In this document: positions 1-64,000 of the stretch, piece by piece | Layout: the number at the start of each line of letters is the position of its first letter | Position numbering within the stretch: position 1 is the stretch's first letter | Origin: Ruficoccus amylovorans | Lineage (GTDB): Bacteria > Verrucomicrobiota > Verrucomicrobiia > Opitutales > Cerasicoccaceae | DNA: 64,000 nucleotides | NCBI RefSeq assembly: GCF_014230085.1 | Contig: NZ_JACHVB010000012.1 | Location: 372,001-436,000, forward strand | Reading direction: 5' to 3' | The notes under the pieces: generated by a model | Told to the model about the DNA's origin: nothing | Database searches by the model: none | Seen by the model: only the letters and a program-made list of their open reading frames with translations | Program-made: the position numbers and the translations under genes

Positions 1-3000
1 CGCGAGTTGTGAGAACGCAGGGGAGACAACTCGTGCTGGAGGGACTTCCCGGTCTGGTAGACGGCGTGCTGGCGGGGTTTCGCCTGCGGCGTGCCGGAGA
101 GAGGGACGAAGGCGTTGTAGTTGTTTCCCATGACAATGAAGGCGTGCGTCTGGAGGTGGCGCCGGAGGGGCTTGAGGCCGGAATGCTGGTCGAGCTGTTT
201 ACCGGCGAGGAAGCACCCGTGGTGGGTGCCCGCGTCATGACGGGCACACCGGGGGCGAGGCCGCTTCCCCCGATCGCTCTGCGGCTGGGAACCACGCGCG
301 GGACAAACGCCCTGCTGGAGCGGCGCGGGGCGCGCACGCTTTTTGTCGTGACGGAGGGCTTTGCCGACCTGCTGGCCATCGGCGATCAGCGCCGCCCGGA
401 CCTTTTCGCGTTGAACATCGTGCGCCCGCGCCCGCTTTACGATCATGTGATCGAGGTCAAGGAACGCCTTCGCGCGGACGGTTCCGTGCTGCTGGCGCTC
501 GAAGGCGGCGACCAGCTCCGGCAACGCCTCCGTCGCGCGCGAAAGGACGGCTGTGAAGCGGCGGCGGTTGCGCTGCTGCACAGTTACCAAAATCCGGGGC
601 ACGAGGAGACGCTCGGACGGATGTTGCGGGAGGAAGGTTTTGGCACGGTGTCGCTCTCGTCGGAGCTGGCCCCGTTTATCAAGCTTGTTCCCCGGGCGCA
701 GACCGCGGTGACAGACGCCTATCTGGGGCCGGTCATGGAGGCATACCTGGACCGTGTCGAGGAGGCAGTCCCCGCTGGCCGCCTGCACGTCATGACCAGC
801 GCGGGCGGTCTGGTTGGACGCGGGCAGTTCCGCCCGAAGGACAGCCTGCTGAGCGGCCCTGCCGGGGGCGTGGTCGGGGCAGCCTCCATTGGCCGCCGGG
901 CGGGTTTTTCCAAAATCATCGCCTTTGACATGGGCGGGACGAGCACGGATGTTTCGCGCTTTGATGGCGAGTTTTCCTACCGCGATGTGCAGCGCGTGGG
1001 GGACTCGCAGATCGTGGCTCCCGCGCTGAGCATCGAGACCGTGGCCGCCGGAGGCGGGTCCATCTGCGGGTACGATGGGAGGTCGCTTTTTGTCGGTCCG
1101 CAGAGCGCTGGGGCTTCGCCCGGGCCGGCCTGCTACGGGGCGGGCGGCCCGTTAACCCTGACCGATGTCAACCTGCTGGCCGGTCGGCTCGATCCGGAGC
1201 ACTTCGGCATCCCGGTTAACCCGGAGGCTGCCGAAACGCGTCTGGCCGAAATCATCGCGGCCACCGGCAGCGAACGCGAAACTCTACTGCGGGGCTTTCT
1301 CGACATCGCCAACGAGCGCATGGCGGACGCGATCCGGGCGATCTCCGTGCGCGAGGGGTACGACCCGGCGCAGTACGCGCTGGTGGCCTTCGGCGGGGCG
1401 GGTGGGCTGCACGCCTGCCCGGTGGCGGAAAATCTCGGCATCCGCACCGTACTCTTTCCCCGCGACGCGGGCCTGCTCAGCGCCTACGGCCTGCGTAACG
1501 CCCGCATGGAGCGCATCTGCGAGCGGCAGGTCTTGCGCGAACTGGAGGATGCGGAAGGTGAACTGGCCGCGCTTTTCGAGGAGCTGGCGACGGAGGGTTT
1601 TTCCCTGCTTGAAGCCGAGGGGCTTCGCGCCGCGCAGTGCGAAGTGCGGCAACGCGTGGCCCTGCTGAGGCTGTCGGGGCAGGAGTCTCCGCTGGAGGTG
1701 GAGTGGGAGTCGGGGGTGTCGCTGGCGGACGCTTTTGCCCGGCGCTACCGGCAGGTGTTCGGCTACTGGGAGTCCGGCGGGAGCGTCGAGGTGGTCAAGC
1801 TCCGCGTGGTTGTCGCGGCGACAGGCCCTAGGGCCGAGGAAGAGGGGTTCGCCGCTGCGGAGGTACAGGCAGCGGAAAAGCCTCGCGTGCTGGCGGACGA
1901 AACGGCGACGCTCGTGGTGGACCCGGGCTGGGCGTTGAGCCGCGGGAGCGCGGGCACCTTTCGTCTCGACAGAGTCGGGGGCCGAGAGGGCGGTATGTAT
2001 TCGAAAACGGATACGGGAGAGATCGATGAACTGGTGGGACGGGAACTTTTTACCAACCGTTTCCGCCGCGTCGTCGAGGAGATGGGCATGCAGCTCCAGC
2101 GCACGGCGGTTTCCACCAATGTCAAGGAGCGGCTCGACTACTCCTGCGCTCTGCTCGACGCCCGTGGAGAACTGATCGCTAACGCCCCGCACATCCCGGT
2201 CCACCTCGGGGCGCTGGGGCTGTGCGTGCGGCGGGTGGCGCAGGTGCTCGATTTCCGGCCCGGTGATGTGGTGGTGACCAATCACCCCGGCTTCGGCGGT
2301 TCGCACCTGCCGGATGTTACGGTGATTACGCCGGTGCATGACGAAGGCGGCAGTCTGATCGGCTATGTGGCCAGCCGTGCCCATCACGCCGAAATCGGCG
2401 GCAAGCGCCCCGGCTCGATGCCGGTCGATGCCACTACGCTGGCAGAGGAAGGTGTGGTGATCGCGCCCAGACACCTGATAAGGGCGGGCGATTCGCGTTT
2501 TGCCGAACTGGAGCAGCTATTGGGAGACGGCGCATGGCCAAGCCGGAATGTTTTACAAAATCTCGCGGACATTCGCGCCCAGGTGGCGGCGAACCACCGG
2601 GGGGCGCAGACCCTGCTGACGCTGGCCCGGGAATTCGGGACCGGGGCGGTGGCGGCGCAGATGGAGGGCCTGAAGGCGTTTTCCGAATCGACCTTGAGCC
2701 GGGTGTTGCGCGACCGTGTTTTCCGCCCCTTATCGGCCCGGCAGGGCCTGGACGACGGGGCGGTGATTACTGTTCGTATTTCGGCGGAAAGCAACGGGCG
2801 GATATGTATTGATTTTTCTGATACATCGGATGTTCATCCCGGAAATCTCAACGCCACTCCCGCCATCGTGAACAGCGCCCTGATCTATGTCCTGAGACTG
2901 CTGGTGCGGGAGGACATCCCGCTGAACGACGGCCTGCTGGCGGGGTTGGATATCCGGCTGCCGAAGGGGATGCTCAACCCGGTCTTTGATGACGACCCTG

Positions 3001-3581
3001 CGCGTGCCCCGGCGGTCATGGGCGGAAATGTCGAGGTGAGCCAGCGGTTGGTCGATACGCTGCTGCTCGCGCTCGGGGAGGTCGCATGCAGCCAGGGCAC
3101 GATGAACAACCTGGTCTTCGGTGACGAGAGCCGCAGCTACTACGAGACCATCGGTGGGGGCGCGGGGGCCGGAAACGGCTTTGCAGGTGCGAGCGGGGTG
3201 CACGTTCACATGACAAACACAGCCATCACCGACCCCGAGCTTTTCGAGTGGCGCTACCCGGTGCGCCTCTGGCGCTTCGGCTTGCGGGCAGGCTCCGGTG
3301 GGGCGGGGCAGTGGCCGGGTGGAGACGGGCTGGTGCGCGAGATCGAGTTTCTGGAGCCGCTTTCGGTCTCACTGCTTACCCAGCGGCGAACCAGTGGCCC
3401 CGAAGGGCTGGCGGGCGGAAACCCCGGCGAACCGGGGAGGCAGACGCTGGTTTCGCCGGACGGCGACGCGCGTGTACTCGCGCCGAGCGACCAGTTTGAC
3501 GCGGCCCCCGGCCAGCGTTTGCGGATCGAAACGCCGGGCGGAGGTGGCTTTGGCGCAGCCGGAACCGTTACTGACGGTTAA
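1..3581 (+). CDS. OplAH-type 5-oxoprolinase/hydantoinase, fused A and B domains, 5' end outside window
   Basis: The product resembles the ATP-dependent 5-oxoprolinase/N-methylhydantoinase superfamily, which opens cyclic amides such as 5-oxoproline to glutamate. The A half shows LGTTRGTNALLERRGA near residue 95 and the phosphate-binding motif DMGGTSTDVSRF near 308. The B half starts near residue 673 (LFTNRFRRVVEEMGMQLQRT) and ends in a Gly-rich tail (TPGGGGFG). A and B are fused in one chain, as in eukaryotic-type OplAH. The first visible start is a GTG at 9, but the frame stays open to the edge and the expected N-terminal GGTFTD motif is missing, so the true start lies upstream. Substrate could be oxoproline or another hydantoin-like ring. 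The next gene follows after 47 bp on the same strand. Confidence 0.88.
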   Translation, partial: RVVRTQGRQLVLEGLPGLVDGVLAGFRLRRAGERDEGVVVVSHDNEGVRLEVAPEGLEAGMLVELFTGEEAPVVGARVMTGTPGARPLPPIALRLGTTRGTNALLERRGARTLFVVTEGFADLLAIGDQRRPDLFALNIVRPRPLYDHVIEVKERLRADGSVLLALEGGDQLRQRLRRARKDGCEAAAVALLHSYQNPGHEETLGRMLREEGFGTVSLSSELAPFIKLVPRAQTAVTDAYLGPVMEAYLDRVEEAVPAGRLHVMTSAGGLVGRGQFRPKDSLLSGPAGGVVGAASIGRRAGFSKIIAFDMGGTSTDVSRFDGEFSYRDVQRVGDSQIVAPALSIETVAAGGGSICGYDGRSLFVGPQSAGASPGPACYGAGGPLTLTDVNLLAGRLDPEHFGIPVNPEAAETRLAEIIAATGSERETLLRGFLDIANERMADAIRAISVREGYDPAQYALVAFGGAGGLHACPVAENLGIRTVLFPRDAGLLSAYGLRNARMERICERQVLRELEDAEGELAALFEELATEGFSLLEAEGLRAAQCEVRQRVALLRLSGQESPLEVEWESGVSLADAFARRYRQVFGYWESGGSVEVVKLRVVVAATGPRAEEEGFAAAEVQAAEKPRVLADETATLVVDPGWALSRGSAGTFRLDRVGGREGGMYSKTDTGEIDELVGRELFTNRFRRVVEEMGMQLQRTAVSTNVKERLDYSCALLDARGELIANAPHIPVHLGALGLCVRRVAQVLDFRPGDVVVTNHPGFGGSHLPDVTVITPVHDEGGSLIGYVASRAHHAEIGGKRPGSMPVDATTLAEEGVVIAPRHLIRAGDSRFAELEQLLGDGAWPSRNVLQNLADIRAQVAANHRGAQTLLTLAREFGTGAVAAQMEGLKAFSESTLSRVLRDRVFRPLSARQGLDDGAVITVRISAESNGRICIDFSDTSDVHPGNLNATPAIVNSALIYVLRLLVREDIPLNDGLLAGLDIRLPKGMLNPVFDDDPARAPAVMGGNVEVSQRLVDTLLLALGEVACSQGTMNNLVFGDESRSYYETIGGGAGAGNGFAGASGVHVHMTNTAITDPELFEWRYPVRLWRFGLRAGSGGAGQWPGGDGLVREIEFLEPLSVSLLTQRRTSGPEGLAGGNPGEPGRQTLVSPDGDARVLAPSDQFDAAPGQRLRIETPGGGGFGAAGTVTDG

Positions 3582-3628
3582 GGCGTCTCAGGACTTGGCA
3601 GGCAGGAGCTTTTTGTTATCTTCTTTTT

Positions 3629-4576
3629 ATGGCGAGGACAGCGCTTTTTCAGCACCCGGATTTCGTGCACCACGAGACGGGGCCCGATCACCCGGAATGC
3701 CTGGAGCGCTACCGGGCGATTATTGATGCGCTGGAAAACTCCTCACTCCAGTCGGAACTGCAATGGCATTTGGCCGAACCAGCGACGCTGGAGCAACTGG
3801 AAGCGAACCACGACCGCGACTATATCCGGCATGTCGAGGAGGCTTGTCTCGCGGGCACGGGGCAGTTCGACAAAGGGGAAACGCGCGTATCTCACGAGTC
3901 CTTTCAGGTGGCGCGACTGGCGGCAGGGGCGGCGGTCGGCGCGGTTGACGCGGTGCTGGCCGGGGCGTGCGACAACGCTTTTTGCGCGCTGCGGCCACCC
4001 GGACACCACGCCGAGCGGGCCAAGGCGATGGGCTTTTGCCTGTTTAACAATGTCGCTATCGCCGCCCGGCACGCGCGCAAGGCGCACGGGCTGGACCGGG
4101 TATTTATCCTCGACTGGGATATCCATCACGGCAATGGCACGCAGCACAGCTTTTACGATGACGGGCAGGTGTTTTTTTGCAGCCTGCACCAGTACCCGTT
4201 TTATCCGGGCACGGGCAACGCGGATGAGCAAGGCATCGGTGCGGGTAAAGGCACGACGCTAAACCTGCCCCTGCCGCCCCGGACCAAGGGGGATACCTAT
4301 CAAAACCTGCTGGCTGGTCCTGTGGCTGACGCGGTGGCGGGCTTCCGTCCGGACCTGTTGCTGGTGTCGGCGGGCTTCGATGCGCACCGTGACGATCCGA
4401 TGGCGCACATGGACCTGACCGAAGAGGACTTCGGGGCGATGACGCGGACGGCGCGCGCGCTGGCAGATGAACACTGCGGCGGGCGGCTGGTCAGTGTATT
4501 GGAAGGCGGATACGAACACAAAGCCCTGGCCGCTTCGGTCAAGGCCCACCTGCGGTCCTTACTGGCTGTGGAGTAA
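3629..4576 (+). CDS. Histone deacetylase family protein (AcuC/APAH-like amidohydrolase)
   Basis: This 315-residue single-domain protein belongs to the arginase/deacetylase fold, whose bacterial members remove acyl groups from acetylpolyamines, acetylated proteins or related amides with Zn2+. The family signatures are all visible: RPPGHHAERAKAMGFCLFNN supplies the paired His charge relay, DWDIHHGNGT supplies the Asp and His zinc ligands, and AGFDAHRDDP supplies the second Asp ligand. VLEGGYEH carries the transition-state Tyr. The protein has no signal peptide, so it is cytoplasmic. It lies 47 bp after the oxoprolinase gene and may be co-transcribed with it. The real substrate cannot be read from sequence. 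Confidence 0.93.
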   Translation: MARTALFQHPDFVHHETGPDHPECLERYRAIIDALENSSLQSELQWHLAEPATLEQLEANHDRDYIRHVEEACLAGTGQFDKGETRVSHESFQVARLAAGAAVGAVDAVLAGACDNAFCALRPPGHHAERAKAMGFCLFNNVAIAARHARKAHGLDRVFILDWDIHHGNGTQHSFYDDGQVFFCSLHQYPFYPGTGNADEQGIGAGKGTTLNLPLPPRTKGDTYQNLLAGPVADAVAGFRPDLLLVSAGFDAHRDDPMAHMDLTEEDFGAMTRTARALADEHCGGRLVSVLEGGYEHKALAASVKAHLRSLLAVE

Positions 4577-4602
4577 ATAGCCGCGGAGGGGGGCAGTTGC
4601 GC

Positions 4603-5379
4603 TTAATTCGCGGTCAGCCATTCCCGGAGGGTGGCGGCATCGGTCAGGAGTTGCTGGGGGTCGTCGCCGAGGACGAACTCCAGCAGGCAGTAGCGCTCCT
4701 TGTCTTCGCTGCGGGCGAGGTTGAGATAAGAAACCCAGTTCTCGCGCCCTTCGGCCAGCGGGTGGCGGATGATTTTATCCGCCGGTTTTGTCCATTGGAA
4801 AACGTGGAGGTTGAGCAGGCGCGGAAGTACGTGGCGCAGGGCGGTTTCGTTGTTCTCGCGGGTCTCGCCGTTAATGGGCTGCCAGAGTGTGTAAAGGTTG
4901 GGGTGGGCGGCTTCGGCCAGCAGACGAGTGGCGGAGGCATCGCAATCGGTCAGCGTGTTGGCGTGGTATTCGAGCGCGACTTTGACATTGGCGGCGGCGG
5001 CGGCTTCGGCGCAGCGGAGGGCGTCGGCGGTGACGGCCTTGCGCTGGTCCTCGAAGGTTTCCTCGGACGCGGTATTCCCGGCCCAGACGCGAATGGAGGG
5101 CGCCCCGAGGGCGACGGCGGTCTCCAGAACGCGGTCGAAGCTCAGGCCCTCTTTTTCCGAGACGCCGAGCCGGTAGTAGGAGCCGTAACAGGCGGTGCGC
5201 AGCCCGGCCTCGGTGGTCTGGAGGGCGACTTCGCGGGCGCGTGCGATGTCGCCGTGGGGGGAGTGGATGTCGCCTCCCCATTCGATAGCCTGCAGGCCAG
5301 CCTTGGCGGCAAGCTCGAGCACCTCGACCGGTGCGAGTTGGCGGAAACTGACGGAAACGAGTCCAGGGATAAATGGCAT
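4603..5379 (-). CDS. Sugar phosphate isomerase/epimerase, TIM barrel (AP-endonuclease 2 family)
   Basis: The 258-residue product starts MPFIPGLVSVSFRQL and has the typical xylose-isomerase-like TIM-barrel pattern, with IEWGGDIHSPHGD near residue 35, IRVWAGN near 95 and VALEYHANTLTD near 135. Members isomerise or epimerise sugars, inosose or hydroxypyruvate using a divalent metal held by Glu, Asp and His residues at strand ends. The ATG at 5379 fits the family's normal N-terminus. It converges on the deacetylase gene with 26 bp between the two stops and runs divergently from the antiporter gene. No neighbouring sugar genes define its substrate, so only the fold-level call is safe. Confidence 0.85.
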   Translation of the reverse strand: MPFIPGLVSVSFRQLAPVEVLELAAKAGLQAIEWGGDIHSPHGDIARAREVALQTTEAGLRTACYGSYYRLGVSEKEGLSFDRVLETAVALGAPSIRVWAGNTASEETFEDQRKAVTADALRCAEAAAAANVKVALEYHANTLTDCDASATRLLAEAAHPNLYTLWQPINGETRENNETALRHVLPRLLNLHVFQWTKPADKIIRHPLAEGRENWVSYLNLARSEDKERYCLLEFVLGDDPQQLLTDAATLREWLTAN

Positions 5380-5561
5380 CGGGCCATCTTCGGCAAGTTC
5401 GTCCGGCTGGCAAATCAGAAACGGCCTGTGCCTGGCTCCAGGTCATTTTTAAGGGCCCCGGAGGAGAAAATTCCGTTGCAGGCAAAGCCATATCGGCCCA
5501 ATTTTTGCTAAAGGCGGGAGCATCACTCTCCTGACTGTCAAACTCTCACTTTTTCTGCGGC

Positions 5562-7901
5562 TTGAACCACGGTAGTCTTATCAACGATCTGGCCATCGTG
5601 CTGATCTGTGCGGCGAGTGTCTCGCTGATCTTTCAACGCATCAAGCTGCCGGTGTTTCTCGGCTATCTGGTCAGCGGGTTTCTCATCAGCCCGAATCTGT
5701 GGGAAGAGTCGCCCATCCACGACCTGGCCACAGTCAACGAACTGAGTGAACTCGGCGTGGTCTTCCTCATGTTCTACATCGGGCTGGAGTTCGACTTGCG
5801 GCGATTGCGGCGGGTGATGGGGCCGGCCGTGCTGGCGGTGACGCTCCAGACCGTGGTGCTGCTTTTTCTTGGGGCGCAAATCGCGCCCCTGCTGGGGTGG
5901 ACGCCGGTGCAGGGGATTTTTCTCGGTTCGCTGCTGGCGATCAGTTCGTCGATGGTGACGGTGGCCGTGCTTCGCGACCTGGGGCGGCTGGACAAGCCGC
6001 ATGCCCAGCTAGCTGTGGGGGTGCTCATCCTGGAAGACATTCTTGCGGTGACGCTTCTGGTCGTGCTTTCGGGGGTGGCCGTGTCCGGGGCGGTCAGCTT
6101 CTTCGCTGTGGGCAAGATCACATTCTTCATCGCGGTATTCGTGGTGGTGACCTACTACGTGGGCAAGCTCGCCGCCCCGCATTTCCTGAACATCCTCAAC
6201 CGTGTGGGCAGCATCGAGCTGATCACGCTCTCGGTCGTAGCGCTGATGCTCGGGGTCAGCGTCATTGCGATGGAATTGCAATTCTCGGAGGCGCTTGGGG
6301 CGTTTCTGGCCGGGTCGATTCTGTCGCAGACCCCGCTGGCCCACCGGATCGAGAATGCGACCGAGCCGCTGCGAAATATCTTTTGCGCGGTGTTCTTCGT
6401 TGCGATCGGAATGCTGATCGAGCCGCACCTGCTGCTGACGAACTGGGAGCTGATTCTCGGCTTGAGCGTCCTCGTCGTCCTGATCAAGACGATCACGGTC
6501 TGGGTGGGATTCTTCCTCGCCGGGCAGAACCCCGACACGTCGTTTCGCGCCGCCGTGGCCAAAGCCCAGATCGGGGAGTTCAGCTTTATCATCGCCGCGA
6601 TGGGACAAAAGACCGGGGTGACCGGCGACGGCCTGGTGGCGGTGGCGGTCGGAGTTTCCCTGCTGAGCACCCTCATGGCGCTCGGGCTCACGGTCGAGTC
6701 GGATGTGATTTACAAAAAAGTGTCCACCCGCATGCCGCGCGGGCTGGTCACACTGGGTCGCTTTTACCGTAACTTCTACGACGACGTGCACCAGCATATC
6801 GGGCGGAACTACTTCCTCAAGCTGGCCAAGCGACCGGCCTTGCAGATTTTGTTCACCTTTTTGCTGCTGAACGGGATCATCCTGCTGGCCTATATGATTT
6901 CGCGCTACATCAGCACCCATGATAATTTCGCCAGCACCCGGATTTGGGCCGTGCCGGTGACCTGGTGGGCCGCCGCGCTGCTGTGCTTGCCCGGTATCTC
7001 GTCGATCCTGCGCAACCTCAATGTCATGATCATGCTGCTGACGGATGCGCTGTTTTCTAATTCGGTGGAGCGGCAGTACTTTCACGGGCGGTTGCGTAAC
7101 ATCATGAACGCGTTCCTGCTGGCCGTCCTGATCGTGCTGCTGGGCGGACTTTACCTGTCCGTCACCGCGCAGTACCTGCCCGGCGGGCTGGCACTGGTCG
7201 GGTTCTTTGTTCTGATCGTGGTGGCCGGGGTGATTTTCTGGAAGCGCATTGTGAATATCCAGAGCCGTCTGGAACTGCTCTTCATGGAGAGCTTCAACAA
7301 GCGGGCGGAGACCGAGGAGCCGCAGCGTCGCCAGAAGACGCTGGAGGAAATCAAGCGCCAGTACCCCTGGCCGGTGTCGATCCGCGACGTGCTGGTCAAA
7401 GCGAACGCCGCCGCCTGCGGCAAGCGCATCAGCGACCTCGACCTGCGCCGCCAGACCCGGGCCTCGATCATAGCGCTCGGGCGGGCCGGGCAGGTCCAGT
7501 ACGACCCGGGCCCAGGCACGGTGATTTTTCCGCTCGACCACCTCTACCTCTTCGGGAGCGAAGAGGAGACACGCCTGGCCACCGAACTGCTCCAGAGCGA
7601 ACGCAGCGAACCGGCCGAGGCCAACGGTACGCCGACTTTCACCATCGAGACGATCTACCTCGACCGCGATTCGGAGATCGCGGACAAGACGCTCGCCGGG
7701 TCCAACTTGCGCAAGGTTTACGGTGTGACCGTGCTGGGTATTCAGCGGGGGCAGAAGCGGATCACCGGCCCGCTGCCGGACGAAATCCTGCGCCCCGGCG
7801 ACGTGCTCTACGTGATCGGCAACAGCGAGGGCATCCGCCGCTTTCAAGAGCACCACCACGCCGCTTCCGAATCACTCGAAATTGCCCCTACCGCCGGGTA
7901 G
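5562..7901 (+). CDS. CPA2-family cation:proton antiporter (KefB-like) with two TrkA-C domains
   Basis: This 779-residue inner-membrane protein has about twelve hydrophobic segments in residues 1-390 in the Na+/H+ exchanger fold (LGYLVSGFLISPN, FYIGLEFDLRRL, AVLILEDILAVTLLV-like region, KAQIGEFSFIIAAMG). Further hydrophobic segments follow around residues 425-570. Two regulatory TrkA-C domains lie at about 600-680 and 690-765, the second ending in PDEILRPGDVLYVIGN. There is no full nucleotide-binding KTN domain between membrane and TrkA-C parts, unlike E. coli KefB/KefC. The start is a TTG at 5562. It probably exchanges K+ or Na+ for protons. Ion specificity is not readable. Confidence 0.9.
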   Translation: MNHGSLINDLAIVLICAASVSLIFQRIKLPVFLGYLVSGFLISPNLWEESPIHDLATVNELSELGVVFLMFYIGLEFDLRRLRRVMGPAVLAVTLQTVVLLFLGAQIAPLLGWTPVQGIFLGSLLAISSSMVTVAVLRDLGRLDKPHAQLAVGVLILEDILAVTLLVVLSGVAVSGAVSFFAVGKITFFIAVFVVVTYYVGKLAAPHFLNILNRVGSIELITLSVVALMLGVSVIAMELQFSEALGAFLAGSILSQTPLAHRIENATEPLRNIFCAVFFVAIGMLIEPHLLLTNWELILGLSVLVVLIKTITVWVGFFLAGQNPDTSFRAAVAKAQIGEFSFIIAAMGQKTGVTGDGLVAVAVGVSLLSTLMALGLTVESDVIYKKVSTRMPRGLVTLGRFYRNFYDDVHQHIGRNYFLKLAKRPALQILFTFLLLNGIILLAYMISRYISTHDNFASTRIWAVPVTWWAAALLCLPGISSILRNLNVMIMLLTDALFSNSVERQYFHGRLRNIMNAFLLAVLIVLLGGLYLSVTAQYLPGGLALVGFFVLIVVAGVIFWKRIVNIQSRLELLFMESFNKRAETEEPQRRQKTLEEIKRQYPWPVSIRDVLVKANAAACGKRISDLDLRRQTRASIIALGRAGQVQYDPGPGTVIFPLDHLYLFGSEEETRLATELLQSERSEPAEANGTPTFTIETIYLDRDSEIADKTLAGSNLRKVYGVTVLGIQRGQKRITGPLPDEILRPGDVLYVIGNSEGIRRFQEHHHAASESLEIAPTAG

Positions 7902-7969
7902 GGAAAGCGTGCGTGCTCCATTTTGCGATGCCGCTTTCAAACAGATTTGATAAGGGGCGGGGCTTAACG

Positions 7970-7999
7970 GGAAGGTCGGAAAGAACGCCAAGTCAGTTC
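7970..7999 (+). repeat. Dispersed 30-bp repeat, copy 1
   Basis: A 30-bp intergenic string starting GGAAGGTCGG and ending AAGTCAGTTC recurs at 34112-34141 with one difference (T versus C at the seventh base). It lies between the convergent antiporter and polyphosphate kinase genes. The rest of this 158-bp gap shows no gene. Confidence 0.75.
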
Positions 8000-8059
8000 G
8001 GAGGCGCAGCCTTCCTCACGTCCCATGCTTCCTGTTAAATAAAAAGGAATCAGGACCGG

Positions 8060-9280
8060 CTATTCGTAGTACTCGGGCACCTTCATTTGCGTGGGGACGG
8101 GGTGGCGGTGGTAGTCTTCGTGGTGAACGCGCTTGGGAAGTTTGATCTCGTCGCGCTCGACCGGCTTGTAGGGGATCTGGTCGAGCAGGTGGTGGATGCA
8201 GTTAAGGCGGGCGCGCTTTTTGTCATTGCCCTCGACGACGTGCCACGGGGCGTAGGGGAAACTCGTGCGCTCGAATGTCTCTTCCTTGGCCTTGGTGTAG
8301 TCCTCCCAGCGCACGCGCGACTGGAGGTCCATCGGGCTGAGTTTCCATTGCTTGAGCGGGTCGTGAATGCGGCACTGGAAGCGGAACTCCTGCTCCTCGT
8401 CGGTGATGGAGAACCAGTACTTGATCAGCCGGACGCCGGAGTTGACCAGCATCTGCTCGAACATCGGCACGTCGTGGAAAAATTGCTCCACCTGCTCCTC
8501 GTTGCAGAAATTCATCACACGCTCGACGCCGGAGCGGTTGTACCAACTGCGGTCGAAGAGCACGATCTCGCCCCCGGCGGGCAGGTGCGGCACGTAGCGC
8601 TGGAAGTACCACTGGCTTTTTTCGCGTTCGGAAGGGGCGGGCAGGGCAGTCACCCGGCAGACGCGGGGGTTGAGCCGCTGGGTGATGCGCTTGATCACGC
8701 CGCCCTTGCCGGCGGCGTCACGGCCCTCGAAGATGACAGCGATCTTGGCCCCGGTTTCAACGACCCAGTCCTGCATCTGCACCAGCTCGATCTGGAGCCG
8801 CCGCAGTTCCTGAAAGTAAAAGCGCCGGAAGCTCAGGCGCGCTTTGGGGTCCACCTGCGGACGCAGCCCGGCCTTGACCCCGATGTGCTCCTCAAAGATG
8901 TCCTCCAGGTCGTGCTCGATCTCCTCGACCAGGTCATCCATGATCTCCTCGTGGAGACTTTCGTAGGCCGAGCGTTTGCCTTTACTCAGCAGTTTCTTGA
9001 GCTGCTTCTTGCTTTTGCGATCAAGGATTTTTTCGCGCTCTGTGTCCACGTTCGCGGGTGCGGGGGTCACCTTGGACGCGCTTTCGTCGGCAGTCACGTT
9101 TTCGGCGATGGTTTCGACTTTGGCGGGCTTGAGGAGGCGGGCGGCTTTTTTCGGTTTTAGAGGACTGGTCCGTGCCTTGGACGAAGGGGCGCGGGCGGTG
9201 GTTTTGCCGGGTTTGCCGGTGAGTTTCGACTTGGAGGTGGACGCAGAGGGAGAGGTTTTTTCCGGAGAGGATTTGCGCAT
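8060..9280 (-). CDS. ppk2: Polyphosphate kinase 2 (PPK2)
   Basis: PPK2 transfers phosphate between polyphosphate and nucleotides, usually making GTP, ATP or ADP. The core has the Walker A-like EGRDAAGKGGVIKRITQRL near residue 187, the FDRSWYNRSGVERVM Walker B/lid segment, and the family block RVRWEDYTKAKEETFERT with PWHVVEGNDKKRARLN near the C-terminus. It is a one-domain PPK2. The first 95 residues are a Lys/Ser/Pro/Thr-rich, probably disordered tail before KRSAYESLHEEIMDDLVEEI. I chose the ATG at 9280 (MRKSSPEKTS); a TTG at 9322 would add 14 residues. It is transcribed toward the antiporter gene. Confidence 0.92.
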   Translation of the reverse strand: MRKSSPEKTSPSASTSKSKLTGKPGKTTARAPSSKARTSPLKPKKAARLLKPAKVETIAENVTADESASKVTPAPANVDTEREKILDRKSKKQLKKLLSKGKRSAYESLHEEIMDDLVEEIEHDLEDIFEEHIGVKAGLRPQVDPKARLSFRRFYFQELRRLQIELVQMQDWVVETGAKIAVIFEGRDAAGKGGVIKRITQRLNPRVCRVTALPAPSEREKSQWYFQRYVPHLPAGGEIVLFDRSWYNRSGVERVMNFCNEEQVEQFFHDVPMFEQMLVNSGVRLIKYWFSITDEEQEFRFQCRIHDPLKQWKLSPMDLQSRVRWEDYTKAKEETFERTSFPYAPWHVVEGNDKKRARLNCIHHLLDQIPYKPVERDEIKLPKRVHHEDYHRHPVPTQMKVPEYYE

Positions 9281-9509
9281 GGGTATCGGGGATTGAGGTT
9301 GACGCCAATAAAACGCCGCCAAGCCCTTTCGTCAAAGCTGTGTTTATGACAAACAGGTTACAATACTAGGCCGTGCTGTTTTTGTGCCGTTATGTCACTG
9401 AAGGGTAACTTAAGCACCGGTTTAAGAGTTCATTAGCTGGAGTATTATAGCTAATAAAGGTCTTGCCTTTGTTAAGCTTAGCTAATTTTGTGATCATGGA
9501 CTAAGAGTT

Positions 9510-10283
9510 ATGCAAACGTTCTTATACCTATCGCTCATCCCCGAGTCGCTGATAGCCTCGATGCTTCCCCCGGAGCAGTTCGGCGCTTATTACGCGACCG
9601 GGACACAAAAACGCAGCCGCGGCCGCGCGCTCTTCTTCGAAGTAAAGCGCGACTTCGCCTCGGATTACCTCAAGCTGGACCAGATCGAAAAGCGCTGCGT
9701 CCCGCACGAGGACGGGCGTCCGCGTAAATCGAGCTACCTGTCGATTTATCGGGTGCTTGAGCACGTGCCGCTGGAGGCGCTGGGCAAGCTCTACCTCATC
9801 ACCGATGATGGCAAGATGCTCGCGCTGGAGCCCCAGGAGTACGCGGTAAAGGACGAAGACCCGGTGCACCTCTACCAGGAAATCTGCCCGTTGCGCCCGC
9901 GCGTGGCCAGCACCCTGAACCCGTCGGCCTTTTGCCAGCGGATCACGGACCGCAACGAACCGGTCTCTGTGGATAAGATCGTCTTCTGCGAACTGGCCCT
10001 CGACGGCCTCGCTCAAGACCCGGCCGAAGCCAAGGCCGACAACCTGCCTTACCCGAACATCGCCCACCTGCGCGACTGCCTGCTGGCGGTCAAGAACGAC
10101 CCGACGAAGAAGACCAAGACGGTGGTACGCTCAATGCCGGGCGACCTCATGTACCGCACGATCAAACATGGCTTCTTCGTGGGCGGCGGCGGCAAGATGC
10201 TCTACTACCCGATGCCGGGCATGGACCAGCTCCAGCGCGAGTACTACGAGTGGTGGCGCTCCGCCGAGTCCTCCATGGGCTAG
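9510..10283 (+). CDS. Conserved hypothetical protein, 257 aa
   Basis: I do not recognise a characterised family. The protein begins MQTFLYLSLIPESLIASMLP, lacks a signal peptide or transmembrane stretch, and contains ordered-looking segments such as GRALFFEVKRDF, SSYLSIYRVLEHVPLEALG, KIVFCELALDGL and a Gly run GFFVGGGGKMLYYPMPG near the end. Balanced composition and normal codon use argue that it is real. It sits alone between ppk2 (divergent) and hppA, with 55 bp before hppA. The 187-bp leader upstream is AT-rich and repeats TTAGCT/TAGCTAA short motifs, possibly its promoter region. The function is unknown. Confidence 0.75.
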   Translation: MQTFLYLSLIPESLIASMLPPEQFGAYYATGTQKRSRGRALFFEVKRDFASDYLKLDQIEKRCVPHEDGRPRKSSYLSIYRVLEHVPLEALGKLYLITDDGKMLALEPQEYAVKDEDPVHLYQEICPLRPRVASTLNPSAFCQRITDRNEPVSVDKIVFCELALDGLAQDPAEAKADNLPYPNIAHLRDCLLAVKNDPTKKTKTVVRSMPGDLMYRTIKHGFFVGGGGKMLYYPMPGMDQLQREYYEWWRSAESSMG

Positions 10284-10338
10284 TATCAGATCGGCTTCTT
10301 ACGATCCAGTATAGAAAAATCTTATCCACACTTTAGTT

Positions 10339-12567
10339 ATGCATTCCATACATCCGTTATTCTGGTGTGTGCCGGTCGGCTCGGTGGTCGCCCTGGCATT
10401 CGCCTGGTATTTCTTCCGCCAGATGATGGCCGAAGACGAAGGCACCGAGACGATGCGCAAGATCGCCGCGCATGTGCGGGCTGGCGCCTACGCCTACCTG
10501 CGTCAGCAGTACAAGGTCGTCGGCATCGTCTTCATCGTCATTACGCTGGTCTTCATGTTCCTGGCCTACGGCCTGAAGCTGCAAAACCCCTGGGTGCCGT
10601 TCGCGTTCCTGACGGGGGGCTTCTTCTCCGGGCTGGCCGGGTTCTTCGGCATGAAGACCGCCACCTACGCCAGCGCCCGTGCGGCCAACGCCGCCAAGGA
10701 CTCCCTCGATCACGGACTGCGGGTCGCCTTCCGCTCTGGCGCGGTCATGGGGCTTGTCGTGGTCGGCCTGGGTCTGTTGGACATTTCCATCTGGTTCCTG
10801 GTGCTCTCGCACTTCTATCCGATTGGCGAGGCCGAAGGCCACAACCTGATCATCATCACGACCACGATGCTGACCTTCGGAATGGGGGCCTCGCTGCAGG
10901 CGCTCTTCGCCCGTGTGGGCGGCGGTATCTTCACCAAAGCCGCTGACGTTGGTGCTGACCTTGTAGGCAAGGTTGAGGCGGGCATCCCCGAGGACGACCC
11001 CCGCAACCCGGCCACCATCGCCGACAACGTTGGTGACAACGTCGGCGACGTTGCCGGGATGGGTGCGGACCTGTACGAGAGCTATTGCGGCTCGATTCTG
11101 GCTACGGCCTCGCTCGGTGCGGCCGCCTTCCTCGGCGCAGGCACGGACGTGCAGATGAAGGCCGTCATCGCCCCGATGCTGATCGGTGCGTTTGGCACGC
11201 TGCTTTCTATTCTGGGGATATTCAGCGTTCGCGTACAAAAGGGCGCGGACAGCAAGGCCCTGCTCGGCGCACTTGGCAAGGGTATCAACGTCAGCTCGGC
11301 GCTGATTATCGTCTTCTCGGCCCTCGTGCTGTACTTCCTGAAAATCCCCAACTGGTACGGGATCTGGGGTGCGATCGTGGTCGGCCTGATCACGGGTATC
11401 GTTATTGGCCGCGCCACCGAGTACTACACCTCGCAGGCTTACCGCCCGACGCAGCGCATCGCCGAACAGGCCAAAACTGGCCCGGCGACGGTCATTATCG
11501 CGGGAATGGGCGAGGGGATGCTCTCGGTTGCCTACCCGGTGCTGGCGGTCTGCGTTGGCACGACGCTGGCCTACCTGCTGGCCACGGGCTTTACGTTTGA
11601 CTCGGACACCATGTCACAGGGGCTGTATGGGATCGGCATCGCCGCGGTCGGCATGCTCTCGACGCTCGGCATCACCCTGGCCACGGACGCCTACGGCCCC
11701 ATCGCCGACAATGCCGGCGGTAACGCCGAAATGAGCGGCCTGGACCCCGAAGTGCGCCGCCGCACGGACATGCTCGACTCGTTGGGCAACACCACCGCCG
11801 CCACCGGCAAGGGCTTTGCTATCGGCTCGGCCGCGCTGACCGCGCTCGCGCTGCTGGCCTCCTACATCGAGGAACTGAAGATCGGCATCAACCGCGTCAT
11901 GGCGCAGTTGGGCGAGTTCACCTTCCCGGACAAGACGGTCGTGCACTCGGCCAACGAGGTGACCAACCTGAGTCTCTTCGACATGATGAATGTCTTCGAG
12001 GTCAACCTGATGAACCCGAAGGTGATCATCGGGCTGTTCCTGGGCTGCATGATGGCCTTCCTCTTCTGCGGGCTGACCATGAATGCCGTGGGCCGCGCCG
12101 CCTCCCAGATGGTGGACGAGGTTCGCCGCCAGTTCAAGGAGATACCCGGTATCCTCGAAAGCAAGGCCGAGCCGGATTACGCCCGTTGCGTGACCATCTC
12201 GACTTTCGCCGCTCAGAAGGAAATGCTCTTCCCCGCGCTCACGGCTGTGATCGTGCCGGTGCTGGTCGGGATCGTCTTCGGTGTGCCGGGTGTGCTCGGC
12301 CTGCTCGGTGGCGCGCTCGCGGGCGGTTTTGCCCTGGCGGTCTTCATGGCCAACAGCGGCGGTGCCTGGGATAACGCCAAGAAGTACATCGAAGAAGGCC
12401 ACCACGGCGGCAAGGGCTCCGAAGCCCACAAAGCGTCCGTCATCGGTGATACCGTGGGCGACCCCTTCAAGGACACCTCCGGCCCGAGCCTCAACATCCT
12501 GATCAAGCTGATGAGCATGGTCTCCATCGTGGTGGCGGGCGTCACCGTCAGCTTCAGCCTGCTTTAA
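10339..12567 (+). CDS. hppA: Membrane-bound ion-translocating pyrophosphatase, K+-dependent type
   Basis: The 742-residue protein hydrolyses pyrophosphate and pumps H+ and/or Na+ across the inner membrane. It has about 16 membrane segments. The catalytic signature is visible as [20 protein letters not shown] followed by [20 protein letters not shown] near residues 205-240, and the C-terminal site as [14 protein letters not shown] plus [17 protein letters not shown]. The [16 protein letters not shown] segment near 482 carries Ala where K+-independent enzymes carry Lys, so this belongs to the K+-dependent branch. That branch includes proton, sodium and dual pumps, and the pumped ion is not settled here. 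A hairpin lies downstream before dgkA. Confidence 0.96.
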
Positions 12568-12672
12568 GATTAACCAATACCGCCCCGCGTGCGCCGGAGC
12601 CGATCCGGCGGCGCAGGGTGGGGTGGTGTTTGTTACAAGCTGGTGACGAACGCCTTATAAGTTTGCCTTAAC

Positions 12673-12705
12673 GGAAAGCCGCGATTTACGTCGCGGCTTT
12701 CCTTT
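12673..12705 (+). terminator. Hairpin between hppA and dgkA, probable terminator or attenuator
   Basis: A perfect 12-bp stem (GGAAAGCCGCGA with its complement at 12691-12702) encloses a 6-base loop and is followed by only three T. It ends 13 bases before the dgkA ATG, so it could end hppA transcripts or modulate dgkA translation. Confidence 0.6.
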
Positions 12706-12715
12706 GGGGAAATTT

Positions 12716-13156
12716 ATGTTGCAGGAACGCCAGCCGGAACCCGCCGCCCGCGCCGTCGAGGACACTGTCCGCCAGGACAAGTCCACCGGTGGCCTGCGGC
12801 GCATCTATAACGCCCTGCGCTACTCGCTGCAGGGGATCGGCGCCGCCGTCAAGCAGGAGTCAGCCTTTCGGCAGGAGATGATTCTGTGCGCGGTCCTCGT
12901 ACCGGTGGCCGCGCTGCTGCCGGTTGGCCTGCTGGGAAAGGCGCTCATGCTCGGTAGCCTGTTTCTGGTGCTCATCACCGAGCTCCTCAACTCCGCCATC
13001 GAGTGGACCGTGGATTACGTGAGCCAGGAGACACACCCCTTTGCCCGCCGGGCCAAGGACATGGGGAGCGCCGCCGTCTTTTTCTCCCTCGTCAACGTCC
13101 TTGTCGTCTGGGTGCTCGTCATCGCGCAGGCCTGGCAGGATGGCATGTTCGGGTGA
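12716..13156 (+). CDS. dgkA: Diacylglycerol kinase, DgkA family
   Basis: This 146-residue integral membrane protein phosphorylates diacylglycerol (or undecaprenol in some bacteria) with ATP, returning the lipid to phosphatidate. The family signature ITELLNSAIEWTVDYVSQE is followed by HPFARRAKDMGSAAVFFSL, containing the catalytic Glu and the AKDMGSAAV block. Three hydrophobic helices follow a basic N-terminal tail of about 35 residues. I use the ATG at 12716, preceded by GGGG at 12707-12710; a TTG at 12704 would lie within the end of the hairpin region. It follows hppA on the same strand and converges on pyc. Confidence 0.93.
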   Translation: MLQERQPEPAARAVEDTVRQDKSTGGLRRIYNALRYSLQGIGAAVKQESAFRQEMILCAVLVPVAALLPVGLLGKALMLGSLFLVLITELLNSAIEWTVDYVSQETHPFARRAKDMGSAAVFFSLVNVLVVWVLVIAQAWQDGMFG

Positions 13157-13180
13157 GTGTGATTGGTTCAGCCGGTGAGC

Positions 13181-13212
13181 AAAAAAAACGCGCCCCGGAG
13201 TGAGGCGCGTTT
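13181..13212 (-). terminator. Intrinsic terminator of pyc
   Basis: A 9-bp stem (AAACGCGCC at 13186-13194 with GGCGCGTTT at 13204-13212) is followed on the minus strand by eight T. It lies 46 bp past the pyc stop and ends minus-strand transcription. Confidence 0.85.
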
Positions 13213-13257
13213 GGGACTCGGCTTTTTGATGAAAAACCGGACACCCGGCTGGCTGCT

Positions 13258-16200
13258 TCAGCGCAGGCGGATGAGGAGGTCCTTGGTCTGTACGCTGTCG
13301 CCCATTTTGACAAGGATTTCGTCCACCACGCCGTTTTGCGGGGCGTAAACGGTGGTCTGCATCTTCATGGCCTCGATCACGGCGAGCTTGTCGCCCTTGG
13401 CCACCTTCTGGCCCACGGTGGCGTTGAGGCCGCTGATCATGCCGGGGATTGGTGCGGCCACCTGGCGCGGGTCGGCCGGGTCGGCCTGCGGGCGGTGCTC
13501 GGTGGCGGGCTTGACAGCGGCGTCGGCGACAAAGGTTTCGCGGGCGCGCCCGTTGATCTCAAAGGTCAGGGTGCGCACGCCTTCCTCGTCGGGCTCGCCG
13601 ATGCCGGTCAGGCGGATGTAGAGTGTCTTGCCCTCCTCGATGTCCACCGTGATTTCCTCGCCCAGCTTGAGCCCGTAGAAGAAGGCCGGAGTCGGCAGCA
13701 CGGAGACGTTGCCGTAGTCGGCGCGGGCCTTTTCCAGCGCGGTGAAGACGTCCGGGTACATCAGGTGGTCGAAGAGGTCGTCGTCGCTGACTTCGCGCTT
13801 GAGGCGCTTGGCCAGCTCGGCCTTTTCCGCCTTGAGGTCGATCTTCGGAGCCTTCGTGCCGGGGCGTCCGGTCGAGGGCTTGCGGTCGCCCAGCACGACC
13901 TTTTGCAGCGGCTTGGGCCAGCCGCCTTCAGGTTGACCGAGGCCGCCCGAGAGCATGTCCACCACACTGGCGGGGAAGGGCGTCGAGCCGGGATCGAGGT
14001 TGAGCATGTCGCGCGGTTCGATCCCCTTGGAGAGCAGGAAAATCGCCAGATCGCCCACCACTTTGCTTGACGGAGTGACTTTTACGATGTCCCCGAGCAT
14101 GAGGTTGACCTCGCGGTAGTAGCGGACAACTTCGGGCCAGCGTTTGCCCAGGCCCAGCGCGGTGGCCTGCTCGCGCAGGTTCGTGTACTGGCCGCCGGGC
14201 ATTTCGTGCCGGTAAACCTCGGCGCTCCCGAATTTGGGTGAGGTGTCAAACGGCCCGTAGGACTGGCGCACGGCTTCCCAGTACAACGAAAGCTCGTCGA
14301 GTGTGGCCTGATCGAGCCCGGTATCGCGCGGGCTGTGGCGCAGGGCGTGGGCGACGGAGTTCAGGTTCGGCTGTGAGGTGAGCCCGGAGAGCGACGAGAT
14401 GGCCAGGTCCACGATATCGGCTCCGGCCTCGGCCGCCTTGAGAATGCTCGCGCTGGCGATGCCGCTGCTGTCGTGGGTGTGGAAATGGATCGGGATGCCG
14501 ACTTCCTGCCGGAGGGTTTTGATCAGCTTCTCCGCCGCGAGCGGGTGGCAAAGTCCGGCCATGTCCTTGATCGCAAGGATATGCGCGCCCATGTTCTCCA
14601 GTTCCTTGGCCAGGCGCACGTAGTACTCCAGCGAATACTTGGCGCGGTCGGGGTCGAGAATGTCCCCGGTGTAGCACAGGGCGGCCTCGCAGAGCGCGTC
14701 CGTGTGCCCGGTGACGGCCTCGATGGCGACCTTGATATTGGGCAGGTAGTTGAGGCTGTCAAAAACGCGGAACAGGTCGATCCCGGCCTCGGCGGTGTGG
14801 GTGACGAAGGCGCGGATGACGTTGTCGGGGTAGTTGGAATAGCCGACGCCGTTAGCCCCACGCAGGAGCATCTGGAAAAGCACGTTGGGCACGCGCTCGC
14901 GCAACTCGCGCAGGCGGGCGTAGGGGCACTCGTGCAGGAAGCGCATGGCTGTGTCAAAGGTGGCTCCACCCCACATTTCCATACTGAAGAGGTTGGGCAG
15001 GCGGCGGGCCATGACGGGGGCGGCCTGGAGCATGTCGTAGCTGCGCACGCGGGCGGCGAGCAGGCTCTGGTGCGCGTCGCGGAAGGTCGTGTCCGTGACC
15101 AGCAGGCGTTTTTCCTTGCGCACCCACTGGGCGAACTTCTGCGGGCCGAGCTTTTGCAGTCGCTGGCGGGTGCCGTCGGCGGGCGCGGTGGTGTGCTCCC
15201 ACTCGGGCACGATCACGGGCAGGCTGCGGTCGGGCTCGGGGCGGCCCTTGACCTGCGGGTTGCCGTTGACGATGACTTCGCCCAGGTAGCGCAGCAGCTT
15301 GGTCGCGCGGTCGCGCCGGGGCTGGAAGTTAAACAGCTCGGGCGTGGTGTCGATGAGCGTCGTGCTGGCCTTGCCGCTGACGAAGATCGGGTGCGCGATG
15401 ACGTTTTCGAGGAAGGGGATGTTCGTCTTTACGCCGCGGATGCGCATCTCGCGCAGCGCACGGTCCATCCGGTGGATGGCCCCCTGGAAGGTCGCGTCGG
15501 AGGCGGTCAGCTTGACCAGCAGCGAGTCGTAAAACGGCGTGATGACCGCCCCGGTGTCGCCCATCGCGCCGTCGAGGCGGATGCCGAATCCCGCCGCGCT
15601 TCGGTAGTTGATGATCTTGCCGTAGTCGGGAGTGAAATGCTTTTCCGGGTCCTCGGTGGTGATGCGGCACTGGATGGCGAAGCCGTTGCGGGCGATTTTG
15701 TCCTGCGCGGGGAGGTTGACGGCGGGGCCGTGCAGCGGCTCACCCTGCGCGATGAGGATCTGCGAGCGCACGATGTCGAGCCCGGTGATGACCTCGGTCA
15801 CGGTGTGCTCGACCTGGACGCGCGGGTTCATCTCGATAAAGAACCACTCCTGCGTCTCCTGGTCGTAGAGAAACTCCACCGTCCCGGCGTTGTCATAGCG
15901 AATGCTCTTGGCGAGCTTGACGGCGGCGTCGCAGAGGGCGTGCCGCACCTCGTCCGGGAGCCCGAGCGAGGGTGCTATCTCGACTACCTTCTGGTGGCGA
16001 CGCTGCACGGAGCAGTCGCGCTCGTGCAGGTGGACGACGTTTCCGTGCTGGTCGCCGATGATTTGCACTTCGATGTGCTTGGCCTTGGAAATGTACCGCT
16101 CCAGGAAAACCTCGGGGTTGCCGAAGGCGACTTTGGCTTCCTGCTGCGCCTCCTCCAGCAGGGACTGGAGTTGCTTCGGGTCGCGGACGATGCGCATGCC

Positions 16201-16698
16201 CCGGCCACCGCCGCCGTGGGCGGCCTTGATGATGAGCGGGAAGCCGATGCGCTCGGCAGCCTTCATCGCCTTCTTCGGGTCGCTGATCGGGTCCGGGGTG
16301 CCGGGCAGGGTGGGGACGCCGACCTTTTCCGCCGCGTGGCGTGCCTGCACTTTGTCGCCCATCATCTCCAGCAGTTCCGGGCGCGGTCCGACAAAGACGA
16401 TACCCGCCTCGTGGCAAGCCTTCGCGAAGGTCGCGTTTTCAGACAAAAACCCGTAGCCGGGGTGAATAAGGTCCACGCCCTTCTCGCGGGCGAGGGTGAT
16501 GATACCCTTAATGTCCAGATAGGCTGCTACCGGTCCCTTGTCCTTGCCGACCTGGTAGGCCTCGTCCGCCTTGAAGCGGTGGACCCCGAAGCGGTCCTCA
16601 TGCGCATAGATGGCGACGGTGCGCATGTCCAGTTCGGTGGCGCTTCGAAAGATGCGCACGGCGATTTCACTACGGTTAGCGGCGAGAAGTTTCTTCAT
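13258..16698 (-). CDS. pyc: Pyruvate carboxylase
   Basis: This 1146-residue single-chain biotin enzyme carboxylates pyruvate to oxaloacetate with ATP and bicarbonate, an anaplerotic step. Order of domains: biotin carboxylase at 1-450 (MKKLLAANRSEIAVRIFRSA, the ATP-grasp glycine loop AAHGGGGRGMRIV, EMNPRVQVEHTVTE), then carboxyltransferase at about 530-800 (DTTFRDAHQSLLAARVRSYD, LFRVFDSLNY, HFHTHDSSGIASAS). A tetramerisation region and the C-terminal biotinyl domain with EAMKMQT near 1109 (the biotinylated Lys) come last. Length matches the normal alpha-4 type. The ATG at 16698 matches the family N-terminus. It appears monocistronic. Confidence 0.97.
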   Translation of the reverse strand: MKKLLAANRSEIAVRIFRSATELDMRTVAIYAHEDRFGVHRFKADEAYQVGKDKGPVAAYLDIKGIITLAREKGVDLIHPGYGFLSENATFAKACHEAGIVFVGPRPELLEMMGDKVQARHAAEKVGVPTLPGTPDPISDPKKAMKAAERIGFPLIIKAAHGGGGRGMRIVRDPKQLQSLLEEAQQEAKVAFGNPEVFLERYISKAKHIEVQIIGDQHGNVVHLHERDCSVQRRHQKVVEIAPSLGLPDEVRHALCDAAVKLAKSIRYDNAGTVEFLYDQETQEWFFIEMNPRVQVEHTVTEVITGLDIVRSQILIAQGEPLHGPAVNLPAQDKIARNGFAIQCRITTEDPEKHFTPDYGKIINYRSAAGFGIRLDGAMGDTGAVITPFYDSLLVKLTASDATFQGAIHRMDRALREMRIRGVKTNIPFLENVIAHPIFVSGKASTTLIDTTPELFNFQPRRDRATKLLRYLGEVIVNGNPQVKGRPEPDRSLPVIVPEWEHTTAPADGTRQRLQKLGPQKFAQWVRKEKRLLVTDTTFRDAHQSLLAARVRSYDMLQAAPVMARRLPNLFSMEMWGGATFDTAMRFLHECPYARLRELRERVPNVLFQMLLRGANGVGYSNYPDNVIRAFVTHTAEAGIDLFRVFDSLNYLPNIKVAIEAVTGHTDALCEAALCYTGDILDPDRAKYSLEYYVRLAKELENMGAHILAIKDMAGLCHPLAAEKLIKTLRQEVGIPIHFHTHDSSGIASASILKAAEAGADIVDLAISSLSGLTSQPNLNSVAHALRHSPRDTGLDQATLDELSLYWEAVRQSYGPFDTSPKFGSAEVYRHEMPGGQYTNLREQATALGLGKRWPEVVRYYREVNLMLGDIVKVTPSSKVVGDLAIFLLSKGIEPRDMLNLDPGSTPFPASVVDMLSGGLGQPEGGWPKPLQKVVLGDRKPSTGRPGTKAPKIDLKAEKAELAKRLKREVSDDDLFDHLMYPDVFTALEKARADYGNVSVLPTPAFFYGLKLGEEITVDIEEGKTLYIRLTGIGEPDEEGVRTLTFEINGRARETFVADAAVKPATEHRPQADPADPRQVAAPIPGMISGLNATVGQKVAKGDKLAVIEAMKMQTTVYAPQNGVVDEILVKMGDSVQTKDLLIRLR

Positions 16699-17042
16699 GC
16701 AGATAATACGAGGGATTGAAAATCAGTCGGCCTAATGGAAGTTATTTATGCTGATTATGCAAGCGGAAGAACGTATCTATTAGGATCTTAGCTGATTTTA
16801 GCAGGTTGTACGCACTTGTAGCGATGGTGGATTTGCAGGGCGCGTGGTTCCTTGGTTTTAGAAGGATAATGACGAAAATAAAATCGAGTCCGCGTCAACC
16901 GGCACCGTGAGCCCTGACTGAAAAACGTGTTTTTTTGAGCGCCAGCGTTGCTATTACAAATAATTGGTCGTCTGTGGCTTAAGGTTTCAAGAACAAGGTC
17001 GGAGGTAAGCCCCCGTGTCGAATGTAGCTTGACGAGGATACG
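16699..17042. other. Divergent intergenic region between pyc and the secreted glycosidase gene
   Basis: No reading frame of note is seen on either strand in these 344 bp. The sequence is AT-richer than its surroundings. A -35-like TTGACG sits at 17029-17034, just before the LacI-type palindrome, and likely serves the plus-strand gene. The pyc promoter should lie in the left half but no clear motif was seen. Confidence 0.5.
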
Positions 17043-17066
17043 ATTTGCGTAAATGTTTACGCAAAT
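17043..17066. promoter_or_regulatory. LacI-family operator O1
   Basis: Perfect inverted repeat with 11-bp arms (ATTTGCGTAAA and its complement) around a TG centre. It lies 45 bp upstream of the glycosidase ATG and overlaps the core promoter region after the TTGACG at 17029. Similar GTAAAC/GTTTAC cores recur in front of lacI, the oxidoreductase and the PEP-CTERM gene. Confidence 0.8.
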
Positions 17067-17111
17067 GCTGGAAAATCCAGTTCGGGCTAATTGAAAACCA
17101 TCGTTTTTATT

Positions 17112-20100
17112 ATGCGTTCCTCCTTATTTTTTCGTGTCATTCGGGGTGTGTCAGGTTGTTCGATGCCGTTGCTACGGGTGGCGGTGATCGCCCTCATGGG
17201 CCTCGGATGGTATGAGGGGGCGTACGCCGCCGAGAGCCTGGAGGTGCGCAAGACCGGTGATGGGCAGGTGCAGGTTGTGATCGTGGCCCCGAAGGCGGAC
17301 GCGATACACACCCGCGTGATGCTGGATACCGACGAGAGCCGGGCCACGGGCTTTGGCGACGAAGGCGCAGACCTGATGATCGAGGGGGCGACCCTCTACG
17401 CCTATCCCAAGGGGGCGACGGGCTGGAACTGGGATTCGCTCGGTCCGGTGCCCAATGCGGTCGAAGGCGGTCGCCTCGTCTATACCTTGGCGCTGCCCGA
17501 GCAGCCGCGGATTTTGCGGCTTTTTGTGGAAAGCTTTAATGACAACTGGGAGGTCACGGACCGCTTTCCCGCGGAGGGCGCGGTCTCGGTGGACACCTCC
17601 CGCCTTGGATCGGTGCCGCAGGTCTCGGGCAGCGCTTCGCTGAGCGGTAACCTCTACCGCACGCCCACCGGAGGCCTGGCGGTGGCCGTCCTCGGGCAGG
17701 GGTTGGACCCCAATCGCCTCCGTGCCTTTATCAATACGGATGGCAACGCCTCAACCGGTCTGGCTCCCGCCGGGGCCGACTACATGATCGAGGGGCTTAC
17801 GCTCTACAAGCACACTGGTTCGGGCACGGGGTGGGACTGGACACCGCTCGGCCAACTCACCCCCGACATCAGGGAGGCGGGGGTCCTCTACCAGATCGAG
17901 GCTGTGGACTACGGGGATGTCATCGAGTACCGTATCGAAAAAACGGATACAAACTGGGAGGTGATCGACCGCTACCCCGGCACAGGGATGAAAAAAACGA
18001 AAAGGTCCGAACTCAAAGAATATTCTTACCAAGGGCCTGACCGACAAGTCGGGCCTAAAAATTATTCCCTCGACGAGTTGATGGCCTTTGCACCGTCTTC
18101 GCTGAACGCAGGATTTGACCGGCTCATGGACGGGCTGGACTGGACGTCGGCTCCGCTGGCCGCCCCGGCGTGGAAGGCGAAGGGCTTTGACGAGGCGTTG
18201 CCTCTGGTCTTTACGCTACAGGATGCCCAGACGGGGGCGACGGTTGCGCTGACGCCCGCCTCGCAGTCTGTATCGGGCGAGTGGACCCGGTGGGCAGGCG
18301 AGGCCGGGGGCGTGCACTGGAGCGTTTTTTCCCGTCTGGATGAAAACGCGGACATGGACATCTACACCCGCCTCAAAAGTTCCGGCGAACGGCTGCTTCG
18401 CCTCGGTGTCGGGGTAAAAATACCGGCGGCGGACTGGGTTTGGCATGACGATGTCGAGTATCGCGAGCCTGTCTCCAGCGGGCGCGCCGAGTACGCGCAC
18501 ACCGGCGCGAGCCCCTACGGGATGGATGGGGCGGTCTCGAAATACCCGCTCGGAGTCATTAGCGCGGATGACCGGGCGCTCGTGCTGGAGACCGACCTGA
18601 GCGAGCCGGTGGTTTTTAAAATATCCGCCCGCCCGGCGCAGGGTGTATTCGGAATTCACTACGATGTGGCGTTGACGCCGCTGACCCTGAAATTTCCCAA
18701 CGAAGCCGTCACACACCTGACTCTGCGCGCCCGCGATGTGCCCGAGCAGCAGGCGTTTCGTCAAGCTTTGGGGGAGCTTTACACGCGCAACCCTGCGCTG
18801 TTTGAGCGCCGTCCTGCCGAGGTCGGCTTGTGGATGCCATTTACCGATATTTCCAAAATCCGCGACCCGCAGGACTTCGGGTTCGCCTACTACGAAAAGG
18901 GCGGAGCCATCGGCGCTGACGTGGATTTCTGCCATGACAACGGCGTGCTCACCCTCGTCTATACCGAGCCGTGGCTGTACTGGCTGCCCATGCCGCAGGG
19001 GATGGAGCGCACGCCGCAGACAGCTCTGGCCCTGATGAAGCGGCTCGCTGCGGGGGGCACCGGAAAGGCGGCCGAATTCGCCTCGGGCGGACTACTGGGG
19101 GCGGCCCGTTCGCCGGAGGGTGACATTGTCATGACTTTTCAGGACGTGCCGTGGAATTCCGGTGGCCGCATGGAGGTGAGCACCGATCCCGAGCTTCCCA
19201 CTGCTCCGGGCGCGTCGGTCAACCGTGCCATGGCCGAGTTCGCCTTTATGCGTGAGCAGATGGACCACGAAAAAGTGGACGGCATCTACCTGGACTCGCT
19301 CAGCGCGATGTTCATCATGGACTACAATCCCGAGGCACTGGCCGTGGCCGACTATCCGGCGACATTCACTGCCGATGTGCTCAAGCCCGGGCTGGCGACG
19401 CCCATCGCAGCTTATGAATTTATCGCTGCGTTGGCCGGTTACGCCGAATCGAAGGGCAAGTACCTGATGGGCAATTTCCCGTGCTGGAATTTCCCCTTCT
19501 TCATGCCGCTGATCGACATCCCCGGCGAGGAGACGCACTGGTTCAGCAAGGGCCGCTACGAGCGCATGAGCGATCGCGATCTGAACTACCGCCGCGCCAT
19601 GTCCGGGCAGAAGGCGTGGGGCTTTCTCATGAACGGCGAGTACGACCATTTCGAGCCGCAGTTCGCCAGAAGCTATTTTGAGGACTGCCTCTTTTGGGCG
19701 TTTCAGCCGAGCCTCTTCAGTCACGACGCGGCCAACGATCCGTACTGGGAAAATGCGGAATGGTATGAGCGGGATCGTCCCTGGTTCCAACGCTACATGC
19801 CGTGGATTCAGCGACTGGCCGCGGTCGGCTGGCAGCCGACCGGGATCGCCAGCACGTCCGAGCCGGAGATCCAGGTCGAGCATTTTTATGGCGAAGGTGA
19901 GCCGGTTATTTTTATAACAGCGCGCAATTCGGGCGCGTCCACCGTCAGTTCCTACCTTGATGTCCAGCTCCCTCGCGACAGCGGCGAATGGCTGTGGACA
20001 AATCCGTTGGATGGCGAGGCGGGCTGGCTTTTCACCGATGCCGGTGGAGCGGGGACCGTTCCCGTCATGTTGGAGCCGGGGCAGGTCCGCGTGTTCGCGC

Positions 20101-21266
20101 TGGTGCCGGGCGGAGACATTGCGGCAGAGATCGGTTTTCTCGAAAACTGGCGGGACGGGGAGGGCGATGCCGCCCGCCTGATCAGTAAGCTGCGCTCGCT
20201 GCAAAAGGAGCAAAAGGCCGGTCTGCTGGTGGGGCTGGAAGCTTCGCCGCCGCTGCTGCGCGGAGTGGAGAATGAGCTTTGGCTGGAGATGAAAAACGCG
20301 TCCGCCTCACAGATCGAAGTCACCGCGCTCGCGCTCAAGCTGGCGGATGGCGGCGCGCTCAATTTATCGAAAACACCGCTCACGATTTCCGCAGGAAACT
20401 CCAGCGGGATGACGGTGGTTGTCCCGGCGGACTTTGAATGCAGCGACTTCGTGCTCGAAGCGACTTTTACCGTGAACGGTTCCAGTACGCCTCACACGCT
20501 GAGCCAGCCTTTCGCCTGGACGCTGCGCGATCCGGCTTCGGTCGTGCTGCTCGACAAACGCATTCTCTCGGTCCAGGAGGAGGCCAGCATCCCGCTGCGC
20601 GTGCGCAATCTGCTGGATGAACCCGCGCAGTTGCTCATCGAGTGGAGCGGCGATTATGGCAAGGGGCAGTCGGACATCTCCCTCGCCGCGAAGGAGGAGC
20701 GCAAGGTCTATCTGCCCGTCGTCTCCAACGGCAAGCCTCAGGGCAGCGTGAGCCTCCGGGCGCAGACGCGCGGACTGGATGTCTTTATGGCAGAAGTTGA
20801 GGTGACCTTTCTGGGCAAGCAGGCCAGTGTCGTGCGCGACAGCTCGGTCTCGGTCAGCACCAGTGGCGACTTCCCCGGCTACTCCGCGCAGGTCCTGCGC
20901 GACGGGGTAACCGCTGCTGCCGAGGGGATGGCCTTCAATGAAGCCGCTTGGGCCTCTGAGGACGCGCCTGGTGAGCGTTGGGTACGATTTGATTTTTCGG
21001 CTCCGCGCGAAGTCAGCGAGGTAAAAATCTACTGGAACCGGGAGGGCGGCGTGATCTACACCTCTCAGTCCGGCATCATCGAAGGCGTGCGCCCGGATGG
21101 TTCGGTCTATGAGCTGACGAGCTATTCACCCGAGCCGGAGTCAGAGGTTACGACGGTTTCCTTCGACCCGGCGAGCCTGGTCGGGCTTGTCGTGCGGCAG
21201 CCTGCGCGACAGGGACCGTCGGCGCGGCCCGACATTCTCTGGCTCAACGAGGTTGAAGTGCGCTGA
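17112..21266 (+). CDS. Large secreted glycoside-hydrolase-like protein with tandem N-terminal modules and C-terminal discoidin-like domain
   Basis: The roughly 1384-residue protein has an N-terminal signal ending near GWYEGAYA. Two homologous modules follow at about 40-155 and 170-300; each carries a DTD/NTDxxxxTGF motif and GADxMIEGxTLY. A long middle region (about 320-960) reads like a TIM-barrel glycosidase: VGLWMPFTDISKI, LVYTEPWLYWLP, VDGIYLDSLSAMF near 723 and KYLMGNFPCWNF. Beta-sandwich segments follow, and the last 140 residues form a discoidin-like domain ending RPDILWLNEVEVR. VDGIYLDS matches the acidic strand VDGFFLDT of the GH114-like enzyme at 25218. I know no named family for the whole chain. 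The start is uncertain: TTG 17091, ATG 17112 or ATG 17163. A LacI operator precedes it. Confidence 0.75.
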   Translation: MRSSLFFRVIRGVSGCSMPLLRVAVIALMGLGWYEGAYAAESLEVRKTGDGQVQVVIVAPKADAIHTRVMLDTDESRATGFGDEGADLMIEGATLYAYPKGATGWNWDSLGPVPNAVEGGRLVYTLALPEQPRILRLFVESFNDNWEVTDRFPAEGAVSVDTSRLGSVPQVSGSASLSGNLYRTPTGGLAVAVLGQGLDPNRLRAFINTDGNASTGLAPAGADYMIEGLTLYKHTGSGTGWDWTPLGQLTPDIREAGVLYQIEAVDYGDVIEYRIEKTDTNWEVIDRYPGTGMKKTKRSELKEYSYQGPDRQVGPKNYSLDELMAFAPSSLNAGFDRLMDGLDWTSAPLAAPAWKAKGFDEALPLVFTLQDAQTGATVALTPASQSVSGEWTRWAGEAGGVHWSVFSRLDENADMDIYTRLKSSGERLLRLGVGVKIPAADWVWHDDVEYREPVSSGRAEYAHTGASPYGMDGAVSKYPLGVISADDRALVLETDLSEPVVFKISARPAQGVFGIHYDVALTPLTLKFPNEAVTHLTLRARDVPEQQAFRQALGELYTRNPALFERRPAEVGLWMPFTDISKIRDPQDFGFAYYEKGGAIGADVDFCHDNGVLTLVYTEPWLYWLPMPQGMERTPQTALALMKRLAAGGTGKAAEFASGGLLGAARSPEGDIVMTFQDVPWNSGGRMEVSTDPELPTAPGASVNRAMAEFAFMREQMDHEKVDGIYLDSLSAMFIMDYNPEALAVADYPATFTADVLKPGLATPIAAYEFIAALAGYAESKGKYLMGNFPCWNFPFFMPLIDIPGEETHWFSKGRYERMSDRDLNYRRAMSGQKAWGFLMNGEYDHFEPQFARSYFEDCLFWAFQPSLFSHDAANDPYWENAEWYERDRPWFQRYMPWIQRLAAVGWQPTGIASTSEPEIQVEHFYGEGEPVIFITARNSGASTVSSYLDVQLPRDSGEWLWTNPLDGEAGWLFTDAGGAGTVPVMLEPGQVRVFALVPGGDIAAEIGFLENWRDGEGDAARLISKLRSLQKEQKAGLLVGLEASPPLLRGVENELWLEMKNASASQIEVTALALKLADGGALNLSKTPLTISAGNSSGMTVVVPADFECSDFVLEATFTVNGSSTPHTLSQPFAWTLRDPASVVLLDKRILSVQEEASIPLRVRNLLDEPAQLLIEWSGDYGKGQSDISLAAKEERKVYLPVVSNGKPQGSVSLRAQTRGLDVFMAEVEVTFLGKQASVVRDSSVSVSTSGDFPGYSAQVLRDGVTAAAEGMAFNEAAWASEDAPGERWVRFDFSAPREVSEVKIYWNREGGVIYTSQSGIIEGVRPDGSVYELTSYSPEPESEVTTVSFDPASLVGLVVRQPARQGPSARPDILWLNEVEVR

Positions 21267-21324
21267 GGGCGGTGCGTTCCGCCATGCACGCCATAAGTGG
21301 TCACGGCGATTTCGACCCGGTTTT

Positions 21325-21340
21325 GTGTAAACGTTTGTCC
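21325..21340. promoter_or_regulatory. LacI-family operator O2
   Basis: Near-palindrome GTGTAAAC/GTTTGTCC centred on CG at 21332-21333, 72 bp before the lacI start. It suggests autoregulation by the LacI protein and shares its core with O1, O3 and O4. Confidence 0.7.
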
Positions 21341-21412
21341 TTTACCTTTCCCGTGGGAGCGGGCACAGTGGGCATCGAGGCGTGAGTGTAATCACTTCCG
21401 CCCTGCGCAGTC

Positions 21413-22435
21413 ATGGACATTCGTGAGTTTTCAACTTTGGTAGGGGTATCGACGGCCACGGTTTCTCGGGCCTTTTCCGGACGCGGCCGCATCAGCAAAA
21501 AGACGCAGGAGCGCATCCTGCGCGAAGCGCACAAGCACGGCTTCAGTCCGAACATCAATGCGCGCCGCCTTTCGTCGAAACTCAGCGGTGTCATCGGCCT
21601 GTACTACACGTTCGGCGACGAGATCATCTTCGACTACTACAATATGGAACTGGCGCAGGAAATCGCCAAGACCTGCGCCGAGCACAGTGTATCCCTGCAC
21701 CTGGTTCTGCGCAGTCAGTCGCGCAAGGACTTGCAACTGAATCATCTGGTGGCGGGAAAGGGGCTGGACGGCGTCATCATCGTGACTGACAGCCTGCGTA
21801 GTCTGGAAGGGCTGGAGGATGTCATTCGCAAGTGCGCCACGGTGGTGATTTCCAACCAGATCTGGCCCGACAACCCGTCTCGCGGTTTTATTCATCTGGA
21901 CTTTGAAAGCGGCATCAATCAGGCGGTTTCTCACCTCGTCCGTCTTGGGCACCGGCGGATCGGGTTCATTCGCGGACAGACCGATGAGAGCAAATTTGAC
22001 GCCTACCGTCGCGCCCTTAAGCAAAACGGGATTCGCTTTGACAAGTCACTCGTCACTAAACCATCCAAGACGATACTGGATGGGCAGCAGGCTATTTCCG
22101 GGCTTTTAAAGGAAGGAATCACAGCGGTTATGTGCTGCACGGACTTGCTCGCTTTTGGGGCCTTGCAGGGGGCGCTCGGCCAGTCGGTGTCCGTGCCCGG
22201 CGATCTGTCCATTGTCGGGATGGATGACCTGGCGCTGAGCTCGCAGACGGTGCCTTCGCTTTCGAGTATCGGTGTCCCCAGGGCGCGTATTGCCGAGGGG
22301 GCGGTGAAGATGCTGGATCAATTGATTGATTCCTCAAACGGCGACAGACAGGACAGCGCTCAGTTTATGCATACCGTGAGCACTTTCCTGATCGAACGCG
22401 CTTCAATTGGGCCTGTCAAGATGGGCCGGGACTGA
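21413..22435 (+). CDS. LacI-family transcriptional regulator
   Basis: The 340-residue protein has an N-terminal LacI helix-turn-helix (MDIREFSTLVGVSTATVSRA, then SGRGRISKKTQERILREAHK) and hinge at about 50-60. A periplasmic-binding-protein-like sensor domain follows, with GLDGVIIVTDS, HLVRLGHRRIGFIRG and CCTDLLAFGALQGAL near 240, and DLSIVGMDDLAL before the C-terminal lobe. It should bind the four similar palindromes at 17043, 21325, 22541 and 23731 and release them on binding a sugar. It sits 146 bp after the glycosidase gene and is followed 162 bp later by an oxidoreductase gene. The ligand is not readable; an amino-sugar derivative is inferred from the locus. Confidence 0.94.
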   Translation: MDIREFSTLVGVSTATVSRAFSGRGRISKKTQERILREAHKHGFSPNINARRLSSKLSGVIGLYYTFGDEIIFDYYNMELAQEIAKTCAEHSVSLHLVLRSQSRKDLQLNHLVAGKGLDGVIIVTDSLRSLEGLEDVIRKCATVVISNQIWPDNPSRGFIHLDFESGINQAVSHLVRLGHRRIGFIRGQTDESKFDAYRRALKQNGIRFDKSLVTKPSKTILDGQQAISGLLKEGITAVMCCTDLLAFGALQGALGQSVSVPGDLSIVGMDDLALSSQTVPSLSSIGVPRARIAEGAVKMLDQLIDSSNGDRQDSAQFMHTVSTFLIERASIGPVKMGRD

Positions 22436-22540
22436 AAGCGGCAGCGGCGCAGCGCGCCTCTGTGTCGTCTGGTTTTGTGAGTATCTTTATTCTTATGGCT
22501 ACTCTCGTGTGTGAGGATATGGGGATTTTCTTATATGTGT

Positions 22541-22556
22541 GTGTAAACGGTTACGC
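22541..22556. promoter_or_regulatory. LacI-family operator O3
   Basis: Imperfect palindrome GTGTAAAC/GGTTACGC centred at 22548-22549. A TATAAG at 22572-22577 lies 23-24 bp from the centre and is a plausible -10 box for the oxidoreductase gene, so the operator would cover the -35 region. Confidence 0.7.
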
Positions 22557-22597
22557 TTTTTCTTGACTCGGTATAAGAAGGCTGATTGCATGGGCTC

Positions 22598-23716
22598 ATG
22601 AAAATCGGAGTGATTGGTATGGGCAAACGCCTGAGTCACATGGTCAATAACTGCATGCGCGAAGCGGATCCCGAGTTGAAGGTTGTCGCCGCGATTGATC
22701 CCGACGAGGAGGCAGTAAAAAAGGCACTGCCCGAAGAAGAGGCTGCTGCGGTCAAGTTCGTGGAGAACTGCGAAGGACTGATCGCCGCCGGTGTCGATGC
22801 GATTGCGATCGGGACACGCTGCAACCTGCACGCGCAGTACGCGGTCGAAGCGTCCAGGACAGGTTTGCCCCTGTTTCTGGAAAAACCGGTCGCGACGACG
22901 ATGGAGGATGCGCTTATGCTGGAAAAGGCGTTCCAGGACTCCCGCTCCGAGGTCGTGGTGAGCTTCCCGCTGCGGACATCGCCTCTTTGCGTGCGGGTCA
23001 AGGAGCTGCTGGAGGAGGGCGTGATCGGGATTCCGCAGCATGTATTGGCTGTCAACTACGTTCCCTATGGCGACGTTTATTTCAACTCCTGGTATCGAGA
23101 CTACGGCGTGACGGGTGGGCTCTTTTTGCAAAAGGCCACTCACGATTTCGACTACCTGGCGTACTGTCTGCGCAGCCCGATCGTGCGGGTCGCTGCCATG
23201 AAGTCGTGCGGCCGGGTCTATCGCGACTCCAGCCTGGCCGACGGTGAGCCGGACCCGGACTGCTATTACTATGACCAGGTTGGCACGGAAAAAACGGGCA
23301 TGAACGAGGATTCCTCCAGTGCGCTGATCGAGTTCGCGAACGGCACCCAGGCGCTTTACACGCAGGTGTTTTATTCCCGGCGCGGGGCAGCCGCCCGCGG
23401 GGCCACTTTCTCCGGACATCGGGGTACGCTGCGCTTCGACTGGTATGAGAACATGGCGAAGATCGTGCACCATCAGCGCCCGTTCGAGGACACGATCAAA
23501 GTGGACTGTGAGCTGAACCACCACGGTGGCGACGGCGTACTGGCTGAGAACTTTGTCAAGGTCGTGCGCGGTGAAGCCAGCTCGATCTCCAGTATCTGGG
23601 CCGGATTACAGAGCGTTTACGCCTGCCTCGCCGCCAAGCAGAGCGCCGAGACCCGGACGTTCTGCGAAGTGCGAAATATTGATCAATTTAAACCAGCCGA
23701 GGCTGGTATGGCATGA
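22598..23716 (+). CDS. Gfo/Idh/MocA-family oxidoreductase
   Basis: This 372-residue cytoplasmic protein has an N-terminal Rossmann fold with MKIGVIGMGKRLSHM for NAD(P) binding and the family motif LFLEKPV near residue 95. The C-terminal alpha/beta substrate domain includes GVTGGLFLQKATHDFDYLAY near 180, with the catalytic-type His-Asp. Members oxidise, reduce or epimerise sugars and inositols, and some open glycosidic bonds by redox catalysis. I chose the ATG at 22598; a TTG at 22586 would add four residues. LacI operator O3 lies 42 bp upstream, so it belongs to the same regulon as the secreted glycosidases. The substrate is unknown. Confidence 0.9.
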   Translation: MKIGVIGMGKRLSHMVNNCMREADPELKVVAAIDPDEEAVKKALPEEEAAAVKFVENCEGLIAAGVDAIAIGTRCNLHAQYAVEASRTGLPLFLEKPVATTMEDALMLEKAFQDSRSEVVVSFPLRTSPLCVRVKELLEEGVIGIPQHVLAVNYVPYGDVYFNSWYRDYGVTGGLFLQKATHDFDYLAYCLRSPIVRVAAMKSCGRVYRDSSLADGEPDPDCYYYDQVGTEKTGMNEDSSSALIEFANGTQALYTQVFYSRRGAAARGATFSGHRGTLRFDWYENMAKIVHHQRPFEDTIKVDCELNHHGGDGVLAENFVKVVRGEASSISSIWAGLQSVYACLAAKQSAETRTFCEVRNIDQFKPAEAGMA

Positions 23717-23730
23717 AAACTGCAATGAGA

Positions 23731-23746
23731 GTGAAACCGTTTACGC
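23731..23746. promoter_or_regulatory. LacI-family operator O4
   Basis: Palindrome GTGAAACC/GTTTACGC centred at 23738-23739. TATAAA at 23761-23766 lies 22-23 bp from the centre, the same geometry as O3. It should control the 23840-28640 run of genes. Confidence 0.75.
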
Positions 23747-23839
23747 AACTAATGAAGCTGTATAAAAACTAACCAATCGGGAGCTTCAGACGGTTGTCCA
23801 TTATTTCCCTGAAACTCAAACGACCAACCATTACAGATT

Positions 23840-24523
23840 ATGACAAAAATCCACACAGGTATCAAATTGTTCGCCGGACTCCTGGGAGTACTCGGGTTCT
23901 GCGCCACCGTCCATGCCGGGACGTACAAGACGATCACAATTGACGGGGATTTTTCCGACTGGGACGACGTGCCCGTCTTGACGACAGAGACACCCATGGC
24001 CGCCGGGCCGGTGCAGTTCGCTTCGATGTCCGTCGCCAATGACGGGGAGAAGCTCTACCTGCGGGTGGTGTACACCGCCGAGGTGGCCGTGAACTTCGGA
24101 GGTACCAACATCTATATCGGCATCGACACGGACAACGACCCTAGCACTGGGTTTAATGTGTACGGGTTGGGGATCGTCGGAGCGGAAGTCGCCTGGGAAA
24201 ATGACTTCCCGTTCCAGCAGGATAATGATGTCTGGAATACCGGTGTAACCGTCACCGATGGCGGAGCGGCCATCTCGCCCTACGCGACCACCACGATCCA
24301 GCAGGAGCTCTCCATCAGCCTGTCGGCGACCTACGCCAATGACGGCAGCGCGGTCTTTCCGGACGACACGATCGCCATCGTCTTTTACACAACGACCTCC
24401 GAGGCCAGCCTCCTGGGCAAGGGCGTTTATACGTTTGCCATCCCCGAGCCTGGCCACTATGCGATGGGAGTATCGGCGCTGGCAGTTGGTGTTCTGCTGG
24501 TCTTCCGCCGCCGCCGCAAGTAG
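23840..24523 (+). CDS. PEP-CTERM surface protein with CBM9/DOMON-like sandwich
   Basis: The 227-residue protein has a signal peptide ending TVHA and a C-terminal PEP-CTERM sorting tail: IPEP, a hydrophobic helix, then RRRRK. It is therefore processed by an exosortase and sent to the surface or exopolysaccharide layer. The body starts ITIDGDFSDWDDVPV, as in CBM9-like and related sugar-binding sandwiches, and contains IGIDTDNDPSTGF near residue 95. That motif resembles the tandem modules of the glycosidase at 17112. It may capture the polymer that the two secreted enzymes cut. It is first in a run of four same-strand genes with gaps of 16-36 bp, led by LacI operator O4. Confidence 0.85.
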   Translation: MTKIHTGIKLFAGLLGVLGFCATVHAGTYKTITIDGDFSDWDDVPVLTTETPMAAGPVQFASMSVANDGEKLYLRVVYTAEVAVNFGGTNIYIGIDTDNDPSTGFNVYGLGIVGAEVAWENDFPFQQDNDVWNTGVTVTDGGAAISPYATTTIQQELSISLSATYANDGSAVFPDDTIAIVFYTTTSEASLLGKGVYTFAIPEPGHYAMGVSALAVGVLLVFRRRRK

Positions 24524-24559
24524 TCCGTTCTTTACCGGGTCGTTAAACACTCACGGGTC

Positions 24560-25201
24560 ATGCTGATGAAAAGACAGAGCGGGTTTAGCCTGATCGAACT
24601 TCTGGTCGTCATCGCCGTGGTCGGGATACTTTCGAGTATCCTGATCACGGGGGTGAACCACGTGAGAAACAAAAGCAGCCAGATGAAAAGCGCTGCCAAT
24701 GTCCGCAGCATCGGCGGGGCCTTGCATATGTACTCGCAGGAGAGCGACGGCAACCTCCCGGTCTGGCATGACTACACGGTCGGCAAATACTGGTGGCAAC
24801 TGCTGCGGCCCTACGTCAACGACGACGACGAGGTCTTTCACAGCCCGGCGCACGAGGAGTTTGACGCGACCAATGACACGACGATTGCGCAGACGATTTC
24901 CTACGGCTGGAACTTCGCGGTCGTGGGGCGGCATATCGGCGATAAGTCCTACAGTGGGGACTTCGTGCAACCGGTGTTCCTGTTTGATAATCCAGGCAAG
25001 ACGCTCGTATTAACAGACGGCCCGCGCTACGACTCGTGGGGCTACATCACCATCCTGCACCCGGCCGACCCCGACCGATACGGTGACGGTAAGGCGATCG
25101 GGCTCTTTCTGGACGGGCATATCGAGATCCGCGAGCAGGTGGACTTCACCATCGAAGATCCGTACTTTATCCCCGAGGAGGCCATGCCCTCCATGAAATA
25201 A
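24560..25201 (+). CDS. Prepilin-type N-terminal cleavage/methylation domain protein (pseudopilin-like)
   Basis: The N-terminus MKRQSGFSLIELLVVIAVVG is a class III prepilin signal: cleavage after Gly, Phe+1 and Glu+5. The 213-residue protein then shows HMYSQESDGNLPVW and a C-terminal LFLDGHIEIREQ. This layout is typical of the large families of type II secretion-like pseudopilins found in Verrucomicrobiota and Planctomycetota. It needs a PilD-type peptidase encoded elsewhere. It lies between the PEP-CTERM and GH114-like genes in the LacI-controlled run, so it may form a dedicated secretion or binding appendage for polymer use. ATG codons at 24560 and 24566 are both possible. Confidence 0.88.
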   Translation: MLMKRQSGFSLIELLVVIAVVGILSSILITGVNHVRNKSSQMKSAANVRSIGGALHMYSQESDGNLPVWHDYTVGKYWWQLLRPYVNDDDEVFHSPAHEEFDATNDTTIAQTISYGWNFAVVGRHIGDKSYSGDFVQPVFLFDNPGKTLVLTDGPRYDSWGYITILHPADPDRYGDGKAIGLFLDGHIEIREQVDFTIEDPYFIPEEAMPSMK

Positions 25202-25217
25202 AAAACACCTAACAGTG

Positions 25218-26621
25218 ATGATTCTACTTTCTCGCTATTTCGCCGGCGCGGTGCTGGCGGCCACGATTTCCCATGCCTGCGGGGCGGATGTCTCCGGCGC
25301 ACGGGACGCTTTCAGGAAAATCGATTCCTACGCCTGCTACTACGGCGAGGGCAAGCTGGACGAACTGCGCACCCGCGACGCGGTCGTCATCGAAACCAGG
25401 AACCAGAGCCTGGAAAACATCCATCGCCTGCAGGAGGGCGGCACGCTCGTCATCGGCTACATCAGCATCGGCGAGGACGACGACCTGCGCGTGGGCGACG
25501 GCAAGGGGCCGGGGGGCAAGGACTCCTCGTACTTCGACCGCGACGGTGACGGCCAGCCGGACCGCAACGGCATCTGGGACTCGTACTACGCGGACTCGCG
25601 GCAGCCTGCCTGGCGCGAGCATTTTATGAAAAACATCGCCCGGATGAAGGCCGTGCACCACGTGGACGGCTTCTTTCTGGACACGGTCGATACGAGCGAG
25701 CTGTACCCCGAGTCCGAGGAGGCGATGGTCTCGCTCATCCGCGAACTGCGTAGCGCCTACCCGGACAGCCTGATCGTGCTCAACCGCGGCTTCCACACGG
25801 TCGAGGCGCTGGCCCCGGTCATTGACGGGGTGATGTTCGAGAGTTTTACCGCCAGCTACGACTGGCCCAGCAGCAGCTACCTTTTACTGACGCCGTCGTC
25901 GTGGGACTACGGGCTGGAGGTTTGGCAGGAGGCGCTGAAACCGGCGATGGACAACTACGGCGTGGTTGTGCTCGCGCTGGACTATGCCCCGTCCGCCGAC
26001 TCCGAACTGGTGAAAACGGCGATGGACCGTGCCGCGACATTCGGCTTTATCCCGGAGGTTTCGACCATCTACCTGGACGATATTTACGAGATCGACTACC
26101 AGCCGCAGAAAAACCCGGATTACCTGACTGTACAGTGTACGCCCGAGCGTTTGGCCTACGAGCTGACCGAGGCGGCCAACGGCTTTCCGGCGGGCACGCG
26201 CGTTATGCCCAGTTCGTCCTATCCCGACTACGAGGTCAAGGCCGTGGTCGATGGTGTCGCCGACAAGGACACGCTCGGCTGGCGTCACCGTGCGTGGGCT
26301 TCTCAGGAGACGGACGAGGACCACTGGCTGGAGTTTATCCTGCCGCAGCCGATACGGGCGGACGGGCTCGCCATCGACTGGGCCTGGGACAACGGAACGG
26401 CGTACGCGGCGCGGAATTTCCGGATCGAGGTCAAGCCACAGGAGAGCGAGGATTGGGTTCTGGTGAGCGAGTACTCCGAGAATGAACAGGCGCGCAACGC
26501 AGTCCGCTTCGCCCCGGTGAAGGTGGCCGCCGTGCGTGTGGTGCAGGAGGAGGGTGGCGGCTCGACCGGACGCCCCGACCTGATGTGGGTGGAGAAGGTC
26601 GCCCTCTCGGCCGTCAATTAA
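25218..26621 (+). CDS. Secreted GH114-like glycosidase (endo-alpha-1,4-polygalactosaminidase family) with C-terminal discoidin-like domain
   Basis: A signal peptide (MILLSRYFAGAVLAATISHA) is followed by a TIM-barrel domain at about 30-290 that resembles GH114/TM1410-type proteins: RTRDAVVIETRN, LVIGYISIGEDDDLRVG, GIWDSYYADS, VDGFFLDTVDT near 150 and VEALAPVIDGVMFESF. Characterised GH114 enzymes cut alpha-1,4-linked galactosamine polymers. The last 140 residues (from about 325, SSSYPDYEVKAVVDGVAD to RPDLMWVEKVAL) match the C-terminal domain of the large glycosidase at 17112. GTG 25215 or ATG 25218 can start it. It sits 16 bp after the pseudopilin gene and 27 bp before the transporter. The fold is confident; the polymer specificity is inferred. 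Confidence 0.82.
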   Translation: MILLSRYFAGAVLAATISHACGADVSGARDAFRKIDSYACYYGEGKLDELRTRDAVVIETRNQSLENIHRLQEGGTLVIGYISIGEDDDLRVGDGKGPGGKDSSYFDRDGDGQPDRNGIWDSYYADSRQPAWREHFMKNIARMKAVHHVDGFFLDTVDTSELYPESEEAMVSLIRELRSAYPDSLIVLNRGFHTVEALAPVIDGVMFESFTASYDWPSSSYLLLTPSSWDYGLEVWQEALKPAMDNYGVVVLALDYAPSADSELVKTAMDRAATFGFIPEVSTIYLDDIYEIDYQPQKNPDYLTVQCTPERLAYELTEAANGFPAGTRVMPSSSYPDYEVKAVVDGVADKDTLGWRHRAWASQETDEDHWLEFILPQPIRADGLAIDWAWDNGTAYAARNFRIEVKPQESEDWVLVSEYSENEQARNAVRFAPVKVAAVRVVQEEGGGSTGRPDLMWVEKVALSAVN

Positions 26622-26648
26622 CGTACCCCGAACCGACCGGATAAAAAA

Positions 26649-28640
26649 ATGGGCTACATCGACTGGGGAATCGTCGCGCTGCTGCTGATGGCGATGCTGG
26701 CGCTGGTGCTGTACTCGCGCCGCTACATGCGCGGTGTGGCGGATTACCTCGTGGCAAACCGCTGCGCCGGGCGTTACCTGCTGACGCTCTCGGAGGGGAT
26801 CGCGGGGCTGGGGGCGATCACGATTGTGGGTACGTTCGAGATCACGTACCAGGCCGGGTTTGTGCCGATCTGGTGGGGCTACTTTCTCTCGCCGCTGGGG
26901 CTGATTATCGCGCTCTCGGGGTTCGTCATTTACCGCTTCCGGCAGACCCGTTCGATGACGATGCCACAGTTTATCGAAATGCGCTACGGGCGCTCTTTCC
27001 GGGTCTTTTGCGGGATGCTGGCTTTCCTGTCCGGGCTGATAAATTTCGGGGTTTTTCCGGCCATCACGGCCCGGTTTTTTATCCACTTTTGCCAGTTGCC
27101 GGAAGTCTTTACCGTTTTGGGGACGCCGATCGCGACGTTCCCCGTGGTCATGGCACTGGAGTTGGGGTTGGCGCTATTTTTCGTTTTCATGGGCGGCCAG
27201 ATTACGGTGTTGATGACGGATTTTACGCAGTCCGTGTTCTGCCTGGTTTCCTTTCTGGTCATCATGTTGTTTCTGATCTGGGCCTTCGATTGGCAGGACA
27301 TCATCGCGGGGCTGCAAACCCGCCCGACGGGCGAGTCCATGCTGCATCCCTTCCAGGCCGGGAGCATGAAAGACTTCAACATGGCCTACTACCTGATCGG
27401 GGTTTTTATGGTGGCCTATACGACGCGGGCCTGGCAGGGGAGCTCGGCTTACAACTCCTCCGCCCGCACGGCGCACGAAGCCCGCATGGCGGGGATTTTG
27501 GCCAACTGGCGGGCCATCGCACAGGCGATGGCGCTGCTGCTGATGCCGTTGTGCGTGTACGCGGTGTTGCATAACCCGGCCTTCAGCGAGCAGGCGGCGG
27601 AGATTACGCGCGACCTGGGCCAGTTCTCGGACCCGGTGCTGCGGCATCAGATGACGGTCCCCGTCGGCCTGAAGCATATCCTGCCCGCCGGGCTGATGGG
27701 GCTGCTCGCGGCAGTGATCATGGCCGCCGCCGTCAGCACGGACAACACCTACATGCACTCCTGGAGCAGCATTTTTATCCAGGACGTGATCATGCCTTTT
27801 CGCAAAAAACCGCTGACCCCGAAGCAGCACATCCGGCTCCTGCGTTTTGGGTTGGTGGGCGTCGCGTTCTTTGCCTGGTGCTTCAGTATCATTTTTCCAC
27901 TACGCGACTACATCTACATGTTTTTCGACATCACCGGGGCGATCTTTCTCGGCGGCGCGGGGTCGGTCATTATTGGCGGGCTGTACTGGAAACGCGGGAC
28001 GACCGCGGGTGCCTGGGCCGCGATGATCGTGGGCGCGGTGCTCTCGGTGGGCGGGCTGGGGGTGCAGTCCTACTGGGCCTCGCTTTCGCCGGTCTTGATG
28101 GGGTGGTTCCCCGACTGGACCTACCTGCACAGCGTGGCTGGCGACTTCCCCTTCAACGGTCGGCACATGATGTTTTTCGCCATGCTGTGCGCGATTCTCG
28201 CCTATGTCGGGATCTCGCTCATGCAGAACTACACCCACAACATGGACAAGCTCCTGCACCGGGGAAAATTCCGCCGCGCCGACGATCCCTCGGTGGATCA
28301 GCCGCTCAAATCCTGGCGCACGCTGGGGATGGGGCCGGAATTCAGCCGCTGGGACAAGGTCATCTATGTCTGCACCATTATCTGGGTGCTCGGCTGGTGG
28401 TGCGTGTTTCTGCTCGGCAGCGCGGTCAATCTGGCCGTGGACGTGGGCGAGGATACCTGGATCGCATTCTGGCGGGTCAACCTGTGGATATCCGTCGTGC
28501 TGGCCGTGTTTACCTCCGTCTGGTTTATCGTGGGCGGCGTGCGTGACGTGCGGCAGATGTTTGTCGATCTGCGCAGTACGCGGGTGGATGTCGACGACGA
28601 CGGCCGCGTGATCGACGGCGAGAACGCCGACGACCGTTGA
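26649..28640 (+). CDS. Sodium:solute symporter (SSS) family transporter
   Basis: The 663-residue inner-membrane protein has about 14 hydrophobic helices in the LeuT-like SSS fold. Visible blocks include GYIDWGIVALLLMAMLALV, GLGAITIVGTFEITYQAG, MTMPQFIEMRYGRSFRVFCG, STDNTYMHSWSSIFIQDVI near 365-380 (the SSS signature) and FFDITGAIFLGGAGSVIIGG. Members import sugars, sialic acid, amino acids or vitamins with Na+. It ends the LacI-controlled run, right after the GH114-like enzyme, and probably imports the released sugar. The 150-residue tail includes two further helices. No terminator was found after the stop; the next genes converge on it. Confidence 0.93.
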   Translation: MGYIDWGIVALLLMAMLALVLYSRRYMRGVADYLVANRCAGRYLLTLSEGIAGLGAITIVGTFEITYQAGFVPIWWGYFLSPLGLIIALSGFVIYRFRQTRSMTMPQFIEMRYGRSFRVFCGMLAFLSGLINFGVFPAITARFFIHFCQLPEVFTVLGTPIATFPVVMALELGLALFFVFMGGQITVLMTDFTQSVFCLVSFLVIMLFLIWAFDWQDIIAGLQTRPTGESMLHPFQAGSMKDFNMAYYLIGVFMVAYTTRAWQGSSAYNSSARTAHEARMAGILANWRAIAQAMALLLMPLCVYAVLHNPAFSEQAAEITRDLGQFSDPVLRHQMTVPVGLKHILPAGLMGLLAAVIMAAAVSTDNTYMHSWSSIFIQDVIMPFRKKPLTPKQHIRLLRFGLVGVAFFAWCFSIIFPLRDYIYMFFDITGAIFLGGAGSVIIGGLYWKRGTTAGAWAAMIVGAVLSVGGLGVQSYWASLSPVLMGWFPDWTYLHSVAGDFPFNGRHMMFFAMLCAILAYVGISLMQNYTHNMDKLLHRGKFRRADDPSVDQPLKSWRTLGMGPEFSRWDKVIYVCTIIWVLGWWCVFLLGSAVNLAVDVGEDTWIAFWRVNLWISVVLAVFTSVWFIVGGVRDVRQMFVDLRSTRVDVDDDGRVIDGENADDR

Positions 28641-28764
28641 CCCCGGAGGGGCGACGTTATTTCAAGCCCGGACTGGTAAAAGAAAACGGGTGCCAGCTAA
28701 GGGCGACGCGGCACGCATCGAAAGTGCAGGCTATGCCTCCAGCAAGAACTCAGCTGACGGAACA

Positions 28765-29598
28765 CTAGCTGAGCGTGGCGATGGCGTCCATCATCAGCGT
28801 GTCGCTACGCTCAAGAATATCCCGCATGAACGCGTCCAGCGCGAGCGGAGCATCACCGGCGATGAGCGGTGTCATGTCGAGCGCGTACTGGATGCGGTTG
28901 GCGTCGTCGATGCTGTGCGCGTCGAGGAAGGTGGCGTTGGCGGTGCGGCGGCCTTCGACCGCGAGGTCGTAGCGTTTGCCGCCGGCTATCTGCGAGTCAA
29001 AGACACCGTTGAGCGCGGCGGCGAGATTCGGGTGTCCGCTGACATCTTGCAGGACTTTGATGTCGTCCGGCAGCCAGTCCAGCCCGCGCCAGACCTCGCA
29101 ACCGTAGATGCGGGCCGGGCGCTCGGAGACGGGAAGCTCGCGGATCGCCTCCAGCACGGCGAGCATGACGCCCAGATGGGTCGGGTGCTTGTCAAAGGCA
29201 TTATGGGTATAGACCACCTCGGGACGGGCCGTGGCAAAGAGGTCGCGCAACTCGCGCACGAGCGCGGCGCGGGGGGCGGGCGTTTTTACCGCGGAGCTGG
29301 GATACCCGAGCTGCGCCATAAACGCGTACTGGCCGATGCTGGCGGCGGTTTCCTGCTCGGTCACGCGCACGGCCTGCATCTGCTCGTCGGTGAAATCCGC
29401 GTAGGCTCCCGTCCGGGCGCTGCCCGCGCCGTCGGTGCAGGTCACCGCGCCGAACCACTTGTCCGCGCGCTGGAAGCATTCGAGGATGCCGTGCAGGGCC
29501 ATGAATTCGAGGTCGTCCTGGTGCGCACCGACACCGAGGTGGGTGGTGCGCACCAGGGCGCTTGTTTGCTCGCTCTGATCGGGAATAAAAAGTTTCAT
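28765..29598 (-). CDS. PIG-L family deacetylase
   Basis: The 277-residue cytoplasmic protein belongs to the LmbE/PIG-L zinc hydrolases that remove acetyl from N-acetylated sugars. Its zinc site is intact: GAHQDDLEFMALHG near residue 24 (His-x-Asp-Asp) and FDKHPTHLGV near 148 (His-x-x-His). The Asp-Gly-Ala-Gly-Ser stretch following strand 2 is also typical. It is the third gene of a minus-strand operon nagB-like, ROK, PIG-L, with 39 bp to the ROK gene. It probably deacetylates an imported N-acetylhexosamine before phosphorylation and deamination. The alternative is removal of an unrelated N-acyl group. Confidence 0.9.
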   Translation of the reverse strand: MKLFIPDQSEQTSALVRTTHLGVGAHQDDLEFMALHGILECFQRADKWFGAVTCTDGAGSARTGAYADFTDEQMQAVRVTEQETAASIGQYAFMAQLGYPSSAVKTPAPRAALVRELRDLFATARPEVVYTHNAFDKHPTHLGVMLAVLEAIRELPVSERPARIYGCEVWRGLDWLPDDIKVLQDVSGHPNLAAALNGVFDSQIAGGKRYDLAVEGRRTANATFLDAHSIDDANRIQYALDMTPLIAGDAPLALDAFMRDILERSDTLMMDAIATLS

Positions 29599-29637
29599 GG
29601 GGAAAAATGCGCTTGAGGTTGTCGGGATCTCTGCTGG

Positions 29638-31053
29638 TTACAGTCTGGTTGAGGCGGACTGCTTGTCCAGTACCGGAAGCGAAGCGGCCGCGACGGCCTG
29701 GCCGTGGCGCTTCATGGTCTCGTCGGGCAGGGTGATGCTGATGGTTGGCGCGAGCGAGGGGAACTCGTCGCCGAGCACATCCTCGGCCTGCTCGCGGATG
29801 ATCTGGCCGCCTTCGCCCGAGCTGACGCGCCCGAGGAAAAGCAGGTGCCGGAACCGGTAAAAGTCCGCGTAATGCGCCAGCGCGTAGCCGAGGCAGGTAC
29901 CGATGGTGCGGTAGATGGCGGCGGCCCGCTGGTCGCCACGCTCCATGTGGCTCTGAACGGCTTCGAGCTGCTCGGCCATAGGCATTTCCGCCGGGACCGG
30001 GAGCCCCGAGGCCGGGAGCAGGCGGGAGACCGCCTGTTGGGAGAAATACTGCACGCCGCAGCCACGGTCGCCGCTCCACTCGTCGCGGGGGGAGTCCTGT
30101 TCGCGGTAGTCCACCGGCGCGAAGGCCAGCTCGTTAAGCCAGCCGGTGACGGCTCCGGCTCCGTTGACATAGCCGACAGCCTGGCTCGTGCCCATGGAGA
30201 GTCCGAGCACCTCGGAGACACCGAGCACGTGCGCCCCGGCCAGCGCGGTGACATCGCCGTCGTTGGCCACGACAAAGGGGACGTTTTCCCACTTGCGTTT
30301 GAGTTCGTGAAAGAGCGGACGGATCTTCGCCTCGAAGTCGCCGGCACTGACGCCGCGAAAGAGCGAGGCCACGCGGGGCTCGTTGTCGATGTAAATGCCC
30401 GCCGCGCTGCCGCCGATGGCATCGACGCGGGGCAGGTGGGCGGCGGCGCGCTCCAGGCTGTCCTGAATGCCCGCGATGTGGTACTCGGGGTCGCTCTCGA
30501 AGTAGGGCGACCACTTGATTTCCTCCGAGTAAACCACCTCGCCGTCGATGAGCGCGGCGCACTTGCGGTCGCTTCCGCCGAGGTCGAAGCCGATCCGGCA
30601 ACCGTCAATATTGCGTTTGGCCGGGGCGGGTTCGCCGCTGTCGGCGCACTCCGGCGCGAGCGTGTCGTGGACGGAGAAGGGTTGGAGAAAAACGCGCTGC
30701 CCCATGAACTCCCAGTCAAAGGCGCGTTCGCCTTCGGGGCTGTAAATGGTTTTCAGTTTGGCGGCGATTTCGGGCGCGCCGCTGAGGCGGACTTCGCAGC
30801 CGCCCCAGGCCCAGAGCATCATTTTGACCAGCCGCTCGCAGTAGCGCAGGTTGTAGCCCGCGTAGGCGAGGTTGGCCGGGAGCAGGCGGGTGCGGTAGGT
30901 GTTGGCCTGCCCGTCGGGGCGCACCACCTGGAGCGTGACTTCACGGGCGTCGGGGCAGAGGTAGGCCAGATCGCGATAGTGCTGGTTCCACAGCGAGGCC
31001 GGGATGAAGCCCGGATCGAGTTCGGGCGTGTGCAGGAGCTTGAGTTCAAACAT
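29638..31053 (-). CDS. ROK-family sugar kinase with about 140-residue N-terminal extension
   Basis: The 471-residue protein has an ASKHA-fold kinase core from about residue 145. It shows IGFDLGGSDRKCAALIDGE as the phosphate-1 loop, GGSAAGIYIDNEPRV, VANDGDVTALAGA carrying the catalytic-type Asp, and LSMGTSQAVGYVNGAG. The usual ROK zinc signature CxCGxxGCxE is absent; SGDRGCGVQYFS stands in its place. The first 140 residues are unlike standard ROK kinases and contain VRPDGQANTYRTRLLP. It is flanked by the nagB-like gene (30 bp) and the PIG-L gene (39 bp) in one operon. It likely phosphorylates a free hexosamine. A regulator or pseudokinase role cannot be excluded. Confidence 0.82.
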   Translation of the reverse strand: MFELKLLHTPELDPGFIPASLWNQHYRDLAYLCPDAREVTLQVVRPDGQANTYRTRLLPANLAYAGYNLRYCERLVKMMLWAWGGCEVRLSGAPEIAAKLKTIYSPEGERAFDWEFMGQRVFLQPFSVHDTLAPECADSGEPAPAKRNIDGCRIGFDLGGSDRKCAALIDGEVVYSEEIKWSPYFESDPEYHIAGIQDSLERAAAHLPRVDAIGGSAAGIYIDNEPRVASLFRGVSAGDFEAKIRPLFHELKRKWENVPFVVANDGDVTALAGAHVLGVSEVLGLSMGTSQAVGYVNGAGAVTGWLNELAFAPVDYREQDSPRDEWSGDRGCGVQYFSQQAVSRLLPASGLPVPAEMPMAEQLEAVQSHMERGDQRAAAIYRTIGTCLGYALAHYADFYRFRHLLFLGRVSSGEGGQIIREQAEDVLGDEFPSLAPTISITLPDETMKRHGQAVAAASLPVLDKQSASTRL

Positions 31054-31083
31054 GGTGTCGGTTCCTCGGATGGGGTTGCGGGG

Positions 31084-32979
31084 TTACAGCGGCCAGCGTT
31101 TGAAGGCCTCAATGGCCTCATACTCGGGCAGGCCGAGGGCATCGTAAGTGCGTGCCGTGCCGTGGTTGAGTTCGGCGGCGACATCCCAGCTGTTGCCGTC
31201 GCTCTTTTTGCCTAGGCCGGGCGACTGGCTGCGCTGAGACTGCTGCTGGTAAATGCCCTGCATCTTGTTTTCAAACTCCGAGGGCGAGAGCGGCACGGCC
31301 ATGTCGATTTCGTGGGTTTCCCACTCGTTGCCGGGGCCGCGATAGAGCCAGACGCGGCAGTCGCGCAACCACTCTTCGTCCTTGAACGAGGCCAGTGCCT
31401 CGTTGAGGATGCCGAAGCACAGGGCGGGGACCGAGAGCGGATCGTAGCGGTAGCCTGTGGCGAAAATCTGGTGCGGGCGGATTTCGAGCAGAAGCTCGCG
31501 CATGCGGGCGATGTCGGCCTCGCCCGGCTTGAAACGCCGGTAGCGCCCCTCCTCGTAGAAGGGCAGGTCGAGGAAGCGCAGGCTGGCCGGGGACAGCCCG
31601 AGGATACGAGCCGAGGAGTTGACTTCGCCCCGGCGCACGAGGCCCTTGAGGTGGCGGATGTCGGCGCTGTCGAGGTCGAACTTGCCCTTGGCCTCAAGCT
31701 CGCGCATGACCTGCGCGGCGTAGGCGGTCGAGGGCTGCTCGGGGTAATCCCGCTGCATGCCCATCATCCACTCCAGCATGCGTCGAAGTTCGTCGTCGGG
31801 CACGGCGAGGTTGCCCGAGGTCAGGTAAGCGACCGTGACTTCGTGCCCCTGATTGGCCAGCCGGTGCAGGGTGCCGCCCATCGAGCTGACGTCGTCCAGC
31901 GGCTCCGGGCTGAGCACAAGCACCCGCTTGGGGTGGGGCAGGGCGCGTTCAGGCCGGTGCGAGTCGTCGGCGTTGGGCTTGCCGCCGGGCCAGCCGGTGA
32001 TGGTGTGCTGGGTGAGGTTGAAAAGCTCGATGTTGAGATTGTAGGAACCCTTTTCAGTCAGCAGGTCGGACATGCCGTTTTCAGAGTAGTCCTCGTCCAC
32101 GAGTTTCAGCAGCGGCTTTTTAACCTGCAAGGCGAGCCAGGTGATGGCCTTGCGAATGAGGGCGGGGGTCCACTCGACCGGACCGACGAGCCAGGGGTAG
32201 CGGATGCGGGTCAGATGGCTGGCCGCCGCCGCGTCCAGGCAAAAGGTACAGGCCTTGTGGCGCTGGAGGAAGCTCGCGGGTACGGCGAGGCGCTGTTCGC
32301 CCTCGACCGTTTCGGCCACGATGGTGGCCTTGGATTCACCCCAGGCGAGGAGGAAAATTTGACGGGCTTCGAGGATGGAGCCGACACCCATCGTGATGGC
32401 GTGGCGGGGGACGTTCTCCTCGCCGAGAAAGTCGCGGGCCGCGTCGCGGCGGGTCAGCGCGTCGAGGGTGACGAGCCGGGTGCGGCTCTCCGGGCCGGAG
32501 CCTGGCTCGTTGAAACCGATGTGGCCGGTGCGTCCGATGCCGAGGATCTGGATGTCGATGCCCCCAACTTGTGCGATGGCGTCTTCATAGGACTGGCAGG
32601 CGTCGAAGACCTGTTCGCGGGCGGCTGTGCCGTCGGGGACGTGGGTATTGGCCGGGTCGATGTCGATGTGATCGAAGAGCTGCTCCTGCATGAAGCGCCG
32701 GTAGCTCTCGGGGTGGGAGCCGTCGAGGCCGTAGTACTCGTCGAGGTTGAAGGTGACGGCGTGCGCGAAGCTCAGCCCCTCCTCGCGGTGACGGCGGATC
32801 AACTCGCGGTAAAGCCGCACCGGGGTCGATCCGGTGGCCAGCCCGAGGACGGCGGGGCGGCCTTCCTGCTGGCGGGTGCGCAGGAGTTTATCGATGGCGT
32901 CGGCTACATGGGCGCAGGCCTGGTCCGCGCCCGGGTAGATCCGGGTGGAAATATGCTCACGTTGGGCGAACTCGTTCAT
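31084..32979 (-). CDS. nagB: Glucosamine-6-phosphate deaminase fused to degenerate PIG-L domain
   Basis: The 631-residue protein has an N-terminal NagB domain (about 10-290) with LGLATGSTPVRLYRELI, VTFNLDEYYGL and LGIGRTGHIGFNEPGS. These are the phosphate-binding, catalytic and lid elements that convert glucosamine-6-phosphate to fructose-6-phosphate and ammonia. Residues about 345-600 align with the PIG-L domain seen in long Bacteroidetes-type NagB fusions. Here the zinc motif HPDD reads EPLD (SPEPLDDVSSMGG, near 358), and the second His pair region reads DPLSVPAL near 514, so the deacetylase site is lost. It is first in the operon with ROK and PIG-L, whose separate PIG-L enzyme has an intact site. 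The divergent AraC gene starts 85 bp away. Confidence 0.92.
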   Translation of the reverse strand: MNEFAQREHISTRIYPGADQACAHVADAIDKLLRTRQQEGRPAVLGLATGSTPVRLYRELIRRHREEGLSFAHAVTFNLDEYYGLDGSHPESYRRFMQEQLFDHIDIDPANTHVPDGTAAREQVFDACQSYEDAIAQVGGIDIQILGIGRTGHIGFNEPGSGPESRTRLVTLDALTRRDAARDFLGEENVPRHAITMGVGSILEARQIFLLAWGESKATIVAETVEGEQRLAVPASFLQRHKACTFCLDAAAASHLTRIRYPWLVGPVEWTPALIRKAITWLALQVKKPLLKLVDEDYSENGMSDLLTEKGSYNLNIELFNLTQHTITGWPGGKPNADDSHRPERALPHPKRVLVLSPEPLDDVSSMGGTLHRLANQGHEVTVAYLTSGNLAVPDDELRRMLEWMMGMQRDYPEQPSTAYAAQVMRELEAKGKFDLDSADIRHLKGLVRRGEVNSSARILGLSPASLRFLDLPFYEEGRYRRFKPGEADIARMRELLLEIRPHQIFATGYRYDPLSVPALCFGILNEALASFKDEEWLRDCRVWLYRGPGNEWETHEIDMAVPLSPSEFENKMQGIYQQQSQRSQSPGLGKKSDGNSWDVAAELNHGTARTYDALGLPEYEAIEAFKRWPL

Positions 32980-33064
32980 AATGGGTTTTCTTGCCCACCA
33001 TCATAGCGTAAATAAATGGCTAAAACATTGCATTGTTCGGCAATTTTTTGATGATTTCGGAAAT

Positions 33065-33940
33065 ATGGAGCCCGCAAGGCTAAGACGTACCCGCAACACG
33101 CCGGACTTTCCCGCCTCGCTGCCGGAGCCGGGCAGCTACTACACCGGGGTGGACGATCCGGAACGCCCGCGCGTGCGCAACGTACTCGTTTTCATGCGCA
33201 CGGAGCGCGACAAGCTCCAGCAGCGCAATTTCGCCAACCGCTCCCACCACCGCCATGTGCTCATCCTCGCGCTCGACACCGCCGGGTCGGTCATTGTCGA
33301 TGGGAGCGAGGTCCGCCTCGGCGAAGGGCAGGGAATGCTGGTGAGGCCCTTTCAGTTTCACCACTACATCAACCTGGAGCAGGACCGGCTGCGCTGGCTC
33401 TTTGTGACTTTCGACCTGGAGGCGGGGGGCGGGCGTCTGCCGGAGCTTGACTACCGCGTGCTCCGGCCCGACGAAAACCTGCTGCGGCTCTGGAGCCGGA
33501 TCGCCCGCACCTGGGGCGAAAAAACGGGGCCTGAGCGCGCCGTCGTCCTTCCGTTGCTGGACCTGCTGTTGACCGGGTTGCTGGCGGGCGAGAGAACGGT
33601 GACTCCGGCGGGCGCGGGGAACTCCTCCTGGATCGCACGCACGGAGTCGTTGCTCATCCAGTCGATTTACAAGGGCTGGACGGTCGAGGAAATCGCCAGC
33701 CAGCTCGGGCTTTCCGGACGCCGCCTGCGGACGCTCTTCGAGGAGCAGACCGGGGTCTCGATCCGCCGCTACCGGGCTAACTACCAACTGCACCGCGCCA
33801 TGCAGCTCATGAGCGGTTCCAGCGATTCGCTCAGCCGCATCGCCGAGCGTTGCGGGTTTAACTCGCTCTCGGTTTTCACCCGTTTCATCCAGCGCGAGAC
33901 CGGCCAACCGCCCCGCCGGTTTCGCCGCACGCTGGAATGA
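33065..33940 (+). CDS. AraC-family transcriptional regulator (cupin sensor plus HTH)
   Basis: This 291-residue protein has an N-terminal cupin-type sensor (about 40-140: NRSHHRHVLILALDTAGSVI, EGQGMLVRPFQFHHYINL) and a C-terminal double helix-turn-helix (VEEIASQLGLSGRRLRTLFE, then SLSRIAERCGFNSLSVFTRF). It is divergent from the nagB/ROK/PIG-L operon with 85 bp between starts, so it probably controls that operon in response to a sugar. I chose the ATG at 33065 because the longer frame from 32945 would overlap the nagB start and add an unrelated basic leader. A palindromic MITE-like element begins 4 bp after its stop. Confidence 0.92.
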   Translation: MEPARLRRTRNTPDFPASLPEPGSYYTGVDDPERPRVRNVLVFMRTERDKLQQRNFANRSHHRHVLILALDTAGSVIVDGSEVRLGEGQGMLVRPFQFHHYINLEQDRLRWLFVTFDLEAGGGRLPELDYRVLRPDENLLRLWSRIARTWGEKTGPERAVVLPLLDLLLTGLLAGERTVTPAGAGNSSWIARTESLLIQSIYKGWTVEEIASQLGLSGRRLRTLFEEQTGVSIRRYRANYQLHRAMQLMSGSSDSLSRIAERCGFNSLSVFTRFIQRETGQPPRRFRRTLE

Positions 33941-33943
33941 TGC

Positions 33944-34109
33944 TTTTTAGAGCGTTTCCAATAAAGTCTTAGCCGTCACAAAAGGGCCGAATGGCTAAAT
34001 GATTAAATGGTTAATTGTTATTTCCTACGTTCGGAATCCAACAATTAACAATTAGCCATTTAGCTATTCAAAGTTTGTGGCTACAGTATTTTTTGAAACG
34101 CTCTAAAAA
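33944..34109. repeat. Palindromic MITE-like element, copy A
   Basis: This 166-bp non-coding element has 15-bp perfect terminal inverted repeats (TTTTTAGAGCGTTTC and its complement). Imperfect palindromic interior arms around GGCTAAATG and CATTTAGC make it foldable along its whole length. A diverged relative lies at 37594-37755. It has no transposase, so it would be mobilised in trans if at all. No clear target duplication is seen. Confidence 0.78.
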
Positions 34110-34111
34110 CA

Positions 34112-34141
34112 GGAAGGCCGGAAAGAACGCCAAGTCAGTTC
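34112..34141 (+). repeat. Dispersed 30-bp repeat, copy 2
   Basis: Matches 29 of 30 bases with 7970-7999. It starts three bases after the MITE-like element and runs into the hairpin repeat region, in a gene-free stretch of 427 bp (33941-34367) that is otherwise made of repeats and a terminator. Confidence 0.75.
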
Positions 34142-34185
34142 AAAGAAAAGGCGTTTGGAAGTGGCATGCTGCTGTTTCTCATCCC

Positions 34186-34247
34186 CTTTGTGTCTTTGTG
34201 CCTCTGTGGTTAAAAAAGATGAACCGCAGAGTCGCAAAGACGCAAAG
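34186..34247. repeat. Long hairpin repeat with G-T-rich arms
   Basis: Arms at 34186-34211 (CTTTGTGTCTTTGTGCC...) and 34222-34247 (AACCGCAGAGTCGCAAAGAC...) pair over 26 positions. Most mismatches are of the T/C type, which give G-U pairs in RNA. This pattern is a known kind of intergenic dispersed hairpin in several bacterial phyla. Confidence 0.7.
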
Positions 34248-34300
34248 AGGGAATCGCTCCGTCTTGTTTAAAGACACGACCTTAAGCAAGACGCTCTTTA

Positions 34301-34337
34301 AACAAAACAGCCGGAAACCCCGACGGGCTTCCGGCTG
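34301..34337 (-). terminator. Intrinsic terminator of the TIM-barrel gene
   Basis: A 9-bp stem (CAGCCGGAA at 34308-34316 with TTCCGGCTG at 34329-34337) is followed on the minus strand by TTTTGTTTAAA. It lies 31 bp past the stop of the minus-strand gene. Just beyond, an 11-bp inverted repeat TTGTTTAAAGA (34264-34274 and 34295-34305) is also present. Confidence 0.75.
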
Positions 34338-34367
34338 TGAAAAAAAGGACCGAGAACAAATCCAAGC

Positions 34368-35219
34368 TCAGGCCAGCGCGAAGATGGCGTCCATCGCGCG
34401 CGAGGTGTTGTAGATGATCACGTCGGGGGCGTGCTTGTACATGGGCACGGGCGGAATCATTTCGGCAGCGATCCAGTTGTCGTAGCCGGTTTCCTTCAGC
34501 GCGGCGACGACCTGCGGCCAGTTCACATCCCCGGCGAGCAGTTCGCAGAAACCGTCCACCGTGCCGACGGAGCGCTTGAAGTCCTTGAAGTGGACGCGCC
34601 CGATGTGCCCGGCGAGGGTGCGGATCCAGTCCTCCGGATAGCCGTTGAGCAGGGTGTTGCCCACGTCGAGGTAGCAGCGAACAAAGGGGCTGTCGAACTG
34701 CGCGACGAACGCCTTCATCTCGCGCGGCGAGAGCAGGAACTTGTTCCAGACGTTCTCGACGCAGATCTGCACCCCGGCGGCTTCGGCGGCAGGCAGCGCC
34801 TCCGCGATAAAGGCCGTGGCCCGCTCCCAGGCGCGCTCGTAGGGGACGACTTCGCAGTCGGGGATGAAGTCCACGCCCACCGCGCCGGGGACGACGAGGA
34901 TGGCGTCGAGGTTCAGCCCGTGGGCGACTTCGATTTGCTTCTTAAGGATGTCGGCGGCCTTCTGACGGTTGGCGGCGTCGGCGGAGGCGGCATTCGCGCC
35001 CCAGTAGAGGCCGCAGGCCAGCCCGCTGAGGGTCAGCCCGTGGTCCCCGGCCTGGCGAAGCACTTCGCTCAGGTCGGCGGCGGTGGAGGCCAGCGAAACC
35101 GGCCCGGTCTCGGCCAGCTCGACTTCGATGGCGGGGAAACCGGCGTCCTGCGCCAGCGCGAATTTCTCCGGCAGGCTCAGCGCCGGGTTGAACGACCAGA
35201 TGTTGATGCTCTTTTTCAT
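34368..35219 (-). CDS. Sugar phosphate isomerase/epimerase, TIM barrel
   Basis: The 283-residue protein begins MKKSINIWSFNPALSLPEKF and has the xylose-isomerase-like barrel: GFPAIEVELAETG near residue 30, GLTLSGLACGLYWG near 80, GVQICVENVWNKFLLSPRE near 160 with the metal-binding Glu, and CYLDVGNTLLNGYPEDW, HIGRVHFKDFKRS and WIAAEMIPPV beyond it. These Glu/Asp/His positions form the divalent-metal site of hydroxypyruvate isomerase or hexulose epimerase relatives. It lies 49 bp after the Gfo/Idh/MocA gene and forms a sugar-catabolic pair with it, downstream of a GntR-type regulator. The substrate is unknown. Confidence 0.9.
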   Translation of the reverse strand: MKKSINIWSFNPALSLPEKFALAQDAGFPAIEVELAETGPVSLASTAADLSEVLRQAGDHGLTLSGLACGLYWGANAASADAANRQKAADILKKQIEVAHGLNLDAILVVPGAVGVDFIPDCEVVPYERAWERATAFIAEALPAAEAAGVQICVENVWNKFLLSPREMKAFVAQFDSPFVRCYLDVGNTLLNGYPEDWIRTLAGHIGRVHFKDFKRSVGTVDGFCELLAGDVNWPQVVAALKETGYDNWIAAEMIPPVPMYKHAPDVIIYNTSRAMDAIFALA

Positions 35220-35268
35220 TGGGTGGAGGTGTAGTTTTTTTTAAATACGCAAGGAGCGCGCCCGGCGC

Positions 35269-36294
35269 TTACAGGCTCACGGTCTGCCCGCTGCGGGCGG
35301 ATTCGATCTCGGCCAGGGCGACGCGGACGGACGCGGTAGCTTGCCCGGCGGTGGCGTCGGTGATCGCGGAGCCGTTTTCGAGGCAGTGGATAAAGGCTTC
35401 CAGTTCCTTGTAGTAGCCGCCGAGGTCGGAGAGGTTGCCGCCCTTGAAGCTCGACTCGCGCTGCCCCGCGCTGGCGAAGGGCAGGGCCGCCTTGGGGGTG
35501 CCGGGGACGGTGATCGAGAGCGTCGGCTGCGCCCCGCTGTCGTAGTCGATGGTGGCGTTTTCGTACAGGGCCTGGAATGCCATCTGAAAGCCCCAGGTGT
35601 CGGGGTAGTTCCAGCCGCCCTCGGCATAGACGACGGGGCCGTCGTAGGCGTAGTGGGTAAAAATGTGGCTCGGCCCGCTGGCATCGAAATGCCCGTGGCT
35701 GGTCACGGCGCGGGGCTCCCCGAGCAGGGCGAGCACGAAGTCCGTGTCGTGGATATGCAGATCGAAGGCGGCACCCTTGCTGCGGATTTCCTGGTTAAGC
35801 CAGTCGCCCTCTGCGTAAGTAGGGCGAGCGGAACGACGCTGCATGGTCAGGCTGAGCAGTTTCCCGCCCTGGCCGCTGGCGTGGAACTCGCGCAGTGCCT
35901 GGTACTCGGGCCAGAAGCGGATGCACTGGCCGACCTGGAAGGGCACTCCGGCCTCGGCGGCGGCGGTGCTGATGCGCTCGGCGTCCTCCGTGCTGAGCGC
36001 AAGCGGTTTCTCACAAAAAACGGCCTTGCCCGCGGCGATGCCCTTGAGCGCGAACTCCAGGTGCAGGTCGGTCGGCAGGCAGATGTCGAGCACATCGAAA
36101 TCAAGCGCCTCGAACGCCTCCTCCACCGTCGCGAACACCGGCACCCCGGGCATGCCCAGGCCGTCGAGTTTTTCCTTCGCTGCCGCGCCCTTGAAGTCAA
36201 CGACTCCCACCAGCGTGGCGTTTTCGAGCTGGGCATAGATCTGGGCGTGCATCGCGCCCATGAACCCCATGCCGACAATGACTGACTTTTTCAT
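35269..36294 (-). CDS. Gfo/Idh/MocA-family oxidoreductase
   Basis: The 341-residue protein opens with the Rossmann motif VIVGMGFMGAMHAQIYAQL and has AVFCEKPLAL near residue 95, the catalytic Lys-Pro signature of this family. KGAAFDLHIHDTDFVLALLG near 180 carries the Asp/His used in dehydrogenase members. It likely oxidises a sugar or cyclitol with NAD(P), with the downstream TIM-barrel enzyme handling the product. The leader (36295-36435) is very AT-rich and contains a 10-bp palindrome ATTAATTAAT at 36322-36331. That could be the operator for the GntR-type regulator encoded just upstream. Confidence 0.92.
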   Translation of the reverse strand: MKKSVIVGMGFMGAMHAQIYAQLENATLVGVVDFKGAAAKEKLDGLGMPGVPVFATVEEAFEALDFDVLDICLPTDLHLEFALKGIAAGKAVFCEKPLALSTEDAERISTAAAEAGVPFQVGQCIRFWPEYQALREFHASGQGGKLLSLTMQRRSARPTYAEGDWLNQEIRSKGAAFDLHIHDTDFVLALLGEPRAVTSHGHFDASGPSHIFTHYAYDGPVVYAEGGWNYPDTWGFQMAFQALYENATIDYDSGAQPTLSITVPGTPKAALPFASAGQRESSFKGGNLSDLGGYYKELEAFIHCLENGSAITDATAGQATASVRVALAEIESARSGQTVSL

Positions 36295-36435
36295 AGATAT
36301 TTGAATTTAGTTTTTATGGATATTAATTAATTCAGGAAAAGCGATGCCCGGTCCCGCCGTTGCGTCGGCCGGAAGTGGAAAGAGGGGAGAGGTGTTTTTT
36401 TAACAGGGCGTCCGTGCCCCGGTATTGTTTAAAAC

Positions 36436-37506
36436 CTAACTGGAGATGCCTCGGTGGAGCGTGAAATTCGTGACAGGGCGGAAGGGGTGCAGGGCCGGGT
36501 TTTCCAGGCTGACCGCGAGCATGCCCAGGTGTTGCAAGTCGATCTTGAGCGAGCTGAGCCCGAGGCGGGCGGCTTCGCCCGTCCCCCAACCGGCGAGCAG
36601 GCCGATCTTGCCGGGGATGTCCACCCCGGCGGCGGTCAACCCTTGGTAGAGCGCGACCGCGAAATTCTCTTCCGCGCAGTAAACGCCCGTCCGCCCCTTG
36701 GCCGAGCAGAGGCGGGCGACGACCTGCGCGGTGTCGCAGCCCTGATCGCCGTCGATGATGGTGAAATGGGCCGCGTCGAGGTTGACGCCTTCGACGGCTT
36801 CTTCAAAGGCTTCGACCATCGCGTCGATGACCTTGCCGCTGAAGGGGCGGACGACAACCACGCGCTCATAGCCCTGCGCCAGCAGGTGCGAAAGCGCGAG
36901 CAGCGCCCCCTGCGCGAAGTCCGGCGCGACGCTGCCAATGCCGGGCACCGGGCAGGCGCGCAACAGCACGCGGGCACCGGCGAGCTGGTCCGCGTAGGCG
37001 GCCAAGGCGCGGTCGTCCCAGAGGTCGTCCAGGATCAGGCGACCCGGCTCGTCCTGTGTACGCAGCAGGAGCGACTCCAGCAACTGGCACTGTTCTTCCA
37101 CGCCGAGCACCTGCGGGACGGCGTCGGAGGCGTCCTGCTGGATCAGGCTGCTGGCCGGGAGCATGAGCAGCCCGCGGTTGGCCTCTTCGCAGGCCAGGCC
37201 GATCCCCTGCACCAGCCGCGAGTACCAACTGGCCCAGGCGCTGATGCTGCGGAAAAAACACGTGACTGGCTTCGGCGCATCAAAGAGCAGCCGGGCCGAC
37301 TTCGGGTAGTAGCGCCCGTTTTCATTGCGCCAGAGCTCGCCCTCGTCGCCCATCTGGCGCAGGGCCTTGGAGACGGTGACATGGGAAAACCCCAGCAACT
37401 GCCCGAGCTTGCGCGTCGAGGGCAGGGGAACCGACGGGTCGTCGTGTTCCTCCAACAAGGCGTGGATCGCCGCAATGACGCTTTCTTCTGTGCTGAACCC
37501 CAGCAT
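36436..37506 (-). CDS. GntR-type HTH regulator with LacI-like ligand domain
   Basis: The 356-residue protein joins an N-terminal winged helix (PLPSTRKLGQLLGFSHVTVS, KALRQMGDEGELWRNENGRY) to a C-terminal periplasmic-binding-like domain of about 270 residues (PGIGSVAPDFAQGALLALSH, GYERVVVVRPFSG, GVYCAEENFAVALYQGLTAA, GLLAGWGTGEAARLG). This AraR-like architecture usually senses a sugar. It precedes the Gfo and TIM-barrel genes on the same strand by 141 bp and probably controls them. I chose the ATG at 37506; a GTG at 37515 is possible. Its own leader holds TTAATTT motifs in direct repeat at about 37548 and 37570. Confidence 0.87.
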   Translation of the reverse strand: MLGFSTEESVIAAIHALLEEHDDPSVPLPSTRKLGQLLGFSHVTVSKALRQMGDEGELWRNENGRYYPKSARLLFDAPKPVTCFFRSISAWASWYSRLVQGIGLACEEANRGLLMLPASSLIQQDASDAVPQVLGVEEQCQLLESLLLRTQDEPGRLILDDLWDDRALAAYADQLAGARVLLRACPVPGIGSVAPDFAQGALLALSHLLAQGYERVVVVRPFSGKVIDAMVEAFEEAVEGVNLDAAHFTIIDGDQGCDTAQVVARLCSAKGRTGVYCAEENFAVALYQGLTAAGVDIPGKIGLLAGWGTGEAARLGLSSLKIDLQHLGMLAVSLENPALHPFRPVTNFTLHRGISS

Positions 37507-37593
37507 GCCGCCCACTCAAGCTTCTCCGGCCCAACTTGTCAAATACATTAATTTACAAAAACAAAAACGTTAATTTGTTTGTACATTCAAGAA

Positions 37594-37755
37594 CTGGAGC
37601 GGTATAAATAAGATCGTAGCGACCTACTAAAGGACCGAATGGTTAAATGGTTAAAATGGCTAATTGTTGTTTTCTACGTTCTGCATCCAGCCATTAACAA
37701 TCAGGCATTTAGCGCATTCAATGCGCTGTGCCTATAACATTTATTGAAGGGATCT
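37594..37755. repeat. Palindromic MITE-like element, copy B (diverged)
   Basis: Shares the core of copy A: CCGAATGGTTAAATGG, then TAATTGTT, CTACGTTCTG and CATTAACAAT/CATTTAGCGC. The terminal arms are recognisable but decayed (GGAGCGG... and ...TATTGAAGG). It ends a few bases from the stop codon of the dGTPase-like gene. It fills the 252-bp gap between that gene and the GntR regulator, together with the regulator's AT-rich leader. Confidence 0.7.
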
Positions 37756-37758
37756 GAC

Positions 37759-39045
37759 CTAAAGCAAATCCGTGATGGAGCCGAACTCCGGGTCGAAAAG
37801 GTGGCGGTAGAGGCGGATGGCCTCGTGGTCGGTGAGCTGGGTGAGCGTGTCGCACAGCAGGCGGGCGCGTCGGTGCTCGTCCTCCTCGCGTTCGACCCAG
37901 GTCAGGGCGGGTTCGGGCAGGAGTTTCAGGCCGCTGCTGCCGGGCTTGAGGTGGCAGTCGAAAAAGGCCTTGAACAGCCGCTCGATCAGAAAGCCGCTTT
38001 TGAACTCGACCTGCTGGATACGCGGCGAACGGAAAACCAGGTCGAAGGCGATTTTCTTGTACAGCGAGCATTCGGCCAGAATTTCCTCCGGCACCTGGAG
38101 CCGCCAACGGTAGCGGGCGGTCTTGTCCGCCAGCACACCGTCGAAGGGGACGAGCTCGACGGCGCGGATGAATTCGCCCAGCTTGCGGGCGAAAATCGCC
38201 TCCAGGTAGTCCTCTTCCAGTAGTTCGAGCAACGACTTGAAGGCGGGCGAGTCGGCGCGTTTGCTGCCCGGCCCCTCGGCCCAACGGACGATGGCGGCGC
38301 GGGTCAGATAACCGGCCTTGACGCTGTCCACGATGTCGTGGAGGGAGTAGGCCGTGTCGTCAGCCCAGTCCATGACCTGGCATTCCAGGCTCTTGGCAGT
38401 GTTGGCGGTATCGGGGGCAACCGCATCGGAGGGCCATTCGCCCCCGGCTACGAAGTCCCGCACCCCGGCCTGCTCGTCATAGAGGAAATGGTTCTCGGGG
38501 TACTCGGCCCCGCTTGTCTCGGTCGGCGGGGTGCAGCAGTCCATCCAGAGGGCCTTGTACTTGAGAATCCCGTCCAGAAAGGCCCGGCTCGGGGACATGC
38601 CGTGGGGGGAGTCCTTGCGCTGCCAGAAGGTTTCGGTCAGGATGCGGGCCGTCTGGGCGTTACCCTCGAAGCCGCCCCAGGGGGCCATGAGTTCGTTCAG
38701 CTTGCGCTCGCCGATGTGGCCAAAAGGCGGGTGCCCCAGGTCGTGGGAGAGGCCGACGGCTTCGAGCAGGTCGCCGTCGAGTGCCACCTCTGGGTAGCGG
38801 CGGTTGAGGTGCTCGCCGATGGAGCGGGCGATGCGCGCCACCTCCAGCGAGTGGGTCAGCCGCGTGCGGTAAAAATCGTATTCGCCGGACTGGAAGACCT
38901 GCGTCTTGGACTGGAGGCGGCGAAAGGCGTAGGAGAAAACGACGCGGTCGCGGTCGAGCTGGAAGGGGCTGCGCTCGTCGGAATCTCCACTTCGGGTGGA
39001 GCCGTAGCGCGCGTTATCAAAATCACGGTAAAAGGGCTCGGGCAT
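37759..39045 (-). CDS. dGTPase-like deoxynucleoside triphosphate triphosphohydrolase (HD domain)
   Basis: The 428-residue cytoplasmic enzyme resembles dGTP triphosphohydrolases, which release triphosphate from dNTPs and trim nucleotide pools. The N-terminal part has RSPFQLDRDRVVFSYAFRRL and KTQVF, the HD metal site is formed by RTRLTHSLEVARIARSIG and LSHDLGHPPFGHIGE, and EGNAQTARIL and MDWADDTAYSLHDIVDSVKA complete the signature. The ATG at 39045 (MPEPFYRDFD) fits homologues; an upstream ATG at 39090 would add 15 basic residues. It is divergent from the secreted-protein gene at 39109 with a 63-bp gap. Confidence 0.92.
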   Translation of the reverse strand: MPEPFYRDFDNARYGSTRSGDSDERSPFQLDRDRVVFSYAFRRLQSKTQVFQSGEYDFYRTRLTHSLEVARIARSIGEHLNRRYPEVALDGDLLEAVGLSHDLGHPPFGHIGERKLNELMAPWGGFEGNAQTARILTETFWQRKDSPHGMSPSRAFLDGILKYKALWMDCCTPPTETSGAEYPENHFLYDEQAGVRDFVAGGEWPSDAVAPDTANTAKSLECQVMDWADDTAYSLHDIVDSVKAGYLTRAAIVRWAEGPGSKRADSPAFKSLLELLEEDYLEAIFARKLGEFIRAVELVPFDGVLADKTARYRWRLQVPEEILAECSLYKKIAFDLVFRSPRIQQVEFKSGFLIERLFKAFFDCHLKPGSSGLKLLPEPALTWVEREEDEHRRARLLCDTLTQLTDHEAIRLYRHLFDPEFGSITDLL

Positions 39046-39108
39046 GACAGATTTGACTTTGCGGGAGAGGCGGGAAGGGATACAACCCATTTTGTGAACT
39101 TACCCCCG

Positions 39109-39744
39109 ATGTCCAACCTAAAGCGCTCGTTGCTCCTGCTTATCACCGCCGGTCTCCTCGCGGGGACCGCTCACGCCCGGATCGGCGAAAGCCGAAGTTC
39201 GCTCGAAAACCGGCTGTTCAAGGACCGCAAGGGGGTCAAGGTCCCCGCTCGCGACCAGAGTAACTGGATCACCCACAAGTCCGTTCCTTACCGGGCGCTG
39301 TACGAGTTTTTCCCGGACGGTATCGAGGAAGCCGTCTATTACAAGATCGCCGAGGACGGCCAGGCCACCACGGCGGATGTGAATGAAAACCAGTTCCCCG
39401 ACGGGTGGATGCTGCACGTGGTTTACAAAAACGGCCAGTCCGTCTTCGAGGCCTACCGGCGCAACGGCGCGGGCATCACCCGCTACGAAGAGGAGGCCAT
39501 CCTCGTGGTCAACCAGGGCGGCTCCCACTGGCAGCGGGTCAACGCCAAGGAGGCCAAGCCCAGCGTCTTTGGCTACAACCTGGAGCGGGCGGACGGGCAA
39601 GTGCGCGCCCAGTTGCGCGGCAACTATCTGCTCGTTTACCGGGTGGAATTTGACGAAGTGGTCAAGGCGGGCAAAGACGAGGCCGACGCCGAGACTGATG
39701 CCGAGAAAAAGGACGAGGCCCCGAAGAGCGTCGAGGGGTTTTAA
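39109..39744 (+). CDS. Secreted hypothetical protein, 211 aa
   Basis: I do not recognise the family. A clear signal peptide (MSNLKRSLLLLITAGLLAGT, cut near AHA/R) precedes a small mixed domain with WITHKSVPYRALYEFFPDGI, WMLHVVYKNGQSVFEAYRRN and GQVRAQLRGNYLLVYRVEFD. A charged Asp/Glu/Lys tail ends the chain. It is probably periplasmic or envelope-attached. The same frame is open upstream to 38338 only because it runs antisense through the dGTPase gene, so the ATG at 39109 is the sensible start. It precedes the CrtI-like gene by 100 bp. Confidence 0.78.
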   Translation: MSNLKRSLLLLITAGLLAGTAHARIGESRSSLENRLFKDRKGVKVPARDQSNWITHKSVPYRALYEFFPDGIEEAVYYKIAEDGQATTADVNENQFPDGWMLHVVYKNGQSVFEAYRRNGAGITRYEEEAILVVNQGGSHWQRVNAKEAKPSVFGYNLERADGQVRAQLRGNYLLVYRVEFDEVVKAGKDEADAETDAEKKDEAPKSVEGF

Positions 39745-39844
39745 GACGCCGGTACGAAGGACCAAGCCCCGGCCCGAGTAAGGGGTGGGGTGCGCTTTGC
39801 CCTTGCCCATAAGGGAAAGCCGCTTACGTTCGGCCTTTTTACTT

Positions 39845-41329
39845 ATGGCGAAAGACTGGCTAGAAGGCGTAAACGGCTCCTATGACGCTGTCGTGATCGG
39901 CAGCGGACTGGGTGGGCTGACCAGTGCGAATATCCTCGGGAAAATGGGCCACCGCGTGCTCGTGCTTGAGCACCATTACCAATTCGGCGGCCTGGCCACG
40001 TGGTTCAAGCGCCCGCGCCGGCACATTTTCGACATCTCGCTGCACGGCTTTCCGGTCGGGATGATCAAGTCCTGCCGCCGCTACTGGACGAAGGAGATTT
40101 CCGACTCGATCAAACAGATCAAGTCCATCCGCTTCATCAACCCGCAGTTCAACATCGACACGACCTTCGACCGCAACGACTTCACGCGCATCCTGCAGGA
40201 GACCTTCCAGATCCCGCGCGAGCGCGTCGAGGCGTTCTTCGAGCACCTGCGGCAGATGAACTACTACGACCGCGACACCCGCACGACCAAGGAGATGTTC
40301 GAGGAGTTCTTCCCCGGTCGCAACGACGTGCACCGCCTGCTTATGGAGCCCATCGCCTACGCCAACGGCTCCACCTGGGACGACCCCGCCATCACCTACG
40401 GGATCGTGTTTTCCAATTTCATGAGCAAGGGCGTCTATATTTATCAAGGCGGGACGGACCAGCTCATCAGCCGCATGACGGACGAGCTCCAGCGCAACGG
40501 GGTCGAAATCCGCCGCAACTGCCTGGTGGAAAAAGTTTACACCGAGGACGATCCGGCCACCGGCCAGCGCCGTGTGGTCGGCATCCGCGCCAATGGTCGC
40601 GGCGGCGAGTCCCGCGACATCGCCTGTAAGGCCGTTGTCTCCAACGCCAACATCAAGAACACCGTCCTCCAATTGGCCGGGGCCGAGAATTTCAGGCCCG
40701 AGTTCGTGGCCGAGACGGAAAAAGTCCGCGTCAACACCAGTTCGTGCCAGGTGTACCTGGGCATCCGCGAGGGCGAGTCGATCCCGAACATTGGCGACCT
40801 GGTCTTCACCTCGGAGGCCCCGGAGTACTCCAGCACCGAGCTGACTGACTTCAACACGACCAGCCGGACTTTTTCGGTCTATTACCCGGACACCCGACCG
40901 CAAAACCCGGTCCAGCGCTACGCCATCGTGGCCTCGCTCAACGCCCGCTGGAAGGACTGGGAAAAACTCTCTGAGCCCGATTATGCCGCCGCCAAGGAGC
41001 GCATCATCACGCAGGCGCTGGACGGACTGGAAAAATTTATCCCCGACATCCGCCAGAAGGTGGACTGGCAGGAAGCGGCTACTCCGCGCACCGTGCATCA
41101 CTACACGCGGCACTTCGGCGGCACCTCCTTCGGGACGAAGTTCGAGGGGCTGAAGGTTTCGATGGAGCTGCCCGAGCAAGTTGGCGGGCTCTACCACGCC
41201 GGTTCGGTCGGCATCATCATGTCCGGCTGGCTGGGCACGATCAACTACGGGGTCATCGTCGCCAGCAAGGCCGACTCCTTCCTGATGGCCGCCAAGCGCG
41301 GTGAAGCCGCCCCCGCCGCCTCGAACTGA
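39845..41329 (+). CDS. CrtI/RetSat-like FAD-dependent oxidoreductase
   Basis: The 494-residue protein has an N-terminal dinucleotide-binding fold with [20 protein letters not shown], then [18 protein letters not shown], as in phytoene desaturases, carotenoid isomerases and retinol saturases. [20 protein letters not shown] near 205-225 and the C-terminal [20 protein letters not shown] close the FAD site. I chose the ATG at 39845 (MAKDWLEGV). No carotenoid genes are adjacent. Instead fabZ, fabI, oleA and oleB follow on the same strand after 141 bp, suggesting it acts on a long acyl or polyene product. The substrate is unknown. Confidence 0.85.
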
Positions 41330-41470
41330 CCGCGCCCGCCCGGCGCGTGGCCAGTTGCCCTGAAAATATTCCTGGCCCGCACTGCTTGGCCCACTTTGGC
41401 GGATTTGCGCATCTTCGCGTGACTTCGCGGGAAACTTCCTTTATTCACTCTTACCTCAACCCACATTCCG

Positions 41471-41911
41471 ATGGACGACCTCGTAAAAACCATTCCCCAC
41501 CGTCCGCCGTTCCTCTTCATCGACGAGGTGACGGAACTGCGCGAGGACGGTATCAGCGCCCGCCGCACCTTGCGCGCGGACGAGTTCTATTTCGCCGGGC
41601 ACTACCCCGGTAACCCGATCATGCCCGGCGTGCTTTTGTGTGAATCGGCTTTTCAGGCCGCTGCCGTCTATCTGGTCAAGAAGATGGAAGGCGAGGGCAC
41701 CGACATGGAGGGGCGCACGCCGATCCTCTCGCGCATCGGCGACGCCAAGTTCAAAAACATCGTCCGCCCCGGTGAGACCTTCACCATCGATGTCACCTAC
41801 ACCAAGACGCTGGCCGACTTCCACTTCCTCAAGGCGGTGGTGCGGCGCGGTGACGGCAAGGTCGCCGTTGCGCTCGATTTCGTCCTGGCCATGATCGCTG
41901 CCGAGGTATGA
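41471..41911 (+). CDS. fabZ: 3-hydroxyacyl-ACP dehydratase, FabZ family
   Basis: This 146-residue hot-dog protein dehydrates 3-hydroxyacyl-ACP in fatty-acid elongation. It starts with the FabZ block [16 protein letters not shown] and has the catalytic His in [16 protein letters not shown] with the acidic partner Glu in [30 protein letters not shown] matches the C-terminal sheet. Its stop overlaps the fabI start by four bases (ATGA), so the two are translationally coupled. It may be the housekeeping FabZ or a copy dedicated to the oleA pathway. Confidence 0.92.
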
Positions 41912-42711
41912 GTTTCCTGTCTGTTTCCGGAAAGACCTTCCTCATTACCGGTGTGGCCAACCGCAAGAGCGTGGCCTGGCACATCGCCAAGACGCTCGAA
42001 GAGGCGGGCGCGAAAACGGTGTTCAGTGTGCGCTCGCCCGAGCGGCTGGAGTCGGTCAAAAAACTCCTCGGCGACCGCCCCGCCTACGTCTGCGACGTGG
42101 AGGACGAGACGCAGATTCAGGCGCTGGCCGAGCAGGCCGGGCCCGCCCACGGCCCCTTTGCCGGGCTGGTGCACTCCATCGCCTTCGCCAACTTCAGCGC
42201 CGGGCCGCAGCCGTTCCACAACACGCGGCGTGAGGACTTCCTGCAGGCCACGACCATCAGTTGTTTTTCGCTGGTCGAGCTGGCGCGGGCCTTCAAGCCG
42301 TACCTCGCGCCCGACGCCGCCGTGGTTTCGATCGGGATTTCCTCGCAGGTCACGGCGGAGAACTACGGCTACCTTTCCCCGATCAAGGCCGCGCTCGACT
42401 CAGCCACGCGGTTTCTGGCCAAGTCCTTCAGCGCGGATACCGCCGTGCGCTTTAACACCGTCAACCCCGGCCCGCTCAAGACCAGCGCCTCCGCCGGCAT
42501 CCCCGGCTACCTGGAGAACTACCTCTTTGCCGAAAAGCTGACCCTGCGCAAGCAGGCCGTGACCACGCAGGAAGTCGCCAACACGGCGGTCTTCCTGCTG
42601 AGCCCCCGCTCCAGCGGGATCAACGGCCAGTCGATCGTGGTCAACGCGGGGATGGATATGAACTACTTCGACCGCGAAGTCCTCGACGCCGCCATGCGGC
42701 CCAAAATTTAA
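41908..42711 (+). CDS. fabI: Enoyl-ACP reductase, FabI family
   Basis: The 267-residue short-chain dehydrogenase reduces trans-2-enoyl-ACP with NAD(P)H. It has the FabI-type cofactor loop [28 protein letters not shown], and an active site written YGYLSPIK, which gives the Tyr-x6-Lys spacing of FabI rather than the Tyr-x3-Lys of ordinary SDR enzymes. [17 protein letters not shown] and [14 protein letters not shown] complete the family pattern. It overlaps fabZ by four bases and ends four bases before oleA, so fabZ-fabI-oleA form one operon. Confidence 0.92.
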
Positions 42712-42715
42712 GCCG

Positions 42716-43753
42716 ATGCGCTTCAGCAACGTCGCTATCGCCGCGCTGGCCCACGTCGAGCCGCCCGAAGTCGTCACCTCCGCCGAAATCGAGGAGCGGC
42801 TGAAGCCGCTCTACGAGCGCGTCAAGCTCCCTGCCGGGCGTCTGGAACTGATGACCGGCATCCGCGAGCGCCGCTTCTGGCCCGCCGGCACCAAGCCCTC
42901 CGCCATCTCCGCCCTGGCCGGGGAAAAGGCGCTGAAAAAGCTCCCCGCCGGTGAACGCGGGCGTATTGATTTGTTGATACACTGCGGGGTCTGCCGCGAC
43001 CGGCTCGAGCCCTCGACCGCTTCCTACGTCCACGGGGCGCTTGGTCTGCCCGCCACGACGCAGCTTTTCGACCTTTCTAACGCGTGCCTGGGCTTCATGA
43101 ATGCCCTCGTCATGGCCGCCGGGATGATCGAGTCCGGTCAGATCGAGCGGGCGCTGCTCGTCTCCGGGGAGAACGGCAAGCCCTTACTCGAACACACGCT
43201 GGCCCAACTGCTTGACCCGTCGCTGACCCGCAAGCAGGTGAAACCCTTTTTTGCTAACCTCACCATCGGCGCGGGTGGCGTGGCCGCCGTGCTCACCCGC
43301 AAAGACCTTGCGCCCGCCGGTTCTCCGTGCCTGCGGGCGGGCGTGGCCCGGACCGATTCCGAGGCCAACCGCCTCTGCGAAGGCGATGCCTCCGGCTCCG
43401 GCGCGCTGGTGATGCAGACCGACGCGGTGGCGCTGCTGGAGGCGGGCGTAGCGCTCGCCCGGCAGACCTGGACGCAGTTCAAGGGCGTGTGCGGCTGGGA
43501 CGAGCAGACCCCCTCCCGCATCGTTTGCCACCAGGTCGGACGCCAGCACCAGCTCAAGCTGCTGGAGGGGCTGGGCATCGCCCCGGCCAAGGATTACAGC
43601 ACCTTTGAAACGCTCGGCAACGCCGGGTCCGTCTCGTGCCCGCTCACGCTTTCCAAGGGGCTGGAGACGGGGGCCATCGGCGCGGGGGACAAGGTCGCCC
43701 TGCTCGGGATCGGCAGCGGCCTGTGCTGTCTCATGCTCGCGCTGGAGTGCTAG
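42716..43753 (+). CDS. oleA: OleA-like 3-oxoacyl-ACP synthase III family thiolase
   Basis: The 345-residue protein is a KAS III-fold enzyme most like OleA, which joins two fatty acyl-CoA molecules head to head into a beta-keto acid. The start MRFSNVAIAALAHVEPPEVV and LMTGIRERRFWPAGT are OleA-like. The catalytic triad is present: Cys in LSNACLGFMNAL, His in CHQVGRQHQ and Asn in LGNAGSVSCPL. It sits between fabI (4-bp gap) and oleB (29-bp gap). A FabH-type starter condensation is the alternative, but pairing with oleB favours OleA. Confidence 0.88.
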   Translation: MRFSNVAIAALAHVEPPEVVTSAEIEERLKPLYERVKLPAGRLELMTGIRERRFWPAGTKPSAISALAGEKALKKLPAGERGRIDLLIHCGVCRDRLEPSTASYVHGALGLPATTQLFDLSNACLGFMNALVMAAGMIESGQIERALLVSGENGKPLLEHTLAQLLDPSLTRKQVKPFFANLTIGAGGVAAVLTRKDLAPAGSPCLRAGVARTDSEANRLCEGDASGSGALVMQTDAVALLEAGVALARQTWTQFKGVCGWDEQTPSRIVCHQVGRQHQLKLLEGLGIAPAKDYSTFETLGNAGSVSCPLTLSKGLETGAIGAGDKVALLGIGSGLCCLMLALEC

Positions 43754-43782
43754 CGTGCCCCTAAAAAAAGCCCGTTCACCGC

Positions 43783-44658
43783 ATGAAAAATATTCCCGAT
43801 TGGCGCGCCCTCTATCCTTTTGAATCCCACTGGCTGGAGACACCCGCCGGACGCGTTCACTACGTGGACGAAGGGGCAGGGGAGGAGACGGTCGTCTTCG
43901 TGCACGGCAATCCGACCTGGTCGTTCTTTTACCGCAACCTGATTCTCGGCCTGCGGGATAAATTCCGCTGCGTGGCCATCGACCACCTCGGAATGGGGCT
44001 GTCGGACAAGCCGCAGGATTTTTCCTACCGCCTGGCCGACCGTATCGAACATTTGGATACGCTCATCCGCACGCTCGGGCTGAAGCAGTTTCACCTCGTT
44101 GTACACGACTGGGGCGGCGCTATCGGAATCGGGGCCGCGCTGCGCCATCTGGACAAGCTCGGCCGTATCCAGATTATGAATACGGCGGCCTTCCGTTCGG
44201 CCCACATGCCCTGGCAGATCGGCTGCTGTCGCCTGCCCCTGCTTGGGGAGGTCTTTGTGCGCGGCTTTAATGGCTTTGCCGGAAGCGCTACCAGTATGGC
44301 AGTTGAGAAAAAACTCCCGCCCGCCGTCAAGGCCGGGTACCTGCACCCGCACCGCAACTGGCACGACCGTGTCGCAGTGGCACGCTTCGTGCAGGACATC
44401 CCCATGAACCCGGCGCACCCCAGTTACGTTACGCTGCTGGGCATCGAGGAGTGCCTGCCGGAACTGGCTTCGCACCCGATGCAGATAGTCTGGGGGATGA
44501 AGGATTTTTGCTTCAACAAGGAGTTTCTCGACGAGTGGCAACGCCGCTTCCCGCAGGCGCACGTCCACCGGCTCGAAAACGCCGGGCATTACCTGCTCGA
44601 AGACGAGCCGGAGCAAACGCTTGAGCTGACCCGCGCGTTTTTGACCGCACTGTCATAA
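43783..44658 (+). CDS. oleB: OleB-like alpha/beta hydrolase (beta-lactone decarboxylase or haloalkane dehalogenase family)
   Basis: This 291-residue alpha/beta hydrolase contains HGNPTWSFFYRNL near residue 40, the nucleophile Asp in VVHDWGGAIGIG near 110 and the catalytic His in NAGHYLLED near 275. This is the haloalkane-dehalogenase type III/OleB pattern. OleB removes CO2 from beta-lactones to give cis-olefins. Its place right after oleA supports the Ole role. The usual partners oleC (beta-lactone synthetase) and oleD (ketoreductase) are not in this window, so the pathway is either split or stops at a ketone. A weak hairpin terminator follows about 130 bp later. Confidence 0.83.
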   Translation: MKNIPDWRALYPFESHWLETPAGRVHYVDEGAGEETVVFVHGNPTWSFFYRNLILGLRDKFRCVAIDHLGMGLSDKPQDFSYRLADRIEHLDTLIRTLGLKQFHLVVHDWGGAIGIGAALRHLDKLGRIQIMNTAAFRSAHMPWQIGCCRLPLLGEVFVRGFNGFAGSATSMAVEKKLPPAVKAGYLHPHRNWHDRVAVARFVQDIPMNPAHPSYVTLLGIEECLPELASHPMQIVWGMKDFCFNKEFLDEWQRRFPQAHVHRLENAGHYLLEDEPEQTLELTRAFLTALS

Positions 44659-44790
44659 GGGTCCGGCGCTCGATGGTGCGCGTAGGTCTCCGGGAGGATG
44701 ATGTCTGGTCATGGAAAAGCATGGGCTATGCTTCGTAACATCATCCATGATGCCTCGAAAAACAGGTACCGGTAGGCTCACTCTGTTGAC

Positions 44791-44815
44791 TGCCGGTCCT
44801 GACCGGGCATTTTTC
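44791..44815 (+). terminator. Possible terminator after the oleAB operon
   Basis: Hairpin TGCCGGTC/GACCGGGCA with one bulged base, then TTTTTC. It lies in a 254-bp gap without a convincing gene, upstream of the HPP gene. Confidence 0.5.
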
Positions 44816-44912
44816 AGGAATAAGAGCGGGGCGGGCTGTCGAGAATCCTGCGATGCGCTCTTGGCAAGTTCTGGGTTGGCATCGCGAAACAAACGGTCAT
44901 AAACCGTATCCT

Positions 44913-45413
44913 ATGAAGCCGCTTCCTCACGCCAGCTATGTCGGGCTTGGTTCCCTGCTGAGTATGGCCTCTTTGGCGGGGGTGGCGGCGATTACTCATA
45001 CGCCGTTCATCTTTCCCTCGCTGGGGCCGACGGCGTACCTGCTGTATTTTGCCCCGACGGCGGCGGCTTCGACTCCGCGAGCCTGCCTGCTCGGACACGC
45101 CATTGCATTGGTTTGCGGGTACTTCGCGCTGACGGTTTCGGGGCTGGTGGACCGTCCCCCGGATGTCGCCGTGCAGGTGGAGTGGGCGCGGATACTTTCA
45201 GCCGGGCTTTCGCTCGGGTTGACGTGTTTCTTCCTCGTGCTCTTCAAGATCGACCACCCGCCGGCCGGAGCGACGACCCTGATTGTTTCGCTCGGCCTGA
45301 TCACCCAGCCCTGGCAACTCGTGGTCATGGAGGTGGCCGTAGGCGTGTTGCTGGTGCAGGCGTTGGTGTTGAATGCGCTGGTCCGCAGGTTTGAGAAAAA
45401 ACCGTCCGGCTGA
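44913..45413 (+). CDS. HPP family membrane protein
   Basis: The 166-residue protein has four to five hydrophobic helices and the HPP-family signatures FIFPSLGPTAYLL near residue 32 and DHPPAGATTLIVSLGLI near 115. Some HPP proteins in cyanobacteria and plastids move nitrite across membranes, but most bacterial members are uncharacterised. I chose the ATG at 44913 (MKPLPHASYVGLG), because the longer frame from 44853 adds a hydrophilic stretch with no homology. It is followed after 99 bp by a porin gene on the same strand. Confidence 0.85.
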   Translation: MKPLPHASYVGLGSLLSMASLAGVAAITHTPFIFPSLGPTAYLLYFAPTAAASTPRACLLGHAIALVCGYFALTVSGLVDRPPDVAVQVEWARILSAGLSLGLTCFFLVLFKIDHPPAGATTLIVSLGLITQPWQLVVMEVAVGVLLVQALVLNALVRRFEKKPSG

Positions 45414-45512
45414 AGGGTGCGTGTGTGGCTGTTTTTTTACGAAGAGGATTATCCGGATAGTAGTGTTTAGCTGAACAGGCCCAGACAAGCAGGCCATTTA
45501 TCGCCGCGAACC

Positions 45513-46985
45513 ATGAAATTGAAACTCATCGTCACGATTTTGCTGCTGTGCCCGATAGCGTTGCCTGGGCAGGGAACTCCCGAGAGCGTTGCTGCCAGCA
45601 ACGAACTGCTCATGCAAAAGCTCGAAGCGATGGAAAGACGCATCACGCAGTTGGAGGGCGAGGTTAATGCGCTTCGGGCCGAAAACGAACGCCTTCAGGA
45701 AAAACCGCCCGCCGTGGCCACCGCCGCCGCGCACGCGGCCCTGCCTGTGGGAGCGTCTCCGTCGGCCGCTGAGTCTCACCCGCCGACGGACGGCGCTCCC
45801 ACCGCATTAACTCCTGCCACCGCATCCACGGCTGTCAGCGCAGCGAAGGTGCCGGTCGAGCATGCCCCGGCGAATGTCCCCGAGGGCTACTTCCCGGTGA
45901 CAAAGGGCGTCTATGCGAATATCTCCCTCATCGCCCAGGCCGACGTGATCGTGGACACGAACAACGCCAACTCGCCCGGCTCCTTTGTCACCTCCTCGCT
46001 CCCGGTCAAGGGGCAGCCGAACTACGGCAGCGGGCTGAACTCCGACGTCAGTTTCCGCCAGTCCACGCTCGCCTTTGACCTGCTGTTTGAGACCGGGGAC
46101 AAGCCGCTGACCTTTTTCTACGCCAATAACTTTTTCCCCAACGGCCAGCCCGCGAACGGCTATGGCTACTACCTGCTGGGCTTCTATGCGGAGTGGAACG
46201 GCCTGCTCATTGGCTATGACTGGACCGCACTCATGGATGCCGGGGTCGATCCGAACACCCTCGACTACGAAGGTCCGAACTCCCTGCCGGAAAAATATAA
46301 CGCCCAGGTTCGCTATACCCGGACGCTGTTGGAGGACGATTTCGCCAACCTGATCGGGAAAATCTCCCTCGAACAGGCCAGCCCGAGCATCTCCGGCGTG
46401 GCCGGGGGGATGGATGTTTTCCAACAGGCTCCCGACGGCGTGCTCGCCCTGCGGGCCGTCGGGGATGATTGGCACGTCCAGGCCGGTGTCGTCCTGCGCA
46501 GCCTGGTCGCGCAGACCCCGTCGGGGGACACGGGCGCGCTGGGCTGGGGCTTCTCGCTCAGCGGGAGCTGGCAGTTTACCGAAAAGGATGAGGTCATGCT
46601 TTGGGGAAACATCGGAGACGGCTTTGCCGACTACATCCAGGATGCCTACGGCCTCGGACTGGATGGCTATATCAACGCCTCCAACCAGCTCGAAACCATC
46701 CGCGTGTACGGTGTGGGGGCCGCTTACCAGCACAACTGGACACGCCACCTCAGCTCGACCTTCTCCTTTGGCTATGTGAACATCAGCGACGAAGGACTCG
46801 GCCCCTACGTGGGGGCGACGAATATGCGTGAGACCCTTTACAGCTCAGGCAACATCGTCTGGCAGGCGACACCCTTCCTCGTCGTGGGGGCGGAGTTGCT
46901 CTACGGGCGCAAGCTCGCCGTTAACGGCGAAAGTGGCGACGACTTCCGGGTCCAGAGCACCGTGCGCTACACCTTCAATCCCTGA
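45513..46985 (+). CDS. DcaP-like outer-membrane porin with N-terminal coiled coil
   Basis: The 490-residue protein has a signal peptide (MKLKLIVTILLLCPIALPGQ) and a coiled coil at about 28-68 (LLMQKLEAMERRITQLEGEV, then NALRAENERLQEK). A Pro/Ala/Thr-rich linker to about 125 leads to a beta-barrel body rich in alternating aromatic strands (LTFFYANNFFPNGQP, EWNGLLIGYDWTALMDAG, SGNIVWQATPFLVVGAELLY). It ends RYTFNP, a typical outer-membrane C-terminus with a near-terminal Phe. This layout matches DcaP-type trimeric porins that pass organic acids or other small solutes. The cargo is unknown. The downstream hairpin serves the opposite-strand gene. Confidence 0.82.
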   Translation: MKLKLIVTILLLCPIALPGQGTPESVAASNELLMQKLEAMERRITQLEGEVNALRAENERLQEKPPAVATAAAHAALPVGASPSAAESHPPTDGAPTALTPATASTAVSAAKVPVEHAPANVPEGYFPVTKGVYANISLIAQADVIVDTNNANSPGSFVTSSLPVKGQPNYGSGLNSDVSFRQSTLAFDLLFETGDKPLTFFYANNFFPNGQPANGYGYYLLGFYAEWNGLLIGYDWTALMDAGVDPNTLDYEGPNSLPEKYNAQVRYTRTLLEDDFANLIGKISLEQASPSISGVAGGMDVFQQAPDGVLALRAVGDDWHVQAGVVLRSLVAQTPSGDTGALGWGFSLSGSWQFTEKDEVMLWGNIGDGFADYIQDAYGLGLDGYINASNQLETIRVYGVGAAYQHNWTRHLSSTFSFGYVNISDEGLGPYVGATNMRETLYSSGNIVWQATPFLVVGAELLYGRKLAVNGESGDDFRVQSTVRYTFNP

Positions 46986-47017
46986 GCGGGTGTCCCGCCG
47001 GGCCAGTGTTGTCGCAC

Positions 47018-47047
47018 AAAAAAACGGCAGCCGGTGAGGCTGCCGTT
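47018..47047 (-). terminator. Intrinsic terminator of the carbonic anhydrase gene
   Basis: A perfect 10-bp stem (AACGGCAGCC at 47023-47032 with its complement at 47038-47047) and 5-base loop is followed on the minus strand by a run of seven T. It lies 54 bp past the carbonic anhydrase stop. Confidence 0.85.
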
Positions 47048-47100
47048 GGTGAAAAGCGAGAAGAGAAGGCTGGTTATGTCACCTTCGAATAAGGGGGCGG

Positions 47101-47847
47101 TTACTTATGATCGAAGAACTCAACCTTGCCTGTTTTCAGGTCATAGACGCCGCCGACGATCATGATCTCACCGTTGTCTTCCATCCCTTTCAGGATGGGG
47201 CTTTGCTCGCGGATCTGCTGCATGGCGATGAGCACGTTATCGTCGCAGACGGCTTCGACGAACGCGGGATTCGAGGCCGTGGCGTCGCCGTGGAAATGCC
47301 CGGCGGCTTCCTTGACGGCGGGCTGGATTTTGGCCAGCAGTTCGGTGATGTTGCCCAGTTCGACACCCTGGATGGCGGCGCGGACGGCACCGCAGTTCTC
47401 GTGCCCGAGGACGACGACCAGCTTCGAGCCGGAGACCTTACAGGCGAATTCCATGCTGCCGATGATGTCAACGTTGACGATGTTACCGGCGACGCGGGCG
47501 ACGAAGAGGTCGCCGATGCCGCGGTGGAACACGTCTTCGACCGGCACGCGGGAGTCGAGGCAGGAGAGGACGACGGCCATCGGGTATTGGCCAAGAGCGG
47601 CCTCACGCACGCGCTCGCTGTTGTTGCGGACGGTGAGGCTGTCATCGATGTACTCGGCGTTGCCTTGCTTGAGGATTTCAAGGACGGCTTCGGGAGTAAG
47701 CTTGGACTGATCCGCCTGGGTCAGGATCGTGCTGGTGATGATTTCTGTTTCGGGGACGAATTCCCCCTTGGGCTTGGCTGTGTCGGCGCTGGCGGTGGAA
47801 ATGAGCGCGCTGACAGAGAGAAGACCGATAAGTGCGATTGCTTTCAT
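47101..47847 (-). CDS. Periplasmic beta-carbonic anhydrase
   Basis: The 248-residue protein interconverts CO2 and bicarbonate. It has a signal peptide (MKAIALIGLLSVSALISTAS) and the beta-class zinc site: Cys and the Asp-Arg dyad in LSCLDSRVPVEDVFHRGIG, then His and Cys in VVLGHENCGAV. GDLFVARVAGNIVN and a C-terminal IMIVGGVYDLKTGKVEFF complete the family. A secreted beta-carbonic anhydrase is less usual than a cytoplasmic one and would act in the periplasm. The ATG at 47847 gives the signal peptide directly; the frame is open further to 48012 but that stretch is not protein-like. Confidence 0.93.
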   Translation of the reverse strand: MKAIALIGLLSVSALISTASADTAKPKGEFVPETEIITSTILTQADQSKLTPEAVLEILKQGNAEYIDDSLTVRNNSERVREAALGQYPMAVVLSCLDSRVPVEDVFHRGIGDLFVARVAGNIVNVDIIGSMEFACKVSGSKLVVVLGHENCGAVRAAIQGVELGNITELLAKIQPAVKEAAGHFHGDATASNPAFVEAVCDDNVLIAMQQIREQSPILKGMEDNGEIMIVGGVYDLKTGKVEFFDHK

Positions 47848-48057
47848 AGTGTTTTGAGGATTGTGCGCTTTGTTGCGCGTTACTGGTGAGAGGAAGAGGA
47901 TGATAATCCCAGAAGATCGCAACGGAACGAAGCATCCGTGTGGAAGAGTTATGTAAGCATGTATCAAGGCATTGGGAACGACAAAGGCGAGCACTATTAA
48001 CCGACCTGGCATATTTTATAATAACTTGACGAGGCGGTTATCCCGGCGAAGCAGCCC

Positions 48058-48489
48058 CTAACAAGGGGTCACACCTTTTTTCAGCAGAATGTTGCCGTAT
48101 TTGGCGGTCTCGCCGGTCATGAGGACCGCGAAGGCCTCGCGGGTCCGGTCATAGAATGCAAAACGCCCGATCCGGGCAATGGCCGGAGCGTCGGGAGCGT
48201 GCTTCTTTACAGGGACCAGATAGGAGGCTTCGACACTGGGGTCGAGCGTGTCGCCCTCGACGGGTGCCATCATCACCAGTGGGGCATCGACATAGGCGTC
48301 GAGTTCGAACAACGGTAAAATTGCGTCGAGCAGGGCAGGGATGCGCAGGCCGTCGGCCCGCAGCACGCGGTTATTGAAGCTCTCGCCCGGAAAATGCGCG
48401 TCGGCCAGGACGATTTCGTCGCCGTGGCCCATGCGGGTCAGTACGGCGAGCAGTTCGGGGGAAAGCAGGGGGGAGATTCCTTTTAGCAT
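48058..48489 (-). CDS. fucU: FucU/RbsD-family mutarotase (L-fucose mutarotase)
   Basis: The 143-residue protein begins [20 protein letters not shown], followed by the hallmark [17 protein letters not shown], whose His and Asp residues lie in the mutarotase pocket. It ends with the conserved tail [10 protein letters not shown]. FucU interconverts the alpha and beta anomers of L-fucose. The ATG at 48489 fits homologues; the open frame upstream to 48819 crosses a terminator and is not coding. It is 263 bp downstream of a TIM-barrel isomerase gene on the same strand, with a terminator between them, so it probably has its own promoter. Confidence 0.93.
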
Positions 48490-48684
48490 GAGCGGAGTGT
48501 GTGTCTGGTGGGAGGGGGGGCCGCGCACAGCAGCCATCCTCTCCTCATGCATAGAAGGAGTTCGACTCAAAGGAAAGACCATTAGGTTGAACAGTGAAAT
48601 TATCTCACCGACGTTCACCTGGCCGGGAGGTTGGTCCTTCGCGCGTTCTCGCTCTGGCCCCCGGCGCGCTTCGCCTGTAAGCAC

Positions 48685-48717
48685 AAAAGGCCTTGGGGCG
48701 GTCCGCTCCCAAGGCCT
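48685..48717 (-). terminator. Terminator after the TIM-barrel isomerase gene
   Basis: A perfect 10-bp stem (AGGCCTTGGG at 48688-48697 with its complement at 48708-48717) is followed on the minus strand by TTTTGTGC. It separates the isomerase gene from fucU. Confidence 0.72.
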
Positions 48718-48752
48718 CGTTTCAGGAAAATCCCGGAAGTTGCCCAGACTGT

Positions 48753-49550
48753 TTAAAGGCCCTTGCCAGAGAGGTACTCGTAGCTGGACTTGAGACAGTC
48801 GAACGGGTCGCGGAAGCACTGGTCCTGCTCGACCGCGTACCAGCGGACGCCAGCGGCCTCGCAGGCCGGAATGATGTGGTCCCAGTCGAGGTTGCCTTCG
48901 CCGATGGGGGCCATGCGGGTCTCGTTGGTCGGCTCGCTGACTTCCTTGTCCTTGAGGTGGATGACCGGGACGCGTCCGTGGCAGCGCTCGAGGATGCGCT
49001 CGCAGTTGGTACCGGCGTTGTCGAGCCAGTACAGGTCGAGTTCGAGCATGACGTCCTGCGCGGTGTCGTCGATCATGATGTCCAGCAGCGAGGGGCCGCC
49101 CTTGACCGGACGGAAGAGTTCCTTGCTGTGGTTATGGAGTCCGAACTGAATGCCCGCGGCCTTCAGGCCATCGACGACACTGCGGGACTCCGCGATAAAG
49201 CGGCGATAGCCCTCAACGGTGTCTCCATAAGCGGCAGGAACCCCTCCCAGGGCGATATAATCGCAGCCCAGGGTGTGGTGAAAGTCGATCTCGGCCTGGA
49301 GATTGTCGGCGAGGCTTTCCCAGGCGCGGTGGGTGGCGATGCACTTGAGGCCGTTGTCGTCGAGCATGCGGCGGGCGGTCTTGGCATCAACTTCGGGGGC
49401 GTCGCCGTTCATGGCACCGACGCATGACACCTGCACGGCGGTGTAGCCGATGTCGCTGATTTTTTTCAGGGTCTGGGACAGGTCGGCGGCGGTCAGGGTA
49501 TGCTCGCGGACCGTGTACATTTGGACGGCAGTTTTCGGCGTCATAGTCAT
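48753..49550 (-). CDS. Sugar phosphate isomerase/epimerase, TIM barrel
   Basis: This 265-residue protein has the xylose-isomerase-like barrel: [20 protein letters not shown] at the start, [45 protein letters not shown] near 145 and [20 protein letters not shown] near 180, with VIHLKDKEV following. [20 protein letters not shown] and WYAVEQDQC form the last strand with its metal-ligand Glu. The start is ATG 49550 or 49544. A divergent AraC regulator starts 104 bp away and probably controls it. The substrate is unknown; the nearby fucU hints at a deoxysugar, but that is weak. Confidence 0.9.
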
Positions 49551-49654
49551 GTCTTTACTGTAGGGGGGATATCGTGACTTGTGTGGAAACAGGGTAGCAA
49601 AAATGCCGTCGTTTTTAAATAGGCAATTGCGACAAAAAGATGTAAAAAGACGGC

Positions 49655-50458
49655 ATGATAGAAGGGGTGGATATACACGGGGCAACCGTCAATACCGCGG
49701 GTTTGACCATCGCCTCTCCTCAGTGGAGTTGGACTTCCGGCCCGCTGCGGGACTACGACCTCGTTATTCTGAAATCCGGCAGAGCAACATACACGGGGGA
49801 TGAAAAGGAGTGGCAGGTATCGGCGGGATCCTGTATGCTGCTGCGGCGTGGGGAAAGCTACCGGGGAATTCAGCGGCAGGATGATCCGGTCTCGATGTAC
49901 TTTATCCACTTTGATTTTTTGGATAGAAAAAAACGGCCTGTCGAATTACCGGAGGAGAAGCTTCTGCCCCGGCATTTCAAGGCGGAGCACACGGAGTTTG
50001 TCGGGGGGCTGGCCGGGCGCGTGCTGGAGGCGAGCCGTGGGCCGGGCGAACCGTCGGCGGAAGCTACATTCTGGTTGCGGGCGCTGCTGGTGGAGCTGTA
50101 CCGGCAGGCACGCCGTCCGCGCTGGCAGGGGCTGGAGCGAGAACAGGCCCTGCGGGTGGAAACGCTCTGTAGCGAGATCCGCGAGCGCATCGGCGAGCCG
50201 TGGCGGCTGGTCGAAATCGCGGCGCGCCTGGGCTGCGGGCCGGAGCACGCCGGACGGCTGTTTCGCAAGTACAAGGGGATGGCTCCGGTCGAGTTCGTGG
50301 TACAGGCGCGGATGGAGGCGGCCAAAGCGCTGCTGAGTTCTTCCTCGCTGTCGATCGGCCAGATTGCCGAAACGCTAGGTTTTTGCGACGTTTACGCACT
50401 CAGCCGTCAGTTCAAGAAAAAGACGGGCCAGTCGCCGAGGGCCTTTCGTCATGGCTGA
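49655..50458 (+). CDS. AraC-family transcriptional regulator
   Basis: The 267-residue protein has a sensor part (about 1-150) with CMLLRRGESYRGIQRQDDPV and a C-terminal AraC DNA-binding domain: RLVEIAARLGCGPEHAGRLF (first HTH), then SLSIGQIAETLGFCDVYALS (second HTH) ending SRQFKKKTGQSPRAFRHG. It lies divergent to the TIM-barrel isomerase gene and most likely regulates it in response to its sugar. The 104-bp region between them should hold both promoters; no clear half-site repeat was identified. Confidence 0.9.
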   Translation: MIEGVDIHGATVNTAGLTIASPQWSWTSGPLRDYDLVILKSGRATYTGDEKEWQVSAGSCMLLRRGESYRGIQRQDDPVSMYFIHFDFLDRKKRPVELPEEKLLPRHFKAEHTEFVGGLAGRVLEASRGPGEPSAEATFWLRALLVELYRQARRPRWQGLEREQALRVETLCSEIRERIGEPWRLVEIAARLGCGPEHAGRLFRKYKGMAPVEFVVQARMEAAKALLSSSSLSIGQIAETLGFCDVYALSRQFKKKTGQSPRAFRHG

Positions 50459-50477
50459 TGCCGCCCGTTGAAAATGG

Positions 50478-50510
50478 CAAAAAAAAGGGCCGCTGGAAAG
50501 CGACCCCTTT
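50478..50510 (-). terminator. Terminator of the fasciclin gene
   Basis: A broken stem AAAGGG/CCCTTT plus CGCT/AGCG with a GGAA loop (50484-50510) is followed on the minus strand by TTTTTT. It lies 78 bp past the fasciclin-gene stop and just after the AraC gene on the other strand. Confidence 0.65.
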
Positions 50511-50588
50511 GGGAAAATAAAATAATGTCGGACGGCTAGAATAAAACACCGCCGCAGACCGGGAAAACACGGTCGCGTGACCGCTCAC

Positions 50589-51434
50589 TTATTCGGTCAA
50601 GGCGGCGGTCTTGACGTTGGGCAGGAGCACGGTGTCGATAACGAAGATCACGCCGTTGGAGGCGATAATGTCGGTTTCGGTGACCTTGGCGCCACCCGCC
50701 GTGAAGTTACCCTCGACGAAAGCCAGCTCCAGCGGTGAGCCATTGGCGGTCTGGACTTCACCGGCCTGGATGTCCTTCATGAGGAGCTTGCCGGGGATGA
50801 CGTGGTAACTGAGGATGGCGGCGAGCTGATCCTTGTTGGCCGGCAGCAGGAGCTGTTCAAGCGTGCCTGCGGGGAGGCTGGCAAAGGCTTCATCGCTGGG
50901 GGCGAAAAGCGTGTAGGGGCCCTCAGCCTGAAGCTCAGCCTGGAGACCGGAGGCCTGCACGGCGGCGAGGAAGGTGTTCAGATTGCCCTGGGCAGCGGCG
51001 GATGAAACAACATCGTCTTTGGAACCGCCGGGGCAGGCTCCGCAATCCTTCTTGGCCACCTCGGCACCGGAGCAGTCCTTTTTCGCGGTGGTGTCGCAGG
51101 CACCCTTGCTGCAATCGGCTTTGGCCATGCTGCCGCAATCTTTTTTGGCCGAAGCGTCACAGGCTCCACCGGAGCAGTCTTTTTTCGCCACGTCGGAGCA
51201 GTCCTTTTTTGCGCCGTCGGAACAGTCCTGCTTGGCGGCCTGAACGGAAGCCCCTGTGTAAGGACAGGTGGCAGCATCAGTCTTGGCCGATGCGACTACG
51301 CTGGTGGCCGCAGCGGGGGCGGTGCTGGCCTGCGCGGGGGGCACGGAGCCGCAACAACCCGCTCCCGCATGGGCAGCGGGAAGCGCCAGGAGGCTGGAAA
51401 TTGAGAGGGAGAGAAGAAGGGTTTTTGTTTTCAT
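50589..51434 (-). CDS. Secreted fasciclin-domain protein with seven Lys-Asp-Cys repeats
   Basis: This 281-residue protein has a signal peptide (MKTKTLLLSLSISSLLALPA) and a Cys-rich leader (GAGCCGSVPPA). A repeat segment at about 65-135 holds seven copies of K[K/A/Q]DC[S/G] separated by short Ala/Gly/Asp spacers and ends GACPGGSKDD. The C-terminal 135 residues are a fasciclin/FAS1 domain with LFAPSDEAFASLP, LSYHVIPGKLL and ASNGVIFVIDTVLLP. FAS1 domains mediate adhesion at the surface. The cysteine repeats are unusual and could bind metal or cross-link by disulfides. ATG 51434 gives the signal peptide; the frame is open to 51506 but the extra part is not signal-like. Confidence 0.87.
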   Translation of the reverse strand: MKTKTLLLSLSISSLLALPAAHAGAGCCGSVPPAQASTAPAAATSVVASAKTDAATCPYTGASVQAAKQDCSDGAKKDCSDVAKKDCSGGACDASAKKDCGSMAKADCSKGACDTTAKKDCSGAEVAKKDCGACPGGSKDDVVSSAAAQGNLNTFLAAVQASGLQAELQAEGPYTLFAPSDEAFASLPAGTLEQLLLPANKDQLAAILSYHVIPGKLLMKDIQAGEVQTANGSPLELAFVEGNFTAGGAKVTETDIIASNGVIFVIDTVLLPNVKTAALTE

Positions 51435-51776
51435 GCAGTTATGGGTTGGATAGCGGTTGTTGCTGGTGAGAAAGCACGAACAGAGATGTATTTCTGTTTT
51501 TGTCAACTCCTTGGGGATTTTTTAACCCGGCGTGATGAGAGGGAAAGGAGAGAGTCTTTTAGTGTTGCGGAACGACTTGCCGTGTTGTCAACGGGCCAGA
51601 TAGCCAGCGGTATGGATAACGGATTTCTGTTACGCTGATTCCGCCCGGTGAGCCGCCTTTATGACGGCATCGGTACAGCTCTCCCATTTAGGCCCTAATC
51701 AGTTCAAACGCTGAGTCTCTGATGATTTTTTCAGCCATACTTATACGTCTTGATATCATTGGAATAAGTTACATTT
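51435..51776. other. Intergenic region between the fasciclin and flavoprotein genes
   Basis: This 342-bp divergent region holds no convincing gene. A possible minus-strand promoter for the fasciclin gene should be at the left and the plus-strand one at the right. The AT-rich stretch at about 51740-51775 contains TTGATATCATTGGAATAAG, a plausible but unproven promoter area. Confidence 0.4.
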
Positions 51777-52772
51777 ATGAGGCTCATTAAGTACATGAAA
51801 GATCGAGGTGCGGATGTTGCGATTGTGGGTGCCGGAATTACGGGCCTGATGGCGGCACGCGCTTTAGCCCGCACGGGTACTGAGGTGGTCGTTTTGGAGA
51901 AAAGTCCGGTGGTGGGAGGGCGCGTGACAACAAGGCGGTTCGGCGACGCGGTTTTCGACCTGGGGGTGCAGAATTTCACCGCCCGCTCGGATCGTTTCCG
52001 GGCATGTGTCGAGGACTGGGTCGCGACTGGCATTTGCGTGCCGTGGTATACACGCGAGGGCAGCAGTGGAGAGACGGTTTACTACCGGGGAGTGCCGACC
52101 ATGGGCGAGATGGTCAGCCATTTGGCCGAGGGACTGGACCTGCATTGCGGAGCTCTGGTCACGGCGGCGGTTCGCGAGGAAAAGGACTGGTTCTTACAGG
52201 TCGAAGGAGACGCCGAGGTGCGCGCCCGGACGCTCGTGTTGACGGCCCCGGCAGTCCAGTCACGGGCGATTCTCGACGCAGGCGGCTATCCGTGCCCACC
52301 GGGGATTTCGCAGGCCCTGCACCGGGTCGGCTATGTGCGGACGCTAACCGTGCTCGCCCAGTTGGACGGCCCCAGCGGACTGCCTGCGCCGGGCATTCTT
52401 GAGCCGGCAGGCGCGGAGCCGGTGGCCTGGGTGGCGGATAATCAGCTCAAGGGTATTTCGCCGGTACCATGCCTGACGATTCACAGCGGTCCGGAATTCG
52501 CGCAGCGCTTTTTCGACGAACCGGAGGAGCGCTGGAGCGGGCACTTACTCAACGCCGTTCGACCCTACTTGCGGGCGGATGTCGTGCAGGTACATGCGCA
52601 CCGTTGGCGTTACGCTTTTCGGGAGGAGGGGATCGGTGGGCAATACCTGGCCGATTCGCAGGCCAGACTCTGGTTCGCCGGGGACGCTTTTATTGACAAG
52701 CGGGTGGAAGGTGCGGCTCTTTCGGGCCTGGCCGCGGCGGATTCAATCCTGAGCGCTCTCGGGGCGCGATGA
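51777..52772 (+). CDS. Renalase-like FAD-dependent oxidoreductase
   Basis: The 331-residue protein has an N-terminal FAD-binding motif VAIVGAGITGLMAARALART, then VVVLEKSPVVGGRVTTRRFG, and a C-terminal FAD-contact block LWFAGDAFIDKRVEGAALSG. AVFDLGVQNFTARSDRF resembles bacterial renalase-like and amine-oxidase-related flavoproteins that oxidise reduced nicotinamide isomers or amines. ATG codons at 51777 and 51795 are both possible. Its last 30 bp overlap the end of the opposite-strand HD gene. No partner genes explain its substrate. Confidence 0.83.
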   Translation: MRLIKYMKDRGADVAIVGAGITGLMAARALARTGTEVVVLEKSPVVGGRVTTRRFGDAVFDLGVQNFTARSDRFRACVEDWVATGICVPWYTREGSSGETVYYRGVPTMGEMVSHLAEGLDLHCGALVTAAVREEKDWFLQVEGDAEVRARTLVLTAPAVQSRAILDAGGYPCPPGISQALHRVGYVRTLTVLAQLDGPSGLPAPGILEPAGAEPVAWVADNQLKGISPVPCLTIHSGPEFAQRFFDEPEERWSGHLLNAVRPYLRADVVQVHAHRWRYAFREEGIGGQYLADSQARLWFAGDAFIDKRVEGAALSGLAAADSILSALGAR

Positions 52773-53687
52773 GTCCAGTTCCCGAATGGCCTGGCGGATG
52801 CGCTGCATGTTGCGCCGGGTGCTGTCGAGGTGGGGATTGTCGCCGGTGCGCGGGTCTTCAAGGAAGCGCCAGAGCTGGCCGCATTCGTTGTTCATACGGG
52901 GGATGACGAACTTCTCGTAAAAGTCGGGTGTCTTGCGCAGAAGATCTTCGTAGGCGTGATAGGGCCATTGGTCGGGCGGAAGCCCCTGATGGGTGTAGCT
53001 CTCGATAAATTCCTGGTAAAGCGTGCGCAGCTTCTCGGGGTAGCGAGGATCGCTGATCTGGCCCATAAAGTCAGCCGTGCAGACGGCCTGGCCAAGCATT
53101 TTTTCGGTCTCTGAGGTGAAGTCGATAGTGTCAAGCCGGGCGCGTGGGCCAGTACAGCAAATGAGGTTTTCGACGCTGCGAATAGCGTGGCCGGGCCAGT
53201 CCCGGCGCTCCAGGTAGGCCCGGGCGTGGCGGCAGCTTCGCTGTTCGTGGATGTGTGTGTACTTGGCCCCGGTGCCGTTGGTGTCGCCGGACTCCTTGAG
53301 GTAGCCCATATCGTGGAGCAGGATGGCGATCAGCGCGGTGTTGAAGTCCTCCGGGCCGATGACGGGAGCCGTCATCGTGTGGTGGCGGTTAATGAGGATC
53401 AGCGCGAGGCAGAAAGTGGTCTGAAGCGTGTGCTCCAGGTCATGGTAAGCCGTATCCATCGGTTGGAAACCGGTGTAGTTGCCCTCGAACATATCCGTCA
53501 CGGCCTCGAAGCGCGGGATAATGTAGTCGCAGGGGGCGTCGGGGAAGGCCTCCTTGTGCAGGAGCACAACTCGTCGCGCGATTTCGGCGGGATTGCGGAA
53601 ATCAATATCTTCCAGCCGGAACCGGAAGCGCTCAGTTGGGGGCTCGGGAGGGATAATAGTCCTTGAGCTATAAATCAATACCCCCAT
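52743..53687 (-). CDS. HD-domain phosphohydrolase-like protein
   Basis: The 314-residue protein contains YHDLEHTLQTTFCLALILIN near 80 and IAILLHDMGYLKESGDTN near 120. These give the His and His-Asp metal ligands of an HD hydrolase. HIHEQRSCRHARAYLERRDW and VCTADFMGQISD follow, with further metal-ligand Asp. It has no transmembrane segment or GGDEF/EAL partner. Its substrate could be a cyclic dinucleotide, nucleotide or other phosphoester. The annotated ATG at 53687 lies inside the end of a small upstream reading frame (53675-53821), so the gene is either coupled to it or starts earlier by frameshift. The 3' end overlaps the flavoprotein gene by 30 bp. Confidence 0.83.
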   Translation of the reverse strand: MGVLIYSSRTIIPPEPPTERFRFRLEDIDFRNPAEIARRVVLLHKEAFPDAPCDYIIPRFEAVTDMFEGNYTGFQPMDTAYHDLEHTLQTTFCLALILINRHHTMTAPVIGPEDFNTALIAILLHDMGYLKESGDTNGTGAKYTHIHEQRSCRHARAYLERRDWPGHAIRSVENLICCTGPRARLDTIDFTSETEKMLGQAVCTADFMGQISDPRYPEKLRTLYQEFIESYTHQGLPPDQWPYHAYEDLLRKTPDFYEKFVIPRMNNECGQLWRFLEDPRTGDNPHLDSTRRNMQRIRQAIRELDSSRPESAQD

Positions 53688-53821
53688 TTTTCAATGGCAT
53701 TTTTCAGTAGCCCCGAAGATGGGAATGGTTCGCGCAGTTGGAGAGCGGGGTGGGGATTGTCGTTGAAAAGCCATGAGAATGTCCCCATCGTATGAGGTGT
53801 CTTCATCTTGTTTTCTGTCAT
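53675..53821 (-). CDS. Candidate 48-residue leader ORF overlapping the HD gene start
   Basis: A minus-strand ATG at 53821 opens a 48-residue frame (MTENKMKTPHTMGTFSWLFN, continuing to LLKNAIEKWGY) whose TGA at 53675-53677 lies 10-12 bases past the HD-gene ATG. The composition looks protein-like. The HD frame is -1 relative to it across a GAAAAATGGGGG run, so it may be a coupled small protein, a leader peptide, or the true N-terminus of the HD protein split by a frameshift. It was too short for standard ORF calling. Confidence 0.4.
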   Translation of the reverse strand: MTENKMKTPHTMGTFSWLFNDNPHPALQLREPFPSSGLLKNAIEKWGY

Positions 53822-53973
53822 CCACCTGCCTGGATTTTGGCCTGCTGTGCGTTTTCCCCTTCCGATAATTCCTTAATTGCCTCGTCCTGACGGTCGAAAA
53901 ACGCTCTCAACACCTTACTGTGCGGACTGATTCCCCACTTGAAAATACGACCCAGAACTTCGCGGCACCGCAA
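53818..53973 (-). CDS. Candidate 51-residue small ORF upstream of the HD gene
   Basis: A TTG at 53973 opens a frame encoding a basic-amphipathic sequence (EVLGRIFKWGISPHSKVLRA, then FFDRQDEAIKELSEGENAQQ). Its stop overlaps the ATG of the next small frame as ATGA, the classic sign of translational coupling. Good helical character suggests a real peptide. Start codon and expression are uncertain, and no family is recognised. Confidence 0.35.
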   Translation of the reverse strand: MRCREVLGRIFKWGISPHSKVLRAFFDRQDEAIKELSEGENAQQAKIQAGG

Positions 53974-53996
53974 TTGTCCGACTAGACGATTTATTC

Positions 53997-55151
53997 ATGC
54001 GACATCCATTATCAGGTATAGCTATTTTAAAACATGCCCTGGCGTTAACGGCCTGCGTGCTGAGCCTGGCGACGGCGCTGAGGGGGCAGGAGGACTCGGA
54101 GCAGCCCGTTACCATTGAGCAGATCGTCGTGTCGGCGGGGCAGGAGCCCGGCCAGCCGTTGTCGGATGAGGCGTTGCGGGAGATTCTGGGGCTGTACGTC
54201 GGCTCCTGGCGTGGCTCCATCGACCTGACGGACAAATTTGGCAGCGTCATCCAGACCTTGGCGGTGGAGTCCGAGTACCGGCTTGAAAATGTCAACGGCA
54301 AGGAGGTGCTCCTGGGCCGTTTCAAGTTCGGGCAGGGCAAGGACGCGAAATACTCTTCCTCCGAGGCCGAAATCGGCAAGGGCTTCCTCATTAATCGCAT
54401 CGACCAGCAGGGGAAAAACACCGTCTATCGCGGCGACATCGAAGACGGCAAGATCGCCTGGCGCGAGTACGGTGCTCCCCGCAGTGAGTACAACGTCTTT
54501 TTCGAGAGCTTCGGCCAGCGTAACGGCCGTCGTATTTGCAGCACGCAGAGCCGGAACCTGATGCGCGACCGCGACGGGGTGGAGCAGACCTATTTCACTG
54601 CGGGACGTTCCCTTTACAATGGCCCGCTCGACAAATGGACCCTGCCCGCGCCTGCTTTTCAGAAGCCGGCAGTGGCCGAGTCCGCGTCACCGACCGTGAC
54701 AAGTGAATCCGCTGCCCCCGGTGATCTGCCCCCCACGGGTGCGACCGCGAGCGGAGAGTCTGCAGCCGCTTCGGCTGAGGCTCAGGGCGCGACTTCGGCG
54801 GAGGCTTCGGGCAGTTTAATGACCCTTGGCGAAATGAGCCGCAGGCGTGCCGTTGAGTCGGCAGCGATTGACTTCTCCGATCCCAAGGTGGCGCAGGCCG
54901 AGGTGGCCTCGCTGCACGACCAGTTGGAAGCCGAGCGGGCGGTTTCGGCCAAGCTGCGGATACGCATTGCCAGGCTTGAGGCCCGAATCACCGAGCTGAC
55001 CGGGGAAAACCCCGTGCTCGACGATTCCGTTGAGTCTGGGGAGGCGACGGCCTCCGAAGCAACCACCCCGGTTTCCGGCACTTCCGGCGCGTCCGAAAGT
55101 ACCGCTGACAGCAGTTCGACCCGCAGTTCCTTCCGGACGCGTTCGCGCTGA
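53997..55151 (+). CDS. Secreted hypothetical protein with C-terminal coiled coil, 384 aa
   Basis: I recognise no family. A signal peptide (about 1-30, ALALTACVLSLATALRG) leads to a compact domain at about 35-210 (ILGLYVGSWRGSIDLTDKFG, EVLLGRFKFGQGKDAKYSSS, KGFLINRIDQQGKNTVYRGD) that looks like an eight-stranded calycin-type barrel by pattern only. A Ser/Ala/Thr-rich linker follows, then a coiled coil at about 300-345 (EVASLHDQLEAERAVSAKLR, IRIARLEARITELTGEN) and a Ser/Thr tail. It is probably periplasmic or surface-exposed. It precedes coaE by 81 bp, without an obvious functional link. Confidence 0.75.
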   Translation: MRHPLSGIAILKHALALTACVLSLATALRGQEDSEQPVTIEQIVVSAGQEPGQPLSDEALREILGLYVGSWRGSIDLTDKFGSVIQTLAVESEYRLENVNGKEVLLGRFKFGQGKDAKYSSSEAEIGKGFLINRIDQQGKNTVYRGDIEDGKIAWREYGAPRSEYNVFFESFGQRNGRRICSTQSRNLMRDRDGVEQTYFTAGRSLYNGPLDKWTLPAPAFQKPAVAESASPTVTSESAAPGDLPPTGATASGESAAASAEAQGATSAEASGSLMTLGEMSRRRAVESAAIDFSDPKVAQAEVASLHDQLEAERAVSAKLRIRIARLEARITELTGENPVLDDSVESGEATASEATTPVSGTSGASESTADSSSTRSSFRTRSR

Positions 55152-55232
55152 GGCCCCAAATGATAGCTTCGGTTGGGCGATGATGATGAGGGTCACTTTG
55201 GCGGCTTTTAATTTCTTTCCACTACGAGCCAT

Positions 55233-55817
55233 ATGAAGATAGGACTGACGGGCGGCATCGGCTGCGGTAAATCCACGGCGGGCGGTTTTTTTGAGGAGCG
55301 CGGCTTCCGGCGAGTCGATTGCGACCAGGTCGTGCGCGACCTGCTGGAAAGCGACGAACCCGTGCTCACCGCCCTGCGCGAACGCTTCGGTGAGCATGTG
55401 ATCCGGCCCGAAGGCGGGGCCGACCGCGCAGCCATCGCCTCGGTGGTGTTCCATGACGCCGAGGCCCTCGAATGGCTGGAGCGCCTGCTTCACCCCCGGG
55501 TGGAGGAAGTCTGGCGGGGCCTGATCCGTGAGGACCGCGCCGCCGACTGGTGCGTGGAAATACCGCTCCTGTTTGAAAAAAACCTTGAAAAGCACTTCGA
55601 TTTCACTGTTTGCTTACTTTCGTCCGAAGCGATCCAGTTGGATCGCCTTGCCGCCAAGGGGCTTTCGCGAGAGCAAGCCAGGGCCCGTATCCAGCGGCAA
55701 CTTCCCCTTGAGCAGAAAATCGTCCGCGCGGATTTCGTCCTTCTCAATGACGGATCACTCGATTTTCTCCGGCAGCAGGTATTTCAACTGATTGACCAAT
55801 TAACCCACGTTTCCTGA
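55233..55817 (+). CDS. coaE: Dephospho-CoA kinase
   Basis: This 194-residue enzyme does the last step of coenzyme A synthesis, phosphorylating the 3'-hydroxyl of dephospho-CoA with ATP. The N-terminal P-loop is MKIGLTGGIGCGKSTAGGFF, followed by RVDCDQVVRDLL (the base Asp and lid region), RFGEHVIRPEGGADRAAIAS, HPRVEEVWRGLI and IPLLFEKNLEKHFDFTVCLL. ADFVLLNDGS ends the core. The length matches the family. It lies 73 bp upstream of rho on the same strand. Confidence 0.95.
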   Translation: MKIGLTGGIGCGKSTAGGFFEERGFRRVDCDQVVRDLLESDEPVLTALRERFGEHVIRPEGGADRAAIASVVFHDAEALEWLERLLHPRVEEVWRGLIREDRAADWCVEIPLLFEKNLEKHFDFTVCLLSSEAIQLDRLAAKGLSREQARARIQRQLPLEQKIVRADFVLLNDGSLDFLRQQVFQLIDQLTHVS

Positions 55818-55890
55818 CAAGCCAACCGGGCCTGTAACGCCATCCGCCACCGTACTGGTGGGGCCTTTGAACGCCCTGTATTGACCCGCC

Positions 55891-58146
55891 ATGAGCGAAC
55901 CTGAAGAAATGGAATTCACGCTGGAGCACGAAGAGGCTTCCGCTCCCAAGAAAAAAACGGCCCGCAAAAGCGTGCGCCGGGGCTCGACCCGCAAAAAAGC
56001 TGTCACCAAAAAGGATGACACGGCCCCTGAGGGTGCGTCCGAGACCGCTTCGGAACCCCGCGCCGAACCCCGCGCCGAATCCGCGCCCAAGCCGAGCGAG
56101 CAAGCCGCTTCCGAACCCGCCGTCGAGAAGGCTCCCGTCCCGACCAAGATGACGCCCGCCCGCTCCCGCAAGAAGCGGGTCGCCGATGACGAGGGCGACA
56201 TCCCTCAGGCTTTTTCCGCCGATCCCGACGATGTGGACGACTACGGCGATCGCCAGGAACGCAATCGCCGTAAGGATGATGACGAGCGTAGCGAACGCGA
56301 CGACCGCGATGAGCGTGGCGGTCGCGATGACGACGCCGATGAGCGCGGTGGAAACCGCGGTCGTGGCGGGCGTGAGCGTTCCGACGAGGCGCATAACAGC
56401 GGCAAGCCTGCGGTTTCCGACCGGGGCGATTCCGCTTCCGAGGGTTCCGAGCGCAGTATCTCCGGTGAGCGTTCGTCGCAGGGCGGCAACGACAACTACA
56501 ACCGCCGCGGCGACCGGCCCGACTACCAGAACCGCCAGGGTGGCAACGACAAGTTTAACCGCCGGGACAAGAACCAGAACGGCAAGGGCCAACACTGGCA
56601 GCCCAAGGGCAACAAGAACTTTAAAAAGGGCGGAAATCCGAACTTCCAGCCCGGCGGCCCCGGCAATCAGAACCAGGGTGGCCCCGGCGGCAAGAAGCAG
56701 AAGTTCAACAAGCAGCAGCGCAAGAAGGGCTTTTTCCAGCCCGCCGGTGGCTTTGCCGCTTCCAGCGACGACGATTACGAGCCGCCCGTCTATGACTCGC
56801 TCCTCGACGACGAGACGCTCAATTCCGCCGAAGCTTTCGATGCCCTCCGGGCCGAGAAAACCTCCGGTGAGGCCGCAGCCATCAACTTTAACGAGATCAA
56901 CGGCCTGAACCTGCCGGATCTCGAAGCCCGCGCCCGTGAGCTTGGTGCCGAGTGGGAGGGAGCGCCTTCGAAGAAGAAGCTCCTGCGCGCCATTCTTGAA
57001 AAGGCCGGTAAGGACGCCACCCCGGTTCGCGCCCGTGGCATTGTCGAGTTGGCCGAGGACGGCTATGGCTTTCTCGTGTATCAATCCGAGCAATACAGGG
57101 TCCTGGCCGAGAGCGCCTTTATCCACAGCAGCTTTATCGAGCGCTACGGCCTCCAGCGTGGACATATCGTGGACGCGCTTCTGCACCCGGCGCGCGAAAA
57201 CGAGTCCTGCCCCTTTGTCATCGGGATGGAGAAGGTCATGGACGGCGACCCGGAAGCCGTCCAGCACCTGACGCCTTTCACCGAGTTGGTGCCGTACTAC
57301 CCGCTGGAGCGTATCCTGCTGGAGTGCCCGCCGGACGAGGTGGACTGGGATAACAAGTCCATGCGCATCGTGGACCTGCTCACGCCCATCGGCCTGGGGC
57401 AGCGCGGGCTCATCGTGGCCCCGCCGCGTACGGGTAAGACCGTGCTCATGCAGGGCATGGCCAAGGCGATTACGAAAAACCGGCCCAACGTCCACCTGAT
57501 CATTCTGCTCATCGACGAGCGTCCGGAAGAAGTGACGGACTTCCGCCGCCAGGTGGAATCGGCCGAGGTCATTTGCTCGACTTTTGACGAATCTGCCGAG
57601 AGCCACGTGCACGCCGCCGAGATGGTGATCGAGAAATCCCGCCGTATGGTGGAAAGCGGCAAGGATGTGGTCATCCTGCTGGACTCGATCACGCGTCTGG
57701 CCCGCGCCTACAACACGCTCATGCCCAGCAGCGGCAAGATCCTCTCCGGCGGTGTCGAAGCCGGGGCCCTGCAAAAGCCCAAGCGCTTCTTCGGCTCGGC
57801 CCGTAATATCGAGGGCGGCGGCAGCCTGACCATCCTCGGCACGGCGCTGGTGGATACCGGGAGCAAGATGGATGAGGTCATTTTCGAGGAATTCAAAGGC
57901 ACCGGTAACATGGAGCTTCACCTCGACCGTGAACTGGTCAACAAACGCATCTACCCCGCGCTCAACTTCGAGAAGAGCGGCACCCGTAAGGAAGAGCTGC
58001 TTTACCACCCGCACGAGATGGAGAAAATCTACGGCCTGCGTCGCGCCATGAAGGGCGTCCCCTCGACCGAGGCGATGGAAATGCTCATCAACCGGATCAA
58101 GAAGACCAAGACCAATGCCGAGTTCCTCATGACGATGGGACGCTGA
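55891..58146 (+). CDS. rho: Transcription termination factor Rho with long disordered N-terminal region
   Basis: The 751-residue protein is a Rho helicase with about 330 extra N-terminal residues. These are Lys/Ala/Ser-rich at first, then very Arg/Asp/Glu-rich ([18 protein letters not shown]), then Asn/Gln/Gly/Lys-rich ([19 protein letters not shown]). The conserved core begins with [18 protein letters not shown], then the cold-shock RNA-binding domain [20 protein letters not shown]. The ATPase follows with P-loop APPRTGKT near 510, Walker [18 protein letters not shown] and the Q/R-loop region [20 protein letters not shown]. Disordered Rho extensions of this kind are known in Bacteroidota and can drive condensates. 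A strong terminator follows. Confidence 0.96.
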
Positions 58147-58174
58147 TTTCCAGGTCAGATTTGTTTCACTTTCA

Positions 58175-58209
58175 GGCGGAAGGGCTTTTATAGCCTTTCC
58201 GCCTTTTTT
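58175..58209 (+). terminator. Intrinsic terminator of rho
   Basis: A 12-bp stem (GGCGGAAGGGCT with one G-T pair to 58192-58203) and a 5-base loop are followed by six T. It lies 28 bp past the rho stop. The remaining 215 bp before the next gene hold nothing recognisable. Confidence 0.88.
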
Positions 58210-58424
58210 ATGGTAAGAGTATTGGTGGATCGGGTGGGGTGGAAAAACCGCCCCGGAGTGATATTAGCCAGAGCCGGGACCGGATTTTTTTGTCCGGACG
58301 GGAAAAATCCTGAAATATGCTCTTTGCAAACGACCGATTTCTTGGCATGTTCGGGCCTTTAACCCTTTGCCCCCCGGTGCAAGTCGCACACTTTAGTGCG
58401 AAATATTCTACTTAAAATAGTCCC

Positions 58425-60158
58425 GTGACGTCCGCAGACGATTTTGTACTCCAACTCCTCCAAGATAAAGCTCTCGTTACCGGCGAGGACGTGGAATCCG
58501 CACGTCAGCAGGTCGAGGGCCAGAACGACGGCTCCAGCAATCCGGACTCGGAAACGCTGGATCTGCTGGTCCAGAAGGGCCTGATTACCACTCAGCAGGT
58601 GGTGCAGGCCATGGCCGACGAGTTCAGCATGGAGGTTGTCGACTTGAACGATATCCGCGTCTCCCACGAGGCGCTGGAAAAAGTGGACCGCCAGATGGCC
58701 ACCCGCTACAAGGTCTTCCCGATCGAAGTAGACGGTTCCCAACTGGAACTGGCCACCTCCGACCCGCTGGACGTGGACTCGATCGACAGCATCAGCCACG
58801 TCATCAAGATGACGGTCAACGCCCGGCTGGCCCCGCTGGAGGACATCGAGCATGCCATTCAGCAATACTACGAGAGCCCACATGCCGAGGATCTCGGCGA
58901 GATGGAGGGCCTCTTCGGGGAGATCGCCGAGGACGGCGATATCAAAATCGACCTGCCGACCGGCGACGAGCAGGGGGTCAAGGAAGAGGAAGCCCCCATC
59001 ATCCGCTACGTGCACATGCTGATCACCGAGGCGATCAAGCGTCGTGCGTCGGACATCCACCTTGAGCCGCTGGAAAAGCGCTTCCGCGTCCGCTACCGTA
59101 TCGACGGTGTCCTGCAGGAAGTGGAAAATCCGCCCAAGCGCCTCCAGCCCTCGATCCTTTCGCGCCTTAAGCTGATGGCCAATATCTCCATCGCCGAAAA
59201 GCGCATTCCGCAGGACGGTCGTATCCAGATGAAGGCCAGCAATAAGGAGATTGACCTTCGCGTGTCCTCGCTGCCCACGGTTTACGGTGAGTCCATTGTC
59301 ATGCGTATTCTTGACAAGGAAGGGCTCAACCTCGGGCTCCCCCAATTGGGCTTCTTCAGCGACGACCAGGAGCGCTTCGAGCGCCTCGTGGCCATGCCGG
59401 ACGGTATTTTCCTCGTCACCGGGCCGACCGGCTCGGGTAAGTCCACCACGCTTTACTCCGCCCTCAACTACGTCAACCACCCTGACCGCAAGATCATCAC
59501 GGTGGAAGACCCGGTCGAGTACCAGATGAATGGCATTAACCAGGTGCAGGTCCGCAAGGACGTGGGGATGACCTTCGCCGCCGCGCTGCGCTCGATGCTG
59601 CGTCAGGCCCCGAACATCATCATGGTGGGGGAAATTCGAGACCTTGAAACGGCGGAAATCGCCGTTAACGCCTCGCTCACCGGGCACATGGTGTTCAGTA
59701 CCCTGCACACCAACGACGCCCCCAGCGCCGTCACCCGTCTGGTTGACATTGGCATGAAGCCCTTCCTCGTGTCGGCCTCGCTGCGCGGCGTGCTGGCCCA
59801 GCGCCTTGTCCGCCGCATCTGCCCGGCCTGTAAGAAGCCGACGATGCTCGAGCCGAAGGAAGTCGCCTCGATGGGGCTCAACCCGGCGCAGTTGAGCGAA
59901 GCCACCTTCTATCGCGGCGAGGGTTGCCCGAAGTGCCACGGCACCGGCTACAAGGGCCGTTTCGGTATCTTTGAGATTTTCAATGTTTCCGAGGAAATCC
60001 AGCAGATGATCTACGAGGGCCGCACGCTCGTCGAACTGCGCAGCAAGGCCCGCGAGGCCGGCATGCGCACCATGCGCGAAGACGGCTTCCGCAAGGTTTC
60101 CGCCGGTATGACCACCCTCGACGAAGTCCTCCACGTCACCGTGGGCGACGCTCCCTGA
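58425..60158 (+). CDS. GspE/PilB-type secretion ATPase, first paralogue
   Basis: The 577-residue hexameric ATPase powers assembly of type IV pili or type II pseudopili. It has an N-terminal T2SSE-N domain (about 1-160; [18 protein letters not shown]-like and [20 protein letters not shown]), [20 protein letters not shown], the P-loop [17 protein letters not shown] near 332 and the Walker B/Asp-box block [20 protein letters not shown]. The four-cysteine zinc finger is RRICPACKK... with [15 protein letters not shown]. The start is a GTG at 58425, the only reasonable one upstream of [11 protein letters not shown]. It is followed after 42 bp by pilT and then a second paralogue, with which it may divide pilus and secretion roles. 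Confidence 0.94.
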
Positions 60159-60200
60159 TCTTAATACGACCCCCTGTATACCCCGTAATCACACAGCTCC

Positions 60201-61283
60201 ATGGGCTACGAAATGAACGATCTGCTCAACCTCATGGTGGAGGAGGGCGCTTCCGACCTGCATTTGCATGTCGGCCAGCCGCCAACTCTGCGCACGGGCG
60301 GATCGATGGTGCCAGTGGACGGGCCGGCGCTTCAGTCCGACGACACCGAGGAGCTGATGCGGGCCATTACCTCTGAGGACAACCAGCAGAAGGTGAAGAC
60401 CCGGGGGGGGGCGGATTTTGGCTTTTCCTTTCAGGATGATTCGCGTTTCCGCGTCTCCGTGCTCAAATCGAAGGGCCACTACGGCATCGTCCTGCGCCAG
60501 ATCCCGAGCAAGTTCTTCGACCTGCGCGAGATCGGCCTGCCCGACCGGATCAAGGATCTCCTGCGCCGCACCCGCGGGCTCATCCTCGTCACCGGTCCGA
60601 CCGGCTCGGGCAAATCCACCACGCTCGCCTCGATGGTCAACTGGATCAACGAGAACCGCGACGGCCACATCATCACGGTGGAGGACCCGATCGAGTATTA
60701 CCACTCGCACAAGAAGTGCCTCGTTACTCAGCGTGAGGTCGGGGTGGACGTGCCGAGCTTTGCCGAGGCCATTCGGGGGGCGTTGCGCCAAGACCCCGAT
60801 GTCATCCTCGTGGGCGAAATGCGCGATCTGGAGACGATCGAGGCTGCCGTTTCCGCCGCCGAGACCGGGCACCTCGTCTTTGGCACGCTGCACACCACGG
60901 GCGCAGCCCGCACGGTTGACCGCATCGTGGACGCCTTTCCCGCCGAGACCAAGGATCAGGTGCGTACCCAGCTCGCCTCAACCCTGGTCGCCGTGATCTC
61001 CCAGGTGCTCTGCCGCCGCGTCGGTGGCGGACTCATCGCCGGGTACGAGATCATGATCACGACCGATTCCATTTCAGCCCTCATTCGCGAGAACAAGACC
61101 TACCGCATCGCATCCGACATCCAGACAGGCGGGAGCCTGGGGATGATCACGCTCGATGCGCATTTGCTGAGCTTGTTTAATCGCGGGTACATCTCCGCCG
61201 AGACTTGCCTGGAAAAATCCCAGCTTCCGGCGGAAATGGCCAAAAAAGTACAGTCCATTAAAACCACCGGAGTTGCCAGTTAG
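60201..61283 (+). CDS. pilT: PilT-type retraction ATPase
   Basis: The 360-residue cytoplasmic ATPase depolymerises type IV pili to drive twitching. It shows [39 protein letters not shown]-loop [19 protein letters not shown] near 132, [13 protein letters not shown], the Walker B block [40 protein letters not shown] and the C-terminal [13 protein letters not shown]-type motif typical of PilT/PilU. It lies between two PilB-like genes (42 bp and 9 bp gaps), so all three are probably one operon with the pilC gene downstream. Confidence 0.94.
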
Positions 61284-61292
61284 CCACCCAAG

Positions 61293-62987
61293 ATGTTCGA
61301 AGACCACAACGATACCATCCACGAAATCCTGCGTCAGAGCGACCAGCTCGACAACGCGCAGCTCGAGGAAATCAACAACGCCCACCTCGCCACCGGCAAG
61401 TCGCTGGCCGAGGCCGTCATCGACTCCGGCCTGATCGAGCGGGCCGAGCTGCTTGAGATGGTCGCCGACTACCTCCAGTACGAGTACCTGCCCGTGCCCC
61501 CGCAGTCGATTCCCGAGGATGTCGCCCGCATGGTCAAGCCCGCCGTGGCCCGCATGTACGCGGTGGTGCCGATCCGGGCCGATGAGCAGTCGGTGGACCT
61601 GCTGGCCAAGGACCCCTTTAACAATAACATCATCGACGACCTGACCTTCTCGCTGAGCAAGGACATTAATCTGGTCGTGACCGATCCGGACTATCTCGAC
61701 AACCTCCTGATCGGCACCTACGGCGATGAAGACTCCTCCATCGACGACCTGTTGGAGGAAATCGCCAGCAGCGAGCCGGAAGCTCACGGCGATGAAGACA
61801 TGAGCGAGACGGCGCTGGCCACGATGGCCAACGAGACGCCGATCATCCGTTTCGTCAACCTCGTGCTCCAGCAGGCCATTCGCGACAAGGCCTCGGACGT
61901 TCACTTCGAGCCCTTTGAGGACCAGTTCCGTATCCGCTACCGCATCGACGGCGCGCTCTACGAAATGGCCCCGCCCCCGAAGAGCCTGGCCACACCGGTT
62001 ATTTCCCGCGTCAAGGTGCTCTCGAACCTCAACATCGCTGAGCGCCGTATCCCGCAGGACGGTCGTATCAAAATGACCATCGCGGGTCGTCCGGTTGACC
62101 TGCGCGTTTCCACGCTGCCCACGCAGTTCGGTGAGAGTGTGGTGCTCCGCGTGCTCGACAAGTCCGTCGTCAACCTCGACCTGGAGCAGCTCTCCATGCC
62201 CGAGGACGTGCTGGCCAATATCCGCGATCTGGTTGCCCGCCCGAACGGCATCTTTATCGTGACGGGGCCGACCGGCTCCGGCAAGACCACGACTCTGTAC
62301 TCCGCGCTGCGCGAGGTGAACAAGACCGAGATCAAGATCCTCACTGCCGAGGACCCGGTCGAGTACGAGATCGACGGCATCATGCAGGTCGCGATCAACC
62401 ACACCGTCGGTCTGACCTTCGCCGCGGCCCTGCGCTCCTTCCTGCGTCAGGACCCGGACAAGATCATGGTTGGTGAGATCCGCGACCTTGAAACGGCCCA
62501 GATCGCTGTGCAGGCCTCGCTGACGGGGCACGTCGTGCTCAGCACGCTGCACACCAACGACGCCGCCGGGGCCGTCACCCGTATGATCGACATGGGGCTG
62601 GAGCCGTTCCTGATCTCGGCCTCGGTCGAGGGCATTCTCGCCCAGCGCCTTGTCCGTCGCATCTGCCCGACCTGCAAGACCGCCTACGAGCCCGACCAGG
62701 AGCTGATCGATGTGCTCGGGGCTGACCCGCTCGACATCGCAGACAAGCACTTCTACTACGGTCGCGGCTGTCCCGAGTGCAGCCAGACCGGCTATCGCGG
62801 ACGCCAGGGTCTCTTCGAGATGCTTTCCGTCACCGACCAGATCCGCGAGCTGATCACGAATCGCGCTCCCACGCTCGTCTTGCGCCAAAAAGCGCTGGAG
62901 CAGGGCATGCGCACTCTTCGCGATGACGGCTTGCGTAACATCTTTGATGGTGCAACCACGATCGAGGAAGTGTTAAAATACACCTAA
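61293..62987 (+). CDS. pilB: GspE/PilB-type secretion ATPase, second paralogue
   Basis: The 564-residue ATPase shares the layout of the gene at 58425. It has an N-terminal T2SSE-N domain ([20 protein letters not shown]), the [20 protein letters not shown] block, P-loop [20 protein letters not shown] near 325, Walker [41 protein letters not shown] and a zinc finger [11 protein letters not shown]... with [15 protein letters not shown]. It lies next to pilC, 115 bp away, so it is the likelier partner of that platform protein. Which of the two PilB-like proteins drives pilus and which drives secretion is not decidable from sequence. Confidence 0.93.
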
Positions 62988-63102
62988 ACCCACCGCCTTT
63001 GAGCGAACCGGGCTTCCCGAAAAAGGGGGCTTGTTTTCGTCCCCTAAATGGCTTTTTATCTGAATCTTCGCTCGTTTCACCGTAACAGAATCTCCCTATC
63101 CC

Positions 63103-64000
63103 ATGCCCAAATTCAACTATACCGCAATTGATGCCTCCGGTAAGCAAAAGACCGGTAAGATCGTAGCCAACAGCGAGGACGAGGCCAACAGCAAGCTCTC
63201 CGCCAGCGGCCTGATGGTGAGCAAGCTGAGCGTCGCCACCGGTGGCCCGGCCCGTAAAGGCCCTACCGGCAAAGCCGCCGCCAAGCCCAAGAAGGCCAGT
63301 GGCATCAACTTCGGCAAGGCGATCAACGAAGAAGGCCTGACCATTTTTACCCGCCAGTTGGCGACCCTGCTCCAGGCCGGTCTGCCCCTGCTGCGAAGCC
63401 TTGAGGTCATGATCCGTCAGGAGAAAAACCCGCGCTTCCGCGACATCCTCAGCGCCATCGCTGACAACGTTCGCTCCGGTAACAACCTTTCCGATGGCCT
63501 TGCCCAGCACCCGAAGGTGTTCGAGCCCATTTACATTAACATGATCCGCGCCGGTGAGGCTGGCGGTGTGCTCGACGTGGTGCTCTCCCGTCTGGCCCGT
63601 TTCATGGAAAAGAACCTCAAGACGAAGAAAAAGGTCAAGTCCGCCATGATCTATCCGTTGGTGGTTGTGGCCGTAGCCGTGATTATCGTCGCCCTGCTGC
63701 TGATCTTCATCGTCCCGCGCTTCCAGAAAATCTTCTCCGACATGCTTGGAGGGGCCGAACTGCCCTTGTTGACCCAGATCGTGATCAATATCAGTAATGT
63801 GATCACACCGAAGAGCTTCCTCAGCGCGGGTATCATGGTCGGTGTCATTATCGCCCTGGTGGTTGGCTTCCGTTACGTGGTCAAGACTGGTCCCGGGCGC
63901 AAGATCATCGACTGGCTCGCGCTGAACACTCCGAAGATCGGGGAACTCTCCAGCAAGGCTGCGGTGTCGCGCTTCACCCGTACCTTTGGGACGCTGCTCT
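63103..64000 (+). CDS. pilC: PilC/GspF-type inner-membrane platform protein, 3' end outside window
   Basis: At least 299 residues are visible. [20 protein letters not shown] is the usual PilC/GspF start. The first conserved domain contains [20 protein letters not shown] and [20 protein letters not shown], followed by [20 protein letters not shown] and a long hydrophobic helix ([20 protein letters not shown]). The second hydrophobic helix ([20 protein letters not shown]) is present and the chain is cut at a second conserved repeat ([11 protein letters not shown]). It organises the assembly motor with the PilB-type ATPase upstream. The ATG at 63103 fits; the frame is open to the right edge. Confidence 0.93.

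What the first reader, a model, noticed from the sequence alone, without database searches (positions are those of the whole stretch)
17112..32979. Candidate pathway for use of an amino-sugar polymer, from surface capture to fructose-6-phosphate
Two secreted glycosidase-like proteins (one GH114-like), a PEP-CTERM binding-type protein, a pseudopilin and a Na+ symporter sit next to a divergent operon of PIG-L deacetylase, ROK-family kinase and NagB. GH114 enzymes are known to cut alpha-1,4-galactosamine polymers, while PIG-L, ROK and NagB form a known type of N-acetylhexosamine route. The combination suggests a system for a galactosamine- or glucosamine-rich exopolysaccharide. This link is inferred: the two halves have different regulators.
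Basis: partly seen in the sequence, partly recalled or inferred. Interest (0 to 1): 0.85.

Follow-up and report, generated by a model that had tools for sequence, protein, structure and literature searches.

The report
Predicted galactosamine-polymer feeding gene cluster
A group of bacterial genes that probably lets the cell cut up and eat a galactosamine-rich slime polymer lies beside a more common gene set for digesting amino sugars; the genes are real and several lines of evidence suggest the diet, but the two sets are usually apart in relatives.

Summary
The genes are there, with corrections: seven same-strand genes (17112-28640: large glycosidase-like protein, LacI, Gfo/Idh/MocA, PEP-CTERM protein, pseudopilin, GH114-like enzyme, SSS symporter) meet, tail to tail, an operon of PIG-L, ROK-like kinase and a NagB-PIG-L fusion (28765-32979). 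The amino-sugar reading still gains independent support. In five relatives one palindromic operator stands before the large glycosidase gene and again between the gfo-led operon and a divergent N-acetylhexosamine 1-kinase/nucleotidyltransferase/epimerase module; that module joins the Nag operon in other families. The enzyme's nearest solved relative is the PelA hydrolase domain, with both catalytic residues. On two Deinococcus plasmids its relatives head operons shaped like galactosamine catabolism. The window genome shows no such kinase, AgaS or PelG, so the route to fructose-6-phosphate is plausible but incomplete (no galacto-to-gluco step shown). New variant of a known kind. The large protein's central domain has no Pfam or PDB relative.

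The parts
17044..17065 (.). 22-bp palindrome TTTGCGTAAATGTTTACGCAAA, predicted operator of the neighbouring LacI-family regulator
   Evidence: Only match at <=3 mismatches in the window, 0 in 100 shuffles; like sites before the 1384-aa gene in G002-G006 and G057
17112..21266 (+). gh1384: 1384-aa secreted glycosidase-like protein: two related N-terminal modules, a central domain of unknown family, C-terminal F5/8-type domain
   Evidence: Sequence; F5/8 weak in Pfam; modules related at 99.8% by hhalign; no PDB relative of the central domain
21413..22435 (+). LacI-family regulator
   Evidence: Pfam LacI and Peripla_BP_3 over cut-off; 70-71% identical to the LacI beside gh1384 in G002-G004
22598..23716 (+). 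Gfo/Idh/MocA oxidoreductase (start taken at the first ATG)
   Evidence: Pfam
23840..24523 (+). PEP-CTERM-type secreted protein, role unknown
   Evidence: Sequence; conserved place in six relatives; no Pfam family
24560..25201 (+). Pseudopilin-like protein
   Evidence: N_methyl over cut-off; TIGR02532 over cut-off
25215..26621 (+). GH114/GH166-like endo-galactosaminidase candidate with C-terminal F5/8 domain; D156 and E209 match PaPelA D160 and E218
   Evidence: Pfam Glyco_hydro_114 45 bits; PelA E 1e-19 alone, 3e-24 as profile; residue mapping is mine from the alignment, PelA residues from passages of PMC12022489
26649..28640 (+). SSS sodium:solute symporter
   Evidence: Pfam SSF over cut-off; 60-80% identical in the six syntenic blocks
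28765..29598 (-). Stand-alone PIG-L (LmbE-like) de-N-acetylase candidate with AHQDD and HPTH motifs
   Evidence: Pfam; alignment of 11 orthologues
29638..31053 (-). ROK-like sugar kinase candidate with an N-terminal extension of about 150 aa
   Evidence: Pfam ROK under cut-off; no PDB relative at E<=1
31084..32979 (-). NagB-type glucosamine-6-phosphate deaminase fused to a degenerate PIG-L domain
   Evidence: NF002557 828 bits; nagB TIGR00502 255 bits over cut-off; changed motifs
32981..33940 (+). AraC-family regulator divergent from the Nag operon (exact start uncertain)
   Evidence: Pfam

Best explanation
The GH half is a LacI-controlled operon for feeding on an alpha-1,4-linked galactosamine/N-acetylgalactosamine polymer of the Pel or galactosaminogalactan type. 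The secreted GH114/GH166-like enzyme cuts the chain, its F5/8 domain and the modules of the 1384-aa protein hold the substrate, the 1384-aa protein trims the pieces, and the SSS symporter imports the product. In most relatives the same operator also drives a kinase/nucleotidyltransferase/epimerase module that could turn N-acetylhexosamine into UDP-sugars (GalNAc to GlcNAc). The window genome has lost or never had that module. Here the neighbouring general amino-sugar operon (PIG-L deacetylation, ROK phosphorylation, NagB deamination to fructose-6-phosphate) is the best candidate for the inner steps. Shown: gene content, synteny, operator sharing, conserved catalytic residues. Inferred: substrate, import step, role of the 1384-aa protein, and that the Nag operon takes over the products.
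For: PelA as nearest solved relative, with both catalytic residues. gh1384 occurs in 7 of 196 genomes of the order, and these include all 6 with the full-length GH114-like enzyme. Kinase module beside the GH block in G002-G006 and G057; its kinase in G002 matches N-acetylhexosamine 1-kinase at E 2e-82. Operator: 14 hits at <=3 mismatches in 234 kb of 10 GH-block loci (13 distinct sites; one lies in two overlapping loci), 0 in 265 kb of 14 Nag-operon loci, 0 in 236 kb of 35 other loci, mononucleotide shuffles of the first set 0.1. Two Deinococcus plasmids carry DeoR, GH114-like gene, ABC importer, BadF kinase, SIS protein, class II aldolase and PfkB kinase in one run (families of the four enzymes scanned for one of the two). 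In other families the Nag operon joins the kinase module; GH20 or PL8 genes lie beside it in 4 of 11 loci whose neighbours I scanned. Halves adjoin in the window and in G057.
Against: Halves apart in 4 of 6 genomes. No operator at the Nag half. No NahK match in the window genome and no AgaS over cut-off in any of 9 genomes, so GalNAc has no demonstrated way into the NagB route. GH half lower in G+C (0.606) than the Nag half (0.654; window 0.619). The three other genomes of the genus searched lack the GH half. The central domain of gh1384 occurs in 40 of 387 genomes of the phylum and only 4 of these have a GH114-like barrel in the same sample, so that family is not tied to GH114 in general. A GH114 gene of Zobellia responds to agar and its authors suspect another specificity (passage of PMC5613140). 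The tree ties the enzyme neither to the Deinococcus nor to the PelA forms. 7 of 11 Nag-operon neighbourhoods scanned show no GH20 or PL8 gene.
Confidence: 0.52

Rival explanations
1. The two halves are neighbours by rearrangement. The GH half feeds on a galactosamine polymer by steps elsewhere in the genome, and the Nag operon serves other amino-sugar sources (chitin, peptidoglycan, glycosaminoglycans) under its AraC regulator.
For: Apart in 4 of 6 genomes; ROK gene in 59 of 196 genomes with strong matches, 53 of them without the full-length GH114-like enzyme; different regulators and G+C; in G009 the genes that flank the 30-kb segment (PYC and carbonic anhydrase) lie 2.1 kb apart and the ROK gene is on another contig.
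Against: Adjacent also in G057, another family, with the same end of the Nag operon facing the GH half; all 6 GH114 genomes carry the ROK gene against 59 of 196 overall (not corrected for descent).
Confidence: 0.4
2. The secreted enzymes act on a different, neutral polysaccharide.
For: Pfam GH114 is a broad group; a Zobellia GH114 gene is agar-responsive (passage of PMC5613140); profile search gives weak matches to a GH66 dextranase and an endo-1,3-fucanase (E 0.02); the central domain of the 1384-aa protein has no characterised relative.
Against: The PelA match is far stronger (E 3e-24) and covers the barrel; the co-regulated kinase in relatives is of the N-acetylhexosamine type.
Confidence: 0.15
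3. The GH114/GH166-like enzyme trims the cell's own Pel-like exopolysaccharide, as PelA does, and is not for feeding.
For: Closest solved relative is PelA; the partial relatives in G002, G145 and G429 lie within about 11 kb of a PelG gene; three of five plasmid relatives opened look like polymer synthesis loci.
Against: PelG was found in none of the 7 genomes with the GH block or gh1384 except G002, where it is on another contig than the block; the block has a symporter, LacI and a second glycosidase-like protein instead of pel genes; a kinase module shares the operator in relatives.
Confidence: 0.08

Closest known systems
PelA hydrolase domain (GH166) and GH114/GH191 endo-galactosaminidases
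   Same: Barrel sequence, catalytic Asp and Glu, likely alpha-1,4-galactosamine chemistry
   Different: No deacetylase domain and no pel genes; carries an F5/8 domain and sits with transporter and regulator
Bifidobacterial GNB/LNB pathway (NahK, uridylyltransferase, UDP-hexose 4-epimerase)
   Same: The relatives' module has the same three enzyme types
   Different: Linked to a GH114-like enzyme; module absent from the window genome; the pathway's phosphorylase was not searched for
aga pathway for N-acetylgalactosamine / galactosamine (recalled, and passages of PMC5583593)
   Same: Aim; the Deinococcus GH114-like operons look like it
   Different: Window genome and relatives lack AgaS (0 of 9 over cut-off)
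NagB-PIG-L fusion proteins of Bacteroidota (PRK02122/NF002557)
   Same: Full-length family match, 47-51% identity to four plasmid-borne homologues
   Different: PIG-L half has lost its motif histidines here; a separate PIG-L gene with intact motifs follows

Membership tests
GH114 (Pfam PF03537) | Match over the curated cut-off | tested here: met
   45.1 bits against 27
GH166 (PelA hydrolase) | Sequence kinship to PelA and catalytic Asp/Glu pair | tested here: met
   E 1e-19 and 3e-24; D156/E209 in all 6 orthologues aligned
GH166 (PelA hydrolase) | Formal CAZy assignment / place in a tree with reference members | tested here: inconclusive
   Tree without fungal GH114 or GH191 references; no supported branch to the PelA forms
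GH114/GH166 | Activity on galactosamine polymer | not testable with these tools
   Needs enzyme assay
NF002557 NagB-PIG-L | Full-length match over cut-off | tested here: met
   828.5 bits against 384
NF002557 NagB-PIG-L | Intact PIG-L motifs, as in 4 of 4 Bacteroidota homologues examined (not a formal criterion of the family) | tested here: not met
   SPEP..DD and DPLSVP replace SPHPDDD and DPHGTH
GNB/LNB-type hexosamine salvage | NahK kinase in the genome | tested here: not met
   0 matches in the window genome; present in G002-G006 and G057
aga pathway | AgaS | tested here: not met
   0 of 9 genomes over cut-off; window genome without any match
Nag pathway | NagA deacetylase | tested here: inconclusive
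   0 of 10 genomes over cut-off; window genome has one NagA-like hit at 168 bits against 226
Sus-type PUL | SusC/SusD pair | tested here: not met
   No such Pfam match among the 20 ORFs scanned between 10339 and 39090
pel biosynthesis locus | PelG | tested here: not met
   No match in the window genome

The most novel reading that the evidence does not exclude
A dedicated feeding system for Pel/galactosaminogalactan-type polymers, known as biofilm matrix rather than as food: a LacI regulon that couples a GH166-like endo-enzyme and a new exo-acting glycosidase family (the 1384-aa protein) to N-acetylhexosamine 1-kinase salvage in most relatives, and to a deacetylase/kinase/deaminase operon in the window genome, where the kinase module is gone.
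Probability: 0.3. Interest if true: 0.75.

Novelty: new variant of a known kind. Interest (0 to 1): 0.55.

Why it matters
Galactosamine polymers are matrix components of bacterial and fungal biofilms, and few enzymes against them have been characterised (abstract and passages of PMC12054363). A regulated feeding cluster would say who recycles these polymers, give matched enzymes for breaking them, and bring in an uncharacterised glycosidase-like family whose central domain is found in 40 of 387 genomes of the phylum.

Tried and rejected
Structure of the 1384-aa protein's central domain: folded from the window sequence alone, mean pLDDT 36.5, unusable, so no fold search was made.

Profile search for the same domain with 24 members: no PDB match up to E 10, no Pfam family shared by more than 1 of the 24, no link to the GH114 barrel (hhalign probability 0.2%). 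My early idea that it is a barrel related to GH114 is not supported.

PEP-CTERM protein as a relative of the N-terminal modules: unproven (the E-values of the hmmsearch part of that call refer to sets of 2 and 7 sequences).

The stand-alone PIG-L profile (11 rows) matched no PDB chain at E<=0.001 and the ROK protein none at E<=1. The genome-contig scan gave one distant locus.

Literature. Read as passages only: PMC12054363 (also outline), PMC12022489, PMC5583593, PMC8857213, PMC9177762, PMC5613140. Searches: among the rows listed (2 of 2, 13 of 13, 12 of 16, 15 of 27, 15 of 496, 15 of 16, 0, 1 of 1, 1 of 1) I saw no paper on a GH114/GH166 enzyme in a feeding locus with NahK or a Nag operon. 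The lists are partly capped and the library is open access only, so this is weak evidence of absence.

Counts with dropped rows. One search used 61 strong ROK rows (59 genomes; one search has 62 genomes at E<=0.001, weak rows left out) and the first 60 NahK rows (50 of the 61 genomes, weaker rows left out). One search left out L067 and L068; one search shows there, besides sites already counted, one further 3-mismatch site each, near an uncharacterised 776-811-aa protein upstream of gh1384 in G004 and G002 (no Pfam family). (<=4 mismatches) also shows one 4-mismatch site in a Nag locus (L051). The 41 genomes include one (G526) with the F5/8 part only, hence 40.

Full report
What is there. The window lies at G000:C12:372001-436000. 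Between 17112 and 28640 seven genes follow one another on the + strand with gaps of 13-162 bp: the 1384-aa secreted protein, LacI, Gfo/Idh/MocA, PEP-CTERM protein, pseudopilin, GH114-like enzyme, SSS symporter. From 28765 to 32979 three genes lie on the - strand: PIG-L, ROK-like kinase, NagB-PIG-L fusion, with AraC divergent from them. The two runs are tail to tail, 124 bp apart. The finding called the Nag operon divergent; relative to the GH half it is convergent.

The GH114-like enzyme. Pfam GH114 scores 45 bits. Among solved structures only PelA matches strongly (E 1e-19; E 3e-24 as a six-row profile; next best E 0.02, a GH66 dextranase and an endo-1,3-fucanase). D156 and E209 fall on the PelA motifs that I take to hold D160 and E218: the spacing fits, 53 residues plus a 5-residue insertion in PelA against 58. 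The PelA residues come from passages of PMC12022489; passages of PMC12054363 describe an Asp nucleophile and Glu acid/base in these families. Both are invariant in the 6 orthologues aligned. Its F5/8 domain is related to that of the 1384-aa protein (hhalign 98.7%), which suggests a shared target.

The 1384-aa protein. It has two related N-terminal modules (hhalign 99.8%) that also occur in front of the GH114-like enzymes of G006 and, weakly, G057 (tiny search sets). Its central domain has no PDB relative and no shared Pfam family. It is found in 40 of 387 genomes of the phylum, and only 4 of those have a GH114-like barrel in the same sample. It is called glycosidase-like here by architecture and company only.

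Do the halves belong together? In 196 genomes of the order the full-length GH114-like enzyme is in 6 (G000, G002, G003, G004, G006, G057; 8 have any match) and the ROK kinase in 62 at E<=0.001, 59 with strong matches. All 6 have both. I use the ROK gene as a stand-in for the Nag operon: of 15 ROK loci of other genomes that I opened, 13 hold NagB, ROK and PIG-L together; in L065 I saw no PIG-L and in L069 no NagB. The halves adjoin in G000 and in G057 (another family), and lie on different contigs in G002, G003 and G004 or about 270 kb apart in G006. Against that, two close pairs of 6 are more than random placement would give (about 0.001, ignoring descent), and in both the PIG-L end of the Nag operon faces the GH half. 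The sister genome with a 93% identical PYC gene (G009) has PYC and the carbonic anhydrase gene 2.1 kb apart where the window has 30 kb between them, so both halves lie in one segment that differs between the two; the direction of that change is not known. The three other genomes of the genus searched lack the GH half.

A third module explains more. In G002, G003, G004 and G005 a kinase gene, with nucleotidyltransferase and 4-epimerase-like genes beside it where I read the DNA (G002, G005), lies divergent from the gfo gene inside the block; G006 and G057 have all three beside the block. The kinase of G002 matches N-acetylhexosamine 1-kinase (PDB 4ocj, E 2e-82); such kinases act on GlcNAc and GalNAc alike (abstract of PMC6264712 in the listing). 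Of 36 genomes with both kinase and ROK gene in my counted rows, 13 have the two within 15 kb, one of them with a distant ROK paralogue; in G118 and G028 they form one run: NagB, ROK, PIG-L, nucleotidyltransferase, NahK, epimerase. GH20 genes lie near the Nag genes in G009 and G095 and PL8 lyase genes in G043 and G098, 4 of 11 loci whose neighbours I scanned in part; the other 7 show GH2, GH38, a sulfatase, an esterase, housekeeping or unassigned genes. So the Nag operon looks like a general amino-sugar hub, and the GH half is tied to amino sugars by its own module in the relatives. The window genome shows no NahK.

Regulation. The palindrome TTTGCGTAAATGTTTACGCAAA lies at 17044-17065, before the 1384-aa gene. 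It is the only match at up to 3 mismatches in the window (0 in 100 shuffles). Like sites (0-2 mismatches) stand before that gene in G002-G006 and G057, and weaker copies (2-3 mismatches) between the kinase and gfo genes in G002-G006, taking gene starts from homology. None at up to 3 mismatches in 265 kb of 14 Nag-operon loci or in 236 kb of 35 other loci; one 4-mismatch site in L051. G057 shows none between its kinase module and gfo. Kinase module and GH half are thus probably one regulon in five relatives; the Nag half is not in it.

Outside the phylum. Of 22 plasmid records with a match, the best two are Deinococcus genes (32% and 33% identity) that stand near the start of operons with an ABC sugar importer, BadF-type kinase, SIS protein, class II aldolase and PfkB kinase. 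For one of them NCBIfam places these four near NagK, GlmD (AgaS next), fructose/tagatose-bisphosphate aldolase and hexose kinase, all under the curated cut-offs. Three further records opened look like polymer synthesis: pelF nearby, PelD nearby, a deacetylase fusion beside a TPR protein. So the enzyme group serves both uses, and company decides. The window genome shows no PelG, whereas the partial relatives in G002, G145 and G429 lie within about 11 kb of one. In print, a Zobellia GH114 gene is agar-responsive and its authors suspect another specificity (passage of PMC5613140).

The Nag half. NagB scores over the nagB cut-off. The fused PIG-L half has lost the histidines of both motifs in all 11 orthologues aligned, while 4 of 4 Bacteroidota homologues keep them; the separate PIG-L keeps them in 11 of 11. 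That these are the metal ligands is recalled. In G118 and G028 NagB is unfused (247 and 246 aa). A transfer of the deacetylase step from the fused domain to the separate gene is a fair reading. NagA: one sub-threshold relative in the window genome. AgaS: none over cut-off in 9 genomes.

Most likely working, and how sure. Feeding on an amino-sugar polymer: likely. Alpha-1,4-galactosamine type: slightly more likely than not. Products passing through the Nag half in this genome: about even odds, since the galacto-to-gluco step is missing and the regulators differ.

Noticed in passing
window 31084-32979 and loci L033, L035, L040-L045, L050, L051: The PIG-L domain of the NagB fusion has lost its motif histidines in 11 of 11 orthologues of the order aligned but keeps them in 4 of 4 Bacteroidota homologues; a separate PIG-L gene with intact motifs follows.
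   Followed up: partly
window 18219-20111 and loci L074-L095: Central domain of the 1384-aa protein is an uncharacterised family in 40 of 387 genomes of the phylum, without Pfam or PDB relatives.
   Followed up: partly
L122, L123: Deinococcus plasmid operons with a GH114-like enzyme that look like galactosamine catabolism.
   Followed up: partly
window 16.7-47.1 kb: 30-kb segment between PYC and a carbonic anhydrase gene; in G009 these genes are 2.1 kb apart.
   Followed up: partly
L068 8259-10694, L067 2158-4488: Uncharacterised 811/776-aa protein upstream of gh1384 in G002 and G004 with a short match to the gh1384 N-terminal module and a 3-mismatch operator near its start; no Pfam family for the G002 copy.
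   Followed up: no
window 34368-37515: Separate sugar-type gene group: AP-endonuclease-2-type TIM barrel, second Gfo/Idh/MocA, GntR-type regulator with sugar-binding domain.
   Followed up: no
G002:C3, G145:C3, G429:C1: Probable pel loci: PelG near a GH114-like domain.
   Followed up: no
window 39785-44658: Amine oxidase, short-chain dehydrogenase, ketoacyl-ACP synthase III and alpha/beta hydrolase in a row.
   Followed up: no
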